From Arthrobacter citreus (lineage in GTDB: Bacteria; Actinomycetota; Actinomycetes; Actinomycetales; Micrococcaceae): a stretch of 64,000 bases of DNA. Each line of letters opens with the position of its first letter. Position 1 is the first letter of the stretch. Location of the stretch: assembly GCF_009192745.1 (NCBI RefSeq), contig NZ_VTFV01000002.1:806001-870000 (forward strand), given 5' to 3'. Positions 1 through 64,000 of this stretch are shown one piece after another. The notes under the pieces were generated by a model, which was given only the letters and a program-made list of their open reading frames with translations, did not search any database and was not told the DNA's origin. Made by a program: the position numbers and the translations under genes.

Positions 1-29
1 CCGGCAAGGGCTTCTTCGACTGGAGCTAG
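1..29 (+). CDS. C-terminal tail of probable 3-hydroxyacyl-CoA dehydrogenase (partial)
   Basis: Only the last eight codons before a TAG stop are present; they read GKGFFDWS. This ending closely resembles the conserved C-terminus of 3-hydroxybutyryl/3-hydroxyacyl-CoA dehydrogenases (GKGFYDY-type). That enzyme oxidises 3-hydroxyadipyl-CoA in phenylacetate catabolism (PaaH), and other paa genes begin about 5 kb downstream, so paaH is a reasonable guess. The rest of the gene is outside the window and only eight residues are visible, so the identity is tentative. A strong hairpin terminator follows the stop. Confidence 0.45.
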
Positions 30-42
30 TTTGCGCCTGGCA

Positions 43-91
43 GCAGCCCGCATGCGTCGCCTGTTGAGGGAGCATGCGGGCTGCCGCTTTT
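43..91 (+). terminator. Rho-independent terminator
   Basis: Perfect 13-bp inverted repeat (43-55 with 72-84), 16-nt loop, then a T run (88-91). It closes the gene whose tail is at 1-29. Confidence 0.8.
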
Positions 92-122
92 AAGGTCTGC
101 GATGTCCGCGAAGCCGGCGCCG

Positions 123-680
123 TCAGCGGGCGGCGTCGATCCCTGCACGCCACCCCGGAGCCCGGCCACCGCGCGGCGGATGCAGCTCGGCGGCATCGAT
201 GCCTGAGGTTTGAAGCAGCCAGGAGATCAGGGAGTTCGAATTCCACATGTCTCCGCCGGGCATCTTCGCACCCCACACCAGGCACGGTACCCGGGGCACG
301 CGCTGCAGCAGCGCCCCGGCGTCCCCGGCGGGCAGGCTGAACAGGTCCGGAGGTTCCAGGGCGTAGGCGAGATCGGGAATATCACCGTCCCGCCAGCAGC
401 GGACCTCATACCGGAACAGTTTCAGTACCCCGAGCCGCTGCGCGCCTACGGGGCCGGTTGCCACCACTCCCCGCGGTTCGGAGCCCTGGCCCCACGCCGG
501 CGTCATCTCAATCGTGTACCGGGTCCCGGCGGTCACTTCCAGGGCTGCATGGAACAGCGGCTGGGGGCGGCGGTGCTCGCGGGCGGAGCGCCAAAGCTCC
601 CACCACCGGCTCGTGTGGATCACCACGTGCCCTCCGGCACCGACGGGCAGCCACCATAACTTCACCTCGGCCCTGCCCAT
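123..680 (-). CDS. Conserved hypothetical protein, 185 aa
   Basis: I do not recognise a named family. The protein is soluble, with no signal peptide or membrane segment. It starts with MGRAEVKLWW and contains GAGGHVVIHTSRWWE near the N-terminus and a motif NSNSLISWLL near residue 147, followed by a proline/arginine-rich C-terminal stretch (PPRGGRAPGW). A His in the first half and an NSN motif in the second could fit a permuted cysteine-peptidase-like fold, but no catalytic Cys is obvious, so no function is assigned. The start is supported by a GGAGG ribosome-binding site six bases upstream. It lies 37 nt downstream of the MerR gene on the same strand and could be co-transcribed with it. Confidence 0.65.
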   Translation of the reverse strand: MGRAEVKLWWLPVGAGGHVVIHTSRWWELWRSAREHRRPQPLFHAALEVTAGTRYTIEMTPAWGQGSEPRGVVATGPVGAQRLGVLKLFRYEVRCWRDGDIPDLAYALEPPDLFSLPAGDAGALLQRVPRVPCLVWGAKMPGGDMWNSNSLISWLLQTSGIDAAELHPPRGGRAPGWRAGIDAAR

Positions 681-717
681 CCGGTGCCTCCCTGGTTCCG
701 GCGCGAAGGCCCGAAGG

Positions 718-1521
718 CTAAGACCTGGCCACCGGCTGCTGCAGCTCAGTCACCCAGTCCGCCTGGTCCGCTGACTCCGACCGAAGGTACACCTCGCGGC
801 ACGGACCTGACAGGGTCAAACCCCGCGCAATGATCTCTGCGTGCACTGCCTGCCAGCTCTCGCCGATGCGCTCCATCGAACCGAGGTGGACTCCGCAGAC
901 TGCCTCCGTAACCGCCGGCAGCTCTACCGCCTCGGCGCCGTCGGGCACGGGGCCCGTGTGCGCGAACCCGGCGGTGATCCGCAGGCCGTCCTCGCCCATA
1001 TCGTATTCCGCCACCGGCACACCGCCCGGTGTGCCGGAGGCGGACAGGAGGGTTGCGACGGCATCGAAGAGGGGCCCGACGACGCCGGGGACCTCGGGCT
1101 GTTCGGACACCACGGCGCTGCGGGCAGCGAGCCGGATGGCCGGGAGGGGCTTTTCAATGATTTCGATCTGGGCCATGGCATTTTCCTTTTCAATAAGGTG
1201 GAGCCTGCGCTCAACGTCGATGAGCCGTGCCGCCGCTACCCTCGCCTCTTCGGCGACTTCCGCTCTCCGGAGGCGAAGCAGGCCGGCGATCCGGCCGGAG
1301 TCCACCCCGGAAGCGAGCATCGCGGAAATATCGTCCAGGCCGAAGCCCAGGGAACGCAGCGCCACAATCCGGTGCAGCCTCTCAAGCTGGGACGGATCGT
1401 AGGAGCGGTAACCGCTGAACTCATCCACGTGAGCGGGCACGAGCAGGCCGGCGGTGTCCCAGTGCCGCAGCATGCGGTGGGTTACCTGGCCGATCTGCGC
1501 GAACGCTCCGATGGTTAACAT
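718..1521 (-). CDS. MerR family transcriptional regulator with GyrI-like effector domain
   Basis: 267 aa. Residues 2-70 form a MerR winged helix-turn-helix (LTIGAFAQIGQVTHRMLRHWD, then GYRSYDPSQLERLHRI). Residues about 80-115 look like the dimerisation coiled coil, and residues from about 117 look like a GyrI/BmrR-type effector-binding domain (IEIIEKPLPAIRLAARSAVV). Such proteins bind hydrophobic drugs or small ligands and activate promoters with an overlong spacer. Start ATG at 1521 has AGGAG about 7 nt upstream. The second codon is TTA, rare in this GC-rich genome. It is divergent from the phosphatase gene at 1617 across a 95-bp gap that contains a MerR-like dyad. The target is unknown. Confidence 0.88.
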   Translation of the reverse strand: MLTIGAFAQIGQVTHRMLRHWDTAGLLVPAHVDEFSGYRSYDPSQLERLHRIVALRSLGFGLDDISAMLASGVDSGRIAGLLRLRRAEVAEEARVAAARLIDVERRLHLIEKENAMAQIEIIEKPLPAIRLAARSAVVSEQPEVPGVVGPLFDAVATLLSASGTPGGVPVAEYDMGEDGLRITAGFAHTGPVPDGAEAVELPAVTEAVCGVHLGSMERIGESWQAVHAEIIARGLTLSGPCREVYLRSESADQADWVTELQQPVARS

Positions 1522-1536
1522 GTCTCAGTTCTCCTG

Positions 1537-1558
1537 CCTGCCACAGTGTCAGGGTCAA
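1537..1558 (-). promoter_or_regulatory. Candidate MerR-type operator with -35 box
   Basis: On the minus strand a TTGACC hexamer (1553-1558) is followed by an imperfect dyad CCTGACAC/TGTGGCAGG (1537-1553). A dyad just downstream of TTGACC is typical of MerR-family promoters. No good -10 is visible at 19-nt spacing, so this remains a candidate for autoregulation of the gene at 718-1521. Confidence 0.4.
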
Positions 1559-1604
1559 GTATCGCCTCCGAACGGCTTTCCGGGTGCCCGGCAGCGGTAC
1601 CGCC

Positions 1605-1616
1605 TACGCTGGAGGA
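1605..1616 (+). promoter_or_regulatory. Leaderless-type -10 promoter element
   Basis: TACGCT (1605-1610) lies exactly six bases before ATG 1617, the spacing expected when transcription starts at the start codon. The purines between them are too close to the ATG to serve as a ribosome-binding site. Confidence 0.55.
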
Positions 1617-2354
1617 ATGGGGAACCCGTCGAACCGCACTGTTGACTGGGAGGGCGCTGCCAACGCCCGGGACCTCGGAGGGATCCCGGCTGCCGGCGGC
1701 CAGGTCCGCCCCGGCAGGTTCTACCGGATGGGCCGCTCTGAATGGCTCACTGCCCGCGGCTGGCAGCAAGCGCGCGACGCCGGTGTCCGCACCGTCATCG
1801 ACCTGCGCAACGCAGCGGAGATCGGCCGCAGGGATACGGATCCCGTGGTGCCGCCGTCGGCAGTCCACGGCGTCCGGTTCCTCAACCTGCCCACCCAGGA
1901 AGCCAACGATCCCGACTTCACCGCACTCACGGGCCCGTACATGAGCTCACCGCGCTTCTACCCGGAGAACCTGCGGCGCTGGCCGGAAAAGTTCGCGGCA
2001 ATCGCGCAGGCCGCCGCGGATGCCCCGCCCGGCGGCGTCGTAATCCACTGCTCCGCCGGACGGGACCGTACCGGGCTGGTGACGGCACTGGTGCTGGGCA
2101 TGGCCGGTGTGGAGCCGGCGGACATTGCCGCCGACTACCGTGCTGCCCTGACCGGGATCAACGACTGGCACCGGACCCAGCAGCGGCCCAGGGAGCGGCC
2201 GCTGGATGCCCCTGAGCTCGCGGCCCGGGCCAACGCCGCCGAAGCGGAGCTGCTGAGTTTCCTGGCGGATTTCGACGCCGCAGCGTACCTGCGCCGGGCC
2301 GGTGCCGGCGAGGAAACCCTCGCCCGGCTCCGGTCCAGGCTGCTCGACTCCTAG
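1617..2354 (+). CDS. Tyrosine/lipid phosphatase, PtpB (Y_phosphatase3) family
   Basis: 245 aa. The N-terminal signature NARDLGG and the loop VIHCSAGRDRTGL (Cys nucleophile, HCxxGxxR) are hallmarks of the family that includes mycobacterial PtpB, which hydrolyses phosphotyrosine, phosphoserine/threonine and phosphoinositides. There is no signal peptide, so it is cytoplasmic unless released by another route. An in-frame ATG at 1584 would add eleven residues, but the leaderless -10 six bases before 1617 and the family's usual start near WEGAANARDLGG favour 1617. It is divergent from merR. Its stop overlaps the stop of the convergent gene at 2351 by three bases. Confidence 0.85.
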   Translation: MGNPSNRTVDWEGAANARDLGGIPAAGGQVRPGRFYRMGRSEWLTARGWQQARDAGVRTVIDLRNAAEIGRRDTDPVVPPSAVHGVRFLNLPTQEANDPDFTALTGPYMSSPRFYPENLRRWPEKFAAIAQAAADAPPGGVVIHCSAGRDRTGLVTALVLGMAGVEPADIAADYRAALTGINDWHRTQQRPRERPLDAPELAARANAAEAELLSFLADFDAAAYLRRAGAGEETLARLRSRLLDS

Positions 2355-2737
2355 GCTGACCCGTGGTCCTGCATGGTCACGTCATTCCGCGGAACCCGGC
2401 CGCGGCACGGAACCACCCTCTCAGGAGTGGCTAAGTAGAAAAAAGAGCTCCGGTTCCGGCCCTCGTACGCACCGGGAACCATCAGGGAGGAATAGCGGGA
2501 GCACCACTGCGGTGTTCCGGGGCTCGCGGCCAGGGCCTCGGCCACCAGGGGAACGTCGTGGTGCCACATGATCTGCTGCCGGCCGTCGAGGACCAGGTAG
2601 ATCAGGTCCAGTTCCGGATCGGCGTGGACTTCGACGTCGATCCAGTCGTCGTACCTCATGAGGCGGCCGCCGTGGATCCAGTGGATCTTGTGGCCGGGGT
2701 GGAAAGCGGTGCAGCGCGGGTCACTGGAGGGAATCAC
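2351..2737 (-). CDS. Hypothetical protein, 128 aa
   Basis: No family recognised. Soluble, rich in His, Trp and Asp in the first 60 residues (HKIHWIHGGRLMRYDDWIDV), with a repeated pattern of charged and aromatic residues and no membrane segment. The GTG start at 2735-2737 is preceded by AAGGA at ribosome-binding distance. The stop codon overlaps the stop of the convergent phosphatase gene by three bases within CTAG. The upstream 299 bp (2738-3036) hold no convincing gene, only a short 8-bp hairpin at 2850-2868 and the putative promoter of the dehydrogenase. Confidence 0.55.
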   Translation of the reverse strand: MIPSSDPRCTAFHPGHKIHWIHGGRLMRYDDWIDVEVHADPELDLIYLVLDGRQQIMWHHDVPLVAEALAASPGTPQWCSRYSSLMVPGAYEGRNRSSFFYLATPERVVPCRGRVPRNDVTMQDHGSA

Positions 2738-2982
2738 AGCGTGTCCTTCGAGATGAGTGTCCTTGCCCGCTCCGGTTGGACGCGGGCCGCTTCGTCATCC
2801 GAACCACCCGCCGAACATTGGGGTTGGTGCATGGCCAGTCGGAGCTTTTCCGCACCCTGCGGGTGCGGAGGCCATGTCTCGTGAAGCACTGATTACGTTA
2901 GCAGGCCGGGGGGACACTGGTACATCCCCCGGGATGCGGCGTGCACGGGCTGAGCGCCAAGGTAGGTATATGTGTATGCATG

Positions 2983-2988
2983 TATGGT
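2983..2988 (+). promoter_or_regulatory. Possible -10 box of the alcohol dehydrogenase gene
   Basis: TATGGT lies in an unusually AT-rich patch (2961-2990, rich in TATG steps) about 50 nt before ATG 3037. No matching -35 is evident. The patch could also be a regulator site. Confidence 0.3.
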
Positions 2989-3036
2989 GAAGGAAGTGGG
3001 TAACCTCCACTGAACCGATTCAAAGAAGAAGGCATC

Positions 3037-4083
3037 ATGCGTGCAGTTGTATTTGAGAAGTGGCAGACTTTCCCGTCCCTGACGGAGGTCGAGAAGCCGA
3101 AGCCGGGCCCGGGCGAGGTCCTGCTGAAAGTGGCGGGCGCCGGCGCCTGCCATTCCGACGTCGCGCTTTACAAGGACTTCGCTGAAGGCGCCCCGGGGTC
3201 GATCCCGCCGGCCTTCGTCCTTGGCCACGAGAACTCCGGCTGGGTTGAAGAACTCGGCGAAGGGGTGACCGGCGTGGAAATCGGCGGTGCCTACCTGGTC
3301 TACGGCCCGGTGGGCTGCGGTCACTGCAAGGCCTGTTCCCGCGGCCAGGACACGTACTGCGAGAACGCTGCCGAGATGCCCTACCTGGGCATGGGCCTGG
3401 GCCGCGACGGCGGCATGGCGGAGTACCTGGTGGCCCCGGTGCGCAACCTCGTGCCGCTGGGCGACGCCGACCCCGTTGCCGCAGCTCCGCTCTCGGACGC
3501 GGCCCTGACCCCGTACCACGCGATTAAGAACTCCCTGCCGAACCTGGCTGGCGGCGGCAAATACGCCCTGGTCATTGGCCTGGGTGGACTCGGCCAGATG
3601 GCAGTGCAGATCCTTAAGGCCCTCACCGGTGCCACCGTGATCGCAACTGACATGAAGGAAGACGCCATGAAGAGGGCCGAGGACGCCGGCGCCATTGTGG
3701 TGCCCGGCGGTGAAGGCCAAGTGGAACGGATCCGCGAGATCACCGGCGGACGCGGCGTGGACGCGGCATTCGACTTCGTTGGAGTGGGGCCGACCATCAA
3801 GACCGCGGCTGCTTCGATGGCCCCGCAGTCCCGGTTCACGGTGGTCGGTATTGCCGGCGGCGCGTATGAGTGGAGCTTCTTCACTACGCCGTACGAGTCG
3901 ACGATGACCAACACGTACTGGGGCACCATCGAAGACCTGCACGAAGTGGTTGCCATGTACCGCGCCGGGCAGATCAAGCCCGAGGTTGAGCTCTACGCCA
4001 TGGACAACGCGCTGGAAGCGTACCGGAAGCTGGAAGCCGGCGAGCTCAGCGGCCGCGCCGTCGTCGTCCCGCACATGAAGTAA
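3037..4083 (+). CDS. Zinc-dependent medium-chain alcohol dehydrogenase (ADH-A-like)
   Basis: 348 aa, usual length for the family. Catalytic zinc ligands Cys38 (GACHSD) and His64 (GHE), and the four structural-zinc cysteines at 94, 97, 100 and 108 are all present. A Rossmann motif IGLGGLGQMAV binds NAD(P). The closest protein I can recall is ADH-A of Rhodococcus ruber, which interconverts secondary alcohols and ketones; the two share the order of motifs and much of the central sequence (YGPVGCG, PYHAI, YWGT). Substrate remains an inference. Start ATG has AAGAAGG four to five bases upstream. The gene stands alone and is followed by a very strong bidirectional hairpin. Confidence 0.88.
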   Translation: MRAVVFEKWQTFPSLTEVEKPKPGPGEVLLKVAGAGACHSDVALYKDFAEGAPGSIPPAFVLGHENSGWVEELGEGVTGVEIGGAYLVYGPVGCGHCKACSRGQDTYCENAAEMPYLGMGLGRDGGMAEYLVAPVRNLVPLGDADPVAAAPLSDAALTPYHAIKNSLPNLAGGGKYALVIGLGGLGQMAVQILKALTGATVIATDMKEDAMKRAEDAGAIVVPGGEGQVERIREITGGRGVDAAFDFVGVGPTIKTAAASMAPQSRFTVVGIAGGAYEWSFFTTPYESTMTNTYWGTIEDLHEVVAMYRAGQIKPEVELYAMDNALEAYRKLEAGELSGRAVVVPHMK

Positions 4084-4100
4084 CCCTTCCGGCCCCCAAA

Positions 4101-4143
4101 GCACGACGGCGGTGCCCGCGTTTGGCGGGCACCGCCGTCGTGC
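4101..4143. terminator. Bidirectional hairpin terminator
   Basis: Perfect 19-bp inverted repeat (4101-4119 with 4125-4143) with a 5-nt loop, between the convergent dehydrogenase and SGNH hydrolase genes. No long T run on the plus side. The minus-strand transcript would continue into TTTGGGGG. Confidence 0.75.
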
Positions 4144-4161
4144 CGTTGGACCGGGTTTAGC

Positions 4162-5151
4162 TCAGCGGCGGCCGCGGCAGGGCTGGCCGCCGCCCGGATG
4201 CAGGTCGACGTCGGCGGTAATGGCCGCGAGGTAACCGTCGCGGTAGCCGGTGGCGTTCGGATGCAGGTCGAACGGGCCCCGCTCGAAGATGATCCATGGG
4301 TCGGACGAACCAACGCCGTGCCCGGCGAACTCGTCCACCACATCCACGTAGGTGGACCGCCGGTCCAGCAGCTGGGCAGCCAAAACCGTATTGAGCGCAT
4401 CTGTGCCTGCGTTGAACAGGGCGGCTGCTTCGGGACTCAGCAGGCCGGGGACACCGGCGTCGTCGAAGAGATGCGGATAACCCACCAGCACCAGCTCGGC
4501 CTTCGGCGCCAAAGCCCGCAGCTGCTCCAGCGACTGGCGGACCTGGGGGGCCAGGGTCGTCTCGGCGTACGCCTGAGCCGCGGCAAGAGCGGGAGCGCAG
4601 GTGGCCGGCAGGGCAGCACCGGCGCAGGCAGCGACTATTTCCGTGAACCGGACGTCGTTCCCGCCGATGGTCAGGGTGACCAGGTCGGTGTCCCGGTTGA
4701 TGCTGCCCGCAGCCTGCAGCGAGGCGATTTGCTCCGGCAGGTCCACCGGTCCGGCCGGAGGAGATGGGGGAGTGCTGGCTGCCGTGGCCCCGGCGCAGGT
4801 CACATCCGCGTCGAGCTCCACTTTGCGCTGTGCGTCCAGCAGGGCCGGGTAGCCCTCGGCTGTCCGCCCGCAGGCATCGAGTACTGCGCCGCCGCCATAG
4901 CCCGCTGCATAGGAGTCCCCAAGTGCCACGTAGTCAACGTTCCTGCCGCCTCCGCCGTCCCAGCCGTTGTGCGGTCCATGGGGTCCGTGCGGGCCATGGT
5001 GGCCGCGGCCGCGCTCATTGCCCGCGGCGGACCAGCCGGACGGAGCCTCCGCAGCGGCACCGGGTGCGGGCAGCACCAGGGACCCTGCCGTGAGCAGGCA
5101 ACCTGCGGACAGCAGCGCCGCTGCCCGCCCCCACTTGCGCAACCAGAACAT
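4162..5151 (-). CDS. Secreted SGNH/GDSL-family hydrolase (lipase/esterase)
   Basis: 329 aa from ATG 5151, which has AAGGCAAGGA just upstream; the open frame runs 58 codons further but without a good start. Residues 1-35 form a signal peptide (basic WLRKWGR, hydrophobic core, cleavage near GAAAEA). A low-complexity linker follows with three HGP units and a glycine run (residues about 50-70). The hydrolase domain shows block I GDSY with nucleophile Ser80, block III GGND, and the C-terminal DLHPN motif carrying the catalytic His. Extracellular esterase or lipase activity is inferred. It stands alone, convergent with the dehydrogenase. Confidence 0.85.
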   Translation of the reverse strand: MFWLRKWGRAAALLSAGCLLTAGSLVLPAPGAAAEAPSGWSAAGNERGRGHHGPHGPHGPHNGWDGGGGRNVDYVALGDSYAAGYGGGAVLDACGRTAEGYPALLDAQRKVELDADVTCAGATAASTPPSPPAGPVDLPEQIASLQAAGSINRDTDLVTLTIGGNDVRFTEIVAACAGAALPATCAPALAAAQAYAETTLAPQVRQSLEQLRALAPKAELVLVGYPHLFDDAGVPGLLSPEAAALFNAGTDALNTVLAAQLLDRRSTYVDVVDEFAGHGVGSSDPWIIFERGPFDLHPNATGYRDGYLAAITADVDLHPGGGQPCRGRR

Positions 5152-5311
5152 GTCCTTGCCTTCCGCCGTCGTCATCCGCAGTGCAGTGCTAACGGAACAC
5201 GGTAACGGCCGTCCTGTGCCGGTGGAACAGGAGAGGCGTGCCCGGGTGCGAGAAGGCGAAATGTAAGGAAAGCCCGGGTCCTTGGGTGGTGTGCCGCAGC
5301 GCACTCTCATG

Positions 5312-5344
5312 TAGGCTGGATTCATTACCGACCGTCCGGTCAGT
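5312..5344 (+). promoter_or_regulatory. paaZ promoter -10 and PaaR-type operator
   Basis: A TAGGCT -10-like hexamer (5312-5317) is followed at once by a 22-bp partial palindrome (5323-5344) with half-sites ACCG and CGGT around a central CG. It fits the actinobacterial PaaR consensus as I recall it from Corynebacterium (ACT-N-ACCG-NN-CG-NN-CGGT-N-AGT) except at the left edge. Placed at about +1 to +22, it would block transcription when TetR-type PaaR is bound and release it with phenylacetyl-CoA. Confidence 0.65.
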
Positions 5345-5421
5345 TATCGGGGTGTGCCGCAATTGCGGCGAGCGGCCCGGACCGGAAAACGAACGTCCAG
5401 TATCGAAAGGGTCCGTCAAAG

Positions 5422-7506
5422 ATGACCTCAACCGCCATAGACGTGCAAGTCGTCCCCAGCTTCGTCCAGGACGAATGGTGGACCCCGGAGAGCACCTCCG
5501 CAAAATCCGCTGAAGTCCGCGACGCTTCGACCGGCGAACTGCTCGCCCTGGTCAGCACCGACGGACTGGACACAGCTGCCGCGCTCGAGCACGGCCGCAC
5601 AGTGGGCCACCGCGGACTGGCCGGACTCACCTTCCACCAGCGCGCACTGAAGCTCAAGGAACTGGCCCAGTACCTCAACGGCCGCCGTCCGGAACTCTAT
5701 GAAATCTCCGCCCGCACCGGCGCAACGAAGATCGATTCCCTCGTGGACATCGACGGCGGCATCGGCGTGCTCTTCACCTTCGGCTCCAAGGGCCGGCGCG
5801 AACTGCCGAACTCCACCGTCGTGATTGACGGAACCCCGGAGGTCCTGTCCAAGGACGGCTCCTTCATCGGCGAGCACATCTACACGTCCATCCCCGGCGT
5901 CGCCGTGCAGATCAACGCCTTCAACTTCCCGGTCTGGGGCATGCTGGAGAAGTTCGCCCCGGCGTTCCTTGCCGGCGTTCCCACGATCGTGAAGCCCGCA
6001 ACCCCCACCGGCTACCTCACCGAAGCCGCCGTGCGGATGATGATCGAATCGGGCATCCTGCCCGCCGGCTCGCTGCAGCTGATCTCCGGCTCCGCACGGG
6101 ACCTGCTGGACCACCTTGATTACCGGGACATGGTCTCCTTCACGGGCTCGGCCTCCACCGCGAACAAGCTGAAGAACCACCCCAACGTTATTGAGGGCGG
6201 CGTGCGCTTCACCAGCGAAACCGACTCGCTGAACGCCTCCATCCTGGGCCCGGACGCTGTTCCCGGAACCCCGGAATTCGATGCGTACGTGAAGTCCCTG
6301 GTCACCGAAATGACCGTCAAGGCCGGCCAGAAGTGCACCTCCATCCGCCGCGCCATTGTGCCTAAGGCCCTGGTGAACGACGTCGTTGCTGCCGCTGCCA
6401 AGCGCATCGAAGAGCGCGTTGTGCTCGGCGACCCGCGCGCCGAAGGCGTCACCATGGGTGCCCTGGCCTCGGTTGAGCAGCGCGACGGCGTCCGCTCTTC
6501 CGTCCAGACGCTCCTGGACGCCGGCGCCAAGATTGCGTTCGGCAGCCTGGATGCACCGGAAACCGTGCAGGCCGACGGCAGCCGCGGCGTCGTCGAAGAC
6601 GGTGCCTTCATGGCGCCGGTGCTGCTCACCTGGGACGATCCGAACGCAGAAGCACTGCACTCGGTTGAAGCGTTCGGTCCGGTTTCCTCGGTGGTCGGTT
6701 ACGAAGACACGGCCGACGCCGTGCGGCTGGCCGCCCTGGGCGGCGGCTCGCTGGTAGCCACCGTCTGCAGCAACGACCCGGAAACTGTCCGCGAAATTGT
6801 CACCGGGATCGCCGGCCACCACGGCCGCGTCCACGTGCTGAACCGGGAAACTGCCCGCAGCTCCACCGGCCACGGCTCGCCCGTACCGCACCTCGTGCAC
6901 GGTGGACCCGGCCGCGCCGGCGGCGGCGAGGAGCTCGGCGGCATCCGCGCCGTCAAGCACCACATGCAGCGCACCGCCATCCAGGGTTCGCCGAACATGC
7001 TGACCGCGATCACCGGTGTCTGGCACACCGGTGCCGACCAGAACTTCGACGAGACCCACCCGTTCCGCAAGGACCTGGCCACGCTGAAGATCGGAGACGC
7101 GATGGCCTCTGAGCTGCGCGAAGTGACGCTCGAGGACATCACCGCGTTCGCCAACAGCACCGGCGACACCTTCTACGCGCACACCAACCAGGAAGCTGCC
7201 GAGGCGAACCCGTTCTTCCCGGGCATTGTGGCTCACGGCTACCTGCTGCTCTCCTGGGGCGCCGGGCTGTTCGTGGAACCCGCTCCGGGGCCCGTGCTGG
7301 CCAACTACGGCCTGGAGAACCTGCGCTTCATCACTCCGGTGGCCGCGGGCGATTCGATCCGCGTCACGCTCACGGCAAAGAAGATCACCCCGCGTGAGAC
7401 CGACGAGTACGGCGAGGTTGCCTGGGATGCCGTCCTGCACAACCAGAACGACGAGATCGTGGCCACGTACGACGTGCTGACCCTCGTGGAGAAGAAGCGC
7501 GCCTAG
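5422..7506 (+). CDS. paaZ: PaaZ: oxepin-CoA hydrolase / 3-oxo-5,6-dehydrosuberyl-CoA semialdehyde dehydrogenase
   Basis: 694 aa, full length. The N-terminal aldehyde dehydrogenase domain (about 1-520) carries the catalytic Cys305 (GQKCTS) and Glu266 (TSETDS). The C-terminal MaoC-type hydratase domain (about 540-694) contains GDTFYAHT and VAHGYLLLSWG. PaaZ opens the oxepin-CoA ring produced from phenylacetyl-CoA and oxidises the resulting semialdehyde with NADP, feeding beta-oxidation. Both activities appear intact. It is transcribed alone from a promoter with a PaaR-like operator and ends 20 nt before the first 56-bp palindrome. Confidence 0.96.
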   Translation: MTSTAIDVQVVPSFVQDEWWTPESTSAKSAEVRDASTGELLALVSTDGLDTAAALEHGRTVGHRGLAGLTFHQRALKLKELAQYLNGRRPELYEISARTGATKIDSLVDIDGGIGVLFTFGSKGRRELPNSTVVIDGTPEVLSKDGSFIGEHIYTSIPGVAVQINAFNFPVWGMLEKFAPAFLAGVPTIVKPATPTGYLTEAAVRMMIESGILPAGSLQLISGSARDLLDHLDYRDMVSFTGSASTANKLKNHPNVIEGGVRFTSETDSLNASILGPDAVPGTPEFDAYVKSLVTEMTVKAGQKCTSIRRAIVPKALVNDVVAAAAKRIEERVVLGDPRAEGVTMGALASVEQRDGVRSSVQTLLDAGAKIAFGSLDAPETVQADGSRGVVEDGAFMAPVLLTWDDPNAEALHSVEAFGPVSSVVGYEDTADAVRLAALGGGSLVATVCSNDPETVREIVTGIAGHHGRVHVLNRETARSSTGHGSPVPHLVHGGPGRAGGGEELGGIRAVKHHMQRTAIQGSPNMLTAITGVWHTGADQNFDETHPFRKDLATLKIGDAMASELREVTLEDITAFANSTGDTFYAHTNQEAAEANPFFPGIVAHGYLLLSWGAGLFVEPAPGPVLANYGLENLRFITPVAAGDSIRVTLTAKKITPRETDEYGEVAWDAVLHNQNDEIVATYDVLTLVEKKRA

Positions 7507-7526
7507 CCTCCACCTCACCTCTCCAT

Positions 7527-7582
7527 CGAGATCGCAGAAACTGCCCGTTAGAAGCTTCTAACGGGCAGTTTCTGTCATCTCG
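7527..7582. repeat. 56-bp palindromic intergenic element, copy 1
   Basis: Two 28-nt arms (7527-7554, 7555-7582) matching at 26 of 28 positions with no loop. The outer part is CGAGAT..CAGAAACTGC and the centre is TTAGAAGCTTCTAA. It lies between the converging stops of paaZ and paaR and could act as a bidirectional terminator. Two further copies occur at 18992 and 22791. Confidence 0.92.
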
Positions 7583-7608
7583 TTTGGGAGGTATGAAAGG
7601 GAACGGGA

Positions 7609-8253
7609 TCAGGGCTTGCCGTGCAGGCCGTCGAACATCATTGAAATAATGTCGTCGGCGAGCTTGTCCGCACCGATCGGGCCGCCTGGCTTGTACCACT
7701 CAACAATCGAGTTGATCGTGCCGAAGAGCAGCCGGGTGGTGGTGCGCGGATCGATGTCGCTGCGCAGGGACCCTTCGGAGCGGGCGGCGTCTACGAGCTC
7801 CGCCACGCGGCGGTCGAACTGGCGGCGCCGTTCAAGTGCGTCGCGCTCAATATCGGTGTTGCCCCGCAGCCGCAGCAGGAGGGTGACGAACGGAAGCCGT
7901 TCGGTCAGGACCTTGATGGTGCCCCGGAGTACGAACTCGAGCCGGGCGTCGGCCGGGCCGGTGGAAGCCCGCGGGTCATCGAGAACCCCTTCAAGCCCGC
8001 CCAGCGCGTTTTCCAGGGCCAGGCGCAGCAGGTCGCCCTTGGACGGAACGTGGTGATAGATCGCGGACTTGGTGATGCCCAGGTTCTCCGCGAGGATGCC
8101 CATCGACGTCGCTTCGTAGCCGTGGCGGTTAAAGACGTCGACGGCGATGTTCAGCACGGTCTGCTGGTCGTAACCCGGGCGTCCACGGCGTGAACCGTTG
8201 CCGGCTGCGGAGGACGGGGAAGTCGCGGAACTCGAGGGACTAGGCATCTGCAT
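7609..8253 (-). CDS. paaR: PaaR: TetR-family repressor of phenylacetate catabolism
   Basis: 214 aa from ATG 8253. The frame is open to 8286, but that start sits inside a 13-bp inverted repeat, so MQMPSPSS is preferred (ATG 8247 is also possible). A serine-rich N-terminus precedes a TetR helix-turn-helix (IAVDVFNRHGYEATSMGILAENLGITKSAIYHHVPSKGDLL). The C-terminal ligand domain matches the TetR_C (YfiR/PaaR) type. Location between paaZ and paaK, and operator-like sites before each paa unit, support PaaR, a repressor that responds to phenylacetyl-CoA (known for the family). It is convergent with paaZ and lies downstream of paaK on the same strand. Confidence 0.85.
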   Translation of the reverse strand: MQMPSPSSSATSPSSAAGNGSRRGRPGYDQQTVLNIAVDVFNRHGYEATSMGILAENLGITKSAIYHHVPSKGDLLRLALENALGGLEGVLDDPRASTGPADARLEFVLRGTIKVLTERLPFVTLLLRLRGNTDIERDALERRRQFDRRVAELVDAARSEGSLRSDIDPRTTTRLLFGTINSIVEWYKPGGPIGADKLADDIISMMFDGLHGKP

Positions 8254-8257
8254 ATTT

Positions 8258-8309
8258 TCGCATGAACGTTCGGTTGGCCGGGACATGCCCGGCCAACCGA
8301 ATGATCATA
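8258..8309 (-). promoter_or_regulatory. paaR promoter region with PaaR-like site and 13-bp inverted repeat
   Basis: On the minus strand a TATGAT -10-like hexamer (8304-8309) is followed by a perfect 13-bp inverted repeat with a 5-nt loop (8270-8282 with 8288-8300), then a second site of the form ACCGAACGTTCAT (8262-8274) resembling the paaI and paaA sites. The repeat has no T run, so an operator or mRNA hairpin is likelier than a paaK terminator. Confidence 0.5.
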
Positions 8310-8316
8310 ACGGCTG

Positions 8317-9660
8317 CTAAGCCGGCTTGTTCTCCTGCTTGCGCAGGTCGTAGATGCGGCGCAGCTTGCCGCTGGAGCGTGCCAGCGAGCCGGGCTCCAC
8401 AACATGGATGGCGCAGGAGGATCCGATATGGATCTTGATCTGGTTCTTCAGCTCAGCCGCTGCCTTGCTGCATTCATCGGCGGACGATTCAGCACGGCGC
8501 TCGATCTTCACAGCCAGCTCGTCCATGCGGTCCGGGCGGGTGATCTCCAGCTGGAAGTGCGGGCTCAGGGCCGGAATCCGCAGCGCGATTTCCTCGATCT
8601 GGCTGGGGAAGAGGTTCACGCCGCGCAGGATGATCATGTCGTCATTGCGGCCCGTGATGCGGCCCATGCGGCGCATGCCCGGACGTGCCGTGCCCGGCAG
8701 CAGCCGGGTCAGGTCGTGCGTGCGGTAGCGGATGATCGGCAGCGCTTCCTTGGTGAGGGACGTGAAGACCAGCTCACCGTGCTCGCCGTCGTCCAGCACC
8801 TTGGTGTCATCGAACGGGTCGATGATCTCCGGACGGAAGTGGTCCTCCCAGATATGGGCGCCATCCTTGGTTTCCACGCATTCGCCTGCCACGCCCGGGC
8901 CCATGACCTCGGAAAGGCCATAGATGTCGCAGGCGTCGATGTCCATCATCTGCTCAAGCTCATGCCGCATTTCCTCGGTCCACGGCTCGGCGCCCAAGAC
9001 GGCGTTCTTCAGTGAGGTGGAGCGCGGATCAATCCCGGCGCGCTTCATGGCATCGGCGATGGTCAGCAGGTAGGTGGGGGTAGCCAGGATGGTGTCCGGC
9101 TGGAAGTCCTGGATCAGCTGGATCTGGCGTTCGGTCTGGCCGCCGGACATCGGAATGACCGTGCAGCCCAGCTTCTCGGCGCCGAAGTGGGCGCCAAGGC
9201 CGCCGGTGAAGAGACCGTAACCGTAGGCGTTGTGGACCTTGTAATTTGACTTCACGCCGGAGGCACGCAGCGAGCGGGCCACCAGTGTTCCCCAGCGGTC
9301 AAGATCGCCCTTGGTGTAGCCGACCACGGTGGGGCGGCCGGTGGTGCCGGAAGAGGCGTGGATGCGGGAGACCTCGTCCATCGGCACGGCGAACATGCCA
9401 AACGGATAGCTCTGGCGCAGGTCTTCCTTGGTGGTGTAGGGGAACTTGGCCAGGTCGGAGAGTTCCTTGAGGTCGTCCGGGTGGACACCGGCGTCGTCGA
9501 ACTTCTTCGTGTACAGCGGCACCCGCTCATAGGCGTAGCGAACCGTCTCCTTGAGGCGGGTGAGCTGCAGGGCCTCGATCTGGTCCCGGCTCATGAGCTC
9601 CTCGGCGTCGAGGGTGGCGGGATCTGCTGCGGTGGCCTTGATGGCGGAGGCGGTATTCAT
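8317..9660 (-). CDS. paaK: PaaK: phenylacetate-CoA ligase
   Basis: 447 aa, the normal length. An adenylate-forming enzyme that activates phenylacetate with ATP and CoA, the first committed step of the pathway. Visible motifs are the P-loop SSGTTGRPTVVGYT (residues about 103-116), the core AYGYGLFTGGLG, YGLSEVMGPGVA and YRTHDLTRLLPG, and the C-terminal AMP-binding domain with the catalytic-lysine region SSGKLRRIYDLRKQ. It lies 86 nt downstream of paaI and is probably co-transcribed from the paaI promoter. PaaR follows directly. Confidence 0.95.
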   Translation of the reverse strand: MNTASAIKATAADPATLDAEELMSRDQIEALQLTRLKETVRYAYERVPLYTKKFDDAGVHPDDLKELSDLAKFPYTTKEDLRQSYPFGMFAVPMDEVSRIHASSGTTGRPTVVGYTKGDLDRWGTLVARSLRASGVKSNYKVHNAYGYGLFTGGLGAHFGAEKLGCTVIPMSGGQTERQIQLIQDFQPDTILATPTYLLTIADAMKRAGIDPRSTSLKNAVLGAEPWTEEMRHELEQMMDIDACDIYGLSEVMGPGVAGECVETKDGAHIWEDHFRPEIIDPFDDTKVLDDGEHGELVFTSLTKEALPIIRYRTHDLTRLLPGTARPGMRRMGRITGRNDDMIILRGVNLFPSQIEEIALRIPALSPHFQLEITRPDRMDELAVKIERRAESSADECSKAAAELKNQIKIHIGSSCAIHVVEPGSLARSSGKLRRIYDLRKQENKPA

Positions 9661-9746
9661 TGCATAGAACCTTTGGAAGAGGGGTGGGGCTTGATTGTGC
9701 AGTGCTGGGAAGGAAAACGAAAGAGCGGGATCCTGCGGGCCGAACC

Positions 9747-10223
9747 CTAGCTTCGGCGGGCAGGATTGGGAATGGTGCGGGAGCGTCCCCTGAATTCAGC
9801 GATGACGCGCGTGGTGCCGTCAGGGGACTCCGCGGTGACCTCGATGTCGTAGACGCCGCTGCGGCCTGCTGCCGCCCGGCGGCTGGCTTCTGCCCGGAGC
9901 TTATCGCCGGCACGGGCTGAGGAGATGAAGTTGATGTCCGCGCCGGAAGCCACGGTGATGGTGTCCATGTTCGCCAGGGAATCGGCGCCGCTTGGGTTGC
10001 AGGCCAGCGCGAACGCGGTGTCGGCGAATGCGAAAACCATGCCGCCGTGGGCGATTGAAAACCCGTTGAGCATCTCGGGGCGCAGGTCCATGGTGATCAC
10101 GGCGTAGCCGTCCGCCAGGTCCTGGACCGAAATGCCAAGCCATTCAGACGTCGCGTCGTGCTCAAGGATGGGATGTGCCAGGCGCATTTCGCGGGCCGGG
10201 GCAGTGACGCCGGTGTCAGCCAT
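9747..10223 (-). CDS. paaI: PaaI: hotdog-fold acyl-CoA thioesterase
   Basis: 158 aa. The hotdog helix motif AHGGMVFAFADTAFALACN is characteristic of PaaI, which hydrolyses (hydroxy)phenylacetyl-CoA or ring-1,2-epoxide-derived dead-end CoA esters to recover CoA. The N-terminal part LGISVQDLADGYAVITMDL and the C-terminal strand VYDIEVTAESPDG fit the 4HBT fold. Its ATG has GGGAACC-type spacing only; translation may depend on AAAGAGAGG about 10 nt upstream. It is the first gene of the paaI-paaK(-paaR) minus-strand unit. Confidence 0.93.
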   Translation of the reverse strand: MADTGVTAPAREMRLAHPILEHDATSEWLGISVQDLADGYAVITMDLRPEMLNGFSIAHGGMVFAFADTAFALACNPSGADSLANMDTITVASGADINFISSARAGDKLRAEASRRAAAGRSGVYDIEVTAESPDGTTRVIAEFRGRSRTIPNPARRS

Positions 10224-10242
10224 GGGAACCCTCTCTTTTCTT

Positions 10243-10287
10243 TACCGAATGTTCATTAGGTAATCCTGTGAGCGTTATCACTGTCAA
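10243..10287 (-). promoter_or_regulatory. paaI-paaK promoter with PaaR-like operator
   Basis: Minus strand: a consensus -35 TTGACA (10282-10287) is followed after about 19 nt by a region holding TACCTA, overlapping an 18-bp site that reads TACCGAATGTTCATTAGG on the plus strand (10243-10260). That site has the same ACCGA-NN-GTTC core as the sites before paaA and paaR. Confidence 0.6.
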
Positions 10288-10369
10288 GTCGAGACGGGAC
10301 TGCGCCGCCGTGGGCCCGTCCCGCTGCGTAACAACCCGGCACTCCCAGCCTGCACAAAGGGTCATGGAC

Positions 10370-10381
10370 TAGCCTGTTGTG
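10370..10381 (+). promoter_or_regulatory. Leaderless-type -10 promoter element
   Basis: TAGCCT (10370-10375) lies exactly six bases before GTG 10382. This spacing selects 10382 over the adjacent in-frame GTG 10379. Confidence 0.55.
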
Positions 10382-11152
10382 GTGATCTCCGCCACAGCTG
10401 CTCCCGCTGCGCTGCAGCCAAAGTCCTCGCTCTTGCCGGAATGGCTGGATCCCCAGGTCTTCCTCGCCGACCCCGCAATCGGTCCGTGGGTGGTGCTGCT
10501 GATCTGCGGCATCGTCTTCGTGGAGACCGGATTGCTCATCGGCTTCTTCCTCCCCGGAGATTCCCTGCTCTTCACCGCGGGACTGCTGGTTGCCACGGGG
10601 GCCGTGCAAATCAACATCTGGGTGCTCATCCTGCTGATCGCCCTCTGCGCGTTCGCCGGAGACCAGCTCGGGTACTTCATCGGCCGCAAGGCCGGGCCCG
10701 TGGTCTTCAACAGACCCGAATCCAGGTTCTTCCACCAGGAGAACGTGGAGCGTGCTGAGGCCTTCTTTGCCCGCCACGGCGGCAAAGCCGTGGTGCTGGC
10801 CCGCTTCATCCCGGTGATCCGCACCTTCACCCCGGTGGTGGCCGGCGTCGGACGGATGCACTACGCCACCTTCATTGCCTACAACGCCATCGGCGGAGCC
10901 GTCTGGGCGCTCTCCGTCACCCTGCTGGGCTACATCCTGGGGGACCGGGTCCCGTTTGTGCGGGACAACCTGGACCTGATCTTCCTGGGCGTCATCGGCC
11001 TGACGCTGGTCTTTGTGGTCGCGGGCCTGTTCCGGCCCGGCCGCCGGACGCAGCGTACGGCGAAGCAGCAAGATGCGCCGGAGCAGAAAGGCGTGCGGAA
11101 GCCGCGGCCAATGCCCCGCCCCCGGCCCGAAGCTGCCGCCGGGGAGGACTGA
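10382..11152 (+). CDS. DedA/SNARE-associated family membrane protein
   Basis: 256 aa. About five to six hydrophobic segments surround the family hallmarks FFLPGDSLLF near residue 58, GDQLGYFIGRKAG and the re-entrant motif RFIPVIRTFTPVVAGVGRM. DedA proteins are inner-membrane flippases or transporters for polyprenyl-phosphate or phospholipid head groups and influence envelope integrity (known for the family). The C-terminal 40 residues are basic and proline-rich, probably cytoplasmic. The gene stands alone inside the paa region and is divergent from paaI. It has no evident role in phenylacetate metabolism. Confidence 0.9.
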   Translation: MISATAAPAALQPKSSLLPEWLDPQVFLADPAIGPWVVLLICGIVFVETGLLIGFFLPGDSLLFTAGLLVATGAVQINIWVLILLIALCAFAGDQLGYFIGRKAGPVVFNRPESRFFHQENVERAEAFFARHGGKAVVLARFIPVIRTFTPVVAGVGRMHYATFIAYNAIGGAVWALSVTLLGYILGDRVPFVRDNLDLIFLGVIGLTLVFVVAGLFRPGRRTQRTAKQQDAPEQKGVRKPRPMPRPRPEAAAGED

Positions 11153-11154
11153 AA

Positions 11155-11198
11155 ACGGCGCAGGCCGGGCACCCACAGGGGCACCCGGCCTACGCCGT
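11155..11198. terminator. Bidirectional hairpin terminator
   Basis: Arms 11155-11169 and 11184-11198 pair over 15 positions with one mismatch. The hairpin lies between the converging dedA and oligopeptidase genes. Confidence 0.7.
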
Positions 11199-11214
11199 CG
11201 TTCTTCGCTGCTTC

Positions 11215-13398
11215 CTACCGGGCCGCAGCCGCCGGTGAGCTGACCCCGGGAAGCAGATCCCGGGCATCCAGCGCCGAGAGCACAAAGGCGTAGTCCCAGG
11301 CACGGTCCTTCCAGGCCTCGTAGCGGCCGGAGGCACCGCCGTGCCCGCCGTCCATTTCGATCTTCAGCACCACAGGCTCGGAGCCGGTGGTGGTTTCGCG
11401 CAGCTTGGCCACCCACTTGGCCGGCTCCACGTACAGCACGCGGGTGTCGTTGAAGCTGGTGACGGCGGCGATACGCGGATACTCGACGGCTCGCACGTTC
11501 TCATACGGGCTGTACTCGCTCATGTAGCGGTACACCTCGGGATCGGTGATCGGGTTGCCCCATTCCTCCCACTCCAGCGCGGACAGCGGCAGGTTGGGAT
11601 CCAGGATGGTGGTCAGCGCATCCACGAACGGCACCTGCGCCACGATCGCCCGGTACTTCTCCGGAGCCAGGTTCGCCACGGCGCCCATGAGGAGTCCGCC
11701 GGCGGAGCCGCCCATGGCCGCGATCCGGGCCGGGTCAACCCAGCCCGACGCCGCCATGTGGTCGGTCGCTGCCACGAAGTCGGTGAAGGTGTTCTTCTTG
11801 TTCAGCTTCTTGCCCTGGTCGTACCAGGCCCGGCCCATCTCGCCGCCGCCGCGGATATGGGCAACGACAAAGATGACGCCGCGGTCCAGCAGGGAGAGCC
11901 GGGCAATGTTGAAGGCCGGGTCCATGGAGATTTCGTAGCTGCCGTACGCGTAGATCAGGGCGGGATTGGAACCGTCCCGGGCCACCTCGGCCCGGCGCAG
12001 CACAGAGAGCGGAATCCGGGTGCCGTCAGCCGCCGTCGCCCAGTCACGCTCCGCCACGTACTGTGCGGGATCATAGTTCCCCCGCACCGGGGTTTCCTTC
12101 CGCAGCTGCAGTTCGCCGGTGGCCAGCACGTAGTCGTAGACACGCGGCGGTGTCAGGTAGGAGGTGTAGCTTAGGCGGATGATCGGCGAATCGTATTCTG
12201 CGTTGGTCAGGCCTGCGGTGTAGAGCTCCTCGTCGAAGGCGGGTTCCGACGGCGCTGCCTGCTCCGGGGTGCCGATGCCGGCCAGCGGCAGGATCTGCAC
12301 GCGCTCGGTGGTGTCCTTGCGGACCGAAACCAGGAGGTGCGTGGAGGTGACGGACACCCCGTTGACCCGCACGGCGTCGTCGTGCGCCACCACGGTTTGC
12401 CACTGCTGTTCGCTCAGCGGCTTGGCGAATTCACCCTCCGCGACCAGGGACACCATGGAGTTCAGGGCGTTCCTGTTGTGGGTAATAAGGTACTGCCGTT
12501 CCCCGTTTCGGGTGAACGGTTCTGCTTCATAGAGGATCCGCTCGCTGCGAGGGATCAGGGTCCGCACGGTGTCCGACGCGTCGTCGAAATCCATCACCCG
12601 GTACTCGCTGTATTCGGAGCAGCTGACGCCGATCAGCAGCTGCTTCCGGTCTGCGGAGAGGTCGAAGCCCGTCCACATGGCGACGTCGTCTTCCTGATAA
12701 AGAACGGTGTCCTCACTGACATCGGTGCCCAGGGTGTGCGCCTTGATCTGGTAGGGACGCCAGGAATCATCGACGACGGTGTAGAAAACGCGGGTGCCGT
12801 CCGGTGAGAAGGCGAGCGAGTAGAACACGTTGGAAACGACGTCGGGCAGCAGTTCACCGGTGCGCAGATCCTTGATCCGCAGCGTGAAGCGCTCGTCTCC
12901 GGCATTGTCCTCACAGTAGGCCAGCAGGTTGCCGTCCTCGGTGACGGCCAGCCCGCCCAGGGAGAAGAAGGGCTTGCCTTCGGCTTCGGCATTGCCGTCA
13001 ATCAGGATCTGTTCCCCGGGCACGGGAACGCCGGGTTCGACGACGGGAGGGGTCCAGTCCGCGTGCAGGTCACCGGTGTCCCGGGCTGCGGTGCGGCAGT
13101 GGATCGCGTACTGCTGGCCTTCCTCGGTGCGGGTGTAGTACCACCAGCCGCGCTTGCGCGCCGGAACTGAAAGGTCGGTTTCAACGGTGCGGGCCCTGAT
13201 CTCGTCGAAGATCTCCTGCCGCAGCGGCTCCTGGTCTGCGGTAACGGCCTCGGTGTAGGCGTTCTCCGCGTTGAGGTGCTGAACCACCTCCGGGTTTTCC
13301 TTCTCCCGCATCCATTCGTAGTCGTCGGTGAACGTTTCACCGTGGTGGGTACGTTCGACGGGGACTTTTTTCGCGGCCGGGGGAACAGGTGTAGTCAT
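11215..13398 (-). CDS. ptrB: Oligopeptidase B (protease II), prolyl oligopeptidase family
   Basis: 727 aa from ATG 13398; the open frame extends to 13422, but TATATT exactly six bases upstream of 13398 indicates a leaderless start there. The N-terminal beta-propeller (about 60-400) precedes an alpha/beta hydrolase domain with nucleophile motif GGSAGGLLMGA, Asp in SFNDTRVLYVEPAKW and His in DGGHGGASGR. The HIRGGGEMGRAWYDQGKKLNKKNTF region is typical of oligopeptidase B, a cytosolic serine peptidase cutting short peptides after basic residues. No signal peptide. It is convergent with dedA. Confidence 0.94.
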   Translation of the reverse strand: MTTPVPPAAKKVPVERTHHGETFTDDYEWMREKENPEVVQHLNAENAYTEAVTADQEPLRQEIFDEIRARTVETDLSVPARKRGWWYYTRTEEGQQYAIHCRTAARDTGDLHADWTPPVVEPGVPVPGEQILIDGNAEAEGKPFFSLGGLAVTEDGNLLAYCEDNAGDERFTLRIKDLRTGELLPDVVSNVFYSLAFSPDGTRVFYTVVDDSWRPYQIKAHTLGTDVSEDTVLYQEDDVAMWTGFDLSADRKQLLIGVSCSEYSEYRVMDFDDASDTVRTLIPRSERILYEAEPFTRNGERQYLITHNRNALNSMVSLVAEGEFAKPLSEQQWQTVVAHDDAVRVNGVSVTSTHLLVSVRKDTTERVQILPLAGIGTPEQAAPSEPAFDEELYTAGLTNAEYDSPIIRLSYTSYLTPPRVYDYVLATGELQLRKETPVRGNYDPAQYVAERDWATAADGTRIPLSVLRRAEVARDGSNPALIYAYGSYEISMDPAFNIARLSLLDRGVIFVVAHIRGGGEMGRAWYDQGKKLNKKNTFTDFVAATDHMAASGWVDPARIAAMGGSAGGLLMGAVANLAPEKYRAIVAQVPFVDALTTILDPNLPLSALEWEEWGNPITDPEVYRYMSEYSPYENVRAVEYPRIAAVTSFNDTRVLYVEPAKWVAKLRETTTGSEPVVLKIEMDGGHGGASGRYEAWKDRAWDYAFVLSALDARDLLPGVSSPAAAAR

Positions 13399-13410
13399 GT
13401 CCCGAATATA
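13399..13410 (-). promoter_or_regulatory. Leaderless-type -10 promoter element
   Basis: On the minus strand TATATT (13405-13410) lies six bases before ATG 13398 of the oligopeptidase B gene. Confidence 0.55.
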
Positions 13411-13493
13411 TCGATCCCTCAACCAGCCCGCGATGGGCCGCGCCCCCTTTATGCTGGCGGCTTATGCGCCGCCGCGGCTGCCCCGCGGCGTAC

Positions 13494-14063
13494 CTAGCGG
13501 CCCAGCAGGATCCAGGCACTGAACATGCCCGCAGCGGCGAAGAACACCCAGTTGGCCAGCACCAGTGCCAGGGTGTGGGCGAAGGGCCTGTGGCCGTGCA
13601 GGCTTCTTACGTGGGCGGGATCCTGGCTGGCAGGCCCGCGGCGGAACTGGGACCACAGGGAGGTGGCCAGCAGCAGGCCACCGCCGGCCGCGGCGACCGG
13701 AAAAGCCGGCAGTGTCAGGATCACCGTGGCGCCCGCAGTCCAGAACAGGAGGACGTGCGCCACGACGACGCCGGCCAGGACGGCCAGCGGGCGGCCGGGC
13801 CGTCCCGCGAGGGCCGCGGGCAGATACCGGGGTGTGGCACCCGCCGCTGCCAGGAGTGTCAGAACTATGGCCAGCCCGCTCACTGTGATGCCGAGGGTGC
13901 CGCCGGTGGACGCCACGGCAGCGGCCACGGCGCAGAACCCCAGCAGGCCCAGCAGGATCGGCACCAGCAGGTGTGCGGCCATGCCGGGCGCGGAAGCCTG
14001 TGCGGAAGCCTCCGCGGCAGCCGGACGTATCCGGGTGCGCTCGGACGCTTCACTGCCTGCCAT
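13494..14063 (-). CDS. Multi-pass membrane protein of unknown function
   Basis: 189 aa. A hydrophilic N-terminus (about 27 residues) is followed by roughly five hydrophobic segments rich in Ala, Leu and Val, with a cytoplasmic-type basic loop RRGPASQDPAHVRSLHGHRPFAH before the last one. I recognise no family. ATG has AGGAGG about nine bases upstream. It lies upstream of oligopeptidase B on the same strand, but the latter has its own promoter. It is divergent from paaA. Confidence 0.6.
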   Translation of the reverse strand: MAGSEASERTRIRPAAAEASAQASAPGMAAHLLVPILLGLLGFCAVAAAVASTGGTLGITVSGLAIVLTLLAAAGATPRYLPAALAGRPGRPLAVLAGVVVAHVLLFWTAGATVILTLPAFPVAAAGGGLLLATSLWSQFRRGPASQDPAHVRSLHGHRPFAHTLALVLANWVFFAAAGMFSAWILLGR

Positions 14064-14178
14064 GCTGTGGTTCCTCCTGCCTGGGCTGATAGATCAAAGG
14101 TAGCCGCTGCCCCGCCTCCGTGCCGCCACGGCGTCTCCCGCCGCCTCGCCGTCACGGCCGCGCAAAACGGATTCCGCC

Positions 14179-14227
14179 TTGACGTGCCGTCGCTCACACG
14201 CATATCCTGAACGAACGGTCGGTAATT
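14179..14227 (+). promoter_or_regulatory. paaABCDE promoter and PaaR-type operator
   Basis: TTGACG (14179-14184) and TATCCT (14203-14208) form a -35/-10 pair with an 18-nt spacer. A 22-bp PaaR-like site (14206-14227) overlaps the -10 and start region. On the reverse strand it reads TACCGACCGTTCGTTCAG, closely matching the paaZ site. Confidence 0.7.
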
Positions 14228-14289
14228 ATTGGCCGAACGACTTCCGCGGAGCTGTCCGCGGCCACGTGGAAAACAGTGAGGTGACATCT

Positions 14290-15273
14290 ATGGCTACGCA
14301 GGCAGAGTTGTACGCAGTCCCGGCCCAGCAGGACGATGACGCAGCCGGGCAGGCAGCATTCGACGCGATCATCGCCGACGACTCGCGGATCGAGCCCCGC
14401 GACTGGATGCCGGAAGGCTACCGGAAGACCCTGGTCCGCCAGGTCTCCCAGCACGCGCACTCCGAGATCATCGGCATGCAGCCTGAAGCCAACTGGATCA
14501 CCCGTGCCCCCTCACTGAAGCGCAAGGCCATCCTCCTGGCCAAGGTCCAGGACGAAGCCGGCCACGGCCTCTACCTCTACTCCGCCGCCGAGACCCTCGG
14601 AACGCCGCGGGACAAGATGACCGAAGACCTCATCGCCGGCAAGGCCCGCTACTCAAGTATCTTCAACTACCCCACCCGCAGCTGGGCAGACATGGGCGCC
14701 ATTGGCTGGCTCGTTGACGGCGCCGCCATCTGCAACCAGGTCCCGCTCTGCCGCGCCTCCTACGGACCCTACGGCCGTGCCATGGTCCGTATCTGCAAGG
14801 AAGAATCCTTCCACCAGCGCCAGGGATTCGAGATCCTGCTCGAGCTGGCCAACGGCACCGAGGCGCAGAAGCAGATGGCCCAGGACGCCATCAACCGCTG
14901 GTACGCCCCGGCCCTGATGATGTTCGGCCCGCCGGATGATGATTCTCCCAACTCCCGCCAGTCAATGGCCTGGAACATCAAGCGCTTCTCCAACGACGAG
15001 CTGCGCCAGCGCTTTGTCGGCATGATCTACGAGCAGGTCAAGGTCCTTGGCCTGACCCTCCCCGATGACCAGATCCGGTTCAACGAAGAAACCGGCAAAT
15101 GGGAGCACGGACCGCTGGACTGGAACGAGTTCAAGGAAGTCCTTGCAGGACGCGGCCCGTGCAACTCGCAGCGGCTGGCCCGCCGCCGCGAAGCACACGA
15201 AGACGGCGCCTGGGTGCGCGAAGCAGCAGCTGCGTACGCGGCAAAGCAGGCACGAAAGACAGAGGTGGCATAA
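14290..15273 (+). CDS. paaA: PaaA: catalytic subunit of ring-1,2-phenylacetyl-CoA epoxidase
   Basis: 327 aa from ATG 14290; earlier in-frame codons overlap the operator, and GAGGTG precedes this ATG. PaaA is a bacterial multicomponent monooxygenase-like alpha subunit with a di-iron centre. Iron-ligand motifs are visible as [12 protein letters not shown] and [13 protein letters not shown]. It epoxidises the aromatic ring of phenylacetyl-CoA in complex with PaaB and PaaC, receiving electrons from PaaE. First gene of a tight operon paaABCDE-paaG. PaaB begins two bases after its stop. Confidence 0.97.
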
Positions 15274-15275
15274 GC

Positions 15276-15638
15276 ATGGTTTCCGGTTCCACAACGGGCG
15301 ATGACGGCACGAAGACGGCGGCAACGTCCGGTTCGGTGGCGCCCGACACGGGCGTAAACGCGGCCTGGCCGCTCTGGGAAGTGTTTGTCCGCTCCTCCCG
15401 CGGACTCTCCCACGTCCACGCAGGTTCGCTGCACGCGCCCGACGCCGACATGGCGCTGCGCAACGCACGCGACCTATACACCCGGCGCAACGAAGGCGTT
15501 TCGCTCTGGGTGGTTCCGGCCGAGGCGATCATCTCCTCCGACCCCGATGCCAAGGGCCAGTTCTTCGAGTCCCCGCAGGGCAAGGACTACCGGCACGCAA
15601 CGTACTACCGCAAGTCCGAAGGGGTGAAGCACCTGTGA
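15276..15638 (+). CDS. paaB: PaaB: phenylacetyl-CoA epoxidase subunit
   Basis: 120 aa from ATG 15276, two bases after the paaA stop; earlier in-frame codons fall inside paaA. The family core runs from WPLWEVFVRSSRGLSHVHAGSLHAPD through YTRRNEGVSLWVVPAEAI to KDYRHATYY. A 30-residue Gly/Thr-rich N-terminal extension is present compared with the short E. coli protein. PaaB bridges PaaAC heterodimers. Its stop overlaps the paaC start in a GTGA arrangement, implying translational coupling. Confidence 0.95.
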   Translation: MVSGSTTGDDGTKTAATSGSVAPDTGVNAAWPLWEVFVRSSRGLSHVHAGSLHAPDADMALRNARDLYTRRNEGVSLWVVPAEAIISSDPDAKGQFFESPQGKDYRHATYYRKSEGVKHL

Positions 15639-16453
15639 ACACGGACAGCGCCACCCGCATCACCCCGGGCAACGCCCTCCGCCCGGAGGACATTGCAGCC
15701 TCTGATGCCAAGGCCCCCGAAGCCGTCGCGGAGTACGCGCTCCGCCTGGGCGACGACGCACTGATCCTGGCCCAGCGCCTGGGCTGGTGGGTTGCCCGGG
15801 CCCCGGAGCTGGAAGAGGACATTGCCCTTTCCAACATCGCCCTGGACCTGATTGGTCATGCCCGGTCCTTCCTCACCTACGCCGGCACTGCCTGGGACAA
15901 GACCGAGGATGACCTGGCCTACTGGCGAGGTGAAGAGGAATACCGTTCCGCCCACATCGTGGAGCAGGAAAACGGCGACTTCGCCAAGACGATTGCCCGC
16001 CAGCTGGTGGTCTCCTTCTTCCAGTACGAGCTTTACACCGCCATGCTCTCCTCCAAGGACGAGACCCTGGCGGCCATCGCGGCCAAGGCCGTGAAGGAAG
16101 TCGACTACCACCGCGACCACAGCGCCCAGTGGGTGCTGCGCCTGGGCCAGGGAACCGAGGAATCACGCACCCGGATGATCCGCGCCCTGGAACTCATCTG
16201 GCCGTACGTGGGCGAGCTGTTCGAGGACGATGACCTGGTTCGCTCCCTCGACGGAATCGCCGTCGTGCCCTCCACGCTCCGCGCTGCCTTCGATGAGAAG
16301 GTCGGTGCCGTGCTGGCCGAAGCCGAGCTCGAAGCCCCAGAGGTGCAGCCCGCACCGGGCGGCGGACGCCGCGGCGAGCACAGCGAGTACCTCGGCTACA
16401 TCCTGGCTGAGCTCCAGGTGCTGGCCCGCCAGCACCCCGGTGCAACCTGGTAA
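15635..16453 (+). CDS. paaC: PaaC: structural subunit of phenylacetyl-CoA epoxidase
   Basis: 272 aa, starting with GTG that overlaps the paaB stop. It has the ferritin-like helical fold of PaaA but serves as the structural beta subunit; recognisable segments are LAQRLGWWVARAPELEEDIALSNIALDLIGHARSFL and KEVDYHRDHSAQWVLRLGQGTEESRTRM. Member of the paaABCDE operon, five bases before paaD. Confidence 0.95.
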   Translation: MNTDSATRITPGNALRPEDIAASDAKAPEAVAEYALRLGDDALILAQRLGWWVARAPELEEDIALSNIALDLIGHARSFLTYAGTAWDKTEDDLAYWRGEEEYRSAHIVEQENGDFAKTIARQLVVSFFQYELYTAMLSSKDETLAAIAAKAVKEVDYHRDHSAQWVLRLGQGTEESRTRMIRALELIWPYVGELFEDDDLVRSLDGIAVVPSTLRAAFDEKVGAVLAEAELEAPEVQPAPGGGRRGEHSEYLGYILAELQVLARQHPGATW

Positions 16454-16458
16454 CAGCT

Positions 16459-17004
16459 ATGAACGAGACTGAGGCAGCACCCCCCGTCGACGCCGCAGCC
16501 AGTACGCAGCTGCGACCCGCGGACCCCGCATCAGCGGCCGCCTGGGACGTAGCGGCGACAGTCTGCGACCCGGAAATCCCGGTCCTGACCATTGAGGACC
16601 TGGGTGTTCTGCGGGCCGTTCAGGTCCAGCAGGACAACTCGGTGCGGGTGGCCATCACCCCCACTTACTCCGGCTGCCCCGCCATGGACGCGATCCGCGA
16701 CGACGTCACCGCCGCGCTCGTTGCCGCCGGCTACGGACCGGTCCGCGTGGACCTGGTCCTGGCCCCGGCCTGGACCACGGACTGGATGAGCGAATCCGGC
16801 AAGACCAAACTCAACGAGTACGGCATCGCCCCGCCCACCGGCCGGGCCGCTGCCGGACCCGTCCGGCTGGGCCTTAGCGTCAAGTGCCCCCAGTGCTCCT
16901 CACTCAACACGCGTGAAATGACACGCTTTGGCTCTACTTCCTGCAAGGCGCTGTACGTCTGCCGCGACTGCCAGGAACCCTTCGACTACTTCAAGGTGCT
17001 CTAA
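16459..17004 (+). CDS. paaD: PaaD: Fe-S maturation factor for the epoxidase system
   Basis: 181 aa. The N-terminal MIP18/DUF59 domain (AATVCDPEIPVLTIEDLGVL, YSGCPAMDAI) is followed by a C-terminal zinc-ribbon-like tail with CPQC and CRDC pairs (residues about 138-172). PaaD is thought to help assemble the PaaE iron-sulfur cluster or the di-iron centre. Tightly placed between paaC and paaE (three bases to the next start). Confidence 0.94.
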   Translation: MNETEAAPPVDAAASTQLRPADPASAAAWDVAATVCDPEIPVLTIEDLGVLRAVQVQQDNSVRVAITPTYSGCPAMDAIRDDVTAALVAAGYGPVRVDLVLAPAWTTDWMSESGKTKLNEYGIAPPTGRAAAGPVRLGLSVKCPQCSSLNTREMTRFGSTSCKALYVCRDCQEPFDYFKVL

Positions 17005-17007
17005 ACC

Positions 17008-18168
17008 ATGACAACCTCCACCACCGAGGCGGGCGCAGCTCCCGCCTCGCGCCGCACCGCCTTCCACCCGCTGACGGTCAGTGCTGTCCGCCGGCTCACC
17101 GAAGACGCCATCGAAGTCACCTTCGCGGTTCCCGAAGAGCTGACCGGTTCCTTCGATTACCTGCCCGGCCAGTACGTTGCCCTGCGCACCACGCTGGACG
17201 GCGCGGAAATCCGCCGCAGCTACTCCATCTGCGCGGAGCCGAAGCCCGGTGAAATCCGGGTCGCCATTAAGCGCGACCTCGGCGGCAAGTTCTCCACCTG
17301 GGCCAATGAAAACCTGAAGGCCGGGGACGTCCTGGACGTCATGAGCCCCACGGGCGGCTTCATCTCCAAGCACCCCATGACGGCGCTCAACCACCCCGAA
17401 GACATCGATGTCACGGATGAGAACGTGTTTGTCGCCGTCGCCGCCGGGTCCGGCATCACCCCGGTAATCTCCATTGCACGCACCGTGCTGGCAGCGTCGG
17501 AGAACGTGCGCTTTGACCTGGTCTACGCCAACAAGGCCGCCATGGACGTGATGTTCCTGGAGGAACTGGCGGACCTGAAGGACAAGTACCCGGCCCGCTT
17601 CGCCGTCCATCACGTGCTCTCCCGGGAACAGCGTATTTCCCCGCTGCTCTCCGGCCGGATCGACGCGGAGAAGCTTTCCGCACTCATCGAGTCCGTGCTC
17701 CCCACCCGCGACGTGGACGAGTGGTTCCTCTGCGGCCCGTTCGAACTCGTGCAGCTCTGCCGGGACACCCTGGCCGAGCGCGGCGTGGACTCGGAGAAGG
17801 TCCGCTTCGAACTCTTCACCACGGGCCAGCCCGGAAAGCCGGAAGGCCAGATCGGCCGCCCCATCCAGGTTGATCCGTCAGCCGACAACTTTGAGATCAG
17901 CTTCCGGCTGGACGGGCTGCAGGGCAAGGTGGCCAGCCCCACCCACGCCCGTGAATCCATCCTGAACGCCGCGCTCCGCGTCCGCCCGGATGTTCCGTTC
18001 GCCTGCGCCGGCGGCGTCTGCGGCACCTGTCGCGCCAAGGTGGTCTCCGGCACCGTGGAAATGGAAGAAAACTACGCCCTGGAACCGGATGAAATCGAAA
18101 AGGGTTACATCCTGACCTGCCAAAGCCGCCCCACCAGTCCCGAAGTCACCGTCGACTACGACGCCTAG
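17008..18168 (+). CDS. paaE: PaaE: ferredoxin-type reductase of phenylacetyl-CoA epoxidase
   Basis: 386 aa. An N-terminal FAD-binding reductase domain (PGQYVALRT, RRSYSIC) and NAD(P)-binding domain (AAGSGITPVISIARTVL, FLCGPFELV) are followed by a plant-type 2Fe-2S domain with cysteines spaced C-x4-C-x2-C (CAGGVCGTC) and a final Cys in ILTCQS. It passes electrons from NADPH to the PaaA di-iron site. Fifth gene of the operon, 14 nt before the next gene. Confidence 0.95.
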   Translation: MTTSTTEAGAAPASRRTAFHPLTVSAVRRLTEDAIEVTFAVPEELTGSFDYLPGQYVALRTTLDGAEIRRSYSICAEPKPGEIRVAIKRDLGGKFSTWANENLKAGDVLDVMSPTGGFISKHPMTALNHPEDIDVTDENVFVAVAAGSGITPVISIARTVLAASENVRFDLVYANKAAMDVMFLEELADLKDKYPARFAVHHVLSREQRISPLLSGRIDAEKLSALIESVLPTRDVDEWFLCGPFELVQLCRDTLAERGVDSEKVRFELFTTGQPGKPEGQIGRPIQVDPSADNFEISFRLDGLQGKVASPTHARESILNAALRVRPDVPFACAGGVCGTCRAKVVSGTVEMEENYALEPDEIEKGYILTCQSRPTSPEVTVDYDA

Positions 18169-18182
18169 GAGCGAAGCCACCG

Positions 18183-18977
18183 ATGAGCGAGCAGAACCAG
18201 CCTGAGTCCATGGTTGAACTCAGCATTAACGACGGCGTTGCCGAGGTTGTCCTCAACGCCCCGCAGAAGCTCAATTCACTGGATGAAAAGGCCCTCGCGG
18301 ACCTGTCCAAGGCCTATGACGACGCCGCTGCCGCCGGAGTGCGCGCGCTTCTGCTGCGCGGGGAAGGCAGGGCCTTCTGCGCCGGACGCGATATCTCCGG
18401 CGTCGTACCGGCCGAAGACGACGCTTATGCCTACCTCGGTGACCTGGTCACCCCGCTGCTGAAGAAGATGGCAGCCTTCCCGGCACCCACCTTCGCAGCC
18501 GCGCAGGGTGCCTGCCTCGGCGTCGGGCTGGGCCTGCTGGTGGCCACCGACGTGGTCTACGTGGCGGACAATGCGAAGATCGGCTCGCCGTTCGCGAACC
18601 TGGGGGCAACCCTGGATTCGGGCGGACACTGGCTCTTCACCGAGCGGCTGGGCGCCCACCGCACGCTGGACCTGATCTACACGGCAGACCTGATGAGCGG
18701 AACGGAAGCCGTAGCTGCTGGCCTGTTCAGCCGGGTCTTCCCGGCCGACGAGCTGCTGGACACCACCCGGGCCACGGTTGCCCGCGTGGCCTCCGGTGCC
18801 ACCGAAGCGTTCCGTGCTTCCAAGGAACTCGTGGCACAGATTCGCGATGCCCGCCTGGGACTCTGGGAGTCGGTCGAGGATGAGAACAAGGCCCAGGGTG
18901 TGCTTTGCGGTACCGAGGACTATGCCGAAGGTTTCGCCGCCTTCAAGGAAAAGCGCAAGCCAGTGTTCAAGGGCTAG
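18183..18977 (+). CDS. paaG: PaaG-type enoyl-CoA isomerase (1,2-epoxyphenylacetyl-CoA isomerase)
   Basis: 264 aa crotonase. The oxyanion-hole motifs are AFCAGRDI and GACLGVGLGL. At the two positions where hydratases such as PaaF carry catalytic Glu it has Leu (GVGLGLLVATD) and Asp (ATLDSGGHWL); the Asp matches the LxPDCGG pattern of PaaG. This favours isomerisation of ring-1,2-epoxyphenylacetyl-CoA to the oxepin over hydration. Position directly after paaE supports it. A broad enoyl-CoA hydratase role cannot be excluded. It ends 14 nt before the second 56-bp palindrome. Confidence 0.75.
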   Translation: MSEQNQPESMVELSINDGVAEVVLNAPQKLNSLDEKALADLSKAYDDAAAAGVRALLLRGEGRAFCAGRDISGVVPAEDDAYAYLGDLVTPLLKKMAAFPAPTFAAAQGACLGVGLGLLVATDVVYVADNAKIGSPFANLGATLDSGGHWLFTERLGAHRTLDLIYTADLMSGTEAVAAGLFSRVFPADELLDTTRATVARVASGATEAFRASKELVAQIRDARLGLWESVEDENKAQGVLCGTEDYAEGFAAFKEKRKPVFKG

Positions 18978-18991
18978 CTTTCCCCTCTCGT

Positions 18992-19047
18992 CGAGATAGC
19001 AGAAACTGCACGATACAGCCCTGTAACGTGCAGTTTCTGCCATCTCG
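18992..19047. repeat. 56-bp palindromic intergenic element, copy 2
   Basis: Two 28-nt arms (18992-19019, 19020-19047) matching at 25 of 28 positions. Same outer sequence as copies 1 and 3 (CGAGAT..CAGAAACTGC), but with CACG instead of CCCG on one arm and the complementary change on the other. It closes the paaABCDE-paaG operon, with the next gene in the same direction. Confidence 0.92.
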
Positions 19048-19147
19048 ATGGGAACGGGGAGCGGATATTCGACACGGCGTCGAAACTTCGGGAGAATTGC
19101 AGGGCCGGATGCGATCCCGCCCGGTACACGGTGCCTGAGGAGGACCG

Positions 19148-19762
19148 ATGACAGCGCGTGCCGCACGCTTGGTGCGCGGCTGGGCCGGAGCATTCGCGGC
19201 CACGGCCGTGGCTGCTGCGTCGCACGTGCTTGGCGGCGGTGCCGCTCCCGAACCGGCCCTCGTGCTGTTCTGCCTGGCAATTTCCGGCATGGTCAGCTGC
19301 CTGCTCGCCGGACGCGGGCTTTCGCTGCCCCGCCTCAGCACCGCCGTCGTGTTCAGCCAGGGGCTGTTCCACCTCATTTTCAGCTTCGGTTCCGCCCCGG
19401 CCGCCGTCGGTGCAGGCTCGGGCCACGCCCACCACGCGGGTCCCTCGCTGACAGAGACCGGAACTGCTGCCGCCGCGGCCGCCGCATCGGCTCCCGCACA
19501 CGGACTCCTGATGTGGGTCAGCCACGCCCTTGCCGCCGCGGCCACGGTGTGGATTATTGCCCACGGCGAGCGGACCCTGGTGCGCCTCATCGAAGCGCTC
19601 GGCGTCCGACCCGGTGCGCTGCTGCCCCTGTTCCGGCCCGCACACCTTCGCCGTCCCATCACTGCCGTCCTGGCTGTGCGGCCCCTTGGGCTGCGCAACC
19701 TCGGCATCCCCCTTCTGACGCTCCGGCACCGGGGCCCACCTGCTGCATTCGTGTCCAGCTAG
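19148..19762 (+). CDS. Membrane protein of a copper/DyP gene cluster
   Basis: 204 aa. About four hydrophobic segments, a His/Gly/Ala-rich loop (GSGHAHHAGPS) after the third and a basic C-terminal tail. I recognise no named family. The His-containing loop and the position 55 nt upstream of copC suggest a role with copper handling (inference). ATG has GAGGAGG about four bases upstream. Probably the first gene of the cluster with copC, the PCu(A)C gene and the DyP peroxidase. Confidence 0.65.
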   Translation: MTARAARLVRGWAGAFAATAVAAASHVLGGGAAPEPALVLFCLAISGMVSCLLAGRGLSLPRLSTAVVFSQGLFHLIFSFGSAPAAVGAGSGHAHHAGPSLTETGTAAAAAAASAPAHGLLMWVSHALAAAATVWIIAHGERTLVRLIEALGVRPGALLPLFRPAHLRRPITAVLAVRPLGLRNLGIPLLTLRHRGPPAAFVSS

Positions 19763-19817
19763 GCGCACTCCGCGCACCCACACGAATCCCAGTTCCTTCC
19801 CGGAACGGAAAGCAGTT

Positions 19818-20447
19818 ATGCCTACCACTTTTTACCGCCAGGCCCGCACCCGTGCCTCGCTCCTTGCCGCAGCTCTCCTCGCAGCCTTCGCAGCGGTTCT
19901 CTTCCTTGCAGCACCGGCACACGCGCACGATGAACTTGTGTCCTCCAACCCGGCGGACGGTGCCGTCCTGGATGCCGCTCCCTCCGAGATTGAACTGGTC
20001 TTCAGTTCAGAACTCATGGACCTGGGCAACCAGGTCATCGTCGAAGACTCTGCCGGGAAGAACCTCGCCGAGTCCGAGCCGGTCCTGACACGCGAAACCC
20101 TGGTCCAGTCCGTTCCTGCCCTCGACGCGGGCGAATACAAGGTCAACTGGCGTGCGGTATCCAGCGACGGGCACCCGATCACCGGCACCTTCAGCTTCAC
20201 CGTGAACGCTCCTGCCGGGGAAAGCCCCTCACCGGCTGCAACGGAGTCCGCTGCCGCCCCGGCGCCCAGCGAGCCCGCTCCCAGCGCGTCAGCAGATCCG
20301 GCAGAAGCAGAGCCGGCAGCGCAGGAGTCCAGCGTGGCATCCCACCTGCCGTGGGCCCTCGCCGGTGTCGGCGCAGGAGCAGCTGCAGCCCTCGCAGCCT
20401 GGGCAATCGTGGTCCAGGTCAAGAAGCGCCGCGGCGCCAGCGCCTAA
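19818..20447 (+). CDS. CopC-domain copper-binding protein, membrane-anchored
   Basis: 209 aa. A signal peptide (residues 1-36, ending AHA) exposes His37 at the mature N-terminus, and the beta-barrel ends with SSDGHPITG carrying His119; these are the usual Cu(II) ligands of CopC/YobA proteins. The motif HDELVSSNPADGAVLDAAPSEIELVFS is typical. A Pro/Ala/Ser linker (about 128-170) leads to a C-terminal transmembrane helix and a short basic tail. It therefore sits outside the membrane, binding copper. Confidence 0.9.
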   Translation: MPTTFYRQARTRASLLAAALLAAFAAVLFLAAPAHAHDELVSSNPADGAVLDAAPSEIELVFSSELMDLGNQVIVEDSAGKNLAESEPVLTRETLVQSVPALDAGEYKVNWRAVSSDGHPITGTFSFTVNAPAGESPSPAATESAAAPAPSEPAPSASADPAEAEPAAQESSVASHLPWALAGVGAGAAAALAAWAIVVQVKKRRGASA

Positions 20448-20452
20448 CTGAA

Positions 20453-20471
20453 ACTGCCGTCACGCGGCAGT
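20453..20471 (+). terminator. Small hairpin after copC
   Basis: A 7-bp inverted repeat (20453-20459 with 20465-20471) with a 5-nt loop and no T run. It may attenuate or stabilise the operon transcript rather than terminate it. Confidence 0.3.
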
Positions 20472-20558
20472 CCCCTCCAGGCCCTGCCCCGGCAGCGTCT
20501 GCCCTTTCATTGACCGCGCCTAGATGCGCGGAACACACCTTTGGAGTACCCGAAAATC

Positions 20559-21164
20559 ATGAAGAAAATCACTCTCGCCGCAGTCGTCCTTGCCGTCTCC
20601 GCTGCGGCCCTCACCGGTTGTGGCTCCTCCAGCCCCGCAGCCGAAACGGCCCCTGCTCCGGATGATGCCGCAGCGCTGTCCATGACCGGAGCCTGGGCGA
20701 AGGCCGCAGAAGCAGACGAAATGACCGGCGCTTTTGGCACGCTCGAAAACTCCGGCGACGAGGACCTCACCATCGTCGCCGCCAGTTCGGCGTCCGCCTC
20801 AACCGTTGAACTGCACGAAGTGGCAATGGACGACGACGGAGCGATGGTCATGCGCGAAATCGAAGGAGGATTCGTGGTCCCCGCCGGAAGCGACTACCTC
20901 CTGGAGCCCGGAGCGAGCCACCTGATGCTGATGGGCCTGACGGACGGACTGCTCGCCGGAGACACGGTGACGATCACCCTCGAGCTGGCTGACGGCTCCA
21001 CCCTGGACGTCGACGCCGTGGCCAAGGACTTCGCGGGCGGAAACGAAAGCTACGGATCCGGCGAAGGCCACGACGCCGGGGGCCACGGGGCTGGATCACA
21101 CGGCACTGAGACACACGGCAATGAGACCCACGGGACTGAAACCCATGGGACTGCGGACCACTAA
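20559..21164 (+). CDS. PCu(A)C-type periplasmic copper chaperone lipoprotein
   Basis: 201 aa from ATG 20559 (a TTG six codons earlier gives a poorer signal sequence). The lipobox LTGC places a lipidated Cys at position 21. The Cu(I) motif of the PCuAC family is present as H86..M90 and H121-x-M123 (HEVAM and SHLMLM). After residue 165 the protein ends in a Gly/His-rich tail with repeated THG units, likely extra metal ligands. The family delivers copper to cytochrome oxidase or other secreted cuproproteins. Its stop overlaps the start of the peroxidase gene in TAATG. Confidence 0.88.
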   Translation: MKKITLAAVVLAVSAAALTGCGSSSPAAETAPAPDDAAALSMTGAWAKAAEADEMTGAFGTLENSGDEDLTIVAASSASASTVELHEVAMDDDGAMVMREIEGGFVVPAGSDYLLEPGASHLMLMGLTDGLLAGDTVTITLELADGSTLDVDAVAKDFAGGNESYGSGEGHDAGGHGAGSHGTETHGNETHGTETHGTADH

Positions 21165-22414
21165 TGAGCGCTGAAACCACACCACGGGGCGTGGGCCGGC
21201 GCCGCCTGCTCTTCGGCGGTGCCGCGGCGGGCCTGGGGGCGGTTGCGGCTGCCGGCGGCCACCTGGCCGGCAGCCGGGGGTTCGGGCAGGGAAGCGCGGA
21301 GATGGAACGGACAGGGCTGGATGAGGCGGGAAGCAACGGCCGCCAGACAGTTCCGTTCTACGGCCGGCACCAGGCCGGCATAGCCACCCCGCCCGGGTCC
21401 TGCGCAGCTTTCGTTGCCCTGGACCTGCGCGACGGCGTCGGCCGGGACCGCATCCGGTCCTGGCTGCGGATGCTGAGTGATGACGCAGCCGCGCTGACCC
21501 AGGGTGAACCTGCGCTGGCAGACACCGAGCCGGAGCTGGCCCGGAACCCGGCGCGGCTGACGGTGACGTTCGGGTTCGGGCCCGGCCTCGTGGCCGCCGT
21601 GGCTCCGGAACTGGCCCCTGCCTGGCTCGGCCCGCTTCCCGCCTTCGGCATCGACAAGCTCGAAGAGCGGTGGAGCGGGGGAGACCTGATGCTCCAGTTG
21701 TGCGCCGATGACCCGCTGACCCTGGCCCATGCCCAGCGGATGCTGCTGAAGGACAGCCGTGCGTTCGCCGTCGTCCGCTGGATCCAGCCGGGCTTCCGCC
21801 ATGCCTACGGCAGCGAACCTGCCGGCACCACCATGCGCAACCTGTTTGGACAGGTGGACGGTTCCGCGAACGCGCTGCCGGGGACGCCGGAGTTCGAACG
21901 GGTGGTGTGGGGCGACGCGGAGATTCCGGCCTGGCTGGAAGGCGGCACCTCGATGGTCGTCCGGCGGATCGCGATGAACCTGGACACCTGGGATGAACTG
22001 GACCGGCGGGGCAGGGAAGAAGCGGTGGGCCGCAGGCTCGCCAACGGTGCGCCGCTGACGGGTGAAAATGAGCGGGATGAGCCGGACTTCGACGCCGTCA
22101 CCGGACTCGGGTTCAAGGTCATCCCGGAGTACGCCCACATGCGCCGTGCACGTCCGGAGAATCCGCGGCAGCGGATATTCCGCCGCGGCTACAACTACGA
22201 CGACGCTCCGGAACCTGGTGGCGCGGTCTCCAACGCGGGTCAGATCTTCGTTGCCTTCCAAGCGGATGTCGCCGAGCAGTTTGTGCCGATCCAGCAGCGG
22301 CTGGACAAACTGGACCTGCTCAATGAGTGGACGACGCCCATCGGATCGGCTGTATTCGCCGTGCCGCCGGGTGCATCGGAGGGCGGATTCGTGGGAGAGG
22401 GGCTCTTTAGGTAG
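21164..22414 (+). CDS. Tat-exported DyP-type peroxidase
   Basis: 416 aa. The twin-arginine signal is GRRRLLFGGAAAG followed by a hydrophobic stretch. The DyP signature FGQVDGSAN (distal GxxDG) and the C-terminal YAHMRRARPENPRQRIFRRGYNYDD, containing the proximal haem His and an essential Arg region, are intact. DyP peroxidases oxidise dyes or phenolics with H2O2, and EfeB relatives have been linked to haem or iron handling. Translational coupling to the copper chaperone suggests co-export with copper proteins. Confidence 0.92.
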   Translation: MSAETTPRGVGRRRLLFGGAAAGLGAVAAAGGHLAGSRGFGQGSAEMERTGLDEAGSNGRQTVPFYGRHQAGIATPPGSCAAFVALDLRDGVGRDRIRSWLRMLSDDAAALTQGEPALADTEPELARNPARLTVTFGFGPGLVAAVAPELAPAWLGPLPAFGIDKLEERWSGGDLMLQLCADDPLTLAHAQRMLLKDSRAFAVVRWIQPGFRHAYGSEPAGTTMRNLFGQVDGSANALPGTPEFERVVWGDAEIPAWLEGGTSMVVRRIAMNLDTWDELDRRGREEAVGRRLANGAPLTGENERDEPDFDAVTGLGFKVIPEYAHMRRARPENPRQRIFRRGYNYDDAPEPGGAVSNAGQIFVAFQADVAEQFVPIQQRLDKLDLLNEWTTPIGSAVFAVPPGASEGGFVGEGLFR

Positions 22415-22453
22415 GGATTGCCCGGCGGCTGGTAGTCCCGCTAGGTTGGAAAG

Positions 22454-22467
22454 GTCAGCATGCTGAC
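22454..22467. promoter_or_regulatory. 14-bp perfect palindrome, candidate operator
   Basis: GTCAGCATGCTGAC, perfectly symmetrical and loop-free, 41 bp before the small acidic-protein gene at 22509 and followed by an AT-rich stretch. A regulator site is plausible. Confidence 0.4.
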
Positions 22468-22508
22468 TAATTGTTTTCTCCCTTGCGGGACATCACCGAA
22501 AGGCCACG

Positions 22509-22772
22509 ATGACGCAAAGCTACGATCCGAACAATGATCCAGCCAACCCGGACAAGCCCAAGGAAGCTGACCACGCTGCCGCGCAAAAGGGGCCGGAAAC
22601 CACGGAAGGAACCGGCAACCATGCCGGCAGCGGCGAAAAGGGCCGCCGGGTGAATCCTGATCCGGCCGAAGGGAACATCACCGGGCTGGAGCCGGGCGGC
22701 GGAGTTCCGCCGGGGGAGACCCCTCCCGCCGAGGATCAGATGAGCATGGACCAGGGGCACGACGAGAACTGA
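22509..22772 (+). CDS. Small hydrophilic protein (DUF6480-like)
   Basis: 87 aa, with no hydrophobic segment, rich in Pro, Gly, Asp, Glu and Asn, and probably disordered. The C-terminal part ITGLEPGGGVPPGETPPAEDQMS resembles the short actinobacterial family I know as DUF6480; I cannot confirm the assignment. ATG has AAAGG about six bases upstream. Its own promoter region carries a 14-bp palindrome. It ends 18 nt before the third 56-bp palindrome. Confidence 0.65.
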   Translation: MTQSYDPNNDPANPDKPKEADHAAAQKGPETTEGTGNHAGSGEKGRRVNPDPAEGNITGLEPGGGVPPGETPPAEDQMSMDQGHDEN

Positions 22773-22790
22773 CGTCCCGTCCCTGGAAAT

Positions 22791-22846
22791 CGAGATGACA
22801 GAAACTGCCCGTTTGGAGCTCCAAACGGGCAGTTTCTGTCATCTCG
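22791..22846. repeat. 56-bp palindromic intergenic element, copy 3
   Basis: A perfect palindrome: arms 22791-22818 and 22819-22846 match at all 28 positions. Outer sequence as in copy 1; the centre TTTGGAGCTCCAAA differs from the other copies but remains self-complementary. It lies between two converging stops, five bases from the stop of the Lrp-type gene. Confidence 0.95.
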
Positions 22847-22851
22847 GTGGG

Positions 22852-23301
22852 CTAACGGACGTCGAGGTCCTCGAAGACCAGGAATGTCTGTGTATCCAGG
22901 ACCCCCGGAGCGGACTGCAGCTGGTCGAAGATCACCTGCCGCAGGTGCAGGTTGTCCTCTGCCCGGACCAGCAGGATCACGTCGAAAGACCCGCCCACCA
23001 AGGCCACGTGGTGCACCTCCGGGATCTTGCGCAGCACTTCCTTCAGCTCCCGCCAGGACTGCTGCCGCACCTTGAGGGTGACGTACGCGCTGGAGCGCAG
23101 GCCGGCCTTGACCGGGTCCACCAGTGCCGTGAACCGGGTCAGGACACCGGACCCGGTCAGTTTGGAGATGCGCGAGTAGGCGTGCGCCCGGGAGATGTGG
23201 ACCGCTTCCGCGACGGCGCTGACCGAAGCGCGGCCGTCCTTCGTGAGCTCTGCAAGGATCCGCTTGTCGATCTCATCCAGTGCCGCCTGCGTCTGGGCCA
23301 T
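22852..23301 (-). CDS. Lrp/AsnC-family regulator (BkdR-like)
   Basis: 149 aa from ATG 23301, with AAGGA about ten bases upstream; the longer open frame would start in the promoter region. An N-terminal AsnC HTH (LDEIDKRILAELTKDGRASVSAVAEAVHISRAHAYSRISKL) is followed by an RAM/ligand domain (VALVGGSFDVILLVRA). It is divergent from the branched-chain 2-oxoacid dehydrogenase operon, the classic arrangement for BkdR, which activates bkd genes in response to branched-chain amino acids. Confidence 0.85.
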   Translation of the reverse strand: MAQTQAALDEIDKRILAELTKDGRASVSAVAEAVHISRAHAYSRISKLTGSGVLTRFTALVDPVKAGLRSSAYVTLKVRQQSWRELKEVLRKIPEVHHVALVGGSFDVILLVRAEDNLHLRQVIFDQLQSAPGVLDTQTFLVFEDLDVR

Positions 23302-23510
23302 AGTGTCTACGTCCTTCAAAGTAATCCAGCTCACTTTTGCAACTTGTCCATCACAATACGCAGAGGGATACAAAAAATCTAGGATTTCCGCCTGAGCTAG
23401 ATGCGAATCGTCAGCTTCCGCATACTGGGCTTACAGAAATTCCATCCACGCTGGAGGAACCGGGACGCCCGGGACGCCTTCGGCATCCGCCGCGGCAGAC
23501 GGAGATTCAA
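23302..23510. promoter_or_regulatory. Divergent bkdR / bkd promoter region
   Basis: 209 bp between divergent starts. It contains an AT-rich stretch with TAGGAT (23380-23385) and an imperfect dyad with ATGCG/CGCAT arms (23401-23423). Lrp-type sites are likely here, but no consensus can be fixed from the sequence alone. Confidence 0.4.
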
Positions 23511-24659
23511 ATGACAATTCCCACCGGCAACACACGCGCCGGGTCCGCGGAGGGCACGCGGCCGGAGGACAATGAGGACCGCACCGCGACCATGCTGCCC
23601 TCCGCCGAGCCCGTCCAGCTGATCGACGCTGACGGTACCCACCGGCACAGCGAAAAGTACCCGCTGCCCGACGGCGACGCGCTGAAGGCCGCCTTCGAAG
23701 GCCTGGTTGCCGGACGGCGCATCAACGACCAGGCCAATGCACTTGTTCGCCAGGGCCGCCTGGCGGTCTACCCCTCCTCCCACGGGCAGGAAGCGTGCCA
23801 GGTTGCCGCTGCCGCGGTACTCGCCGACGGCGACTGGCTGTTCCCGACCTACCGCGACACCGTCGCCGTCGTCCACCGCGGCGTTGACCCGCTGCAGGTC
23901 CTGACCCTGCTCAAGGGCGACTGGCACGCAGGCTATGACCCGTACGAGCACAACGTGGCACCGCAGGCGACTCCGCTTGCCACCCAGCTGCTGCACGCCG
24001 TCGGCGTGGCCCACGCCGCCAAGCTGCGCGGGGAGAACACCGTGGTGCTGGCCATGTGCGGCGACGGCGCCACCAGCGAAGGCGACTTCCACGAGGCCCT
24101 GAACTTCGCCGCCGTGTTCCACGTACCGGTGGTCTTCTTTGTGCAGAACAACGAATACGCCATCTCCGTGCCGCTGAAGAACCAGAGCGTTGCCCCCTCC
24201 CTGGCGCACAAGGCCATCGGCTACGGCATGCCCGGCGAGCGGGTGGACGGCAACGACGCCGCGGCCCTGCTGGCCGTACTCGGTGCCGCCGTCGAGCGTG
24301 CCCGCGAAGGCGGCGGCCCCGCACTGGTGGAAGCACACACCTACCGCATGCAGGCCCACACGAACGCCGACGACGCCACCCGCTACCGCTCAGACGACGA
24401 CGTCGCCAAGTGGGTTCCGCGGGACCCGCTGACCCGGCTGCGCACCTACCTCACCGGCCTGGGGATGCTGGACGAGGACGCCGAGGAAGCCATGACGGCG
24501 GCGGCCGAGACCGTGGCTGCCCGGATCCGTGAAGGCCTGAACACGGACATCGTGCCCGAGCCCATGGACCTCTTCAACTTCGTCTATGACAGCCGCACCC
24601 CGCAGCTCGCCGAGCAGGCAGCACTGCTCGCTGACGAGCTCTCCCGGGCACAGGACTAA
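23511..24659 (+). CDS. Branched-chain 2-oxoacid dehydrogenase E1 alpha subunit
   Basis: 382 aa from ATG 23511, which has GGAG six bases upstream. The thiamine diphosphate motif GDGATSEGDFHEALNFAAVF..NNEYAIS and the loop PLKNQSVAPSLAHKAIGYGMPG identify the E1 alpha subunit. With E1 beta it decarboxylates 2-oxoacids from Leu, Ile and Val. The divergent Lrp-type regulator favours a branched-chain rather than pyruvate substrate. Next gene starts 12 nt later. Confidence 0.88.
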   Translation: MTIPTGNTRAGSAEGTRPEDNEDRTATMLPSAEPVQLIDADGTHRHSEKYPLPDGDALKAAFEGLVAGRRINDQANALVRQGRLAVYPSSHGQEACQVAAAAVLADGDWLFPTYRDTVAVVHRGVDPLQVLTLLKGDWHAGYDPYEHNVAPQATPLATQLLHAVGVAHAAKLRGENTVVLAMCGDGATSEGDFHEALNFAAVFHVPVVFFVQNNEYAISVPLKNQSVAPSLAHKAIGYGMPGERVDGNDAAALLAVLGAAVERAREGGGPALVEAHTYRMQAHTNADDATRYRSDDDVAKWVPRDPLTRLRTYLTGLGMLDEDAEEAMTAAAETVAARIREGLNTDIVPEPMDLFNFVYDSRTPQLAEQAALLADELSRAQD

Positions 24660-24671
24660 CAGGAGCCACCA

Positions 24672-25721
24672 ATGACAGTCACAGCACAGGCGCCTGCGCC
24701 CGAAGATACCCGCGTCAGCCTGACTTTCGCGAAGGCACTGAACACCGCCCTGGCGGACGAAATGGCCGCGGATTCCGCCGTGGTGATGTTCGGCGAGGAC
24801 GTCGGCCCGCTCGGCGGCGTCTTCCGCATCACCGACGGCCTGACCGCACGCTTCGGTGAAGAACGCTGCTTCGATACCCCGCTGGCCGAGTCCGGGATCA
24901 TGGGCATGGCCGTTGGCATGGCCATGAACGGGATCCGTCCGGTCGTCGAAATGCAGTTCGACGCCTTCGCATACCCCGCCTTCGAGCAGGTGGTCAGCCA
25001 CGTCGCCAAGATGTCCAACCGCACCCGGGGCAAGGTCAAACTGCCCCTGGTGATCCGGATTCCTTACGCCGGCGGGATTGGGGGAGTGGAGCACCACTGC
25101 GACTCCTCCGAGTCCTACTACGCCCACACCCCGGGCTTGACCGTCCTGGCTCCGGCCACGGTCGCGGACGCCTACACCATGCTCCGCGAAGCCATCCGGT
25201 TCCCGGACCCGGTGGTCTTCCTGGAACCCAAGAAGCTCTACTGGACCAAGGAAGACGTTGACCTGGCCGCCCTGCGTGCGCCTTTCGAGGACGGCGCCCC
25301 GGCCGCAGACCCTGCGGTCGGTAAGGCAGTGGTTGCCCGCGAAGGAACCGACGCGACGCTGGTCGCCTACGGGCCTTCTGTTTCCACGGCGCTGTCCGCC
25401 GCGGAAGCCGCCGCCGCCGAAGGCCGCAGCCTGGAAGTCATCGATATCCGCAGCATCGTCCCCTTCGATGACGAAACCGTGTGCGCCTCGGTCCGGAAGA
25501 CCGGCCGCGCCGTCGTCATTTCCGAAGCTCCCGGGTTTGCCTCCGTGGCCTCGGAAATCGTGGCCCGCATCCAGGAACGCTGCTTCCACTCACTCGCAGC
25601 GCCCGTGCTGCGGGTAACAGGCTTCGACATCCCGTATCCGGCCCCGAAGCTGGAGCACTTCTTCCTGCCCGGCGTGGACCGGATCCTGGACGCCGTCGAT
25701 GAACTGCAGTGGGAGGACTAA
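24672..25721 (+). CDS. Branched-chain 2-oxoacid dehydrogenase E1 beta subunit
   Basis: 349 aa. Transketolase-like pyrimidine-binding domain with FGEDVGPLGGVFRITDGL, ESGIMGMAVGMAMNG and QFDAFAYPAFEQ, and a C-terminal domain (VVISEAPGFASVASEIVARIQE). It completes the E1 heterotetramer. A good ribosome-binding site (AGGAG) precedes ATG, and its stop overlaps the E2 start in TAATG, implying coupled translation. Confidence 0.92.
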   Translation: MTVTAQAPAPEDTRVSLTFAKALNTALADEMAADSAVVMFGEDVGPLGGVFRITDGLTARFGEERCFDTPLAESGIMGMAVGMAMNGIRPVVEMQFDAFAYPAFEQVVSHVAKMSNRTRGKVKLPLVIRIPYAGGIGGVEHHCDSSESYYAHTPGLTVLAPATVADAYTMLREAIRFPDPVVFLEPKKLYWTKEDVDLAALRAPFEDGAPAADPAVGKAVVAREGTDATLVAYGPSVSTALSAAEAAAAEGRSLEVIDIRSIVPFDDETVCASVRKTGRAVVISEAPGFASVASEIVARIQERCFHSLAAPVLRVTGFDIPYPAPKLEHFFLPGVDRILDAVDELQWED

Positions 25722-27142
25722 TGAGCGTGCGTACTTTCCTGCTCCCGGACCTGGGCGAAGGCCTGACCGACGCGGAACTGGTGAACTGGCTCGTTGCCGA
25801 GGGCGACACCATTGCGGTGGACCAGCCCGTTGCCGAGGTGGAGACCGCCAAGTCACTGGTGGAGGTCCCCTCACCGTTCGCGGGCGTGGTGCAGACACTG
25901 CACGGCGCCGCGGGGGAGAGCATCGACGTCGGCAAGCCGCTGATCTCGGTACGCACGACGGCGGACGCCCCGGCCCCGGGCGAAACCTCGCCGAGTGCCC
26001 CCGGTGACCCGGATCCTGCCGGTGAGGCCTACCGGCAGGAGGAACGGGCCGGTTCCGGCAACGTGCTGATCGGTTACGGGACTCCCGATCAGACCAGCCA
26101 CGGCACTAACCGCCGCACCCGCGCCCCGCGCCGCGCTTCGGCTGTGCAGGCCGTCCCCGCAGCTCCGGCTCCTGCAGCCGTTGCAATCGCTGACCCGGCT
26201 CCGGCAGCAGCCGCAACCCTCGAGGCTCCGCGCTGCATCAATCCGCTGGTGCGCCGCCTGGCCCGCGAGTCCGGAATCGCCCTGCGCACCGTGGACGGCA
26301 CCGGCCCGGACGGCCTGATCCTGCGCCGCGACGTCGAACTGGCCATCAGCGGCGGCTCGCCAGACACAGCGGTAGCACCTGTCCCTGCGTCGCCGGCTGC
26401 TCCTGCAGCGGGCGATACGGACCCCCGATCGGGCCTGGGCGTCGCTTCCCGCACCCCGGTCAAGGGACTGCGCCGCACCGTGGCTGCGAATCTCAGTGCC
26501 AGCCGCAGTGAAATCCCGGAAGCCACCGTTTGGGTGGACGTGGATGCCACCGCGCTGCTGGAGCTGCGTGCCGACCTCAAGCGCCGGGACCCGGAAAACA
26601 CCCCGGGCCTGATGGCGTTCCTGGCCCGGTTCACCCTGGCCGGACTGCGCAGGTTCCCGGAGCTGAACACCCGTTACGTCGCGGGAACCGGCCCGGATGC
26701 CGAGCTGGTTGCCTTCGACGGCGTGAACCTGGGCTTCGCCGCGCAGACGGACCGCGGACTGATGGTCCCCTCCATCCGGCATGCGGAAAAACTGAGCGCC
26801 CGGGAACTGGACGCGGAGATCCGGCGGCTCACGGCGTCGGCCCGGTCCGGCGCCGCCACCCCGGCGGAGCTGACCAGCGGCACTTTCACGCTGAACAACT
26901 ACGGTGTCTTCGGCGTCGACGGCAGCGCCGCCATCATCAACTACCCCGAGTCAGCGATCCTCGGCATCGGCCGGATCATTGACAAGCCGTGGGTCGTGGA
27001 CGGCCAGGTCGCCGTCCGCAAGATGACCGAGCTGACCCTGGTCTTCGACCACCGGGTATGCGACGGCGGCACGGCAGGCGGGTTCCTTCGTTACGTCGCG
27101 GATGCAATAGAGAACCCGGGCAGCGTCCTGGCTGACCTGTAA
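25721..27142 (+). CDS. Dihydrolipoamide acyltransferase (E2) of the branched-chain complex
   Basis: 473 aa from ATG 25721, which overlaps the E1 beta stop. Domains in order: lipoyl domain with lipoylated Lys44 (ETAKSLVEVP), an Ala/Pro-rich linker, peripheral subunit-binding domain (NPLVRRLARESGIALRTVDGTG, about residues 170-205), a second linker and the catalytic acyltransferase domain ending in DHRVCDGG (His444, Asp448). No E3 gene is present here; a shared lipoamide dehydrogenase elsewhere is expected. Confidence 0.92.
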   Translation: MSVRTFLLPDLGEGLTDAELVNWLVAEGDTIAVDQPVAEVETAKSLVEVPSPFAGVVQTLHGAAGESIDVGKPLISVRTTADAPAPGETSPSAPGDPDPAGEAYRQEERAGSGNVLIGYGTPDQTSHGTNRRTRAPRRASAVQAVPAAPAPAAVAIADPAPAAAATLEAPRCINPLVRRLARESGIALRTVDGTGPDGLILRRDVELAISGGSPDTAVAPVPASPAAPAAGDTDPRSGLGVASRTPVKGLRRTVAANLSASRSEIPEATVWVDVDATALLELRADLKRRDPENTPGLMAFLARFTLAGLRRFPELNTRYVAGTGPDAELVAFDGVNLGFAAQTDRGLMVPSIRHAEKLSARELDAEIRRLTASARSGAATPAELTSGTFTLNNYGVFGVDGSAAIINYPESAILGIGRIIDKPWVVDGQVAVRKMTELTLVFDHRVCDGGTAGGFLRYVADAIENPGSVLADL

Positions 27143-27193
27143 CCGCCGGCACACGGTAGGTTGGTTAGCGCAGATACCTGAAGGACGGATGCC

Positions 27194-28045
27194 ATGACCC
27201 AGACCCACCCGCAGACCCCCGATGACTGGCTGGAGCTGGCGCCGCACACTTATGTGCGGTCGAGCCCGGGCTGGGGCATGAATTCCGGCCTGATTATTGG
27301 CCGGGAACGGGCGCTGCTGGTGGATACCGGGGCTGGTCCTGCCCAGGCGAAGGCGCTGTTGGACGGCATCCGCAAGCTGACTGATCTGCCGGTCATCGCC
27401 GTAAACACACACGCGCACTTCGACCACTACTTCGGCAACGCCTACCTGATGGACAACGGCGTCGAGGAGATCTGGGCAACCAGCGACTGTGCACGGACGA
27501 TCGCCGCCTCGGGTGAGGACCAGCGTTCCTCCGTTGCCGCCGTCGAGCCGGACATGGCCGCCGGAACCGGGCCGGGAACCGCCATCGCGGCGCCGCAGAA
27601 GCTCGTCGACGGCGCGCCGGTGGACCTGGACCTGGGCGGCATTTCCGTGACGCTTTTCCACCTGGGCCGCGGGCACACCGACCACGACCTGCTGGTCGGT
27701 GCCGGGGATGTGCTCTTCGCCGGCGACCTCGTGGAGCAGGGCGCGGATCCGAACTTCGGGGACTCCTACCCCAAGGAGTGGATCCGCACGCTGGGGAAGA
27801 TCGTTGCCCTGGAAGACCTGTACAGCACGGTGGTGCCCGGACACGGCAAACCGGTGGACATGGACTTCGTGACCACCCAAATGAACAAGATGCGCACTGC
27901 CGTCGCCGTTACGCGCAGTGCCATGGACCAGGCCTCGACGGACATGACCAAGGCCATCCCCATCCTTCCTTACGGCCCTGAGCAGTCCCGGGCGCTGCTG
28001 ACCCGGCTGCGGACACTGGCACGCTGGAAGTGGCTGAAGCAATAG
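27194..28045 (+). CDS. Metallo-beta-lactamase-fold hydrolase
   Basis: 283 aa. The metal motif NTHAHFDHYFGN (HxHxDH), the downstream GHTDHDLLVGAGDVLFAGD segment and VVPGHGKPVD are typical of two-metal MBL hydrolases. No signal peptide. The substrate is unknown; glyoxalase-II-like or quorum-quenching-type activities are possible within this broad family. AAGGA precedes the ATG. The MFS gene starts inside its last codons. Confidence 0.85.
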   Translation: MTQTHPQTPDDWLELAPHTYVRSSPGWGMNSGLIIGRERALLVDTGAGPAQAKALLDGIRKLTDLPVIAVNTHAHFDHYFGNAYLMDNGVEEIWATSDCARTIAASGEDQRSSVAAVEPDMAAGTGPGTAIAAPQKLVDGAPVDLDLGGISVTLFHLGRGHTDHDLLVGAGDVLFAGDLVEQGADPNFGDSYPKEWIRTLGKIVALEDLYSTVVPGHGKPVDMDFVTTQMNKMRTAVAVTRSAMDQASTDMTKAIPILPYGPEQSRALLTRLRTLARWKWLKQ

Positions 28046-29253
28046 ATACCTTCAGCCTGCGGAGCATCGCCGTCCCTGCCTTCGGGCCCACCGTGCTGTA
28101 CGGGGCGGCGATCGGGGCGATCCTGCCGGTAGTTGCGCTCACCGCTCGTGACCTCGGCGCCACCGTGGCCCTGGCGGCTGCGATCGTCACGCTGACCGGC
28201 ATCGGTTCCCTGCTCACCAACGTCCCCGCCACGCTCGTCACCACCCGTTTCGGAGAGAAGTGGGCCCTGGTCGGCGCCGCAGCGTGGTGTTCGCTGGCCA
28301 TGGTGCTTGCTGCCTCCGTGCCGGTGCTCTGGGTGTTTGCCCTGGCCGTTTTTATGGTTGGCATGGCCGGTGCCGTCTTCGGACTCGCCCGCCAAAGCTA
28401 CGTGACTGAGGCAGTGCCGGTGCACTTTCGGGCACGGGCTCTTTCCACCCTGGGCGGCTCCAACCGCATAGGTGTGTTCGTAGGTCCGTTTGCCGCAGCC
28501 GGGGTGATGTCCTTTGCGGGGACGTCCGGTGCCTATTGGGTGGGCGCGGCGGCCGCACTCGCCGCCGGACTGCTGAGCCTCACCGTCCCGGACCTGAGTG
28601 TCCGCGGGCCCGGAACCAGGAAGCCGGATGAGCAGCTGGAGGAAGCGGTGGAGGCCGCGGCTCCTCCTACGATCGGCTCCATCCTGCGCAGCCATTCCCG
28701 GGTGTTCGGCACGGTGGGCATCGGGGTGCTGCTCATCGCGGCTGTCCGGGCCACCCGGCAGGCGGTGATCCCGCTCTGGGCCCAGCACCTGGGTATAGAC
28801 CCCGCGCAGACGGCGTTGATCTACGGCATCTCAGCCGGTATTGACATGCTCGTTTTCTACCCCGCAGGACGCGTCATGGACCTGCGCGGCCGCCGGGCGG
28901 TGGCCGTGCCGTGCATGCTGCTGATGGCTGCGGGGCTGGGACTGCTGCCGCTGACCTCGACACCGCTGCAGCTGCTGCTGGCCGCGCTGCTGATCGGCTT
29001 TGGCAACGGAATCGGCTCCGGAATCGTGATGACGCTGGGCGCGGATTTCTCCCCGCAGCCGGGGCGCCCGCAGTTCCTGGGGCTGTGGCGGCTGCTCTCT
29101 GACATTGGAATCCTCAGCGGCCCGGGACTGCTGGCGGCCGTGACGGCGGCGGTATCACTCTCCGCCGGGATAGCGGCGACTGCGCTGATGGGGCTGGCCG
29201 GGGCCGTGGTGCTGTGGAAGTACGTGCCCAAGGGCCGCCGAACCGGGCCCTAG
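28030..29253 (+). CDS. MFS transporter
   Basis: 407 aa with about twelve hydrophobic segments in two halves separated by a charged loop (about 190-220). The GTG start at 28030 overlaps the upstream MBL gene by 16 nt, suggesting translational coupling. The sequence resembles small drug/metabolite exporters of the MFS, but no substrate can be named. Its TAG stop shares three bases (within CTAG) with the stop of the convergent PAP2 gene. Confidence 0.85.
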   Translation: MAEAIDTFSLRSIAVPAFGPTVLYGAAIGAILPVVALTARDLGATVALAAAIVTLTGIGSLLTNVPATLVTTRFGEKWALVGAAAWCSLAMVLAASVPVLWVFALAVFMVGMAGAVFGLARQSYVTEAVPVHFRARALSTLGGSNRIGVFVGPFAAAGVMSFAGTSGAYWVGAAAALAAGLLSLTVPDLSVRGPGTRKPDEQLEEAVEAAAPPTIGSILRSHSRVFGTVGIGVLLIAAVRATRQAVIPLWAQHLGIDPAQTALIYGISAGIDMLVFYPAGRVMDLRGRRAVAVPCMLLMAAGLGLLPLTSTPLQLLLAALLIGFGNGIGSGIVMTLGADFSPQPGRPQFLGLWRLLSDIGILSGPGLLAAVTAAVSLSAGIAATALMGLAGAVVLWKYVPKGRRTGP

Positions 29254-30149
29254 CGGTCGCCGGCCTGCTGCGTGAACAGCCAGGACCCAAGTGCTGACAG
29301 CACGTAACCAACTCCGACGATCAGCGAGAGCCCGCACCAGAAGTACAGCGGACGGTCATCGAGGCCCGCCACTCCGCCGCCCCAGCGGGCATAGGCGTAA
29401 AGCACTGCCGAGAGAGCCAGGGCCAGCAGGCCTGCCGCGGCGGTGAGCCCGGTCCAGAGCCGCCCGCCCGCACCGCGGCTGCCGGCGGGCAGCGTGTTCC
29501 AGTCCCGGTTGGTGCGCATCATGACCAGTCCACCCACCAGGGTGCACGCCGAGACCACAAAGAAGGCCGCGACGACGTCGGCGGGTCTGTGCCAGAGATT
29601 GAAGAAGGTCGCCGATCCGGCGAGCACCGCGTAGGTGCCTCCGAGCGCTGCGGCGGCAGGCCGCCAGCGTGGTGATGACACCAGGAACACCGCGGCCATG
29701 GCGGAGGCCGCCATGGTGGTGTGGCCGGAGGGCAGGGAATTGAACGCCAATGTGATGACGCCGCGGTCCGGCCGGTCCAGCAGGAGGTTTTTCAGCAGCT
29801 GCGTGGCCAGGTTCGCCCCGGCCATGGTGGCGACGGCAACGACGGCAGGGGAGAAGCGCCTGCGGTACAGGCTCACCGCAATGATTACCGCCAGGGCAAT
29901 GAACACTGAAGCCAGCGGCAGGCTGTCCAGGAACCGGAGCGCGGGAAGACGGGTTCCCGGTGCCACGAGCTCCGCCTCCCGCCAGGCCGATTCATCGGCC
30001 AGCTGGCCGGTGGTGGTCCGGACAAAGCCAAAATACGTCACGGCCGCCCCGGCAGCCGCCAGCAGCGCCGCGAAAAGGAAGAGTGCGGGGTTGTGCCCGG
30101 CCTGGCGCCGGACCGGCTGCCGCTTGTTCAGGAGATTGCGCGTATCCAT
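29250..30149 (-). CDS. PAP2-superfamily membrane phosphatase
   Basis: 299 aa from ATG 30149. Six hydrophobic segments surround the three PAP2 motifs: KNLLLDRPDRG, PSGHTTMAAS and the FNLWHRPADV site. Such enzymes dephosphorylate membrane lipids such as undecaprenyl diphosphate or phosphatidate on the outer face. CACGCT lies seven bases before the ATG, so the mRNA may be leaderless; earlier in-frame starts give an implausible basic extension. Confidence 0.87.
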   Translation of the reverse strand: MDTRNLLNKRQPVRRQAGHNPALFLFAALLAAAGAAVTYFGFVRTTTGQLADESAWREAELVAPGTRLPALRFLDSLPLASVFIALAVIIAVSLYRRRFSPAVVAVATMAGANLATQLLKNLLLDRPDRGVITLAFNSLPSGHTTMAASAMAAVFLVSSPRWRPAAAALGGTYAVLAGSATFFNLWHRPADVVAAFFVVSACTLVGGLVMMRTNRDWNTLPAGSRGAGGRLWTGLTAAAGLLALALSAVLYAYARWGGGVAGLDDRPLYFWCGLSLIVGVGYVLSALGSWLFTQQAGDR

Positions 30150-30312
30150 CCCTTCCAGCGTGCCATACCTCGGTGCAGGTTTCCTGTGAGCAGGGCGGCT
30201 GCGGGCTGTGTTCCGTGCCGCTCTGTGGCGAACCGCGTCCATGCACCGCCGAGGCGGCAGCCGGCGCCGGGCCAAACACGTTCAGTCCCGCCGCCGCGGC
30301 AGCCCGGCGCGG

Positions 30313-30324
30313 TAGGCTGGCCGG
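30313..30324 (+). promoter_or_regulatory. Leaderless-type -10 promoter element
   Basis: TAGGCT (30313-30318) lies six bases before GTG 30325 of menC. Confidence 0.6.
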
Positions 30325-31326
30325 GTGGAAAACACGATCCCGTCCCTGTCCGATCTGCAGGAAAACGCCCATGTAGTCACCCTGCCAATGCGGGTGAAGT
30401 TCCGCGGCATCCTGCACCGCGAAGCCCTGGTTTTCCGCGGTCCGGCCGGCTGGGGCGAGTTCTCGCCCTTCCCCGAATACGGTGACCAGGAAGCAGCCGC
30501 CTGGCTGGCAGCGGGGATCGAGGCCGCCTGGGAGGGCTATCCGGAACCCGTGCGCAGCTCGGTGCCCGTCAACGGGACCGTTCCTGCCGTGGGCGTGGAA
30601 CAGGTCGAAAAGGTCCTGGCCCGGTTCGGCGAGGTCCCCGCGGTCAAGGTCAAGGTGGCAGAGCGCGGGCAGAGCGTCGCAGAGGACCTGGCCCGTGTGG
30701 CGGAGGTGCGCCGGCTGCTGCCGGACGCCGGGATCCGCGTCGACGCGAACGGCGGCTGGGACGTTGCCACCGCCGTCGGCGCCCTGGAAACGCTGGCCGA
30801 AGCCGGCCTCGAATATGCCGAGCAGCCAGTCCCTGATATTCCCGGGCTGCGGGCAGTGCGGCTTGAACTGGCCCGCCGCGGGATTCCGGTGCTGGTGGCC
30901 GCGGATGAAAGTGTCCGGAAGGAAACTGATCCGCTGCTGGTGGCCCGCGAGGACGCCGCAGACCTGATCATAGTGAAGGCTGCCCCTCTCGGCGGAGTGC
31001 GCCGTGCCCTCAAAGTTGTGGCGGCCGCCGGGCTTCCCGCCGTCGTCAGCTCCGCACTGGACACCTCAGTGGGTATCCGCACCGGGGTGGCGCTGGCCGC
31101 CTCGCTGCCGGAACTGCCCTACGCCTGCGGTCTGGGAACCCTGTCGCTGATGGAAGGCGACGTCACCGCTGAGCCGCTGGTGCCCGACGGCGGTGCGCTG
31201 CCGGTGCGCGATGTGCCGGTCTCCTTGGAACTGCTGGAGCGCTGTGCCGCAGGCCCGGAGCGCCGGCAGTGGTGGCTGGACCGGCTGGAGCGGGTGCACG
31301 CACAGCTGGCGTCCAGGACTCCCTGA
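30325..31326 (+). CDS. menC: o-Succinylbenzoate synthase
   Basis: 333 aa with a GTG start. Enolase-superfamily residues are visible: Lys in VKVKVAE, metal ligands in RVDANGGWD, YAEQP and AADES, and the second Lys in IVKAAPLGGV. It dehydrates SHCHC to o-succinylbenzoate in menaquinone biosynthesis. It lies 98 nt upstream of menD, which has its own leaderless promoter. Confidence 0.92.
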   Translation: MENTIPSLSDLQENAHVVTLPMRVKFRGILHREALVFRGPAGWGEFSPFPEYGDQEAAAWLAAGIEAAWEGYPEPVRSSVPVNGTVPAVGVEQVEKVLARFGEVPAVKVKVAERGQSVAEDLARVAEVRRLLPDAGIRVDANGGWDVATAVGALETLAEAGLEYAEQPVPDIPGLRAVRLELARRGIPVLVAADESVRKETDPLLVAREDAADLIIVKAAPLGGVRRALKVVAAAGLPAVVSSALDTSVGIRTGVALAASLPELPYACGLGTLSLMEGDVTAEPLVPDGGALPVRDVPVSLELLERCAAGPERRQWWLDRLERVHAQLASRTP

Positions 31327-31412
31327 CGGCGAACCGCGCACAACGCCAGCCGAAGTGTGCCGGGAGTGCCCCGAATGCGTCGAAACAGGCGGGGTGGGGC
31401 AGCTGGAAGTGA

Positions 31413-31424
31413 CACTATGGAGAC
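31413..31424 (+). promoter_or_regulatory. Leaderless-type -10 promoter element
   Basis: CACTAT (31413-31418) lies six bases before GTG 31425 of menD, so menD may be expressed separately from menC. Confidence 0.5.
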
Positions 31425-33137
31425 GTGACCGGATCCTCCTTATCGTCCAGCCCGTCCGCCTCCGGGCCCGCCGAAGGCAGTGCCCTCAGTTCCCTGCAGG
31501 CGGCACGGTCGGCCATCGCGGCCTTGGCCCGCACCGGGGTGCGGGATGTTGTCCTCGCTCCCGGATCCCGCAGCGCACCCCTCGCGTATGCCCTGGCTGA
31601 AGCCCAGTCCCAGGGCCTGGTCCATGTGCACGTCCGCATCGACGAGCGGGTTGCGGGTTTCACCGCCCTGGGACTGGCCCGCGGCGGCGCGCGCCCGGCT
31701 GCAGTGGTGACCACGTCCGGAACCGCTGTTGGCGAGCTGGTTCCCGCCGTCATGGAAGCGCACCACGCCGGTGTCCCACTCGTGGTCCTCTCCGCTGACC
31801 GCCCGGCGGAACTTCACGGAACCGGAGCTAACCAGACCACGGTCCAGGACGGCATCTTCGGCCGGTTCCCGGCAGCCGCAGCGGACGTCGAAGCCGGCAT
31901 GGACCCCGCCGGCCCCATTGCCGCTGCCTTCGCGAGGGTCGGCGGAGCCGCACCCGCGGGGCCGGTCCACATCAACCTGCAATTCCGTGATCCGCTTACT
32001 CCGACGGAGGCGGACGTGCTCGAGCCCGCAGGGCAGGGTCCCTTTGAGTCGCTGCAGGCGGCCGCAGCCGATGAACCCCCCGGGGCGCTTGCGGAACTGG
32101 GCGGGACACACCGCACGGTGGTCATCGCCGGCGATGGTGCGGGGGAGACGGCGGCCATCTTTGCGCGCCGTGCCGGCCTGCCGCTTCTGGCCGAACCTTC
32201 CTCCAACGCACGCTTCGGTCCCAATTCAATTACTGCGTACCGGCTGCTCCTGCAGGATCTGGGACCGGAGATAGAACGGGTGGTCGTCTTCGGGCGGCCA
32301 ACGCTCTCCCGCCCGGTGTCCGCACTGCTGGCCAGGCCCGAGGTGGAAAAGGCACTCTACGTGCCCAGGCCGGTGAACTGGTTTACACCCGGCAAACGTC
32401 CCGAGAGGATCGTCTCGGACCTGGCCTCCCTGCTCGCCTTCGCCGGGCGGGGAGCTCCCGGGTGGCTCGAAGAATGGCAGCGGGCCTCGAACGCTGCCGC
32501 TGCCGCCATCCGGGACCTGCTGGCCGGGGAGAAGCAGCTGAGCGGTCTCCATGTCGCTGGCCTGGTGTGGGATAACTCCGACGCCAACCTCGTGCTTGGC
32601 TCCTCCAACGCTATCCGCGACGTTGACCTGGTGGCCGCCGGGAACTGGCATCCGCTGGATGTCTACGCCAACCGCGGACTGGCCGGAATCGACGGAACCA
32701 TCTCCACGGCGTCGGGCATTGCCCTGGCCCACGGTATCCCCACCCGCCTGCTGCTCGGTGACCTCACCTTCCTGCACGACGCCGGCGGCCTCCTCCTTGG
32801 CGACGGCGAGGCGGAGCCTGATCTGCAGCTGGTGGTGCTGAACGACGCCGGCGGCGGTATCTTCACCACGCTGGAGCACGGTGAACTGGGTGAACGTGAG
32901 GAGTACCGCGACGTCGTCGAACGTTTCTTCGGCACCCCGCACCGGGCCGACCTGGCCGCCCTGGCGGCGGGCTACGGAGTGCGGCACCAACTGGCCCGGA
33001 CCGCGGAAGAACTCGCGGCCGCGCTGGAGGCGCCCATCCGGGGACGTTCGGTCATTGAGGTCCCGGTGCAGCGCTCCGGGCTCCGCTCCCTGCACCGGCG
33101 TGTGCGGGAAGGGGTTCGGGGAGCGGTGGCGGGATAG
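31425..33137 (+). CDS. menD: 2-Succinyl-5-enolpyruvyl-6-hydroxy-3-cyclohexene-1-carboxylate synthase
   Basis: 570 aa, GTG start. Thiamine-dependent MenD motifs include LAPGSRSAPLAYAL, HVRIDERVAGFTALGLARG, TSGTAVGELVPAVMEAHHAGVPLVVLSADRP and a C-terminal TPP-binding stretch with GDLTFLHDAGGLLLG and LNDAGGGIF. It joins 2-oxoglutarate-derived succinic semialdehyde to isochorismate. Strong hairpin terminator 52 nt downstream. Confidence 0.95.
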   Translation: MTGSSLSSSPSASGPAEGSALSSLQAARSAIAALARTGVRDVVLAPGSRSAPLAYALAEAQSQGLVHVHVRIDERVAGFTALGLARGGARPAAVVTTSGTAVGELVPAVMEAHHAGVPLVVLSADRPAELHGTGANQTTVQDGIFGRFPAAAADVEAGMDPAGPIAAAFARVGGAAPAGPVHINLQFRDPLTPTEADVLEPAGQGPFESLQAAAADEPPGALAELGGTHRTVVIAGDGAGETAAIFARRAGLPLLAEPSSNARFGPNSITAYRLLLQDLGPEIERVVVFGRPTLSRPVSALLARPEVEKALYVPRPVNWFTPGKRPERIVSDLASLLAFAGRGAPGWLEEWQRASNAAAAAIRDLLAGEKQLSGLHVAGLVWDNSDANLVLGSSNAIRDVDLVAAGNWHPLDVYANRGLAGIDGTISTASGIALAHGIPTRLLLGDLTFLHDAGGLLLGDGEAEPDLQLVVLNDAGGGIFTTLEHGELGEREEYRDVVERFFGTPHRADLAALAAGYGVRHQLARTAEELAAALEAPIRGRSVIEVPVQRSGLRSLHRRVREGVRGAVAG

Positions 33138-33189
33138 AGACCCTCTACTCGAAGGCTAAGCCGGTCGCACGAATAGCGGCTATAGCTGA

Positions 33190-33236
33190 GATACCCGGCA
33201 CGCTCATTGGAGGAGTTTGCCGGGTATCGCTGTTTT
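33190..33236 (+). terminator. Rho-independent terminator of menD
   Basis: 11-bp perfect stem (33190-33200 with 33218-33228), 17-nt loop and a TTTT run (33232-33235). Confidence 0.75.
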
Positions 33237-33353
33237 CCCGGGGCCACCGGTACAGATAGTTAAACTTCTTCTCCGGCTGTGTAAGAAACGCCGATTCCCG
33301 CGAAACTAAGTGGTTAGAACATCACATCGCACTAGCCGGGGGACAGAACAAGG

Positions 33354-33860
33354 ATGTTGGCTTCCAGAGAGCAGGAGCTGATTGCTCTTCACGCTGAGCA
33401 CTTCAGCCGCATCTACAAGTACATCGCGTGCCGGATCAACGACCGCGAACGGGCCGAGGAACTGGCCAATGACGTGTTGCGGATCGTGTGGGAAAAACAA
33501 CCGACCGAGCCACCCGGCGTCGGATGGCTGATAGCTACAGCCAGGAATGTGCTGGGCAATGAGTACAAAGGCCGGAGTCGTCGCGAACAACTCATGGAGC
33601 GTCTGGCTGAAGAAGCCCGAGTCCAGGCCGTCATCACCAACGATGATGAGCAGCAGGACAGCGTTGCGGAGATCCTTTCCCGGCTCAAGGACCGAGATCG
33701 GGAAATCCTGATGCTCTCCTACTGGGATGAGCTCACCACCGCAGAACTGGCTGAAAGCCTTGGATGCACACCATCGGCGGCCGGGGTCAGGCTCCACCGC
33801 GCCCGTAAAGCCTTCGCGAAAGCCGCGCCACAACACCTCATGACAGAACGGGAAGTCTAA
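33354..33860 (+). CDS. ECF-type RNA polymerase sigma factor
   Basis: 168 aa. Region 2 (LHAEHFSRIYKYIACRINDRERAEELANDVLRIVWEK) and region 4 (LSRLKDRDREILMLSYWDELTTAELAESLGCTPSAAGVRLHRARKAF) are joined by a short linker, giving the compact two-domain layout of ECF sigma factors. GGGGGA lies about 10 nt before ATG. The next gene starts two bases after its stop and encodes a likely membrane partner. The regulon is unknown. Confidence 0.88.
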   Translation: MLASREQELIALHAEHFSRIYKYIACRINDRERAEELANDVLRIVWEKQPTEPPGVGWLIATARNVLGNEYKGRSRREQLMERLAEEARVQAVITNDDEQQDSVAEILSRLKDRDREILMLSYWDELTTAELAESLGCTPSAAGVRLHRARKAFAKAAPQHLMTEREV

Positions 33861-33862
33861 CC

Positions 33863-34684
33863 ATGGACCGCATCGAACAACTCATGAAAAATGCCAAACC
33901 GTCCATCCCCGACCCCGGTACCACCCCCGGTGTCCTGCCGGGCAGGTCTTATGTCTTCTCGGATGATCCCAACGCTGTGTCCCTCGCCGACCGCAAATCC
34001 CGACGGACCGGCTGGACGGCCACAGCGGGTGTGGCACTCGCCGCTGCCGCCGTCGTCGGTGCAGTTGTCGTAGCAGGCAACTTTGTCCCGCAATCGGCAC
34101 CGGCACCGGCCACTACCGTCACGGCCTCGCCAACGGTTACCCCTTCCGCGACGGCCAGCCCCACACCGACAACCACCCCAACGGAAACCCCGGTAGGGGG
34201 CCCTCATCCAACCCCGGAGACCACGGAAATCGCTCCGCCCCCGGCACCGCAAACCGTAGGCCCAGCTGCGGGCGAATGCACTCCGGCCAATATCGACATC
34301 CAGCGTTACGACCCAGCCGGGGCAATACTCAAGCCCATCCCCGCCGAGCAGCAGCAGTACTACACCGTCCTTGGCTGCGCCGAAGGCTGGCTCGCCTACG
34401 CCATCGCGACCGAGGGCGGCAGCGTCATTGGTCTGGACGGCGGCGACGTCTTCTACAACCTGGCCACACTCCAAAGCGACGGCCGGTACTTGACCGACTT
34501 TGAACAGTTGTGGACCAGCGTCCATAACTGGGAATTCCTCCAATATAGCGTCCAGGACGGGAGATGGGCCACCGTGCAAGATGCCATGGACAATGAATTC
34601 GCCACCAACGGCATACCAGTACGGTTGAGGGAACAACTCGTCGGCACCGGACCCTCAGCTCCAAGTGGAACCGGCACCCCCTGA
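33863..34684 (+). CDS. Single-pass membrane protein with secreted sensor-like domain; probable anti-sigma partner
   Basis: 273 aa. Residues 1-50 are hydrophilic and probably cytoplasmic (MDRIEQLMKNAKPSIPDPG). A transmembrane helix (about 52-74) follows, then a Thr/Pro-rich linker (about 78-130) and a C-terminal extracellular domain with two Cys (ECTPAN and LGCAEGWLAY), which may form a disulfide, and many aromatic residues. Genetic coupling to the sigma factor and this topology suggest an anti-sigma factor, but the HxxxCxxC zinc motif of classical ECF anti-sigmas is missing. I recognise no family for the sensor domain. Confidence 0.7.
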   Translation: MDRIEQLMKNAKPSIPDPGTTPGVLPGRSYVFSDDPNAVSLADRKSRRTGWTATAGVALAAAAVVGAVVVAGNFVPQSAPAPATTVTASPTVTPSATASPTPTTTPTETPVGGPHPTPETTEIAPPPAPQTVGPAAGECTPANIDIQRYDPAGAILKPIPAEQQQYYTVLGCAEGWLAYAIATEGGSVIGLDGGDVFYNLATLQSDGRYLTDFEQLWTSVHNWEFLQYSVQDGRWATVQDAMDNEFATNGIPVRLREQLVGTGPSAPSGTGTP

Positions 34685-34864
34685 ACGCTCACTTAAGCCT
34701 GAACCCGCCCAAAGCCGCCGTATATTTGGTCGCCGTTGGGGTCGGATCGGTACTGACCCGTAGCTTGCAGAAGGCCCAAAACGGTAGGCATGCACGTCGC
34801 ACCGGTCACTGCTGAGACGGCCTGAATCCGCCGATCCCCATACGAGGCAACTCAGTCCGGAAAG
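34685..34864. other. Intergenic region with no recognisable feature
   Basis: 180 bp between the converging sigma-module gene and the small membrane-protein gene. I see no terminator hairpin, repeat or open frame that stands out. Confidence 0.6.
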
Positions 34865-35110
34865 TTACTGCGGATCCGTCCGCGTTTCGTCATCAGGGTT
34901 GCCTGGCGGAGGTGGCGGAGGTGGCGGAGGTGGCGGATTGCGGACCATATGCGCACCAAGATTCGCCATGTAACCGACGAGAATAAATCCCGGAATGCCC
35001 AGAACCAAAGCTGCGTACTCGGTTGGTACGAGGAGTCGCAGCACGAGGAATACAGTCAGGCAGATTACGAACAAGAGAAGGATCTTGCTCGGCGCTTTCC
35101 AATTCTTCAT
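34865..35110 (-). CDS. Small membrane protein with an 11-proline tract
   Basis: 81 aa. Two hydrophobic segments (about 8-28 and 32-52) follow a short basic N-terminus MKNWKAPSK. A run of eleven prolines (about residues 59-69) and an acidic tail follow. The proline run is encoded by 9-bp DNA repeats (CCACCTCCG) and could vary in length by slippage. AAGGGG lies about 9 nt before the ATG. It is convergent with the sigma-factor partner gene. Function unknown. Confidence 0.6.
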   Translation of the reverse strand: MKNWKAPSKILLLFVICLTVFLVLRLLVPTEYAALVLGIPGFILVGYMANLGAHMVRNPPPPPPPPPPPGNPDDETRTDPQ

Positions 35111-35119
35111 TCCTGGAGT

Positions 35120-35184
35120 CCCCTTCGTAAAGCAGCTAACTGTTACTTTTCAGTAGTGAGTCAGCTATACCCCCTTCGCAAAGC
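35120..35184. repeat. Two 14-bp direct repeats upstream of the small membrane-protein gene
   Basis: CCCCTTCGTAAAGC (35120-35133) and CCCCTTCGCAAAGC (35171-35184), identical at 13 of 14 positions and 51 bp apart. A regulator binding pair is possible; no function is known. Confidence 0.5.
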
Positions 35185-35302
35185 CCAAGCGAGCGTACCC
35201 GGGGTGAGGTGATCGGCCTTGCGCGTTAGGGGATCCTTGAGCGCACATCCAGGACTGGGCACGGATGAAAAGCGCCGATACTTATGACCGAAAATGAAAG
35301 CA

Positions 35303-35345
35303 GCTGCGGCCTGCACCGGTGAAGGTGCAGGCCACAGCCGTTTTT
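35303..35345. terminator. Hairpin terminator at the 3' end of the amino-acid ABC operon
   Basis: 15-bp stem with one G-U pair (35303-35317 with 35324-35338), flanked by T-rich sequence on both strands (TTTTT at 35341-35345 on plus; CTTTCATTTT on minus). Confidence 0.85.
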
Positions 35346-35354
35346 GGAGAAAAG

Positions 35355-36116
35355 CTAGAGAACCTTGGAGAGGAAGGAACGCGTCCGTTCGTGCTGCGGG
35401 TTGCCCAGCACGGCTTCCGGCGCTCCCTGTTCAACCACGACGCCGCCGTCCATGAACACCACCCGGTCGCCAACCTCGCGGGCGAAGCCCATCTCGTGGG
35501 TCACCACCATCATGGTCATGCCCTCCTGGGCCAGCTGGCGCATGACCTCCAGGACGTCACCGACCAGTTCCGGGTCCAGGGCGGAAGTCGGCTCGTCGAA
35601 GAGCATCATGTCCGGGTCCATGGACAGGGCGCGGGCAATAGCCACGCGCTGCTGCTGGCCGCCGGAGAGCTGGGCAGGGAACGCCTTGGCGCGGTCGGCC
35701 AGGCCCACCTTCGCCAGGTTCTTCATCGCGGTTTCCTCAGCCTCAGCCTTGCCGCGCTTCTTGGCCCGGCGCTGGGCCAGGGTCAGGTTCTGCAGCACGT
35801 TCAGGTGCGGGAAGAGGTTGAACTGCTGGAATACCATGCCGATCCGGGTCCGGACGGCGTCCAGGTCCGTCTCCGGATCCGTGATGTCGGTGCCCTCAAC
35901 CCGGATGGTTCCCGAGGTGGGTTCCTCCAGGCGGTTCACGCAGCGCAGCAGGGTGGACTTGCCTGAACCGGACGGGCCGATCACGCAGACGACTTCGCCC
36001 TGGTTGACGTGGAAGTCGATGCCCTTGAGAACTTCGTTGTCGCCAAAGGACTTGTGCAGGTTCCGGACTTCAATGGCGGGGGTGTTCGGGGACGGAGTGA
36101 AGGCAGCAGTGCTCAC
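35355..36116 (-). CDS. Polar amino-acid ABC transporter ATP-binding protein
   Basis: 253 aa with a GTG start. Walker [10 protein letters not shown], signature LSGGQQQR, Walker [14 protein letters not shown] and the His of the H-loop are all present, as in GlnQ/ArtP-type ATPases. It energises the permease encoded directly upstream. The start lies six bases after the permease stop. Last gene of a four-gene minus-strand operon. Confidence 0.94.
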
Positions 36117-36122
36117 GCTGGG

Positions 36123-36908
36123 TTACCGGCCTCTCTGGTTGTGGCGTTCGAGTTTGGCGACCAGCTGCGTCAGCGGCAGGGTAATGATCAGGTACATGAT
36201 CGCAGCCAGGACCAGCGGAGTTGAGTTGGCGTTCTGCGAGACCGCATCCCGCGCGAAGGTGGTCAGCTCCCGGTCCTGCATCGCCATGCCGGCAATGAAC
36301 AGCAGCGAAGTGTCCTTGATCAGGATGACCAGCTCATTGGTCAGCGGCGGGGTAATGATGCGGAAGGCCTGGGGCAGGGTCACGGAGACCATGGTCCACG
36401 CCGGACCCATGCCCAGCGAACGTGCTGCTTCGGTCTGGCCTGCGGGTACGGCCTGGATACCTGCACGGATGGTTTCGGCGATGTAGGCGCCGGACACCAT
36501 GATCAGGGCGATCAGGCCGGCTCCCGCGTTGCCGCCCGGCGGGCGCCAGGAGAACGCGATCGGGACGGCAAAGGCCATCGCGAAGATCACCAGCAGGGCG
36601 GGCAGGCCGCGGAAGATCTCGATGTACACGGTTGCCGCCCACCGGTAGGGGCCCACCGGGGAGAGCTTCATCAGGGCTAGGATCAGGCCCAGGATCAGGC
36701 CGCCGATGAACGCGATGACCGTGTAGACGACCGTGTTCTTGACGGCGACCGTGATGATGGTCGGGAAGGCCGCTCGGGCCACCTCCGGGTCGAAGAAGTT
36801 CACGCCGATGGCCTGCCAGTCAGCGAGCAGGACTACGGCAACGACTGCCAGGACGAAGACGGCGTACAGGATGCCCCGGGTGAGGCGTCTGCGGGTGGAC
36901 GGTTTCAA
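36123..36908 (-). CDS. Polar amino-acid ABC transporter permease
   Basis: 261 aa, TTG start with GGAAGG seven bases upstream. About five transmembrane helices and the HisM-type signature ([17 protein letters not shown] and the EAA loop [32 protein letters not shown]). Only one permease gene is present, so the pore is probably a homodimer. The upstream binding-protein gene is separated by a hairpin. Confidence 0.92.
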
Positions 36909-36932
36909 GTAAAGGCCTTCCGCGGAAGTTAG

Positions 36933-36965
36933 GGCCGTCCCGGGCGGGATGTGCCTGGGACGGCC
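36933..36965 (-). terminator. Attenuating hairpin between binding-protein and permease genes
   Basis: 13-bp stem with one mismatch (36933-36945 with 36953-36965), without a T run. Such hairpins often raise binding-protein mRNA relative to membrane components. Confidence 0.6.
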
Positions 36966-36980
36966 GTGGGTCAGTCGATG

Positions 36981-37763
36981 TTATTCGGTGAAGTACTTGT
37001 CGTAGATTTCCTGGTACTTGCCGTTGTCGCGCAGAGCGGCCAGTTGTTCGTTGACGCCGGATACGAGTTCCTCGCTGGCGTTCTTCGCCATGGCGAAACC
37101 GTAGGATTCATCCGTCTCGAACTTCGCTGCGATGGTGAAGGCACCCTCCTGGGTGTGTCCCAGGTTCACCGGAAGATCCTGCAGCACGGCGTCGACGTTC
37201 CCGGCCTGCAGGGCGGGGAACAGCTCGGCGTCCGAAGGGTAGGAGATGATCTCGGCGTCGGCAGCGTTGTCCCGTGCGTAGGCCTCGCCCGTGGTGCCCT
37301 GCTGGACCCCAACCTTCTTGCCGGCGAGGTCCTCGATGCCCGTGATGTCCGAGCCTTCGGGAACCAGGATGGACTGCAGCGAATCGTAATAGGGATCGGA
37401 GAACGTGAGGTTCTTCTGGCGTTCCTCGGTAATGGTCATGGCGCTGGCGCCCAGGTCGCACTGTCCGGCGGCCAGGACGGTGCCGCCCTGCAGGCCGTCA
37501 AAACCGACGTCCTGGATGGAGGCCTCCAGGCCCATGCCGGATGCGATTTCCTTGACGAGGTCCATGTCAAAGCCCACGTACTCGCCGTTTTCTTCGTATT
37601 CGAAGGGCGGGTAGGGAATGTCGGAGCAGACGGTGAGTTTCCCTTCGGAAACCAGGTTCATTCCCGAATCAGACGCGCTGTCGCTGCCGCCGCCGCAGGC
37701 GGAGAGGGCAAGCGCGGACAGTGCCGCAGCGGCCAGGACGGAGGATCGTGCTTTGTACGGCAT
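36981..37763 (-). CDS. Amino-acid ABC transporter substrate-binding lipoprotein (copy 2)
   Basis: 260 aa from ATG 37763 (AGAAGG about ten bases upstream; the open frame extends 27 codons further without a good start). Lipobox LSAC gives a lipidated Cys near position 23. The SBP_bac_3 domain includes VCSDIPYPPFEY, FDMDLVKEIA, SDPYYDSLQSILVPEG, KVGVQQGTTGE and the ending NGKYQEIYDKYFTE. Most of the sequence matches the adjacent paralogue, indicating tandem duplication. It binds a polar amino acid, unidentified. Confidence 0.92.
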   Translation of the reverse strand: MPYKARSSVLAAAALSALALSACGGGSDSASDSGMNLVSEGKLTVCSDIPYPPFEYEENGEYVGFDMDLVKEIASGMGLEASIQDVGFDGLQGGTVLAAGQCDLGASAMTITEERQKNLTFSDPYYDSLQSILVPEGSDITGIEDLAGKKVGVQQGTTGEAYARDNAADAEIISYPSDAELFPALQAGNVDAVLQDLPVNLGHTQEGAFTIAAKFETDESYGFAMAKNASEELVSGVNEQLAALRDNGKYQEIYDKYFTE

Positions 37764-37897
37764 GTATTGGTACCTTCTCTTGGTGCCGGGCAGGACCGCC
37801 GGCGGTCCCGAACAATGTTGGTAAGCAGTCTCGATTGTACGCATCCATCCGGTTCGGGGTGCCGCAGCTCACAGCGCGGGGCGTGCCCTGCACAGCA

Positions 37898-37932
37898 GAC
37901 GGCGCTGGCCTGTGAACAAGGCCGGCGCCGTC
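37898..37932 (-). terminator. Hairpin between the two binding-protein genes
   Basis: 13-bp stem with one mismatch (37898-37910 with 37920-37932) 17 bases after the upstream binding-protein stop. Confidence 0.55.
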
Positions 37933-37949
37933 ATGCAGCAGCAGATGGG

Positions 37950-38735
37950 TTATTCGGTGAAGTACTTGTCGTAGATTTCCTGGTACTTTCCGTTGCTGCG
38001 CAGTTCTGCCAACTCTGCGTTGACAGCAGCCACCAGATCTTCGCTTCCGGTCTTCTTCATGGCGAAGCCGTACACTTCATCCGTTTCGTACGTGGCGGAG
38101 ATGGTGAAGGCGCCGCCGTCCGTGTGGTCCAGGTTGACCGGCAGGTCCTGGAGGACGGCGTCGATGTTCCCCGCCTGCAGTGCCGGGAACAGCTCGGCGT
38201 CGGACTGGTAGGAGACGATTTCGGCGTCGCCGGCGTTCTCCCGGGCATAGGTCTCTCCGGTGGTGCCCTGCTGCACGCCGACCTTCTTGCCCGCCAGGTC
38301 CTCGAGGGACTTCACGGAGGAGCCCTCGGGAACCAGCAGCGACTGAAGGGAGTCGTAGTACGGGTCGGAGAAAGCGAGCTTGTCTTCGCGCTCCGGGGTA
38401 ATGGTCACTGCGGCGGCGATCAGGTCGCACTGGCCGGCCGCCAGGACGGTGCCGCTCTGCAGCCCGTCGAAGCCCACGTTCTGCAGTTCCCAGTCCAGGC
38501 CCATCCCGGCAGCGATCTCGCGTGAGAGATCCATGTCGAACCCGGCGTATTCCCCGTTGTCATCCACGTATTCGAAGGGCTGGAACGGCAGGTTGGAGCA
38601 GACAGTCAGCGTGCCGTCATTGACCAGTCCCAGGCCGGACTCATCAGCTGAATCGGACCCCGAGCCGCAGGCTGCGAGGCTGAGGGCACCGACGGCCAGG
38701 ACAGCGGCGACGGCTTTGCGTGCTTTGTGGTGCAT
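37950..38735 (-). CDS. Amino-acid ABC transporter substrate-binding lipoprotein (copy 1)
   Basis: 261 aa. Lipobox LAAC places the lipidated Cys at position 23. The SBP_bac_3 domain parallels the neighbouring copy almost throughout (FDMDLSREIAAGMGL, SDPYYDSLQSLLVPEG, NGKYQEIYDKYFTE). Differences cluster in the N-terminal linker and in loops such as DLIAAAVTITPEREDKLAF. Probably the first gene of the operon. Two versions of the receptor with a single permease and ATPase could widen specificity. Confidence 0.92.
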   Translation of the reverse strand: MHHKARKAVAAVLAVGALSLAACGSGSDSADESGLGLVNDGTLTVCSNLPFQPFEYVDDNGEYAGFDMDLSREIAAGMGLDWELQNVGFDGLQSGTVLAAGQCDLIAAAVTITPEREDKLAFSDPYYDSLQSLLVPEGSSVKSLEDLAGKKVGVQQGTTGETYARENAGDAEIVSYQSDAELFPALQAGNIDAVLQDLPVNLDHTDGGAFTISATYETDEVYGFAMKKTGSEDLVAAVNAELAELRSNGKYQEIYDKYFTE

Positions 38736-38786
38736 GGGTTTAGAACCTTAGGTCGGAACGGAGCGCCAGGCTCCGGTTGGGGGCAG

Positions 38787-38812
38787 GAAAAAGGCGGCAG
38801 AAAGCCGCTCTC
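38787..38812 (-). terminator. Rho-independent terminator of menF
   Basis: On the minus strand a GCGGC/GCCGC stem (38794-38808, 5-nt loop) is followed by CTTTTTCC. A second short hairpin (38760-38774) lies downstream. Confidence 0.7.
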
Positions 38813-38835
38813 CGGGAATAAATTGTACGCGCCGC

Positions 38836-40155
38836 TCAGGAAGCCTGGCCGGAGAGCACCCGGGCACGGTCCAGTCCCAGGGCTTCAAGCATGGGACGGA
38901 ACTTGGACCAGGTCTCCTCCAGCTCTGCGGCCGGATTGGAGCCTGAGACAATCCCGCAGCCTGCGAACAGGCGGACAGCCTGCGGGTCTTCGATCACGGC
39001 ACCGCGCAGGGCGATGCCCCATTCCCCGTTGCCGGCGGCGTCGAACCAGCCCACCGGGCCGGCGTACGGACCGCGGTCCATGTGTTCAAGTTCACTGATC
39101 AGTTCCCCGGCAACACTGGTGGGATAGCCGCAGACGGCGGCGGTGGGGTGAAGCGCTTCGACCAGGTCCAGGGAGGTGGGCACCGCGCCGTCTTCCATCC
39201 GGAGTTCGGCGGTCACGTCCGAGGCGAGGTGCCATACGTTAGGCAGCTCCAGCACAAACGGTTCGCTGTGCGAGGTCATGGAGGAGGTGAAGGGCTCCAG
39301 CTGCCGGGTCACTGAGTCGATGGCGATCGCGTGTTCGTGCTGCTGCTTCTGTGAGCCCGCCAGCACGCGCTTGGCGTAGTCCGGATCATCCAGCGGTGCG
39401 GTGGCGCGGTCCAGGGTGCCGGCAAGGACGCGGGCGCGGGCCTTGCCGTCCTCCACCTTGATCAGCATTTCGGGGGTGGATCCGATGAGCCCGTCCACGG
39501 AGTAGGTCCAGCAGCTCTCGTAACGCAGCGCCAGTTCCCGCAGGACCTGCGCCGTGGCAATGGGAGCTGACAGGCTGGCAACGATGTCGCGGGCCAGCAC
39601 GATCTTGCTCAGTTCCCCGGCTGCAATGTGAGCCACGGATCGGGCGACGGCGTTCTTCCACTCGGACTCGGACAGCATGCCCGGAAGGATGCTGTCGCTG
39701 CCCAGGGAGAGCGAATCCGCGGAGATTTCCTCCAGGTAGCCGGCCAGGGCAGCCGCCACGGACTCACGGTCCAGGACTGCGTCCGGATCGAGCGTGGTCT
39801 GCGTGACCCAGGCGGTGCCGTTTCGGGAACCGACGATGATTTCCGGTACCACTACGCGGGAAAGGAAAGGGGAGCGCTTGGAGAAGGCAAAGGACCCGAA
39901 AGCCGTGAGGCCGGTTCCCGGTACCTGGACCTCGTCCTCGACGGCGGCCTCCGCGCTGACTGCGTTCCACCAGGTGCGGGCGGAGCCGAAGCGGTCCGGG
40001 CCGGTGGAGGTGTGGCGCAGGACCTCGCCGAATCCAACCAGGCCTTCGCCGTGGCGGATCCAGCACAGCTGGTCATTGCGGACCAGATACTCCAGCAGAC
40101 CGATGGCGGCCGACGGCACGCCCAGGGGAATGGTTAGGGAACGCAGGGTGGTCAT
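38836..40155 (-). CDS. menF: Isochorismate synthase MenF
   Basis: 439 aa from ATG 40155 (GGAGG four bases upstream); earlier in-frame starts would run into the divergent menG promoter. Chorismate-binding domain with SKIVLARDI, GLIGSTPEMLIKVEDGKARARVLAGT, EHAIAIDSV, LHPTAAVCGYPT and the C-terminal GWFDAAGNGEWGIALRG and FAGCGIVSGSNPAAELEETWSKF. It converts chorismate to isochorismate, the entry to menaquinone synthesis. Divergent from menG. Confidence 0.9.
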   Translation of the reverse strand: MTTLRSLTIPLGVPSAAIGLLEYLVRNDQLCWIRHGEGLVGFGEVLRHTSTGPDRFGSARTWWNAVSAEAAVEDEVQVPGTGLTAFGSFAFSKRSPFLSRVVVPEIIVGSRNGTAWVTQTTLDPDAVLDRESVAAALAGYLEEISADSLSLGSDSILPGMLSESEWKNAVARSVAHIAAGELSKIVLARDIVASLSAPIATAQVLRELALRYESCWTYSVDGLIGSTPEMLIKVEDGKARARVLAGTLDRATAPLDDPDYAKRVLAGSQKQQHEHAIAIDSVTRQLEPFTSSMTSHSEPFVLELPNVWHLASDVTAELRMEDGAVPTSLDLVEALHPTAAVCGYPTSVAGELISELEHMDRGPYAGPVGWFDAAGNGEWGIALRGAVIEDPQAVRLFAGCGIVSGSNPAAELEETWSKFRPMLEALGLDRARVLSGQAS

Positions 40156-40276
40156 AATGCCTCCAACCCTACTCCGCCTCCCTGATACCCCCACATTCAT
40201 GCGCCCCGGCCGAGTCCGGGAACACACGGGTGTGTGGGCAAATGCAAACCGGAAGCAGCCGGTTCGGCGGCGTGAA

Positions 40277-40293
40277 CATTGTTTGAGACAATG
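40277..40293 (+). promoter_or_regulatory. menG leaderless promoter with overlapping 17-bp dyad
   Basis: GACAAT (40287-40292) lies six bases before GTG 40299. It is part of a perfect dyad CATTGT-N5-ACAATG (40277-40293) that a repressor could occupy. The intergenic region also serves menF. Confidence 0.5.
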
Positions 40294-40298
40294 AGCGG

Positions 40299-41033
40299 GT
40301 GAAGCGCGCAACTTTGGAAAAACGCCCGGATGAAGTCGCTGCCATGTTCGATGAGGTGGCCCCCAAGTACGACATCGTCAACGATGTGCTGTCCATGGGC
40401 CAGACCCGCCGCTGGCGCCGCCTGGTGGTGGACGCCGTCGGCGCCCGCCCCGGATCCCGTGTCCTTGACCTCGCAGCCGGTACCGGCACTTCCAGCGAGC
40501 CCTACGCCGACGCCGGCGTTTCCGTCGTGGCCTGCGACTTCTCCCTTGGAATGCTCAAGGTGGGCAAGCGCCGCCGCCCGGACATCGACTTCGTGGCCGG
40601 CGATGCGACCAACCTGCCGTTCGAGGACAACTCCTTCGACGCCACCACCATTTCCTTCGGCCTGCGCAACGTGAACGAGCCCAAGAAGGCCCTGGCTGAG
40701 ATGCTCCGCGTGACCAAGCCGGGCGGAAAGCTGGTCATTGCCGAGTTCTCCTCGCCGGTAGTTCCGCTGTGGCGGACCATGTACACCGAATACCTGATGC
40801 GCGCCCTGCCTCCGATCGCCCGCAAGGTGGCGTCCAACCCGGACGCCTACGTCTACCTCGCAGAGTCCATCCGCGCCTGGCCGAACCAGGACGAACTGGC
40901 GGCCTGGATCGCCGCCGAGGGCTGGGACGACGTCGCCTACCGTAACCTTTCGGGCGGAATCGTTGCCATCCACCGTGCTGTTAAGCCGGCAACGAAGCCG
41001 GCAACTAAGCCTGCGGAGGCAGCCGGAGCGTGA
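40299..41033 (+). CDS. menG: Demethylmenaquinone methyltransferase
   Basis: 244 aa, GTG start. Class I SAM-dependent methyltransferase with [15 protein letters not shown] (motif I), [24 protein letters not shown] and [10 protein letters not shown] typical of UbiE/MenG. It performs the last methylation of menaquinone. The C-terminus carries a short low-complexity [12 protein letters not shown] repeat absent from most family members. Its stop overlaps the next start (GTGA). Confidence 0.93.
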
Positions 41034-42367
41034 GCGTCCTCATCGTCGGCGCCGGCCCGGCCGGCTCCACCGCCGCCTATTACCTGGCCTCGGCCGGGAT
41101 CGATGTGACGGTCCTGGAGAAGACTGCTTTCCCGCGGGAAAAGGTCTGCGGCGACGGCCTGACACCGCGTGCCGTCCGGGAAATCCAGCTGCTGGGCCTG
41201 CCGCACAAGGAAGCCGACGGCTGGCGGCGGAACAAGGGCCTGCGCCTGATCGCTTCCGGGCGCACCATCGAGCTGGCCTGGCCGGATCTGGAGGACTTCC
41301 CCTCCTACGGACTGGTCCGCACCCGCCTTGGCTTTGACGAGGAACTGGCGCAGCATGCCCGCGCGGCCGGGGCCCGCATCCTTGAACGCCACAGTGTCAC
41401 CGAAGCCATCCGGGACGATTCCGGCCGGGTCTGCGGCGTCGTCGCGAATGTCCTTGATGAAAACGGCCGGAAGACGGGCGAAGTACGCAGCTTTACTGCC
41501 GACGTCGTCCTGGCGGCGGACGGTAACTCCACCCGCACCGCGCTGAGCCTGGGGCTTGAAAAGCGTGATGACCGTCCGCTCGGCGTTGCCGTTCGCACCT
41601 ACTTCACCTCACCGCGTACCAATGATGATTGGATGGAGGGCTGGCTGGAGCTGCCCGACGCAGCGGGCAACCCGCTGCCGGGCTACGGCTGGGTCTTCGG
41701 CGTCGGCGACGGGACCTCCAACGTGGGCCTGGGCATCCTGAACTCCTCGAAGGAGTTCGGCAGGCTGGATTACCGCCAGGTGCTGCGGGACTGGACCGCC
41801 GGAATGCCCGAAGAATGGGGCTTCACTCCCGGAAACCAGGTGGGGGAGATCCGCGGAGCGGCCCTGCCCATGGGATTCAACCGGACCCCGCACTATTCCC
41901 CCGGATTGATGCTGCTCGGCGACGCCGGCGGTATGGTCAGCCCGTTCAACGGTGAAGGCATTTCCTACGCCATGGAGTCCGCACGCTTCGCTGCGGATTA
42001 CATTGTTTCCGCCGAACAGGCCCGGCGGACCCCGGGTGTGCTCTCACCGCAGGCAGCGTACGACGCCGCACTGGCAGGTTACGCCGAGCGGGTCCGGTCC
42101 GAATGGGGCAGCCATTTCACCCTGGGCCGCGTTTTCGCAGGCCTGATCGGTAAACCCGCCGTGATGAAGCTGGCGCTTCGCACCGGCATGCCGATCCCCG
42201 TCCTCATGCGTTTTGTGGTGCGGATGCTGGCCAACCTCACGGACGCCTCGCCGCGGCGGATCGAGGATAGAGTGATTGCGTTGATGGAAATGCTCGTTCC
42301 TGCCGCCTCCAACCAGGACGGCGCGCCCCGGCCCGTACCGGGCGCGGGCAGCAATGCCAGAGTTTGA
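41030..42367 (+). CDS. Geranylgeranyl-reductase-family flavoprotein, MenJ-like
   Basis: 445 aa, GTG start overlapping the menG stop. FAD motif [33 protein letters not shown] and [21 protein letters not shown] are characteristic of geranylgeranyl-reductase family members. In mycobacteria MenJ of this family saturates one isoprene unit of menaquinone-9; the neighbouring menG and polyprenyl synthase genes support the same role here (inference). No transmembrane segment is obvious. Confidence 0.85.
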
Positions 42368-42394
42368 CCCTGCCAACCCGTCCCCACGAGAAGT

Positions 42395-42406
42395 TAGCCT
42401 TGAAAA
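42395..42406 (+). promoter_or_regulatory. Leaderless-type -10 promoter element
   Basis: TAGCCT (42395-42400) lies six bases before GTG 42407 of the polyprenyl diphosphate synthase gene. Confidence 0.6.
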
Positions 42407-43465
42407 GTGACTGAATCCACCAATGCCAGCCCGGATGCCCTCGGGGACGCCGAGATGGCGCTGCCTCCCGGGTTCACCCCCCTCGCGGAAGATCCCGTCC
42501 TGGGCCCTGCCATCGTGTCCGGCCTGGAAAAGGTTGAGGAAGAACTGCGCGAGGCGATCGCCAACTCCGACCCGTTCGCGGACGCCACCTCCCGGCACCT
42601 GATGGAAGCCGGCGGCAAGCGTGTCCGCCCGCTGCTGGTGCTGCTGGCCTCCCACCTCGGCCCCAACCCGGGCAACGAGCAGGTGCGCATGGCCGCCGTC
42701 GTGGTTGAACTGACGCACCTTGCCACGCTCTACCACGACGACGTAATGGACTCCGCGCCCGTGCGCCGGGGCGCTCCCACCGCACACGAGGTCTGGGGCA
42801 ACTCCGTAGCCGTGCTGACCGGCGACCTGATCTTCGCCCGGGCTTCCTCGCTGGTCTCGCTCCTGGGAGCCCAGGCGCTTGGCATCCAGGCGCGCACCTT
42901 TGAACGCCTGGTCATGGGCCAGCTGCACGAAACCATGGGACCGGCCGACGGCGAAGATCCCCTGGCGCACTACCTCTCCGTCATCGCAGGGAAGACCGGA
43001 TCCCTGATCGCGGCATCGGGCCAGCTCGGTGCACTGTTTGGCGGAGCCGACCCGCAGACCGTGGAAATCATGGTGGATTACGGGGAGAAGGTCGGCGTCG
43101 CCTTCCAGCTCGCCGATGACGTGATTGACGTGGCCGGCCTGCAGGACAAGTCCGGGAAGACCCCCGGAACGGACCTGCGGGAGGGCGTACCCACCCTGCC
43201 GGTGCTGCTGCTGCGCCGCAACGCTGCCGCCGGAGACGCCGAAGCTGCCGCCGTGCTGGAACTGGTGGACTCAGACCTGACATCTGACGAGGCACTGGCC
43301 GCTGCCGTCGCGGCCGTCCGGGGCAACCGTGCCACCGCCGAAGCCTGGGAAGTTGCCCGCCAGTGGGCGGCCGACGCCGTCGCGGCGCTGGCACCGATGC
43401 CGGACTCCGTCATCAAGTCCTCGCTCGCAGCCTTCGCCGAAGCCGTCGTGGAGCGCGAAGCCTAG
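42407..43465 (+). CDS. Trans polyprenyl diphosphate synthase (GrcC-like)
   Basis: 352 aa, GTG start. The first and second aspartate-rich motifs are LYHDDVMDSAPVRRG and FQLADDVIDVAG; GGKRVRPLLVLLASHLG lies upstream. It condenses isopentenyl diphosphate units to make the side chain of menaquinone; chain length cannot be read reliably. Adjacent to menG and the MenJ-like gene, as in mycobacterial genomes. A 20-bp hairpin terminator follows. Confidence 0.9.
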   Translation: MTESTNASPDALGDAEMALPPGFTPLAEDPVLGPAIVSGLEKVEEELREAIANSDPFADATSRHLMEAGGKRVRPLLVLLASHLGPNPGNEQVRMAAVVVELTHLATLYHDDVMDSAPVRRGAPTAHEVWGNSVAVLTGDLIFARASSLVSLLGAQALGIQARTFERLVMGQLHETMGPADGEDPLAHYLSVIAGKTGSLIAASGQLGALFGGADPQTVEIMVDYGEKVGVAFQLADDVIDVAGLQDKSGKTPGTDLREGVPTLPVLLLRRNAAAGDAEAAAVLELVDSDLTSDEALAAAVAAVRGNRATAEAWEVARQWAADAVAALAPMPDSVIKSSLAAFAEAVVEREA

Positions 43466-43484
43466 CCACCTGTTCCATCCCGCA

Positions 43485-43530
43485 AACAAAGAACGGCTGC
43501 CCGGATTCCACCGGGCAGCCGTTCTTTGTT
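43485..43530. terminator. Bidirectional rho-independent terminator
   Basis: Perfect 20-bp stem (43485-43504 with 43511-43530) with a 6-nt loop and AAACAAAG/CTTTGTT flanks, between converging genes. Confidence 0.9.
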
Positions 43531-43535
43531 AAGCC

Positions 43536-43961
43536 TTAGTCTTCTTCGTCGTCTTCGAAGATCCACTCAAACATGTCGAAGACGTATTCGCTGAACGTTC
43601 CCTCTTCGCTCTGCCACTCGCCGCGGGCATTGTTCCGCCGCCAGACGATGGGGTCCGGGACGTCCAGCTGGTCGGCGCGGAAGCCCCAGGCGAACTTCTC
43701 GTCCTCATCCTCCAGGAACAGCAGGAACCCGTCCTCCAGCTCAAGCTCATCGGGATCCCAGAAGAAGTGGTAGGCCTCCATGAGGTCCTCGCAGCCGCCC
43801 AGCGCAAGGTAGAACTCACGCAGGACCAGCGGGATGGAGAAGTCATGCTCCTCGAGCATCTCATCGAGTTCATCAGCGCTCAGCCCGTCTTCGGGGCGCC
43901 AATTGTCCTCGAGGTACTTCGGGACCAGGGCACGGAACTTATCGAGGAACATTTCACTCAT
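43536..43961 (-). CDS. SMI1/KNR4 (SUKH)-like protein
   Basis: 141 aa, strongly acidic (tail FEDDEED). The layout IPLVLREFYLALGG, DELELEDGFLLFLEDEDEKFAWGF, PDPIVWRRNNARGEWQSEEGTFSEYVFDMFEWIF fits the SUKH fold, a family that includes toxin-immunity proteins and housekeeping members. No toxin gene is adjacent. Start ATG has GGAG about nine bases upstream. Identification is by motif recall, so function is tentative. Confidence 0.7.
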   Translation of the reverse strand: MSEMFLDKFRALVPKYLEDNWRPEDGLSADELDEMLEEHDFSIPLVLREFYLALGGCEDLMEAYHFFWDPDELELEDGFLLFLEDEDEKFAWGFRADQLDVPDPIVWRRNNARGEWQSEEGTFSEYVFDMFEWIFEDDEED

Positions 43962-44052
43962 TGCGGGGGCTCCAACGTTGCAGGCGGACGTACTTCTATC
44001 CTAGCCGCGGGCGGGGACGGTCCCTGACGGGGCCGGGTGCACGGCTGGCCGC

Positions 44053-44685
44053 TCAGGCGGTGCGGCGGGCCAGGCCCGGGTATTCCAGCACCACGCCGTC
44101 GGAATCCACGGTGATCTCGGCAGTAAAGCCGCCTGAATCGGAAGAGAAGAGGACAATCGCGTTCCCCCGTTCGCTCCGGTAGGGGGAGACCTGGGAGTAC
44201 ACCTGCTCGCTGGCCAGGACCCGCAGGCTGGGCATTTCCACCCAGGCCATGGTCAGCCTGGTTTCATCCGGCGGGGCTGCGTTGTTGAGCAGGTCCAGCC
44301 GCAGGATGGGCATCGTGTTGGTCAGCGGGCACAGGCCAAGGTCGCAGTCCTGGGCATTGTCCAGCGCCCGGGGGTCTTCAATCCCGGGCGCGGGAAGATC
44401 CACGGTGCCGCTGGTGCTGACGTGGGAATCCCAGCGCCCGTCAAGTGAACGGACCAGCTCCAGCGAACGCGACCAGCCGTCGCCGGTAACCTTCACCTCC
44501 AGCCTGCTGGTAACCCAGCCGGGGGAGGTGGACAGTGACCAGGTGGCGCAGTAGTCGTCGCAGGTTGACGTGCCGCTGGCTGCCAGCTCGCTTTCGCGGA
44601 AGGATACGACCGCGGAATCCCGTCGTCCGGGGTCGTCAATGCCCGCCCAGTGAAGGGTCCTGGCGGGCTGAGCTGGCAAGTCCAT
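44053..44685 (-). CDS. Putative glycolipid-binding family protein
   Basis: 210 aa. The central motif LDNAQDCDLGLCPLTNTMPILRL and the C-terminal AWVEMPSLRVLASEQVYS match my memory of the glycolipid-binding family PF06475 (LDGCxDVDL..PFTNTLPIRRL, WV..P.L....Q.Y). The N-terminal HWAGIDDPGRRDSAVVSF also fits. No signal peptide. Leaderless start at 44685. It shows no link to the neighbours. Confidence 0.72.
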   Translation of the reverse strand: MDLPAQPARTLHWAGIDDPGRRDSAVVSFRESELAASGTSTCDDYCATWSLSTSPGWVTSRLEVKVTGDGWSRSLELVRSLDGRWDSHVSTSGTVDLPAPGIEDPRALDNAQDCDLGLCPLTNTMPILRLDLLNNAAPPDETRLTMAWVEMPSLRVLASEQVYSQVSPYRSERGNAIVLFSSDSGGFTAEITVDSDGVVLEYPGLARRTA

Positions 44686-44697
44686 CCCTACAGCGTA
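44686..44697 (-). promoter_or_regulatory. Leaderless-type -10 promoter element
   Basis: Minus strand TACGCT (44692-44697) lies six bases before ATG 44685. Confidence 0.55.
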
Positions 44698-44788
44698 AAG
44701 TCCGGCTCAAACCGGCACAAAACCGCGGTGCCCGGCGGAGGCTGCCCGCAACGCCGGGCTGGCGCCGCGCTTCCCGCCGGCGGGCTGC

Positions 44789-46210
44789 CTAAGCGGTGAG
44801 CCGCCGCACGTTCAGCGCCAGGTACAGATGCACGCGGTCCGCGGTCACGGCAGGGTCGTAACCGGAAAGGTCGGCGATCTGCGTGAGCCGGTAGCGCACG
44901 GTGTTCCGGTGCAGCCCAAGGGCCTGGGCCACCTTCGCAACGGAGCCGTTCACCGCCAGGTATTTTTCCAGTGTTGGGACCAGTTCGGCGTCGTGCGCTG
45001 CATCGAAGGCCAACAGCGGATCCAGTGCCTCCGCAGCCAGGTCGGCCAGCGGGACGTCACGGCTGGCCATGAGCAGCGAGGCCAGGCTCAGCCGGTCCGG
45101 TTCGTTCACTGCGGCGCCGCGCAGCAGGCCTTCCTTGGCCTCGTAATACCCCCAGCGCAGCCCGGCCGGTTCGGCATACGCGCCGCCCACGCCCACTTTT
45201 GCCTGGAGGCCGGCTTCCTGCAGGTAACTGCCAAGCTCCGCGGCGAGGACCGCCGGATCGCCGTCGGGAACCCAGACGGCCAGCCGGTCCTCGCAGGTGG
45301 CGCTTACTGCGTCCTGCAGGGACGGAGGCAGGGGCAGGGATGCAAGCAGCTTGGCCTGAGCCCCGCCGGCTTCCACCAGGAGCGTCAGCTGCCGCCGTTC
45401 CGTGCTGACGCCGGCGGCCCGCAGCCGGTGGACGGCATCCTGGCCGGTGAGTTTGCCCGCCACGATGTCATCGAGCAGCTGGCCGTTGACTGCCCGTTCA
45501 CGCACCCGCCGCCGGGCCTGGTTGTTCAGCTCCACGCTGATGAGGCTCTGGGCGTAGGCGATGAGGTCCGGATGCCCGAAGGGTTCGGCGACGGAAAGGG
45601 TGCAGCGGTCCCGCATTCCGGTGGCGATGGGCACCCGGTGCCAGGCGGTCTCCGCCTCGCCTGGCGCCAAACCAGTGGAGAAGACCTCGGCGCCGTACTG
45701 GTGCAGGGCAACTTCGGCTCCTAGGATCCCTGCCAGGTCCTTCAGCAGCCCGGTCAGCCCGCGGCCGGAAAGGAGCGCCTTGGCCAGGACCTGGTGCCCG
45801 GAGAGCAGCTCCTGGAGCTGCTCGACATGGTCCGCGGACAGGGCATCGGCCACCAGCTTGCCCACCGCTATGAAGGGGGTGCGGTAGGGGACTTCGAACA
45901 CAGGCAGTCCCAGCCGGTTGGCTTCCTCCAGCAGGGGGCCGGGCACCCGGTCCAGGCTGAGCCCCGTCCCAAAGCCGATCGCCAGCGCGCCGGCACGGTG
46001 CACGCTCTCCACGAACCGGCGCTGCACCGCTCCGGTCCGCTGGCGCATTCCGGTTGTGAGCACCACTTCGCCGCCGCTGAGGAAGGGGGAAGGGTCTTCG
46101 AGTTCAGTAACAGCAACCCACTGGACCGGCACCGGGGTGATGGCAGCGCTGCCGCGGATGGCCAGGTCCAGGTCCTTGGCGGACAGCAGGTCGGTGAGCG
46201 AGATAGGCAC
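44789..46210 (-). CDS. PucR-family transcriptional regulator (GabR-like)
   Basis: 473 aa from GTG 46210, selected by TATAGT six bases upstream; the frame is open for 96 more codons without support. An N-terminal PucR ligand domain (ISLTDLLSAKDLDLAIRGSA..VQWVAVTELEDPSPFLSGGEVVLTTGM), a GGDEF-like/CdaR central part and a C-terminal HTH_30 (TLEKYLAVNGSVAKVAQALGLHRNTVRYRLTQI). PucR-type GabR of Corynebacterium activates GABA catabolism; divergence from gabT supports a similar role. Confidence 0.88.
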   Translation of the reverse strand: MPISLTDLLSAKDLDLAIRGSAAITPVPVQWVAVTELEDPSPFLSGGEVVLTTGMRQRTGAVQRRFVESVHRAGALAIGFGTGLSLDRVPGPLLEEANRLGLPVFEVPYRTPFIAVGKLVADALSADHVEQLQELLSGHQVLAKALLSGRGLTGLLKDLAGILGAEVALHQYGAEVFSTGLAPGEAETAWHRVPIATGMRDRCTLSVAEPFGHPDLIAYAQSLISVELNNQARRRVRERAVNGQLLDDIVAGKLTGQDAVHRLRAAGVSTERRQLTLLVEAGGAQAKLLASLPLPPSLQDAVSATCEDRLAVWVPDGDPAVLAAELGSYLQEAGLQAKVGVGGAYAEPAGLRWGYYEAKEGLLRGAAVNEPDRLSLASLLMASRDVPLADLAAEALDPLLAFDAAHDAELVPTLEKYLAVNGSVAKVAQALGLHRNTVRYRLTQIADLSGYDPAVTADRVHLYLALNVRRLTA

Positions 46211-46222
46211 GCAACAACTATA
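46211..46222 (-). promoter_or_regulatory. Leaderless-type -10 promoter element
   Basis: Minus strand TATAGT (46217-46222) lies six bases before GTG 46210 of the PucR gene. Confidence 0.6.
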
Positions 46223-46379
46223 GGGGCATTCTTTTGGGCGCTTGCACCGCAACAGCAACATGTCATTGTGCGGGTGTCCGTGCCCTAACGGGGCGGCGGC
46301 GCGTAAATTTGGATCACTGCGGCCCAGTGCATCCATCACTTTTCGCATTTCCGATCCCCCGTCGAAAGAGGCAACACCC

Positions 46380-47735
46380 ATGAGCACCTCAGCTACCGCC
46401 CCGGCCTTCCGGCTGGAACAGAAGCGGAACATCACCGGTTCCTTCCCGGGTCCGAAGTCCGCCGCCCTCAATGAGCGCCGCGCCGCTGTGGTAGCCAAGG
46501 GCGTAGCCTCCAGTGTCCCCGTTTACGTCCAGGATGCCGACGGCGGCATCATCGTTGACGTGGACGGCAACTCCTTCATCGACCTCGGCTCCGGCATCGC
46601 AGTGACCAGCGTCGGTGCGTCCGACCCCGCCGTCGTGGCAGCTGCCCAGGAGCAGGTTGCACACTTCACCCACACCTGCTTCATGGTTACCCCGTACGAG
46701 GGCTACGTTGCCGTGGCTGAAAAGCTCGCCGAGGTCACCCCCGGAACGCATGAGAAGCGCACCGTGCTCTTCAACTCCGGCGCCGAAGCAGTCGAGAACG
46801 CCATCAAGATTGCCCGCTCCGCCACGGGCCGCCAGGCCGTCGTTGCCTTCGACCACGCGTACCACGGCCGCACCAACCTGACCATGGGCCTGACCGCCAA
46901 GGCCATGCCGTACAAGACCGGATTCGGCCCGTTCGCTTCCGAGATCTACCGCATGCCCATGAGCTACCCCTACCGCGAAGAGAACCCGGAAATCACCGGC
47001 ACCGAAGCCGCGGACCGCGCCATCCTCGCCATCGAAAAGCAGATCGGCGCCGACCAGCTGGCTGCCCTCCTGATCGAACCGATCCAGGGCGAAGGCGGCT
47101 TCATTGTCCCGGCCGCAGGCTTCCTGCCCCGGCTGGCCGAGTGGGCCAAGGCGAACGGCATCGTGTTCATCGCGGACGAGGTCCAGTCCGGCTTCTGCCG
47201 CACCGGCGAGTGGTTCGCCGTGGAGCATGAGGGTGTTGTCCCGGACATCATGACCATGGCCAAGGGTATTGCCGGCGGCATGCCGCTCTCCGCAGTCACC
47301 GGCCGCGCCGAACTGCTCGACGCCGTCCACCCGGGCGGCCTGGGCGGCACCTACGGCGGCAACCCCGTTGCCTGCGCTTCCGCACTGGCGGCCATCGAGA
47401 CGATGGAAAGCCAGGACCTCTCCGGCCGTGCCCGCCGCATCGAGGAAATTACGGTGCCGCGCCTGCGCAAGGTTGCCGAAGAGACCGGAGTGATCGGCGA
47501 GGTGCGCGGCCGCGGAGCCATGCTCGCGCTGGAACTGGTGAAGCCGGGCACCAAGACCCCCGACGCCGCTGCCGCCAAGGAAATCGCGGCCGCCTGCCTG
47601 GCTGAAGGTGTCATCATCCTCACCTGTGGCACCTACGGCAACGTCATCCGCCTGCTCCCTCCGCTGGTCATCGGCGACGACCTGCTCTCCGACGGCCTGG
47701 ACGTGCTGGAAGCGGCCATCCGCGCCCAGGCGTAA
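46380..47735 (+). CDS. gabT: 4-Aminobutyrate aminotransferase
   Basis: 451 aa from ATG 46380 (AAAGAGG about nine bases upstream). Class III PLP aminotransferase with FNSGAEAVENAIKIAR, AYHGRTNLTMGLT, IEPIQGEGGFIVP, FIADEVQSGFCRTG and the PLP-binding Lys295 in TMAKGIAGGMPLSAV. It converts GABA and 2-oxoglutarate to succinic semialdehyde and glutamate. Lies between the divergent PucR regulator and the putrescine oxidase locus, so it completes putrescine degradation. No gabD is present here. Confidence 0.92.
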   Translation: MSTSATAPAFRLEQKRNITGSFPGPKSAALNERRAAVVAKGVASSVPVYVQDADGGIIVDVDGNSFIDLGSGIAVTSVGASDPAVVAAAQEQVAHFTHTCFMVTPYEGYVAVAEKLAEVTPGTHEKRTVLFNSGAEAVENAIKIARSATGRQAVVAFDHAYHGRTNLTMGLTAKAMPYKTGFGPFASEIYRMPMSYPYREENPEITGTEAADRAILAIEKQIGADQLAALLIEPIQGEGGFIVPAAGFLPRLAEWAKANGIVFIADEVQSGFCRTGEWFAVEHEGVVPDIMTMAKGIAGGMPLSAVTGRAELLDAVHPGGLGGTYGGNPVACASALAAIETMESQDLSGRARRIEEITVPRLRKVAEETGVIGEVRGRGAMLALELVKPGTKTPDAAAAKEIAAACLAEGVIILTCGTYGNVIRLLPPLVIGDDLLSDGLDVLEAAIRAQA

Positions 47736-47752
47736 CAAGCGCAGCAGCTGTG

Positions 47753-47788
47753 AAGGGCGGCATCCGGGAAACCGGGTGCCGCCCTTTT
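47753..47788 (+). terminator. Rho-independent terminator of gabT
   Basis: 15-bp stem with one G-U pair (47753-47767 with 47772-47786), closed by a GAAA tetraloop and followed by TTTT (47785-47788). Confidence 0.88.
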
Positions 47789-47809
47789 GCTGTGTTTTCC
47801 GGCAGGAAG

Positions 47810-48466
47810 CTACCTGTTTGAGAGCACTGCGAAGCCGCGGATCAGGGCATCGAGACCGGTCTCGAAGGCCTGTTCGGCTGCCTTGCCGCTTTCCCGGCCG
47901 GGCGCTGCGGCAACGGCGGCAGTGAAAAGCGGGCTCTCCGAGGCCAGGGAACCGGTGTCGAAGATGTCTGCGGGGGCAACGGCGTCGAAAGCCGAACCGA
48001 AGATGAAGGACTCCAGTGCCACGATCGCGGGGATGATCCTCGCCTGGTCCCAGCCTGCGCGGAGGAAACCTTCGGTGACGGCTTCGTACATGGCCAGCGT
48101 CCGGGGAGCCCCCGAGACCTGGAGGACGGCAATCACGGCGATCAGGGGAGTGTGGCGGGCAAAGACTTCCCGGTAGGAGCGGGCCCACGTCCGCACCGCG
48201 TCCTCCCAGTCCAGTTCCGCAAAACAGGCAGTGTCCACTTTTGCCATCAGGCCGTCCTGGATCCAGCGCAGCACTTCTGCCTTCGAGGCGGCGTGGTTGT
48301 AGAGGGCCGACGGCGCCACCTGCAGCTTTGCCGCCAGGGAGGACATGGTGAAACCTTCATAGCCGCGGGCAGTGATGACCTCCAGGGCCGCGGCGGTGAT
48401 GTTCTCCTGCGTCAGGACACGCTGGGACGGACGGCCGGCACTGCGCCGCGTGCGTACTCCCGCCAT
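47810..48466 (-). CDS. TetR-family regulator
   Basis: 218 aa from ATG 48466, with GGAGG five to six bases upstream; an extended frame is open but lacks a ribosome-binding site. HTH AGRPSQRVLTQENITAAALEVITARGYEGFTMSSLAAKLQVAPSALYNHAASKAEVL. It is divergent from the putrescine oxidase gene and is the obvious candidate regulator of that operon, with a 19-bp palindrome between them. Ligand unknown; a polyamine is plausible. Confidence 0.85.
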   Translation of the reverse strand: MAGVRTRRSAGRPSQRVLTQENITAAALEVITARGYEGFTMSSLAAKLQVAPSALYNHAASKAEVLRWIQDGLMAKVDTACFAELDWEDAVRTWARSYREVFARHTPLIAVIAVLQVSGAPRTLAMYEAVTEGFLRAGWDQARIIPAIVALESFIFGSAFDAVAPADIFDTGSLASESPLFTAAVAAAPGRESGKAAEQAFETGLDALIRGFAVLSNR

Positions 48467-48564
48467 CGCGCTCCTCCAAAGGTCTGCGGCACCCGGGTGC
48501 CCAAAAATTAATATTCGCACAGACTCTCCCCGCACGGCCGGGGGTCGGCTAGAGTGTCGGTACA

Positions 48565-48599
48565 AAATGAACGCTATTCATTTACATGTCATTTACATG
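48565..48599 (+). promoter_or_regulatory. TetR-type operator and 11-bp tandem repeat before putrescine oxidase
   Basis: Perfect palindrome AAATGAA-CGCTA-TTCATTT (48565-48583), overlapped by two consecutive 11-mers TCATTTACATG (48578-48588, 48589-48599). Position 62-96 bp before the putrescine oxidase start fits control by the divergent TetR regulator. Confidence 0.65.
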
Positions 48600-48660
48600 G
48601 ATCCCAAGAGAGCGTTCGGTTTGAGCGGCCGGAGGTCGGCCGCTGGAGAGAGGAAACACA

Positions 48661-50025
48661 GTGCGAACCCTGGAACGGAACGTCGTCATTATTGGTGCAG
48701 GCCCCTCCGGCCTTACCGCGGCGCGGAAACTGAAAGCTGCCGGCCTGAGCGTGGCAGTGCTGGAAGCGCGGGACCGCGTGGGCGGACGCACCTGGTCGGA
48801 CACGATCGACGGCGCCTTCCTGGAGATCGGCGGACAGTGGATCTCCCCGGACCAGGAAGCGTTGAGCGAGCTCGTCGAAGAGCTGGGACTTCAGACTTTC
48901 CCGCGCTACCGCGACGGCGAATCCGTCTACATCGGCTCGGACCACCGCGCGGTGCGCTACTCCGGGGACATGTTCCCGGTAGCCGAATCCACGGCGCAGG
49001 AAATGGAGCGCCTGATCGCGCTCCTGGACGAGCTCACTGCCAAGACCGATCCGGCAGCACCGTGGACACACCCGGACGCACGGGCCCTGGATACCATCTC
49101 CTTCTCCGCCTGGCTGCGCGAACAGTCCTCCGACGAAGAAGCGTGCAACAACATTGGGCTGTTCGTTGCCGGCGGCATGCTCACCAAGCCGGCGCACTCC
49201 TTCTCCACCCTGCAGGCGCTGCTGATGGCTTCCTCCGCAGGCTCGTTCTCCAACCTGGTGGATGAGAACTTCATCCTGGACCGCCGGGTCGCCGGCGGGA
49301 TGCAGCAGGTCTCCGAGCGCATGGCCGCTGAACTGGGCGAGGACGTCGTCCTGGGCGCCCCGGTCCGCACGCTCCGCTGGAACGCGGAAGGTCCGTCCGT
49401 AACGGCAGAAGCCGACGGCGTCACTGTCCACGCGCGCTACGCCATCATGGCCGTGCCTCCGAACCTGTACTCGCGGGTCTCCTTCGATCCGCCGCTGCCG
49501 CGCCGCCAGCACCAGATGCACCAGCACGTCTCCCTGGGCCTGGTCATCAAGGTCCACGCCGTGTATTCGAGGCCGTTCTGGCGCGAGGCCGGGCTCTCCG
49601 GCACCTGCTTCGGTGCCCATGAGCTGGTCCAGGAGGTCTACGACAACACCAACCATGAGGACAGCCGCGGCACCCTGGTGGGCTTCGTATCGGATGAGAA
49701 GGCCGATGCAATGTTCGAACTCAGTGCCGATGAGCGCCGGCAGGCCATCCTTGAATCCATCTCCGGCTACCTCGGCGAGGAAGCGCTGACCCCCGAGGTC
49801 TACTACGAATCCGACTGGGGGTCCGAGGAATGGACCCGTGGTGCCTACGCTGCCAGCTACGACCTGGGCGGCCTGCACCGCTACGGTCCGGACCAGCTGG
49901 CACCGGTGGGCCCCATCCACTGGTCCTGCTCTGACCTGGCAGCAGAGGGCTACCAGCACGTCGACGGCGCAGTCCGCATGGGTGCCAAGACTGCCGAGCG
50001 CATTATCGCGCGGTTCAAGGGCTGA
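48661..50025 (+). CDS. puo: Putrescine oxidase (flavin monoamine oxidase family)
   Basis: 454 aa, GTG start with GAGAGG about eight bases upstream. FAD motif VVIIGAGPSGLTAARKL and ARDRVGGRTW; long stretches (for example SLGLVIKVHAVY, QEVYDNTNHED, YESDWGSEEWTRGAY) coincide with the Rhodococcus putrescine oxidase I remember. It oxidises putrescine to 4-aminobutanal, ammonia and H2O2. Followed after five bases by a universal stress protein gene and then an amino-acid permease, forming a putrescine-utilisation operon. Confidence 0.9.
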   Translation: MRTLERNVVIIGAGPSGLTAARKLKAAGLSVAVLEARDRVGGRTWSDTIDGAFLEIGGQWISPDQEALSELVEELGLQTFPRYRDGESVYIGSDHRAVRYSGDMFPVAESTAQEMERLIALLDELTAKTDPAAPWTHPDARALDTISFSAWLREQSSDEEACNNIGLFVAGGMLTKPAHSFSTLQALLMASSAGSFSNLVDENFILDRRVAGGMQQVSERMAAELGEDVVLGAPVRTLRWNAEGPSVTAEADGVTVHARYAIMAVPPNLYSRVSFDPPLPRRQHQMHQHVSLGLVIKVHAVYSRPFWREAGLSGTCFGAHELVQEVYDNTNHEDSRGTLVGFVSDEKADAMFELSADERRQAILESISGYLGEEALTPEVYYESDWGSEEWTRGAYAASYDLGGLHRYGPDQLAPVGPIHWSCSDLAAEGYQHVDGAVRMGAKTAERIIARFKG

Positions 50026-50030
50026 GAACC

Positions 50031-50912
50031 GTGCGCTATGTAGTGGGCTACACGGCCACCGAACGGGGCAGGGACGCACTGTTCCTGGCCTGCTCCATCG
50101 CCCGCACCCAGGGCGCCTCCCTGGACCTGGTGATCGTGGACCCGGAAGAATCGCCCTACACCGCCGTCTATCCTCCGGAGCGGACCTACTCTTCGCTGCT
50201 GGCACGCCAGCTCCGGGACTGGCTGGATGAAGCCCTGGCCCTCGTGCCTGCAGACATCGAAGCCAGGGGTCACATCCGGACCGCCGACTCCGATGCGCGC
50301 GGACTCATCGATGCTGCAGAAGAATTCGGTGCGGGCCTGATCGTGGTGGGCGCCGGAAGCAACGGACTGTTCAAGCGCTTCACGGTGGGAAGCGTGGCCA
50401 ACGCCCTGCTCCATGCCGCGAGCGTGCCGGTGGCCCTGGCACCCCGCGGCTACAGCAGGCTTGACCCGCTTTCCCGCATCACCTGCGCAGTAGGGGAGCG
50501 GCGCGGCGCCGAGGACGTCCTGGAAGTTGCCTGCGCCTCGGCGGCCCGCCGTGGCCTTCCCCTGCGCCTGCTCTCGCTGCTGGCGCTGGATGCGCCCGGG
50601 GACGCAGCAGTGGAGGAAGCGCAGCTGCACATCTCCGACCGGGTCCGCCGTGCCCAGGAGCTCACCGGAGGCAGGAGCGAGGTCAGCGGCGTGGTGGCCC
50701 AGGGCCGGACCATCGAAAACGCCGTGGACGAGCTTGAATTCGACGACGGCGAGGTCCTCATCATCGGCTCCAGCCGGCTCGCCCGGACCAACCAGCTCTT
50801 CCTGGGCGCCACGGCATCCAAGGTCCTAAGGAGCCTGCCGGTTCCCATGGTCGTTGTGCCCCGGAACTACACCCCCGCCCCGCAGCGCCAGACGTCAGGA
50901 GATCCGCAGTGA
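50031..50912 (+). CDS. Tandem-domain universal stress protein
   Basis: 293 aa, GTG start. Two UspA domains: the first (about 1-140) ends with the ATP-binding motif GAGSNGLFKRFTVGSVANAL; the second (about 148-285) has GSSRLARTNQLFLGATASKVL. Embedded between putrescine oxidase and the permease, and overlapping the permease start by four bases, it may modulate transport or respond to the H2O2 made by the oxidase (inference). Confidence 0.87.
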   Translation: MRYVVGYTATERGRDALFLACSIARTQGASLDLVIVDPEESPYTAVYPPERTYSSLLARQLRDWLDEALALVPADIEARGHIRTADSDARGLIDAAEEFGAGLIVVGAGSNGLFKRFTVGSVANALLHAASVPVALAPRGYSRLDPLSRITCAVGERRGAEDVLEVACASAARRGLPLRLLSLLALDAPGDAAVEEAQLHISDRVRRAQELTGGRSEVSGVVAQGRTIENAVDELEFDDGEVLIIGSSRLARTNQLFLGATASKVLRSLPVPMVVVPRNYTPAPQRQTSGDPQ

Positions 50913-52465
50913 GCAACCGCACCAGCGCCAAAAACACTGCCGGAGGCACCGGACTGAGCAGCAAGGGACTGAAGGGCGGGCAGGTCGGGCTGATCGGCGC
51001 CGTCGTTATTGGCATTTCCTGCATCGCACCGGCGTACACGCTGACCTCCGGGCTGGGCCCCACCGTTTCGGAAGTTGGGGTGCAGCTGCCGGCGATTTTC
51101 CTGGTCGGCTTTATCCCCATGATCCTGGTGGCCCTTGGGTACCGCGAACTGAACAACGCGATGCCGGACTCGGGCACGTCCTTCACCTGGGCCACGCGTG
51201 CCTTCGGGCCGTGGGTCGGCTGGATGGGCGGCTGGGGGCTGATCGCCGCGACCATCATTGTGCTCTCCAACCTCGCCGCGGTGGCGGTGGACTTCTTCTA
51301 CCTCATGCTGGCGCAGGTCACGGGCAATGATTCGCTGGCGGACCTGACCCTGAACCTGCCGTTGAACATCGCCACCACTTTGGTGTTCGTGGCCATTGCG
51401 TGCTGGATTTCCTACCGCGGCGTCGAAACCACCAAGACCGTCCAGTACGTACTGGTGGCGTTCCAGCTGATAGTGCTGACGTGGTTCTCCATCGCAGCTT
51501 TCGCGCACGTGGCCGGCGGCACCGCCTTCGACGCCACGCAGATCAGCTGGGACTGGTTCAACCCGTTCGCCGTGGAGTCCTTCTCCGCGTTCGCCGCCGG
51601 GGTATCCCTCTCAATCTTCGTCTACTGGGGCTGGGACGTCACCCTGACCATGAACGAGGAAACCAGGGACCCGGACAAGACCCCCGGCCGTGCGGCCACG
51701 GCCACGGTCTTTGTCATTGTGCTGATCTACATGATGATCGCGCTGGCAGTAATCTCCTATGCAGGTGTCGGTGACGGGGAGCTCGGTGCCGGCAACCCGG
51801 AGAACCAGGAGAGCATCTTCGCAGTCCTGGCCACTCCGGTGATGGGACCGTTCGCAATCCTGATGTCGCTGTCCATCCTGTCCAGCTCCGCAGCCTCGCT
51901 GCAGTCCACGTTCGTCTCCCCGGCGCGGACACTGCTGGCGATGGGCCACTACCGTGCCCTGCCAAAGCGGTTCGGCCGGATCAGCCCGGCCTACAAGTCC
52001 CCTGGCTACGCCACCGTCGCTGCCGCCATTGCGGCGTCCGCCTTCTACGTGGTTACGCGGCTGCTTTCGGAGAACGCCCTGTGGGACACCATCACGGCCC
52101 TTGGCCTGATGATCTGCTTCTACTACGGCATTACCGCACTGGCCTGCGTCTGGTACTTCCGCCGCGATGCCTTCGAGAGCGTGCGGTCCTTCCTGCTGAA
52201 GTTCCTAGCGCCCGCCCTTGGCGGAATCATCCTGTTCATCATGTTCATCAAGACCGCCTTCGACTCAATGGACCCCGACTACGGATCCGGTTCCTCCGTG
52301 GGCGGCGTTGGCCTGGTGTTCGTGCTGGGCATGGGCGTGATCATCCTGGGCGCTGTGCTCATGCTGGTGATGTACCGGATAAACCCCGGATTCTTCCGCG
52401 GCGAGACGCTCCGGACCGGCGACTCACGCTCTGCTGCCGAAGCTGAGCGCTCCGCCGTCCTGTAA
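50909..52465 (+). CDS. APC-family amino acid/polyamine permease
   Basis: 518 aa, GTG start overlapping the stress-protein stop, AGGAGA upstream. Twelve predicted transmembrane helices with the APC signature near the N-terminus (GLIGAVVIGISCIAPAYTLTSGLGPTVSEVG). The operon with putrescine oxidase and the nearby gabT suggest putrescine or GABA uptake. Substrate unproven. Terminated by a bidirectional hairpin. Confidence 0.88.
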   Translation: MSNRTSAKNTAGGTGLSSKGLKGGQVGLIGAVVIGISCIAPAYTLTSGLGPTVSEVGVQLPAIFLVGFIPMILVALGYRELNNAMPDSGTSFTWATRAFGPWVGWMGGWGLIAATIIVLSNLAAVAVDFFYLMLAQVTGNDSLADLTLNLPLNIATTLVFVAIACWISYRGVETTKTVQYVLVAFQLIVLTWFSIAAFAHVAGGTAFDATQISWDWFNPFAVESFSAFAAGVSLSIFVYWGWDVTLTMNEETRDPDKTPGRAATATVFVIVLIYMMIALAVISYAGVGDGELGAGNPENQESIFAVLATPVMGPFAILMSLSILSSSAASLQSTFVSPARTLLAMGHYRALPKRFGRISPAYKSPGYATVAAAIAASAFYVVTRLLSENALWDTITALGLMICFYYGITALACVWYFRRDAFESVRSFLLKFLAPALGGIILFIMFIKTAFDSMDPDYGSGSSVGGVGLVFVLGMGVIILGAVLMLVMYRINPGFFRGETLRTGDSRSAAEAERSAVL

Positions 52466-52480
52466 CCCGGGACCGGATCT

Positions 52481-52514
52481 GCGCCCCGGCCCTCCGGAAG
52501 GAAGGCCGGGGCGC
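52481..52514. terminator. Bidirectional hairpin terminator
   Basis: 11-bp perfect stem (52481-52491 with 52504-52514) between the converging permease and RarD-like genes; no T run. Confidence 0.65.
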
Positions 52515-52521
52515 ACTCACA

Positions 52522-53550
52522 CTAGACGGCGGCGGCAGCCCGGCGGATGCGTGCCCGCCGGGGCGAGCCGAGCATGTCGATGCTCAGCAGCAGCAGTGCC
52601 AGCCAGACCAGTCCGAATCCGGCCCAGCGCTCGGCCGGCATGGCCTCGTTGAAGACCAGCAGGGCCAGCGTGAACTGGAGGATCGGCGCCAGGTACTGCA
52701 GCAGGCCCACAGTACTCAGCGGCAGGCGCCGTGCTGCGGCACCAAAGAACACCAGCGGAACCGCGGTGGCGATGCCGGAAGCGGCCAGCAGCCAGAAGTG
52801 GGCGGGCCCCTCGGTCAGCAGGGTTCCGGAGCCGGTCGCGGCAAGGACCACCAGCACGACGGCGGCGACGGGCGTCAGTACGGCGGTTTCAATAGTGAGG
52901 CTGGAGACGGCATCCACTTTCCCGCCGACGTTCTTCTTCACCAGCCCGTACAGGCCGAAGCTGAAGGCCAGCGCCAGGGCGACCCAGGGAACCGTTCCAT
53001 AGCCGAAGGCGAGCACAAGCACAGCGATAACCCCAACCGCCATCGCCGTCCATTGGAGGGGACGCAGGCGTTCCTTCAGGACCGCCACCCCCAGCAGGAC
53101 GGAGATGAGCGGGTTGATGAAGTACCCCAGTGCCGCTTCGACCGCATGTCCGTTCAGGACCGCCCAGGCGAACACCAGCCAGTTCACCGCAATGAGCAGG
53201 GCGGCTGCGGTCAGGGTTGCCAGCGCCCTGCGGTCCTTCATTGCGGTCAGTGCACGCCGCCATGAGCGCATGACCGTCAGCAGGGCCGTACAGAAGACCA
53301 GGGAGAACACCACGCGGGCAGCGACGATTTCCACTGGTCCGGCGGGCTCCAGCAACAGGAAATAAAGCGGCAGCACGCCCCAAATGCCATAGGCGCCAAT
53401 GCCGAACAGCAGACCGGAGGTACTTGGCTTCTCGTCGGCCCCGGAAGCGGTCGGGGCGGGGACACCCGGCGTGGTTCCGGCTGAAACAGGGGCGGCGGAC
53501 CGCGCCGCTCCTCCGGCCAGCTGCGCGCTGGAAGAATTCTCATTGGCCAT
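52522..53550 (-). CDS. RarD-like EamA-family transporter
   Basis: 342 aa. A disordered, Ala/Pro/Ser-rich N-terminus (about 45 residues) precedes ten hydrophobic segments of the drug/metabolite transporter superfamily. The motifs GIGAYGIWGVLPLYFLLL, NWLVFAWAVLNGHAVEAALGYFINPLISVLLG and LVKKNVG are typical of RarD. Substrate unknown (often annotated chloramphenicol sensitivity). Divergent from the ferredoxin reductase. Confidence 0.88.
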   Translation of the reverse strand: MANENSSSAQLAGGAARSAAPVSAGTTPGVPAPTASGADEKPSTSGLLFGIGAYGIWGVLPLYFLLLEPAGPVEIVAARVVFSLVFCTALLTVMRSWRRALTAMKDRRALATLTAAALLIAVNWLVFAWAVLNGHAVEAALGYFINPLISVLLGVAVLKERLRPLQWTAMAVGVIAVLVLAFGYGTVPWVALALAFSFGLYGLVKKNVGGKVDAVSSLTIETAVLTPVAAVVLVVLAATGSGTLLTEGPAHFWLLAASGIATAVPLVFFGAAARRLPLSTVGLLQYLAPILQFTLALLVFNEAMPAERWAGFGLVWLALLLLSIDMLGSPRRARIRRAAAAV

Positions 53551-53688
53551 GTGGGTTGCAACCGGCTACGCCGTGGGCGTATTCCCGCCTCATCACGCCA
53601 CTCCGTTTAGACGACGGGTAAGCGGGCAATTAGAATATAAAAATGTGCGCCATTTGCGTGCCACGACTCCCAAGTAGAAGGACTCTAA

Positions 53689-55116
53689 GTGTCTAACTCA
53701 GCTCCGGACAGCTCGCAGCGTCCCATGCGAGTCGCAATTATCGGCGCTGGTCCGGCCGGCGTTTACGCCGCAGACATCCTGACCAAAGCGGACCGCGACT
53801 TCGAAGTCAGCATTGATCTTTTCGATCAGTACCCGGCACCCTACGGCCTGATCCGCTACGGCGTCGCCCCGGACCATCCCCGCATCAAGGGGATCGTCAA
53901 CGCACTGGAGAAGGTGCTGGATCGCGGCGATATCCGCTTCCTCGGCAACGTGAACTACGGCCGGGACCTCACGCTGAAGGACTTCCGGCACTTCTACGAT
54001 GCCATCATCTTCGCCACCGGCGCCCTGAAGGATGCGCCCCTCCGGATTCCCGGCGTCGATCTTGAAGGCTCCTTCGGCGGCGCGGACTTCGTTTCCTGGT
54101 ACGACGGCAATCCGGACGTGCCGCGCGACTGGCCGCTGGATGCCAAGGAAATCGCCGTCATCGGCAACGGAAACGTGGCCCTCGACGTCGCCCGCATTCT
54201 CTCCAAGCACGCCGACGACCTGCTGACCACGGAGATCCCCGCCAACGTCTACGAGGGACTGAAGAAGTCGCCCGTCACGGACGTCCACGTCTTTGGCCGC
54301 CGAGGCCCGGCGCAGGTTAAGTTCACTCCGCTGGAACTTCGTGAGCTCTCGCATTCGCGCGATGTGGACATTGTCCTGTACCCGGAGGATTTCGAATTCG
54401 ACGAAGCCTCGGATGAGCAGATCCGCACCAACAACCAGACCAAGACCATGGTCAACACGCTGACCAACTGGCTGGTCGAGGAACAGGACACGGGTGCTTC
54501 GCGCCGTCTGCACCTGCACTTCCTGCACTCCCCGGTGGAGATTCACGATGATCCCGCCACGCCCGGTAAGGTCGCCGGCATCAAGATGGAGCGCACGGAA
54601 CTTGACGGAACCGGCAACGCGCGGGGCACCGGGGAGATCATCGATTACCCGGTCCAGGCCGTCTACCGTGCGGTGGGCTACTTCGGTTCCGAACTGCCGG
54701 AGGTTGGTTACGACTCCCGCCGCGGCGTCATCCCCAACGAGGGCGGCCGGGTCGTGGACACCGGCGGCGCACCGGTGCCGGGTATCTACACCACCGGCTG
54801 GATCAAGCGCGGCCCGGTTGGCCTGATCGGCCACACCAAGGGCGACGCCCTGGAAACCATCGGCTACCTGCTGGAAGACCGCCGCACCCTGCCTGCCGCC
54901 GAAGAGCCCGAACCCGAGGCGATCATCCGGCTGCTGGAGGAGCGCGGCGTGGAGTACACCACCTGGGAGGGCTGGAAGCGGCTTGACGCCCACGAGAAGT
55001 CCCTGGGCGCCGGCTACATCCACGGCGATCCCGGAATCGGAGACCTGGTCCGCGAGCGCGTCAAGGTTGTGGACCGCGAAGAGATGACCCGCGTCTCCCG
55101 CGGTGAAAACATCTAG
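53689..55116 (+). CDS. FprA-like ferredoxin/adrenodoxin NADP+ reductase
   Basis: 475 aa, GTG start with AAGGA six bases upstream. FAD motif VAIIGAGPAGVYAADILTK, the adrenodoxin-reductase motif QYPAPYGLIRYGVAPDHPRIKG, NADP-binding IAVIGNGNVALDVAR and GWIKRGPVGLIGHTKGDA match mycobacterial FprA. It transfers electrons between NADPH and ferredoxin. Cytosolic and monocistronic. Confidence 0.93.
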   Translation: MSNSAPDSSQRPMRVAIIGAGPAGVYAADILTKADRDFEVSIDLFDQYPAPYGLIRYGVAPDHPRIKGIVNALEKVLDRGDIRFLGNVNYGRDLTLKDFRHFYDAIIFATGALKDAPLRIPGVDLEGSFGGADFVSWYDGNPDVPRDWPLDAKEIAVIGNGNVALDVARILSKHADDLLTTEIPANVYEGLKKSPVTDVHVFGRRGPAQVKFTPLELRELSHSRDVDIVLYPEDFEFDEASDEQIRTNNQTKTMVNTLTNWLVEEQDTGASRRLHLHFLHSPVEIHDDPATPGKVAGIKMERTELDGTGNARGTGEIIDYPVQAVYRAVGYFGSELPEVGYDSRRGVIPNEGGRVVDTGGAPVPGIYTTGWIKRGPVGLIGHTKGDALETIGYLLEDRRTLPAAEEPEPEAIIRLLEERGVEYTTWEGWKRLDAHEKSLGAGYIHGDPGIGDLVRERVKVVDREEMTRVSRGENI

Positions 55117-55139
55117 AACCCAGGCAGCATCAGCACCTA

Positions 55140-55177
55140 ACCGAAGCCAGGTACCGCACAGCGGGCCTGGCTTCGGT
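55140..55177 (+). terminator. Hairpin terminator of the ferredoxin reductase gene
   Basis: 12-bp perfect stem (55140-55151 with 55166-55177), 14-nt loop, weak T-rich tail (CTCTTGT). Confidence 0.7.
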
Positions 55178-55352
55178 GCTCTTGTAACCCAGCCTTCCCA
55201 GGCACGGCGCAGGCAGTCAGTGCACTGCTCTGGAACTGCAGGGTGTGCCGTGTCACTATGGACGGGCAGCCGCTGGCTGCCCGGAACAGCGATGCGGATC
55301 CGCTCCTGCTCCGGCCCGAACGGTCTCCTTATCAACGCGGATAGGTTGGACG

Positions 55353-56681
55353 GTGCAGCTGTCTTCCAGTGCCCTGCAGGGCAGGGTTCAACGGAACCCC
55401 GAGACACTCCAGCGTGATGCCTGGCGGGCGCACGAAAGCCTGCGCTCCCAGGGGGAAGTCCTTGATGTGCTGCGCCCCGGGGTGCGCGAATCCTGGCAGC
55501 GTTCCCTGCGCCACCACCCCGATCCCGACGCTGCGAGGTCCGCACTGGTCCTTGAAGGCGCGGAACTGGAGGCGTACCGCCAGTCCCATCCGCTGGCCTC
55601 GATCATGCCCGTCATCCAGCGGCTGCTGGTTGAACCCGGCAGGGATACCGGGCTGCTGGTGGCCGTCGGGGACCAGCTGGGACGGCTGCTGTGGGTGGAC
55701 GGAGATCCTGAGCTCCTGCGCCGGGCAGAGGACATGATGTTCATGCCCGGGGCGGACTGGTCCGAGCATGCGGTGGGAACCAGTGCCCCCGGCACCGCCC
55801 TGGCCACCGGCCGCAGCGTACAGATTGCCGGTGCGGAGCACTTCAGCCCGCAGGTCCATCCGTGGTCCTGCACGGCTGTGCCGGTACAGGATCCCGAATC
55901 CGGCAGCGTACTGGGCGTGGTGGACATCACCGGTAAGGAAGAAGCCGTTGCGGTCCACACGCTTGCCCTGGTCCAGGCTGCCGTCGCTGCAGCCACCGCC
56001 CAGCTGCGGGTCGAGCGCCTGCAGACCAGCGCTGCCCGGCCCGCCCGGCGCGGCACCGAGGCCCGGTCTGCCCGGTCTACCCTGTACCAGGACAGCCTGC
56101 AGGTCCTGGGAACAGATACCGCAGACCTGTGCGTGGACGGGACCCGGGTGCAGCTCAGCCAGCGCCATTCGGAACTCATGACCCTGCTGGCGCTGCATCC
56201 GCGCGGGCTGAGCGCCGAAGAGCTTGCGGTGCTGGCCTACCCGGAGGAAGCCTCGGTGGGCAGCGTGCGCGCGGAGATGCTCCGGCTGCGCAGGTTTCTC
56301 TCCCGCTCGGTCTCAGCGCGGATTGTTCCCGAGTCCCGGCCCTACCGCCTGCCTGCGGAGCTGGTGCTGGACGCAGGCCAGGTCCGCGCCTGCCTTTCCC
56401 GTGGCGCCCACCGGCTCGCCCTGAACATTTACAAAGGTCCAGTGCTGCCGCATTCCCAGGCCCCGGGCATTGCGGCGCTGCGCCGGGGCCTGAGCGCTGA
56501 GCTGCGCGAAGCGGTTTTGGCTGAGGCCGGAATCGAGACGGTGCTGCAGTACCTCAAGCTCGAGGAGGCAGCGAACGACGCCGAGGCGTGGCGCCTGGCG
56601 CTCCAGCTGCTGCCGCCTCGATCCCCCCGCCGGGCAGGGATAGTCGCCGGGCTGCAGCGGATAGAGCGCGACCTCGCCTAA
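55353..56681 (+). CDS. GAF-domain transcriptional regulator of alcohol/aldehyde metabolism
   Basis: 442 aa from GTG 55353; TAGGTT five bases upstream suggests a leaderless start, and earlier codons look non-coding. The first 250 residues contain RPGVRESWQRSL, typical of AcoR-type sensors, and a GAF domain (LLVAVGDQLGRLLWVDGD, HAVGTSAPGTALATGR, GVVDITG). The C-terminal half is a winged helix-like region (QRHSELMTLLALHPRGLSAEELAVLAYPE) without a sigma54 AAA+ domain. Actinobacterial relatives lie beside aldehyde dehydrogenase and DUF779 genes, as here. Confidence 0.8.
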   Translation: MQLSSSALQGRVQRNPETLQRDAWRAHESLRSQGEVLDVLRPGVRESWQRSLRHHPDPDAARSALVLEGAELEAYRQSHPLASIMPVIQRLLVEPGRDTGLLVAVGDQLGRLLWVDGDPELLRRAEDMMFMPGADWSEHAVGTSAPGTALATGRSVQIAGAEHFSPQVHPWSCTAVPVQDPESGSVLGVVDITGKEEAVAVHTLALVQAAVAAATAQLRVERLQTSAARPARRGTEARSARSTLYQDSLQVLGTDTADLCVDGTRVQLSQRHSELMTLLALHPRGLSAEELAVLAYPEEASVGSVRAEMLRLRRFLSRSVSARIVPESRPYRLPAELVLDAGQVRACLSRGAHRLALNIYKGPVLPHSQAPGIAALRRGLSAELREAVLAEAGIETVLQYLKLEEAANDAEAWRLALQLLPPRSPRRAGIVAGLQRIERDLA

Positions 56682-58342
56682 GGGCGGGTATCTCCGCCGC
56701 GCTCCGGCGCCCGCACCCCGGCAGGCTCGCCGGCCTGCGGGCCGATCGCCGGCTTGATCCGGAGGCTGGTCAGGAAGCCGATGAGCAGGGCCCCTGCAGC
56801 GATCCAGCCGGCCAGGGATGCGCCGCTGGTCATGGCGTCCCGGGCGGCGTCGGCTATGAACGCGGTCTGGGGATCGGCGGCCAGCGCCGTGATGCTGCCG
56901 CCGGAGGTGGCATTCACCGAGTCCACGGCACCGGAAAGCTGGGGGGCACCGGCAACCGCGTCAGCAACCTCGTTCTCCGTTCCGGTGCGCAGCGTGGTGA
57001 AGAATGCCGTGCCCAGGACGGCGATGCCCAGGGCCGAGCCGGTCTGCCGCGCGGTGCTCTGCGTTGCGGAGCCCTGGCCGCTCTTCGCGAGGGGAACTTC
57101 GGCCAGGATTACGGAGGTCAGCTGGGCGGTGGCCAGCCCCACACCGATGCCGTAGAAGAGCAGGATGGGGGAGGTGAGCCAGGCGGTGCTGTCCGGGCGG
57201 ATCAGCAGGGCAAGCGCGGAGATGCTCAGGATCTCAAGGGCCAGGCCCATCCGCACCACCACCACGGGACTGTACTTCCTGGCCAGCGAGGCAACGCCGC
57301 CGGAGGCAAGGAAGGAGCCGGCCGCCAGGGGCAGCAGGGCAAGTCCGGCTTCGAAAGCCGTATAGCCCAGCACGTTCTGGAACCACAGCGGCAGGGAGAG
57401 GATCAGGCCGAACTCGCCGAAGCTGACAATCAGGGCTGTCACGTTGCCGTTGGCGAAGGACGGGATGCGGAACAGGGAGAGGTCCAGGATGACGCCTTTG
57501 CCGGCTGCGGTCCGCGAGCGCTCCAGCAGCACGAAGCAAACCAGTGCCACCACGGCAACCAGGAAGGCCAGCGGGACGGGGGAGAGCGTCCCGGCCTGGA
57601 ACGGCGCGTCCTCGGTGGCGTCCCACCAACCGTAGCTGCGGCCTTCGATCAAACCGAAGACCAATGCCCCGAAGCCCAGAATGGACAGTGCCGCACCGCC
57701 GAGGTCCAGGCGCTGCGCAGCCCCGGTGACGGCTTCGGATGATTCGGCCACGAAGAGCAGCAGCCCTGCAACCACCAGCACACCTACTGGGATGTTGATG
57801 CCGAAGGCCCAGCGCCAGCTGGCGTTCTCGGTCAGCCAGCCGCCCAGCAGAGGGCCGATCGCGGCCATGCCGCCGATCGTGGAACCCCAGACCGCGAACG
57901 CAATGCCCCGCTCCCGGCCCTGGAAGTTGGCGTTCAGCAGCGCGAGCGTGGTGGGCAGGATCATTGAGCCGCCCAGCCCCTGTATTGCGCGGCCGAGGAT
58001 CAGGACGCCTCCGGATTCCGCGACGGCGCACAGCACCGAGGCCGCCACAAAGATTACGACGCCGGTCAGCATGATCCGCCGCCGGCCCACCCGGTCCGCA
58101 ATCCGGCCCCAGGTCAGCAGCAGCGCAGCGAACAGCAGCGTGTAGATCTCCTGCACCCACTGGATCTCGGTGCTGGAAATCCCCAGGTCCGCGACGATCG
58201 AGGGAACGGACACGGACACGATGGTGGCGTCCATGATGATCATTGCCACGCCGAGGCTGATGGCCAGCAGGCCCCACCAGCGGTAGCGGATGTACCGGCT
58301 CGGCTGCGGTTCTTCCCCGCTGCCCGGGAATTCGGAAGTCAT
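56678..58342 (-). CDS. MFS drug exporter, DHA2 (14-TM) family
   Basis: 554 aa with 14 hydrophobic segments. Motif A-like GRIADRVGRRRIMLTG and motif C-like GWLTENASWRWAFGINIPVG identify the EmrB/QacA type. AAGGA lies six bases before the ATG. Its stop overlaps the stop of the convergent GAF regulator by three bases. Broad-spectrum drug efflux is inferred. It sits between the regulator and aldehyde dehydrogenase, pointing away from both. Confidence 0.9.
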   Translation of the reverse strand: MTSEFPGSGEEPQPSRYIRYRWWGLLAISLGVAMIIMDATIVSVSVPSIVADLGISSTEIQWVQEIYTLLFAALLLTWGRIADRVGRRRIMLTGVVIFVAASVLCAVAESGGVLILGRAIQGLGGSMILPTTLALLNANFQGRERGIAFAVWGSTIGGMAAIGPLLGGWLTENASWRWAFGINIPVGVLVVAGLLLFVAESSEAVTGAAQRLDLGGAALSILGFGALVFGLIEGRSYGWWDATEDAPFQAGTLSPVPLAFLVAVVALVCFVLLERSRTAAGKGVILDLSLFRIPSFANGNVTALIVSFGEFGLILSLPLWFQNVLGYTAFEAGLALLPLAAGSFLASGGVASLARKYSPVVVVRMGLALEILSISALALLIRPDSTAWLTSPILLFYGIGVGLATAQLTSVILAEVPLAKSGQGSATQSTARQTGSALGIAVLGTAFFTTLRTGTENEVADAVAGAPQLSGAVDSVNATSGGSITALAADPQTAFIADAARDAMTSGASLAGWIAAGALLIGFLTSLRIKPAIGPQAGEPAGVRAPERGGDTRP

Positions 58343-58434
58343 TAGCGTTCCTTATATCTCGATTACTAAGAAATTGCCCTAGGTAACCATAAACCCGCCT
58401 GTGGCACGCCGCTAGCCGGTCCGCAATGTCCCTG

Positions 58435-58501
58435 CTACGCAGATGCTACGTCTGCCTGCGTAGGGTTCACCACACCGGCGGACACGACACCGAGGTCGTG
58501 T
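58435..58501 (+). promoter_or_regulatory. Repeat-rich region upstream of aldehyde dehydrogenase
   Basis: Two TGCTACG heptamers one helical turn apart (58433-58439, 58444-58450) with an inverted CGTAG (58459-58463), and a perfect 7-bp dyad ACACGAC-N6-GTCGTGT (58482-58501). Likely activator sites for the GAF regulator and/or an mRNA hairpin. Confidence 0.45.
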
Positions 58502-58533
58502 ACCAACGCTCGAAAATGAGGAGCAGACAAGTC

Positions 58534-60057
58534 ATGACCGTTTACGCGCAGCCCGGCCAGGGCGAGGCACTTGTTTCATTCAAGCCCCGCTATGAGAACT
58601 GGATCGGCGGAGAATGGGTAGCCCCGGTGAAGGGCGGCTACTTCGAGAATGTTTCACCCGTAACGGGCAAGGTCTTCTGCGAAGTAGCCCGGGGCACCTC
58701 CGAGGACATCGACCTCGCCCTGGACGCAGCACACAAGGCAGCGCCGTCGTGGGGCAAGACCTCAGTTGCGGAGCGGGCCAACATCCTGAACCGCATCGCT
58801 GACCGGATCGAGGAAAACCTCGAAATGCTCGCCGTCGCCGAGACGTGGGACAACGGAAAGCCGGTTCGGGAGACCCTGGCCGCAGACATGCCGCTGGCAG
58901 TGGACCACTTCCGGTACTTCGCCGGCGCCGTGCGGGCCCAGGAAGGCACCCTCTCCCAGATCGATGACAACACCACCGCTTACCACTTTCACGAGCCGCT
59001 GGGCGTAGTTGGCCAGATCATCCCGTGGAACTTCCCCATCCTCATGGCGGTCTGGAAGCTTGCTCCTGCGCTCGCAGCGGGCAACGCCGTTGTCCTGAAG
59101 CCTGCCGAGCAGACACCCGCCTCGATCATGGTGCTGGCTGAGCTGATTGCGGACCTGCTCCCTGCAGGCGTACTGAACATCGTCAACGGCTTCGGAGTGG
59201 AAGCCGGCAAGCCGCTGGCGTCCTCCAAGCGGATCCGCAAGATCGCGTTCACCGGCGAAACCACCACCGGCCGCCTGATCATGCAGTACGCCAGCCAGAA
59301 CCTGATCCCGGTGACGCTGGAACTGGGCGGCAAGAGCCCGAACATCTTCTTCGCCGACGTCGCTGCCCGGGACGACGCGTTCTACGACAAGGCACTGGAG
59401 GGCTTCAACATGTTCGCCCTGAACCAGGGCGAGGTCTGCACCTGTCCTTCGCGGGCGCTTATCCAGGACTCCATCTACGACTCCTTTATGTCCGATGCCC
59501 TGGCCCGCACCGCTGCGATGGTGCAGGGAAATCCGCTGGACACCAACACCATGGTGGGAGCGCAGGCCTCCAACGACCAGCTGGAGAAGATCCTCTCCTA
59601 CATGGACATTGCGGGCCAGGAAGGTGCCAAGGTCCTGGCCGGAGGCAAGCGGAACATGCTCGACGGCGACCTGGCCGGTGGCTTCTATGTTGAGCCCACC
59701 GTCTTTGAGGGCACCAACAACATGCGCATCTTCCAGGAGGAGATCTTTGGACCGGTGGTCTCCGTGACACGGTTCTCGGACTATGGGGAGGCACTCTCCA
59801 TTGCCAACGACACCCTGTACGGACTCGGTGCCGGCGTCTGGTCCCGGGACGGCAATACTGCCTACCGTGCCGGCCGGGATATCCAGGCCGGCCGTGTCTG
59901 GGTGAACAACTACCACGCCTACCCCGCGCACGCGGCGTTCGGCGGCTACAAGTCCTCCGGCATCGGACGCGAGAACCACGCCATGATGCTGGACCACTAC
60001 CAGCAGACCAAGAACCTGCTGGTCAGCTACGCCGAATCCAAGCAGGGCTTCTTCTAG
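58534..60057 (+). CDS. NAD-dependent aldehyde dehydrogenase (ExaC/AldA-type)
   Basis: 507 aa from ATG 58534 (GAGGAG ten bases upstream); upstream in-frame codons overlap the repeat region. Catalytic Cys302 in [10 protein letters not shown] and Glu263 in LELGGKSPN; the [20 protein letters not shown] and [26 protein letters not shown] segments resemble acetaldehyde dehydrogenases. It oxidises short aldehydes, and could also accept 4-aminobutanal from putrescine oxidase (inference). Followed by adhP and a DUF779 gene. Confidence 0.93.
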
Positions 60058-60114
60058 ACAGCCCGGTTCCACCTGCCAGTCCCCAGAAACACCACCCCAA
60101 ACAAGGAGATCGAC

Positions 60115-61134
60115 ATGGAACACATGCAGGCCGCAGTCGTCAACACGCTCGGTGAACCGCTCACCGTAGGAGAGAACGATATTCCGGTCCCCGGGCCGGG
60201 GCAGGTCCTGGTCAAGCTCATGACGACCGGGGTTTGCCACACGGACCTGCATGCGGCCCAGGGGGACTGGCCGGTGAAGCCCAGCCCGCCTTTCATTCCC
60301 GGACATGAAGGGGTGGGCCGCGTCGTGTCGCTCGGCGAAGGCGTGACCGAGCTGAAGGAAGGGGACATAGTGGGCAACGCCTGGCTATGGTCCGCCTGCG
60401 GGGTCTGCGAGTACTGCCGCACGGGCTGGGAGACTCTGTGTGAGCAGCAGCAGAACGGGGGCTACAGCGTCAACGGGTCCTTCGGGGAGTACATGCTGGT
60501 GGACGAGAGGTTCGCGGCCCACATCCCTGAGGGCGCGGATCCGGTGGAGGTGGCGCCCGTGCTCTGCGCCGGTGTCACGGTCTACAAGGGGCTGAAGGTG
60601 ACCGAGGCCCGGCCGGGACAGTGGGTGGTCATTTCCGGTATCGGCGGGCTGGGGCACGTTGCCGTGCAGTACGCCAAGGCAATGGGACTGCGGGTCGCGG
60701 CCGTGGACATCGCGGAGGACAAGCTGGCGCTGGCACGCGAATTCGGTGCGGAGGTAACGGTCAATGCCCTGAACGAGGATCCGGTGGAGGCAATCCAGGC
60801 CCAGACCGGCGGAGCGCACGGCGTGCTTGTCACGGCAGTGCACCCCTCAGCCTTCGGGCAGGCCATCGGCATGGCCCGCAGGGGCGGAACCATCGTCTTC
60901 AACGGACTGCCCCCCGGGGACTTCCCGGCACCGATCTTCGACATCGTGCTCAAGGGCCTGACCATTCGGGGCTCGATCGTCGGCACCCGCCAGGACATGG
61001 TCGAGGCCCTGGACTTCTACGCCCGCGGCCTTATCCACCCGAAGGTCTCGACCCGCCCGCTGGACGACATCAATGATGTCCTGGATGAACTTGCCGCCGG
61101 CCGGATCGACGGACGTGTGGTGGTCCAGTACTGA
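60115..61134 (+). CDS. adhP: Zinc-dependent alcohol dehydrogenase, AdhP type
   Basis: 339 aa; AAGGAG six bases before ATG 60115 decides this start over 60124. Catalytic zinc ligands in GVCHTDLHAAQGDW and PGHEGVG; structural zinc cysteines in ACGVCEYCRTGWETLC; NAD motif GIGGLGHVAVQYAKAMG. Typical ethanol-active AdhP. Ends in TGATGG with the DUF779 start overlapping the stop. With the aldehyde dehydrogenase it takes ethanol to acetate. Confidence 0.93.
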   Translation: MEHMQAAVVNTLGEPLTVGENDIPVPGPGQVLVKLMTTGVCHTDLHAAQGDWPVKPSPPFIPGHEGVGRVVSLGEGVTELKEGDIVGNAWLWSACGVCEYCRTGWETLCEQQQNGGYSVNGSFGEYMLVDERFAAHIPEGADPVEVAPVLCAGVTVYKGLKVTEARPGQWVVISGIGGLGHVAVQYAKAMGLRVAAVDIAEDKLALAREFGAEVTVNALNEDPVEAIQAQTGGAHGVLVTAVHPSAFGQAIGMARRGGTIVFNGLPPGDFPAPIFDIVLKGLTIRGSIVGTRQDMVEALDFYARGLIHPKVSTRPLDDINDVLDELAAGRIDGRVVVQY

Positions 61135-61538
61135 TGGACGCGGTCACAGGAGCAGTCCTGGATGCTGCGCCGGCCCTGCCCGGGGAGACCTCTTCCCGGG
61201 TGGGGCTGACGCCCGCCGCCCAGGCGCTGCTCAGGACACTCAAGGAGCAGCACGGCCCGCTGATGTTCCACCAGTCCGGCGGGTGCTGCGACGGTTCTTC
61301 CCCCATGTGCTACCCCGAGGGAGACTTCATCACCTCCGAAGCGGACGTCCTACTGGGCATCTTCGACCTGGACGGGGAGGACATTGGGTTCTGGATGTCC
61401 GCCGACCAGTTCGAGTACTGGAAGCACACACACCTGACGGTCGACGTCGTCACCGGCCGTGGGAGCGGATTCTCGCTGGAAGCGCCGGAGGGAAAGCGGT
61501 TCCTGATCCGCTCACGGCTGCTGGATGTGCCCGAATAG
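61134..61538 (+). CDS. DUF779 protein
   Basis: 134 aa. The Cys- and His-containing motif LMFHQSGGCCDGSSPMCYPEGDF and VLLGIFDLDG..FWMSADQFEYWKHTHLTVDVV are diagnostic of DUF779, a small family almost always beside aldehyde dehydrogenases of this type. The cysteines suggest metal or Fe-S binding, but activity is unknown. It overlaps the adhP stop. Confidence 0.88.
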   Translation: MDAVTGAVLDAAPALPGETSSRVGLTPAAQALLRTLKEQHGPLMFHQSGGCCDGSSPMCYPEGDFITSEADVLLGIFDLDGEDIGFWMSADQFEYWKHTHLTVDVVTGRGSGFSLEAPEGKRFLIRSRLLDVPE

Positions 61539-61642
61539 CCCCCAAGTAGTAAGGTTGCTGTTTAATTCCTCTGCGTCCGCCGGCGGCGGAGGATTGGACG
61601 GTACATCATGATGCCTCGAGCGGGGCGGGAATGAGGAACACC

Positions 61643-62020
61643 ATGGTTAAGAAGATGACTTTTCTGGCAGGGATCGGCGTCGGTTACCTGATTGGTTCCA
61701 AGGCCGGCAGGGAGAAAATCATGTCCCTGTGGAACGACCCCAAGGTGCAGGACAGCGTAAGCCATGGCACTGACTGGGCAAAGGAAAAAGTTCCGGGACT
61801 GCAGGAAAAGGTCACCGGTGCCGCCAAGGACGCTGCCTCCTCGGCTAAGGATGCTGCCGCTCAGGCAAAGGACAGTGTCTCCGGGGGTTCATCCAGCAGC
61901 CCGAACAGCTCCAATGGCTCGTCCTCAGTAGCGGGAACCGCCAATCCTGCGGACAAGTCCCACACTTTCGGCGGCGGCTCCACCATGGATCCGGCACGCC
62001 CGCAGCCTGAAACCCGCTAA
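61643..62020 (+). CDS. YtxH-like general stress protein
   Basis: 125 aa from ATG 61643, with GAGGA five bases upstream; an ATG four codons earlier (61631) is possible. A short hydrophobic segment MTFLAGIGVGYLIGSKAGREK is followed by an amphipathic Lys/Ala helix (VTGAAKDAASSAKDAAAQAKDSV) and a Ser/Gly-rich tail. It resembles YtxH/DUF1269-like membrane-associated stress proteins. Independent transcription unit. Confidence 0.7.
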   Translation: MVKKMTFLAGIGVGYLIGSKAGREKIMSLWNDPKVQDSVSHGTDWAKEKVPGLQEKVTGAAKDAASSAKDAAAQAKDSVSGGSSSSPNSSNGSSSVAGTANPADKSHTFGGGSTMDPARPQPETR

Positions 62021-62053
62021 ACAAACGGGGCTCCGGCCCCTGTGCAGTGAGCT

Positions 62054-62090
62054 GATGCCCGCCCCGGGAAACCGGTGCGGGCATCTTTTT
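62054..62090 (+). terminator. Rho-independent terminator
   Basis: 14-bp stem with one mismatch (62054-62067 with 62072-62085), GAAA loop, then TTTTT (62086-62090). Confidence 0.88.
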
Positions 62091-62143
62091 GCCTGGATTG
62101 AACCCCTGTCGCGAAGAATTTGCCTCTCGTGCAAACTTGCACA

Positions 62144-62155
62144 TAGTGTAGCGAT
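62144..62155 (+). promoter_or_regulatory. Leaderless-type -10 promoter element
   Basis: TAGTGT (62144-62149) lies six bases before GTG 62156 of the TetR gene. Confidence 0.6.
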
Positions 62156-62767
62156 GTGACGGACCAGCAGCTTTCCCGCAGGGAGCAGAACAAAACGGCG
62201 ACCCGCCGTGCGATCGCCGACGCCACGCTGGGGCTGGTCCGCAGCAAAGGCGCCGGCCAGTTCACTATTGACGACATTGCCGAAGCTGCGGGAATCTCCC
62301 GCCGGACGTTCTTTAATTACTTCCCCAGCACCTCGGCAGCGCTCAACGTTGCCATGGAGGACTTCCTGGACGGGGTGCTGGGCCATTTTCAGGCACGTCC
62401 GCAGAACGAGAACATCGTTGACTCGATGCTTCATGCGCTCTCCCAGCCTGCGGATCCGGCGAACCTGGCCGTCATGGCCGAGCTGCACGGCCTGGCCGAA
62501 AAACATCCGGATATGGCGCGGGTCCACCTCGAAGCATGGGACCAGGCCGAACACCGGATCGTGGACTCCCTGCGCACGCGCCTGGGGCAGGAAACAGACC
62601 CGTTCTACACCGGTACCCTCGTCGCCGCAGTGCTCGCGTGCGGGCGCAGCGCGTTTGCGCAGTGGCAGTACCGCACGCAGGGCGAGATCACGCCGCAGAC
62701 CCTCAAGCTGCTCGAAGAACTCTTTACTGAAGCCATCGGTTTCCTCCGCGACGGCTTCAGCCGCTAA
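62156..62767 (+). CDS. TetR-family regulator of the adjacent MMPL transporter
   Basis: 203 aa, GTG start. HTH NKTATRRAIADATLGLVRSKGAGQFTIDDIAEAAGISRRTFFNYFPSTSAAL; the NYFPSTSAAL form is close to regulators of RND/MMPL lipid or drug exporters. C-terminal ligand domain with helices rich in Leu and Ala. The transporter starts 36 nt downstream on the same strand, so the pair is probably co-transcribed and autoregulated. Confidence 0.87.
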   Translation: MTDQQLSRREQNKTATRRAIADATLGLVRSKGAGQFTIDDIAEAAGISRRTFFNYFPSTSAALNVAMEDFLDGVLGHFQARPQNENIVDSMLHALSQPADPANLAVMAELHGLAEKHPDMARVHLEAWDQAEHRIVDSLRTRLGQETDPFYTGTLVAAVLACGRSAFAQWQYRTQGEITPQTLKLLEELFTEAIGFLRDGFSR

Positions 62768-62803
62768 ACCACACAACCCGACCCGCTCAACGAAAGACAG
62801 TTC

Positions 62804-64000
62804 ATGGCATCCCTGCTTTACCGGCTCGGTAAATTCAGCTTCCGGCACCGCTGGTGGTTCCTCAGTTCCTGGCTTGTGCTGCTCCTCGGCATCGGCGGGG
62901 CGTTCGCAGCATTCAGTGCGCCTACGACGAACAACTTCACAATTCCCGGGTCCGAGAGCCAGCGCGTACTGGACGAGCTGCGTGAGCGGGTGCCTGATGT
63001 CTCCGGCGGGTCCGGCCGAATCGTTTTCGAAACCGAATCCGGCGAGGCCTTCACGGAGGCGGAGCCCCAGGCGGTCACGGACACGGTGGCGGAACTGAAC
63101 AAACTCGACTTCCTCAAGTCAGTCAGTGATCCCTTCGAAATGCAGGCCCAGCTTGACGGCAGCCCGGAGCAGCTCGCCGCCGGCCAGGCAGAGCTCGACG
63201 CCGCGCGGGCGCAGCTTGAGGCCGGCAAGCCCCAGCTGGAGGCCGCGGCCGCGCAGCTCACCGCCAGCCGGGACCAGCTCTCCCTGGCACAGATGCAGGC
63301 CGACCAGCTCGAGGCCGCCGGGCAGAGCCAGCAGGCAGATGCGGTCCGCGCACAGCTCAGTGCGCAGGAAGAGCAGCTGGCTGCCGGGGTAGCGCAGCTT
63401 GCCGAACAGCAGGCCGCCTATGACGACGGCGTTGCCCAGCTGGCCCAAGGTGAACAGGAACTGCTGGATGCACAGCGTATGGCCGACGCTTCGGACGGGC
63501 TGCGCTTTGTCTCCGAGGACGGCGTCACCGCTTTCTCGGAGGTCCAGTTCCAGGAGCAGTCCTACTCGGTTACCCCCGAGCAGCGCCAAGAGGTACAGGA
63601 CACCGCCAACCGGATCACCGATTCCGGTGTCCAGGTGTTCTTCAGCAAGGAAATCGTGGAGGACGTTTCCTCCCTGTTTGGGCCCTCTGAAGCGATCGGT
63701 GTGGCCGTCGCCGCCGTCGTGCTCATCCTGATGCTCGGCACCCTGGTGGCTGCCGGACTGCCCCTGCTCATGGCACTGGTGGGCGTGATCGCCGGTGTGG
63801 GGACCACCATGGCCCTCACCGGCGTCGTGGAGATGACCTCCATTTCCCCCATGCTGGCACTGATGCTGGGCCTCGCCGTGGGCATCGACTATTCCCTGTT
63901 CATCATCAACCGGCACCGCACGCAGCTGCTGCACGGTATGGCGCTGGAGGAATCAGCCGGTGTCGCCACCGGAACCAGCGGCAATGCCGTGCTGTTCGCC
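62804..64000 (+). CDS. MMPL/RND-type membrane transporter (partial, N-terminal 399 codons)
   Basis: Open from ATG 62804 (GAAAG upstream) to the window end; the C-terminus is missing. The first transmembrane helix is at about 16-37, followed by a long extracytoplasmic domain with an Ala/Gln/Leu-rich helical insertion (about residues 120-220) made of repeated AAGQAELDAARAQLEAG-like segments. The following helices include LMLGLAVGIDYSLFIINRHR, whose DY motif is the proton-relay signature of MMPL proteins. It probably exports lipids or drugs. Confidence 0.88.
   Translation, partial: MASLLYRLGKFSFRHRWWFLSSWLVLLLGIGGAFAAFSAPTTNNFTIPGSESQRVLDELRERVPDVSGGSGRIVFETESGEAFTEAEPQAVTDTVAELNKLDFLKSVSDPFEMQAQLDGSPEQLAAGQAELDAARAQLEAGKPQLEAAAAQLTASRDQLSLAQMQADQLEAAGQSQQADAVRAQLSAQEEQLAAGVAQLAEQQAAYDDGVAQLAQGEQELLDAQRMADASDGLRFVSEDGVTAFSEVQFQEQSYSVTPEQRQEVQDTANRITDSGVQVFFSKEIVEDVSSLFGPSEAIGVAVAAVVLILMLGTLVAAGLPLLMALVGVIAGVGTTMALTGVVEMTSISPMLALMLGLAVGIDYSLFIINRHRTQLLHGMALEESAGVATGTSGNAVLFA

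What the first reader, a model, noticed from the sequence alone, without database searches (positions are those of the whole stretch)
7527..22846. Family of exactly 56-bp intergenic palindromes at gene 3' ends
Copies at 7527-7582, 18992-19047 and 22791-22846 are all exactly 56 bp, with two 28-nt arms and no loop; copy 3 is perfect and copies 1 and 2 have 2 and 3 mismatches. The outer sequence CGAGAT..CAGAAACTGC is shared, while the central 14 bp differ between copies (TTAGAAGCTTCTAA, a variant with CTGTA, TTTGGAGCTCCAAA) and stay self-complementary. Changes in one arm are matched by changes in the other, which points to selection on pairing. Every copy lies 14-20 nt after a stop codon on at least one side, and two lie between converging genes. 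They may be dispersed bidirectional terminators, RNA processing hairpins, or the palindromic units of a small non-autonomous repeat. None has a T run. If this density holds, a genome of several Mb would carry more than a hundred.
Basis: partly seen in the sequence, partly recalled or inferred. Interest (0 to 1): 0.8.

Follow-up and report, generated by a model that had tools for sequence, protein, structure and literature searches.

The report
Dispersed fixed-length palindromic gene-end hairpins
This Arthrobacter genome carries dozens of nearly perfect 56-bp palindromes a few bases after stop codons, at gene ends where a sister species often has an ordinary transcription terminator; related actinobacteria carry similar families with their own sequence, and they probably act as two-way gene-end hairpins.

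Summary
The three palindromes belong to a family of at least about 75 copies in the 3.55-Mb genome, with subfamilies A, A' and B, nearly all exactly 56 bp (59 of 60 in the scanned stretches). Arms covary strongly across copies and at orthologous sites. Elements sit a median 17 nt after stop codons, are enriched between convergent genes, and in 62 of 63 tandem cases lie nearer the upstream stop than the next start, like T-tract terminators in a sister species. One gene end can carry A in one species, B in another and an ordinary terminator in a third. Covariance models find similar palindromes in other genera, families and orders of the class; four genomes show their own repeated consensus; 0 of 20 unrelated genomes matched. 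No REP-type transposase (0 of 29). Best reading: bidirectional, largely tail-less 3'-end hairpins that also behave as a dispersed repeat. Termination is inferred, not shown; the strand test for an RNA-level signal was null, and exclusion with T-terminators is only a trend. How copies spread or switch subfamily is unknown.

The parts
7527..7582 (.). copy 1, 56-bp palindrome, subfamily A (26 of 28 pairs), between convergent paaZ-like and TetR-like genes
   Evidence: site 11: A in G000, G017, G025; B in G023; ordinary hairpin with T tract in G018
18992..19047 (.). copy 2, 56-bp palindrome, subfamily A (25 of 28 pairs), 14 nt after the stop of an enoyl-CoA hydratase-like gene; tandem context
   Evidence: site 12: present in G000, G017, G025; absent in G023 and G018
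22791..22846 (.). copy 3, perfect 56-bp palindrome, subfamily A, between a small ORF (22509-22772 +) and an Lrp/AsnC-like regulator (22852-23373 -)
   Evidence: site 13: A in G000, G017, G025; B in G023; no element in G018
7507..7526 (.). C-rich left flank of copy 1 (C-rich left / G-rich right flanks are typical of the family)
7583..7600 (.). purine-rich right flank of copy 1, partly pairing with the left flank
5422..7506 (+). paaZ-like gene whose 3' end meets copy 1 (name by recall from the translation, no family search made)
18183..18977 (+). enoyl-CoA hydratase-like gene upstream of copy 2 (name by recall)
22852..23373 (-). Lrp/AsnC-like gene whose stop lies 5 nt from copy 3 (name by recall)

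Best explanation
The palindromes are bidirectional 3'-end elements. On either strand the RNA folds into a ~26-bp hairpin with a small loop, starting about 17 nt after the stop codon and serving both convergent genes. Shown: near-fixed length, dyad symmetry kept through double changes, gene-end placement, retention at orthologous gene ends, presence at gene ends where a sister species often has T-tract terminators, no Y1 (REP-type) transposase. Inferred: the hairpin defines or protects the RNA 3' end, either as a tail-less ('I-shaped') intrinsic terminator (subfamilies A and A' also offer a U-rich stretch after their GC core) or as an exonuclease barrier behind Rho-dependent release. The same sequences also behave as a dispersed repeat: they share a lineage-specific consensus, appear at new gene ends and differ in subfamily at one site between species. 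The copying mechanism is unknown; ectopic recombination or template switching between hairpins is my guess.
For: Placement: conv 88, tandem 63, div 8, edge 6 of 165 distinct 56-bp elements from several species (orthologues included, so not all independent); median 17 nt after the stop. In G000 alone conv 26, tandem 15, div 4, edge 3 of 48, convergent excess p = 1.7e-9 against the gene-pair base rate; tandem elements nearer the upstream stop in 62 of 63; strong T-terminators in G018 sit a median 21 nt after the stop, n = 37. Covariation: 249 double-change cells vs 87.6 shuffled, at most 52 when slid by 1-3 columns; G000 vs G025 orthologues show 8 Watson-Crick to Watson-Crick double changes (4 of them at site 9) against 20 single-side changes in 392 pairs. 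Substitution: convergent regions with an element or a T-terminator 22 of 46 in G000, close to 27 of 58 in G018, which has no element there, while T-terminators alone are 14 of 46 in G000; 9 of 14 G000 element sites located in G018 have a T-terminator by my rule. Retention: elements at 14 of 16 located sites in G017, 14 of 16 in G025, 9 of 13 in G023, 0 of 14 in G018. Stability: -54 to -58 kcal/mol with flanks.
Against: No RNA data. The G.U against A.C strand test is not significant. Mutual exclusion with T-terminators is only a trend (G000: both in 1 of 9 regions with an element, T-terminator in 13 of 37 without; p = 0.16; other genomes p = 0.10-0.22) and one orthologous site has both in all four species. 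9 of 14 (two of the nine weak) is not far above 27 of 58 for convergent regions in G018. Subfamily B has no U-rich tract, so intrinsic termination there would have to be tail-less, which is disputed in mycobacteria (PMC12288462 passages). 4 of 48 G000 elements were called divergent by my own gene caller.
Confidence: 0.6

Rival explanations
1. Selfish or passive palindromic repeat: copies are inserted or converted by an unknown activity and persist where harmless, i.e. behind stop codons; no gene-end function. Arm covariation comes from DNA-level correction of quasi-palindromes.
For: Lineage-specific consensus within each genome; different subfamilies at 6 orthologous sites; hybrid elements with arms of two kinds (G000:C5:449986, G023:C1:2801373); presence in G025 and G005 at a site empty in G000 and G017 (site 20); null strand test.
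Against: Tight spacing to the upstream stop, equal to that of terminators, and 62 of 63 tandem copies on the upstream side; retention across flanks of roughly 75-97% identity; presence at terminator sites. No Y1 transposase and no direct target-site repeat seen in flanks.
Confidence: 0.25
2. Sequence-specific protein site: a conserved factor binds the outer CGA...CAG half-sites (as DNA dyad or RNA duplex), giving the fixed length; the palindrome is its docking site for RNA processing, termination or chromosome organisation.
For: Anchors C1, A3, C9-A10-G11, G17-C18 stay nearly constant while most other pairs change on both sides; near-constant length within a genome, 56, 57, 58 or 58-59 by lineage.
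Against: The interior is also palindromic and covaries, which a two-half-site DNA binder would not need; anchors outside Arthrobacter are partly enforced by the models that found them; no candidate protein was sought beyond Y1.
Confidence: 0.1
3. DNA-uptake signal paired as terminators, as in Neisseria and Pasteurellaceae.
For: Inverted pairs of a conserved sequence at gene ends, the arrangement described in PMC1852404 (passages).
Against: Unpaired half-sites are nearly absent: CAGAAACTGC outside elements 1 of 25 in the G000 stretch, and 0-3 for each of three half-sites in four genomes, whereas that paper gives uptake signals as generally 1,000 or more per genome.
Confidence: 0.02

Closest known systems
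I-shaped (tail-less) intrinsic terminators of mycobacteria (Unniraman et al. 2001, seen only as cited in PMC12288462)
   Same: stable hairpin without a poly-U tail, mostly within 50 bp of the stop codon, high-GC actinobacteria
   Different: those are described by shape, not by shared sequence; here they are a repeat family with a consensus and near-fixed length, and A has a U-rich stretch inside its stem; whether they terminate is untested
REP / BIME sequences
   Same: dispersed intergenic palindromes with lineage-specific consensus and subfamilies
   Different: 56-59 bp, loopless and nearly perfect; no Y1 (RAYT) transposase in 29 genomes of the genus; the REP head motif was not tested
Uptake-signal terminators of Neisseria and Pasteurellaceae (PMC1852404)
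   Same: inverted pairs of one sequence forming gene-end hairpins
   Different: almost no unpaired half-sites; longer stem; no T tail
MITEs
   Same: short dispersed inverted repeats
   Different: no interior between the arms, no direct target-site repeat seen; no transposase other than Y1 was sought

Membership tests
Canonical intrinsic terminator | GC-rich hairpin followed by a T run | tested here: not met
   flank after the full hairpin is G-rich; A has 4-6 T of 8 inside the 3' arm, B 2 of 8
Canonical intrinsic terminator | located just behind stop codons | tested here: met
   median 17 nt; G018 T-terminators 21 nt
I-shaped terminator | stable hairpin without U tail within 50 bp of the stop | tested here: met
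   median 17 nt, 95% point 75 nt; energies; the U-rich stretch of A lies inside the stem
I-shaped terminator | terminates transcription in vivo or in vitro | not testable with these tools
   no RNA data
REP with RAYT | Y1 (TnpA-REP) transposase in the genome | tested here: not met
   PF01797 in 0 of 29 genomes; 5 of 14 control genomes matched
REP with RAYT | dispersed intergenic palindromes in many copies | tested here: met
DNA uptake signal | many unpaired copies genome-wide | tested here: not met
   (stretches of 340-400 kb, not whole genomes)
MITE | target-site duplication and parent transposase | tested here: inconclusive
   no direct repeat in flanks; the AT next to the element is self-complementary, so a 2-bp duplication cannot be excluded; only Y1 was sought
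Rfam family | match at gathering score | tested here: not met
   for the whole window; for copy 1 gave 16 matches (miRNA families and FsrA), all far below gathering

The most novel reading that the evidence does not exclude
A class-wide superfamily of sequence-anchored, near-fixed-length palindromic gene-end hairpins in Actinomycetes: each lineage has its own covarying consensus while length and CGA/CAG anchors persist, implying an undescribed factor that recognises and measures the hairpin for 3'-end formation and/or drives its copying and in-place subfamily switching.
Probability: 0.25. Interest if true: 0.85.

Novelty: new variant of a known kind. Interest (0 to 1): 0.62.

Why it matters
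How high-GC actinobacteria end transcripts without T tracts is disputed. A repeat family at terminator positions, with natural A / B / ordinary-terminator replacements at the same gene end in close species, gives a ready comparative and experimental test. Concerted change of both arms at fixed sites, without a known transposase, is also an open question about how palindromes spread and evolve.

Tried and rejected
RAYT-mobilised REP: no Y1 transposase. Uptake signal: almost no unpaired half-sites. Phage, plasmid or viral origin: no match for copy 3 in phages or plasmids; 0 stretches in viral contigs for the strict superfamily pattern. Rfam: none at gathering. Flank palindrome beyond 2 bp: no covariation past offset 2, only C-rich/G-rich composition. 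In-place arm conversion with the interior kept: striking at site 10 (interior 14 of 14 identical between A' in G000 and B in G023) but not general (7 sites incl. site 17, mean 8.7 vs 7.7 of 14, permutation p = 0.13). RNA-strand wobble test: null. Mutual exclusion with T-terminators: trend only. Nine literature searches showed no listed title or abstract start that describes this family; the library holds open-licence papers only. Rows dropped: one search counted only 56-bp elements that pass its score limits and have at least 60 bases of flank; sites 3 and 14 (G000:633397, 873938; G023:3111092) were set aside as not family and G025:540423 (site 17) as an ordinary terminator; still counted two of these as elements, and repeats it without them.
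Full report
WHAT IS THERE. The three reported palindromes are real and exact. The window is G000:C3:806001-870000 of a 3.55-Mb genome in 13 contigs. The core CAGAAACTGC..GCAGTTTCTG occurs 38 times in G000 with the gap left free from 10 to 30; 35 of 38 have the same 40-nt core (56 bp in all) and 3 of 38 one base more; the reversed control gave 0. With up to 3 mismatches and fixed length there are 46.

A SUPERFAMILY, NOT ONE MOTIF. A motif-free palindrome search and a half-site scan of syntenic 340-400 kb stretches showed further subfamilies of the same length: A' (CAGAAAGTGC) and B (CGAGAGGCCAGTTACGGCTCGT), with intermediates such as G000:C3:746045. Counts by scan were G000 18, G017 14, G023 12, G018 0, reversed controls 0 in 4 of 4, G025 19 at a slightly looser limit. 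After setting aside four degenerate or ordinary hairpins, 60 elements remain in four genomes, 59 of 56 bp and 1 of 57, although 54-58 was allowed. The strict superfamily pattern gives G000 47, G025 59, G005 45, G023 31, G017 30, G004 9, and 1 each in G003, G006, G007; 0 in the other 20 of 29; reversed control 0 in all 29. A covariance model found 150 rows in G000 and in G025 at E <= 0.01, which is the cap of scored rows and up to two rows per element, so at least about 75 elements; G018 gave 8 rows, outside the stretch read.

COVARIATION. On 71 distinct copies, 91.5% of cells pair (78.3% shuffled), 18 of 28 pairs have double changes, and 249 cells are doubly changed against 87.6 shuffled and at most 52 when slid by one to three columns. 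At orthologous sites the arms also change together: G000 vs G025, 14 sites, 392 pairs, 8 Watson-Crick to Watson-Crick double changes (4 of them at site 9), 20 single-side changes, 1 other; at site 4 positions 7-8 differ in three species and pair in all three. This may be selection for pairing on either RNA strand or DNA-level correction between arms. The test that could have separated them (G.U against A.C on the transcribed strand in tandem contexts) gave 51 vs 37, p = 0.17; convergent contexts 51 vs 54.

WHERE THEY SIT. With a codon-usage gene caller of my own, 165 distinct elements from several species are conv 88, tandem 63, div 8, edge 6; median stop-to-element distance 17 nt, quartiles 12 and 26, 95% point 75. 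For G000 alone: conv 26, tandem 15, div 4, edge 3 of 48, against base rates of 56/208/55 gene pairs in its stretch (convergent excess p = 1.7e-9; divergent deficit p = 0.09, or 0.0009 against intergenic regions of at least 70 nt). In tandem contexts 62 of 63 are nearer the upstream stop than the downstream start. Strong T-terminators in G018 sit a median 21 nt from the stop (n = 37; hairpins of 26-50 nt, not one length). Flanks are C-rich before and G-rich after, in tandem as well as convergent contexts.

WHAT THEY REPLACE. In G018, a sister species with no element in the stretch, the same gene ends often have GC hairpins with T tracts: 9 of 14 located sites by my rule, two of them weak, against 27 of 58 for all convergent regions there, so the excess is modest. 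Convergent regions carrying an element or a T-terminator number 22 of 46 in G000, 27 of 51 in G017, 25 of 56 in G025 and 23 of 49 in G023, similar to 27 of 58 in G018, while T-terminators alone are fewer (14 of 46, 20 of 51, 16 of 56, 17 of 49). Exclusion within a genome is not significant (p = 0.10-0.22), and one orthologous site has both in four genomes. At the end of paaZ (window copy 1), G000, G017 and G025 carry A, G005 has the same core beside paaZ, G023 carries B and G018 a T-tract hairpin. At window copy 3, G000, G005, G017 and G025 carry A, G023 carries B, G024 and G006 show other GC hairpins by eye, and G018 shows none.

TURNOVER. Of 17 G000 sites, elements are found at 14 of 16 located in G017 (one degenerate), 14 of 16 in G025, 9 of 13 in G023, 0 of 14 in G018. 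Six sites (7, 10, 11, 13, 15, 18) hold different subfamilies in different species. Site 20 is occupied in G025; G005 carries the same hybrid core with the same right flank, and G000 and G017 are empty there; on a single-gene, midpoint-rooted paaZ tree (((G025,G005),G000),G017) one gain is simpler than two losses. Some empty orthologues keep a G-rich tract like the elements' right flank (sites 9, 12), which suggests losses too. Hybrid elements with arms of two kinds exist.

HOW WIDE. In a sample of the family, 32 of 120 genomes and 17 of 32 genera, own genus included, match model R1 at E <= 1e-5; the loci shown are palindromes of 56-58 bp (L352-L367). A second model built on 34 diverse members (23 of 26 pairs with double changes; 95.7% paired against 66.7% shuffled) matches 50 of 297 genomes of the order and 28 of 296 of the class at E <= 1e-6, relatives included and at most 19 rows scored per genome, and 0 of 20 genomes of other phyla and orders (these were not matched for GC and were reached through loci with a chance A-like core). 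Most hits are 54-59 bp; one lineage (G444) has 62-66. R2 was built from hits of R1, so its anchors and length are partly self-fulfilling. Less dependent on that, four distant genomes each show repeated copies of their own consensus and length, mostly with a stop codon close by: G358 5 loci of 58 bp, G074 5 of 57 bp, G413 6 of 58-59 bp (looser consensus, stops often farther off), G313 4 of 56 bp of which 3 share one consensus.

MECHANISM. The RNA of each window copy with flanks folds to -54 to -58 kcal/mol, z about -10. Subfamilies A and A' have a GC core followed by a U-rich stretch inside the 3' arm (means 4.9 and 4.7 T of 8; n = 109 and 20); B has 2 of 8 (n = 14). A U tract is therefore not what the family conserves. 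A review states that mycobacterial genes mostly use I-shaped terminators without poly-U within 50 bp of the stop, and that Rho-dependent termination dominates; its reference list also holds work whose title says a U tract is required (PMC12288462, passages only). I commit to a bidirectional gene-end hairpin, tail-less terminator or 3'-end barrier, at 0.6; a repeat without function at 0.25.

NOVELTY. In its action it is most like I-shaped terminators; in its genomics most like REP sequences, but the Y1 transposase is absent. RepRanger (PMC12306157, passages) separates REPs from terminators by T-rich tails and so would probably file these as putative REPs; the word Arthrobacter occurs once in its main text, for A. 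livingstonensis. Nine literature searches listed no description of this family. I rate it a new variant of a known kind.

Noticed in passing
window 2754-2886 (-): SAM-IV riboswitch above gathering score.
   Followed up: no
window 8262-8308: 21-nt inverted repeat with GTTCGGTTGGCCGGG at the start of the TetR-like gene 7609-8286(-), perhaps its operator.
   Followed up: no
window 43485-43530 and 4101-4143: Perfect 20- and 19-bp hairpins that do not belong to the family.
   Followed up: no
G000:C3:710871-710926 (L225): A gene called by my caller runs 25 nt into a B-subfamily element and ends at a TAG inside it; same in G025 and G023.
   Followed up: partly
L032:5307-5362: Arthrobacter sp. 35W has a 56-bp palindrome with the same CAGAAACTGC at the same place but different outer sequence.
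   Followed up: partly
G018:C1 near 682161: Ordinary terminator at site 9 (AAAGATACGGCCCGCATGGA..) resembles the inner sequence of the G000 and G025 elements there; possible in-place origin.
   Followed up: no
G023:C1:2616875 and 2618763: Two copies 1.9 kb apart with longer centres (59 and 57 bp) sharing TATCCACACCGGATA.
   Followed up: no
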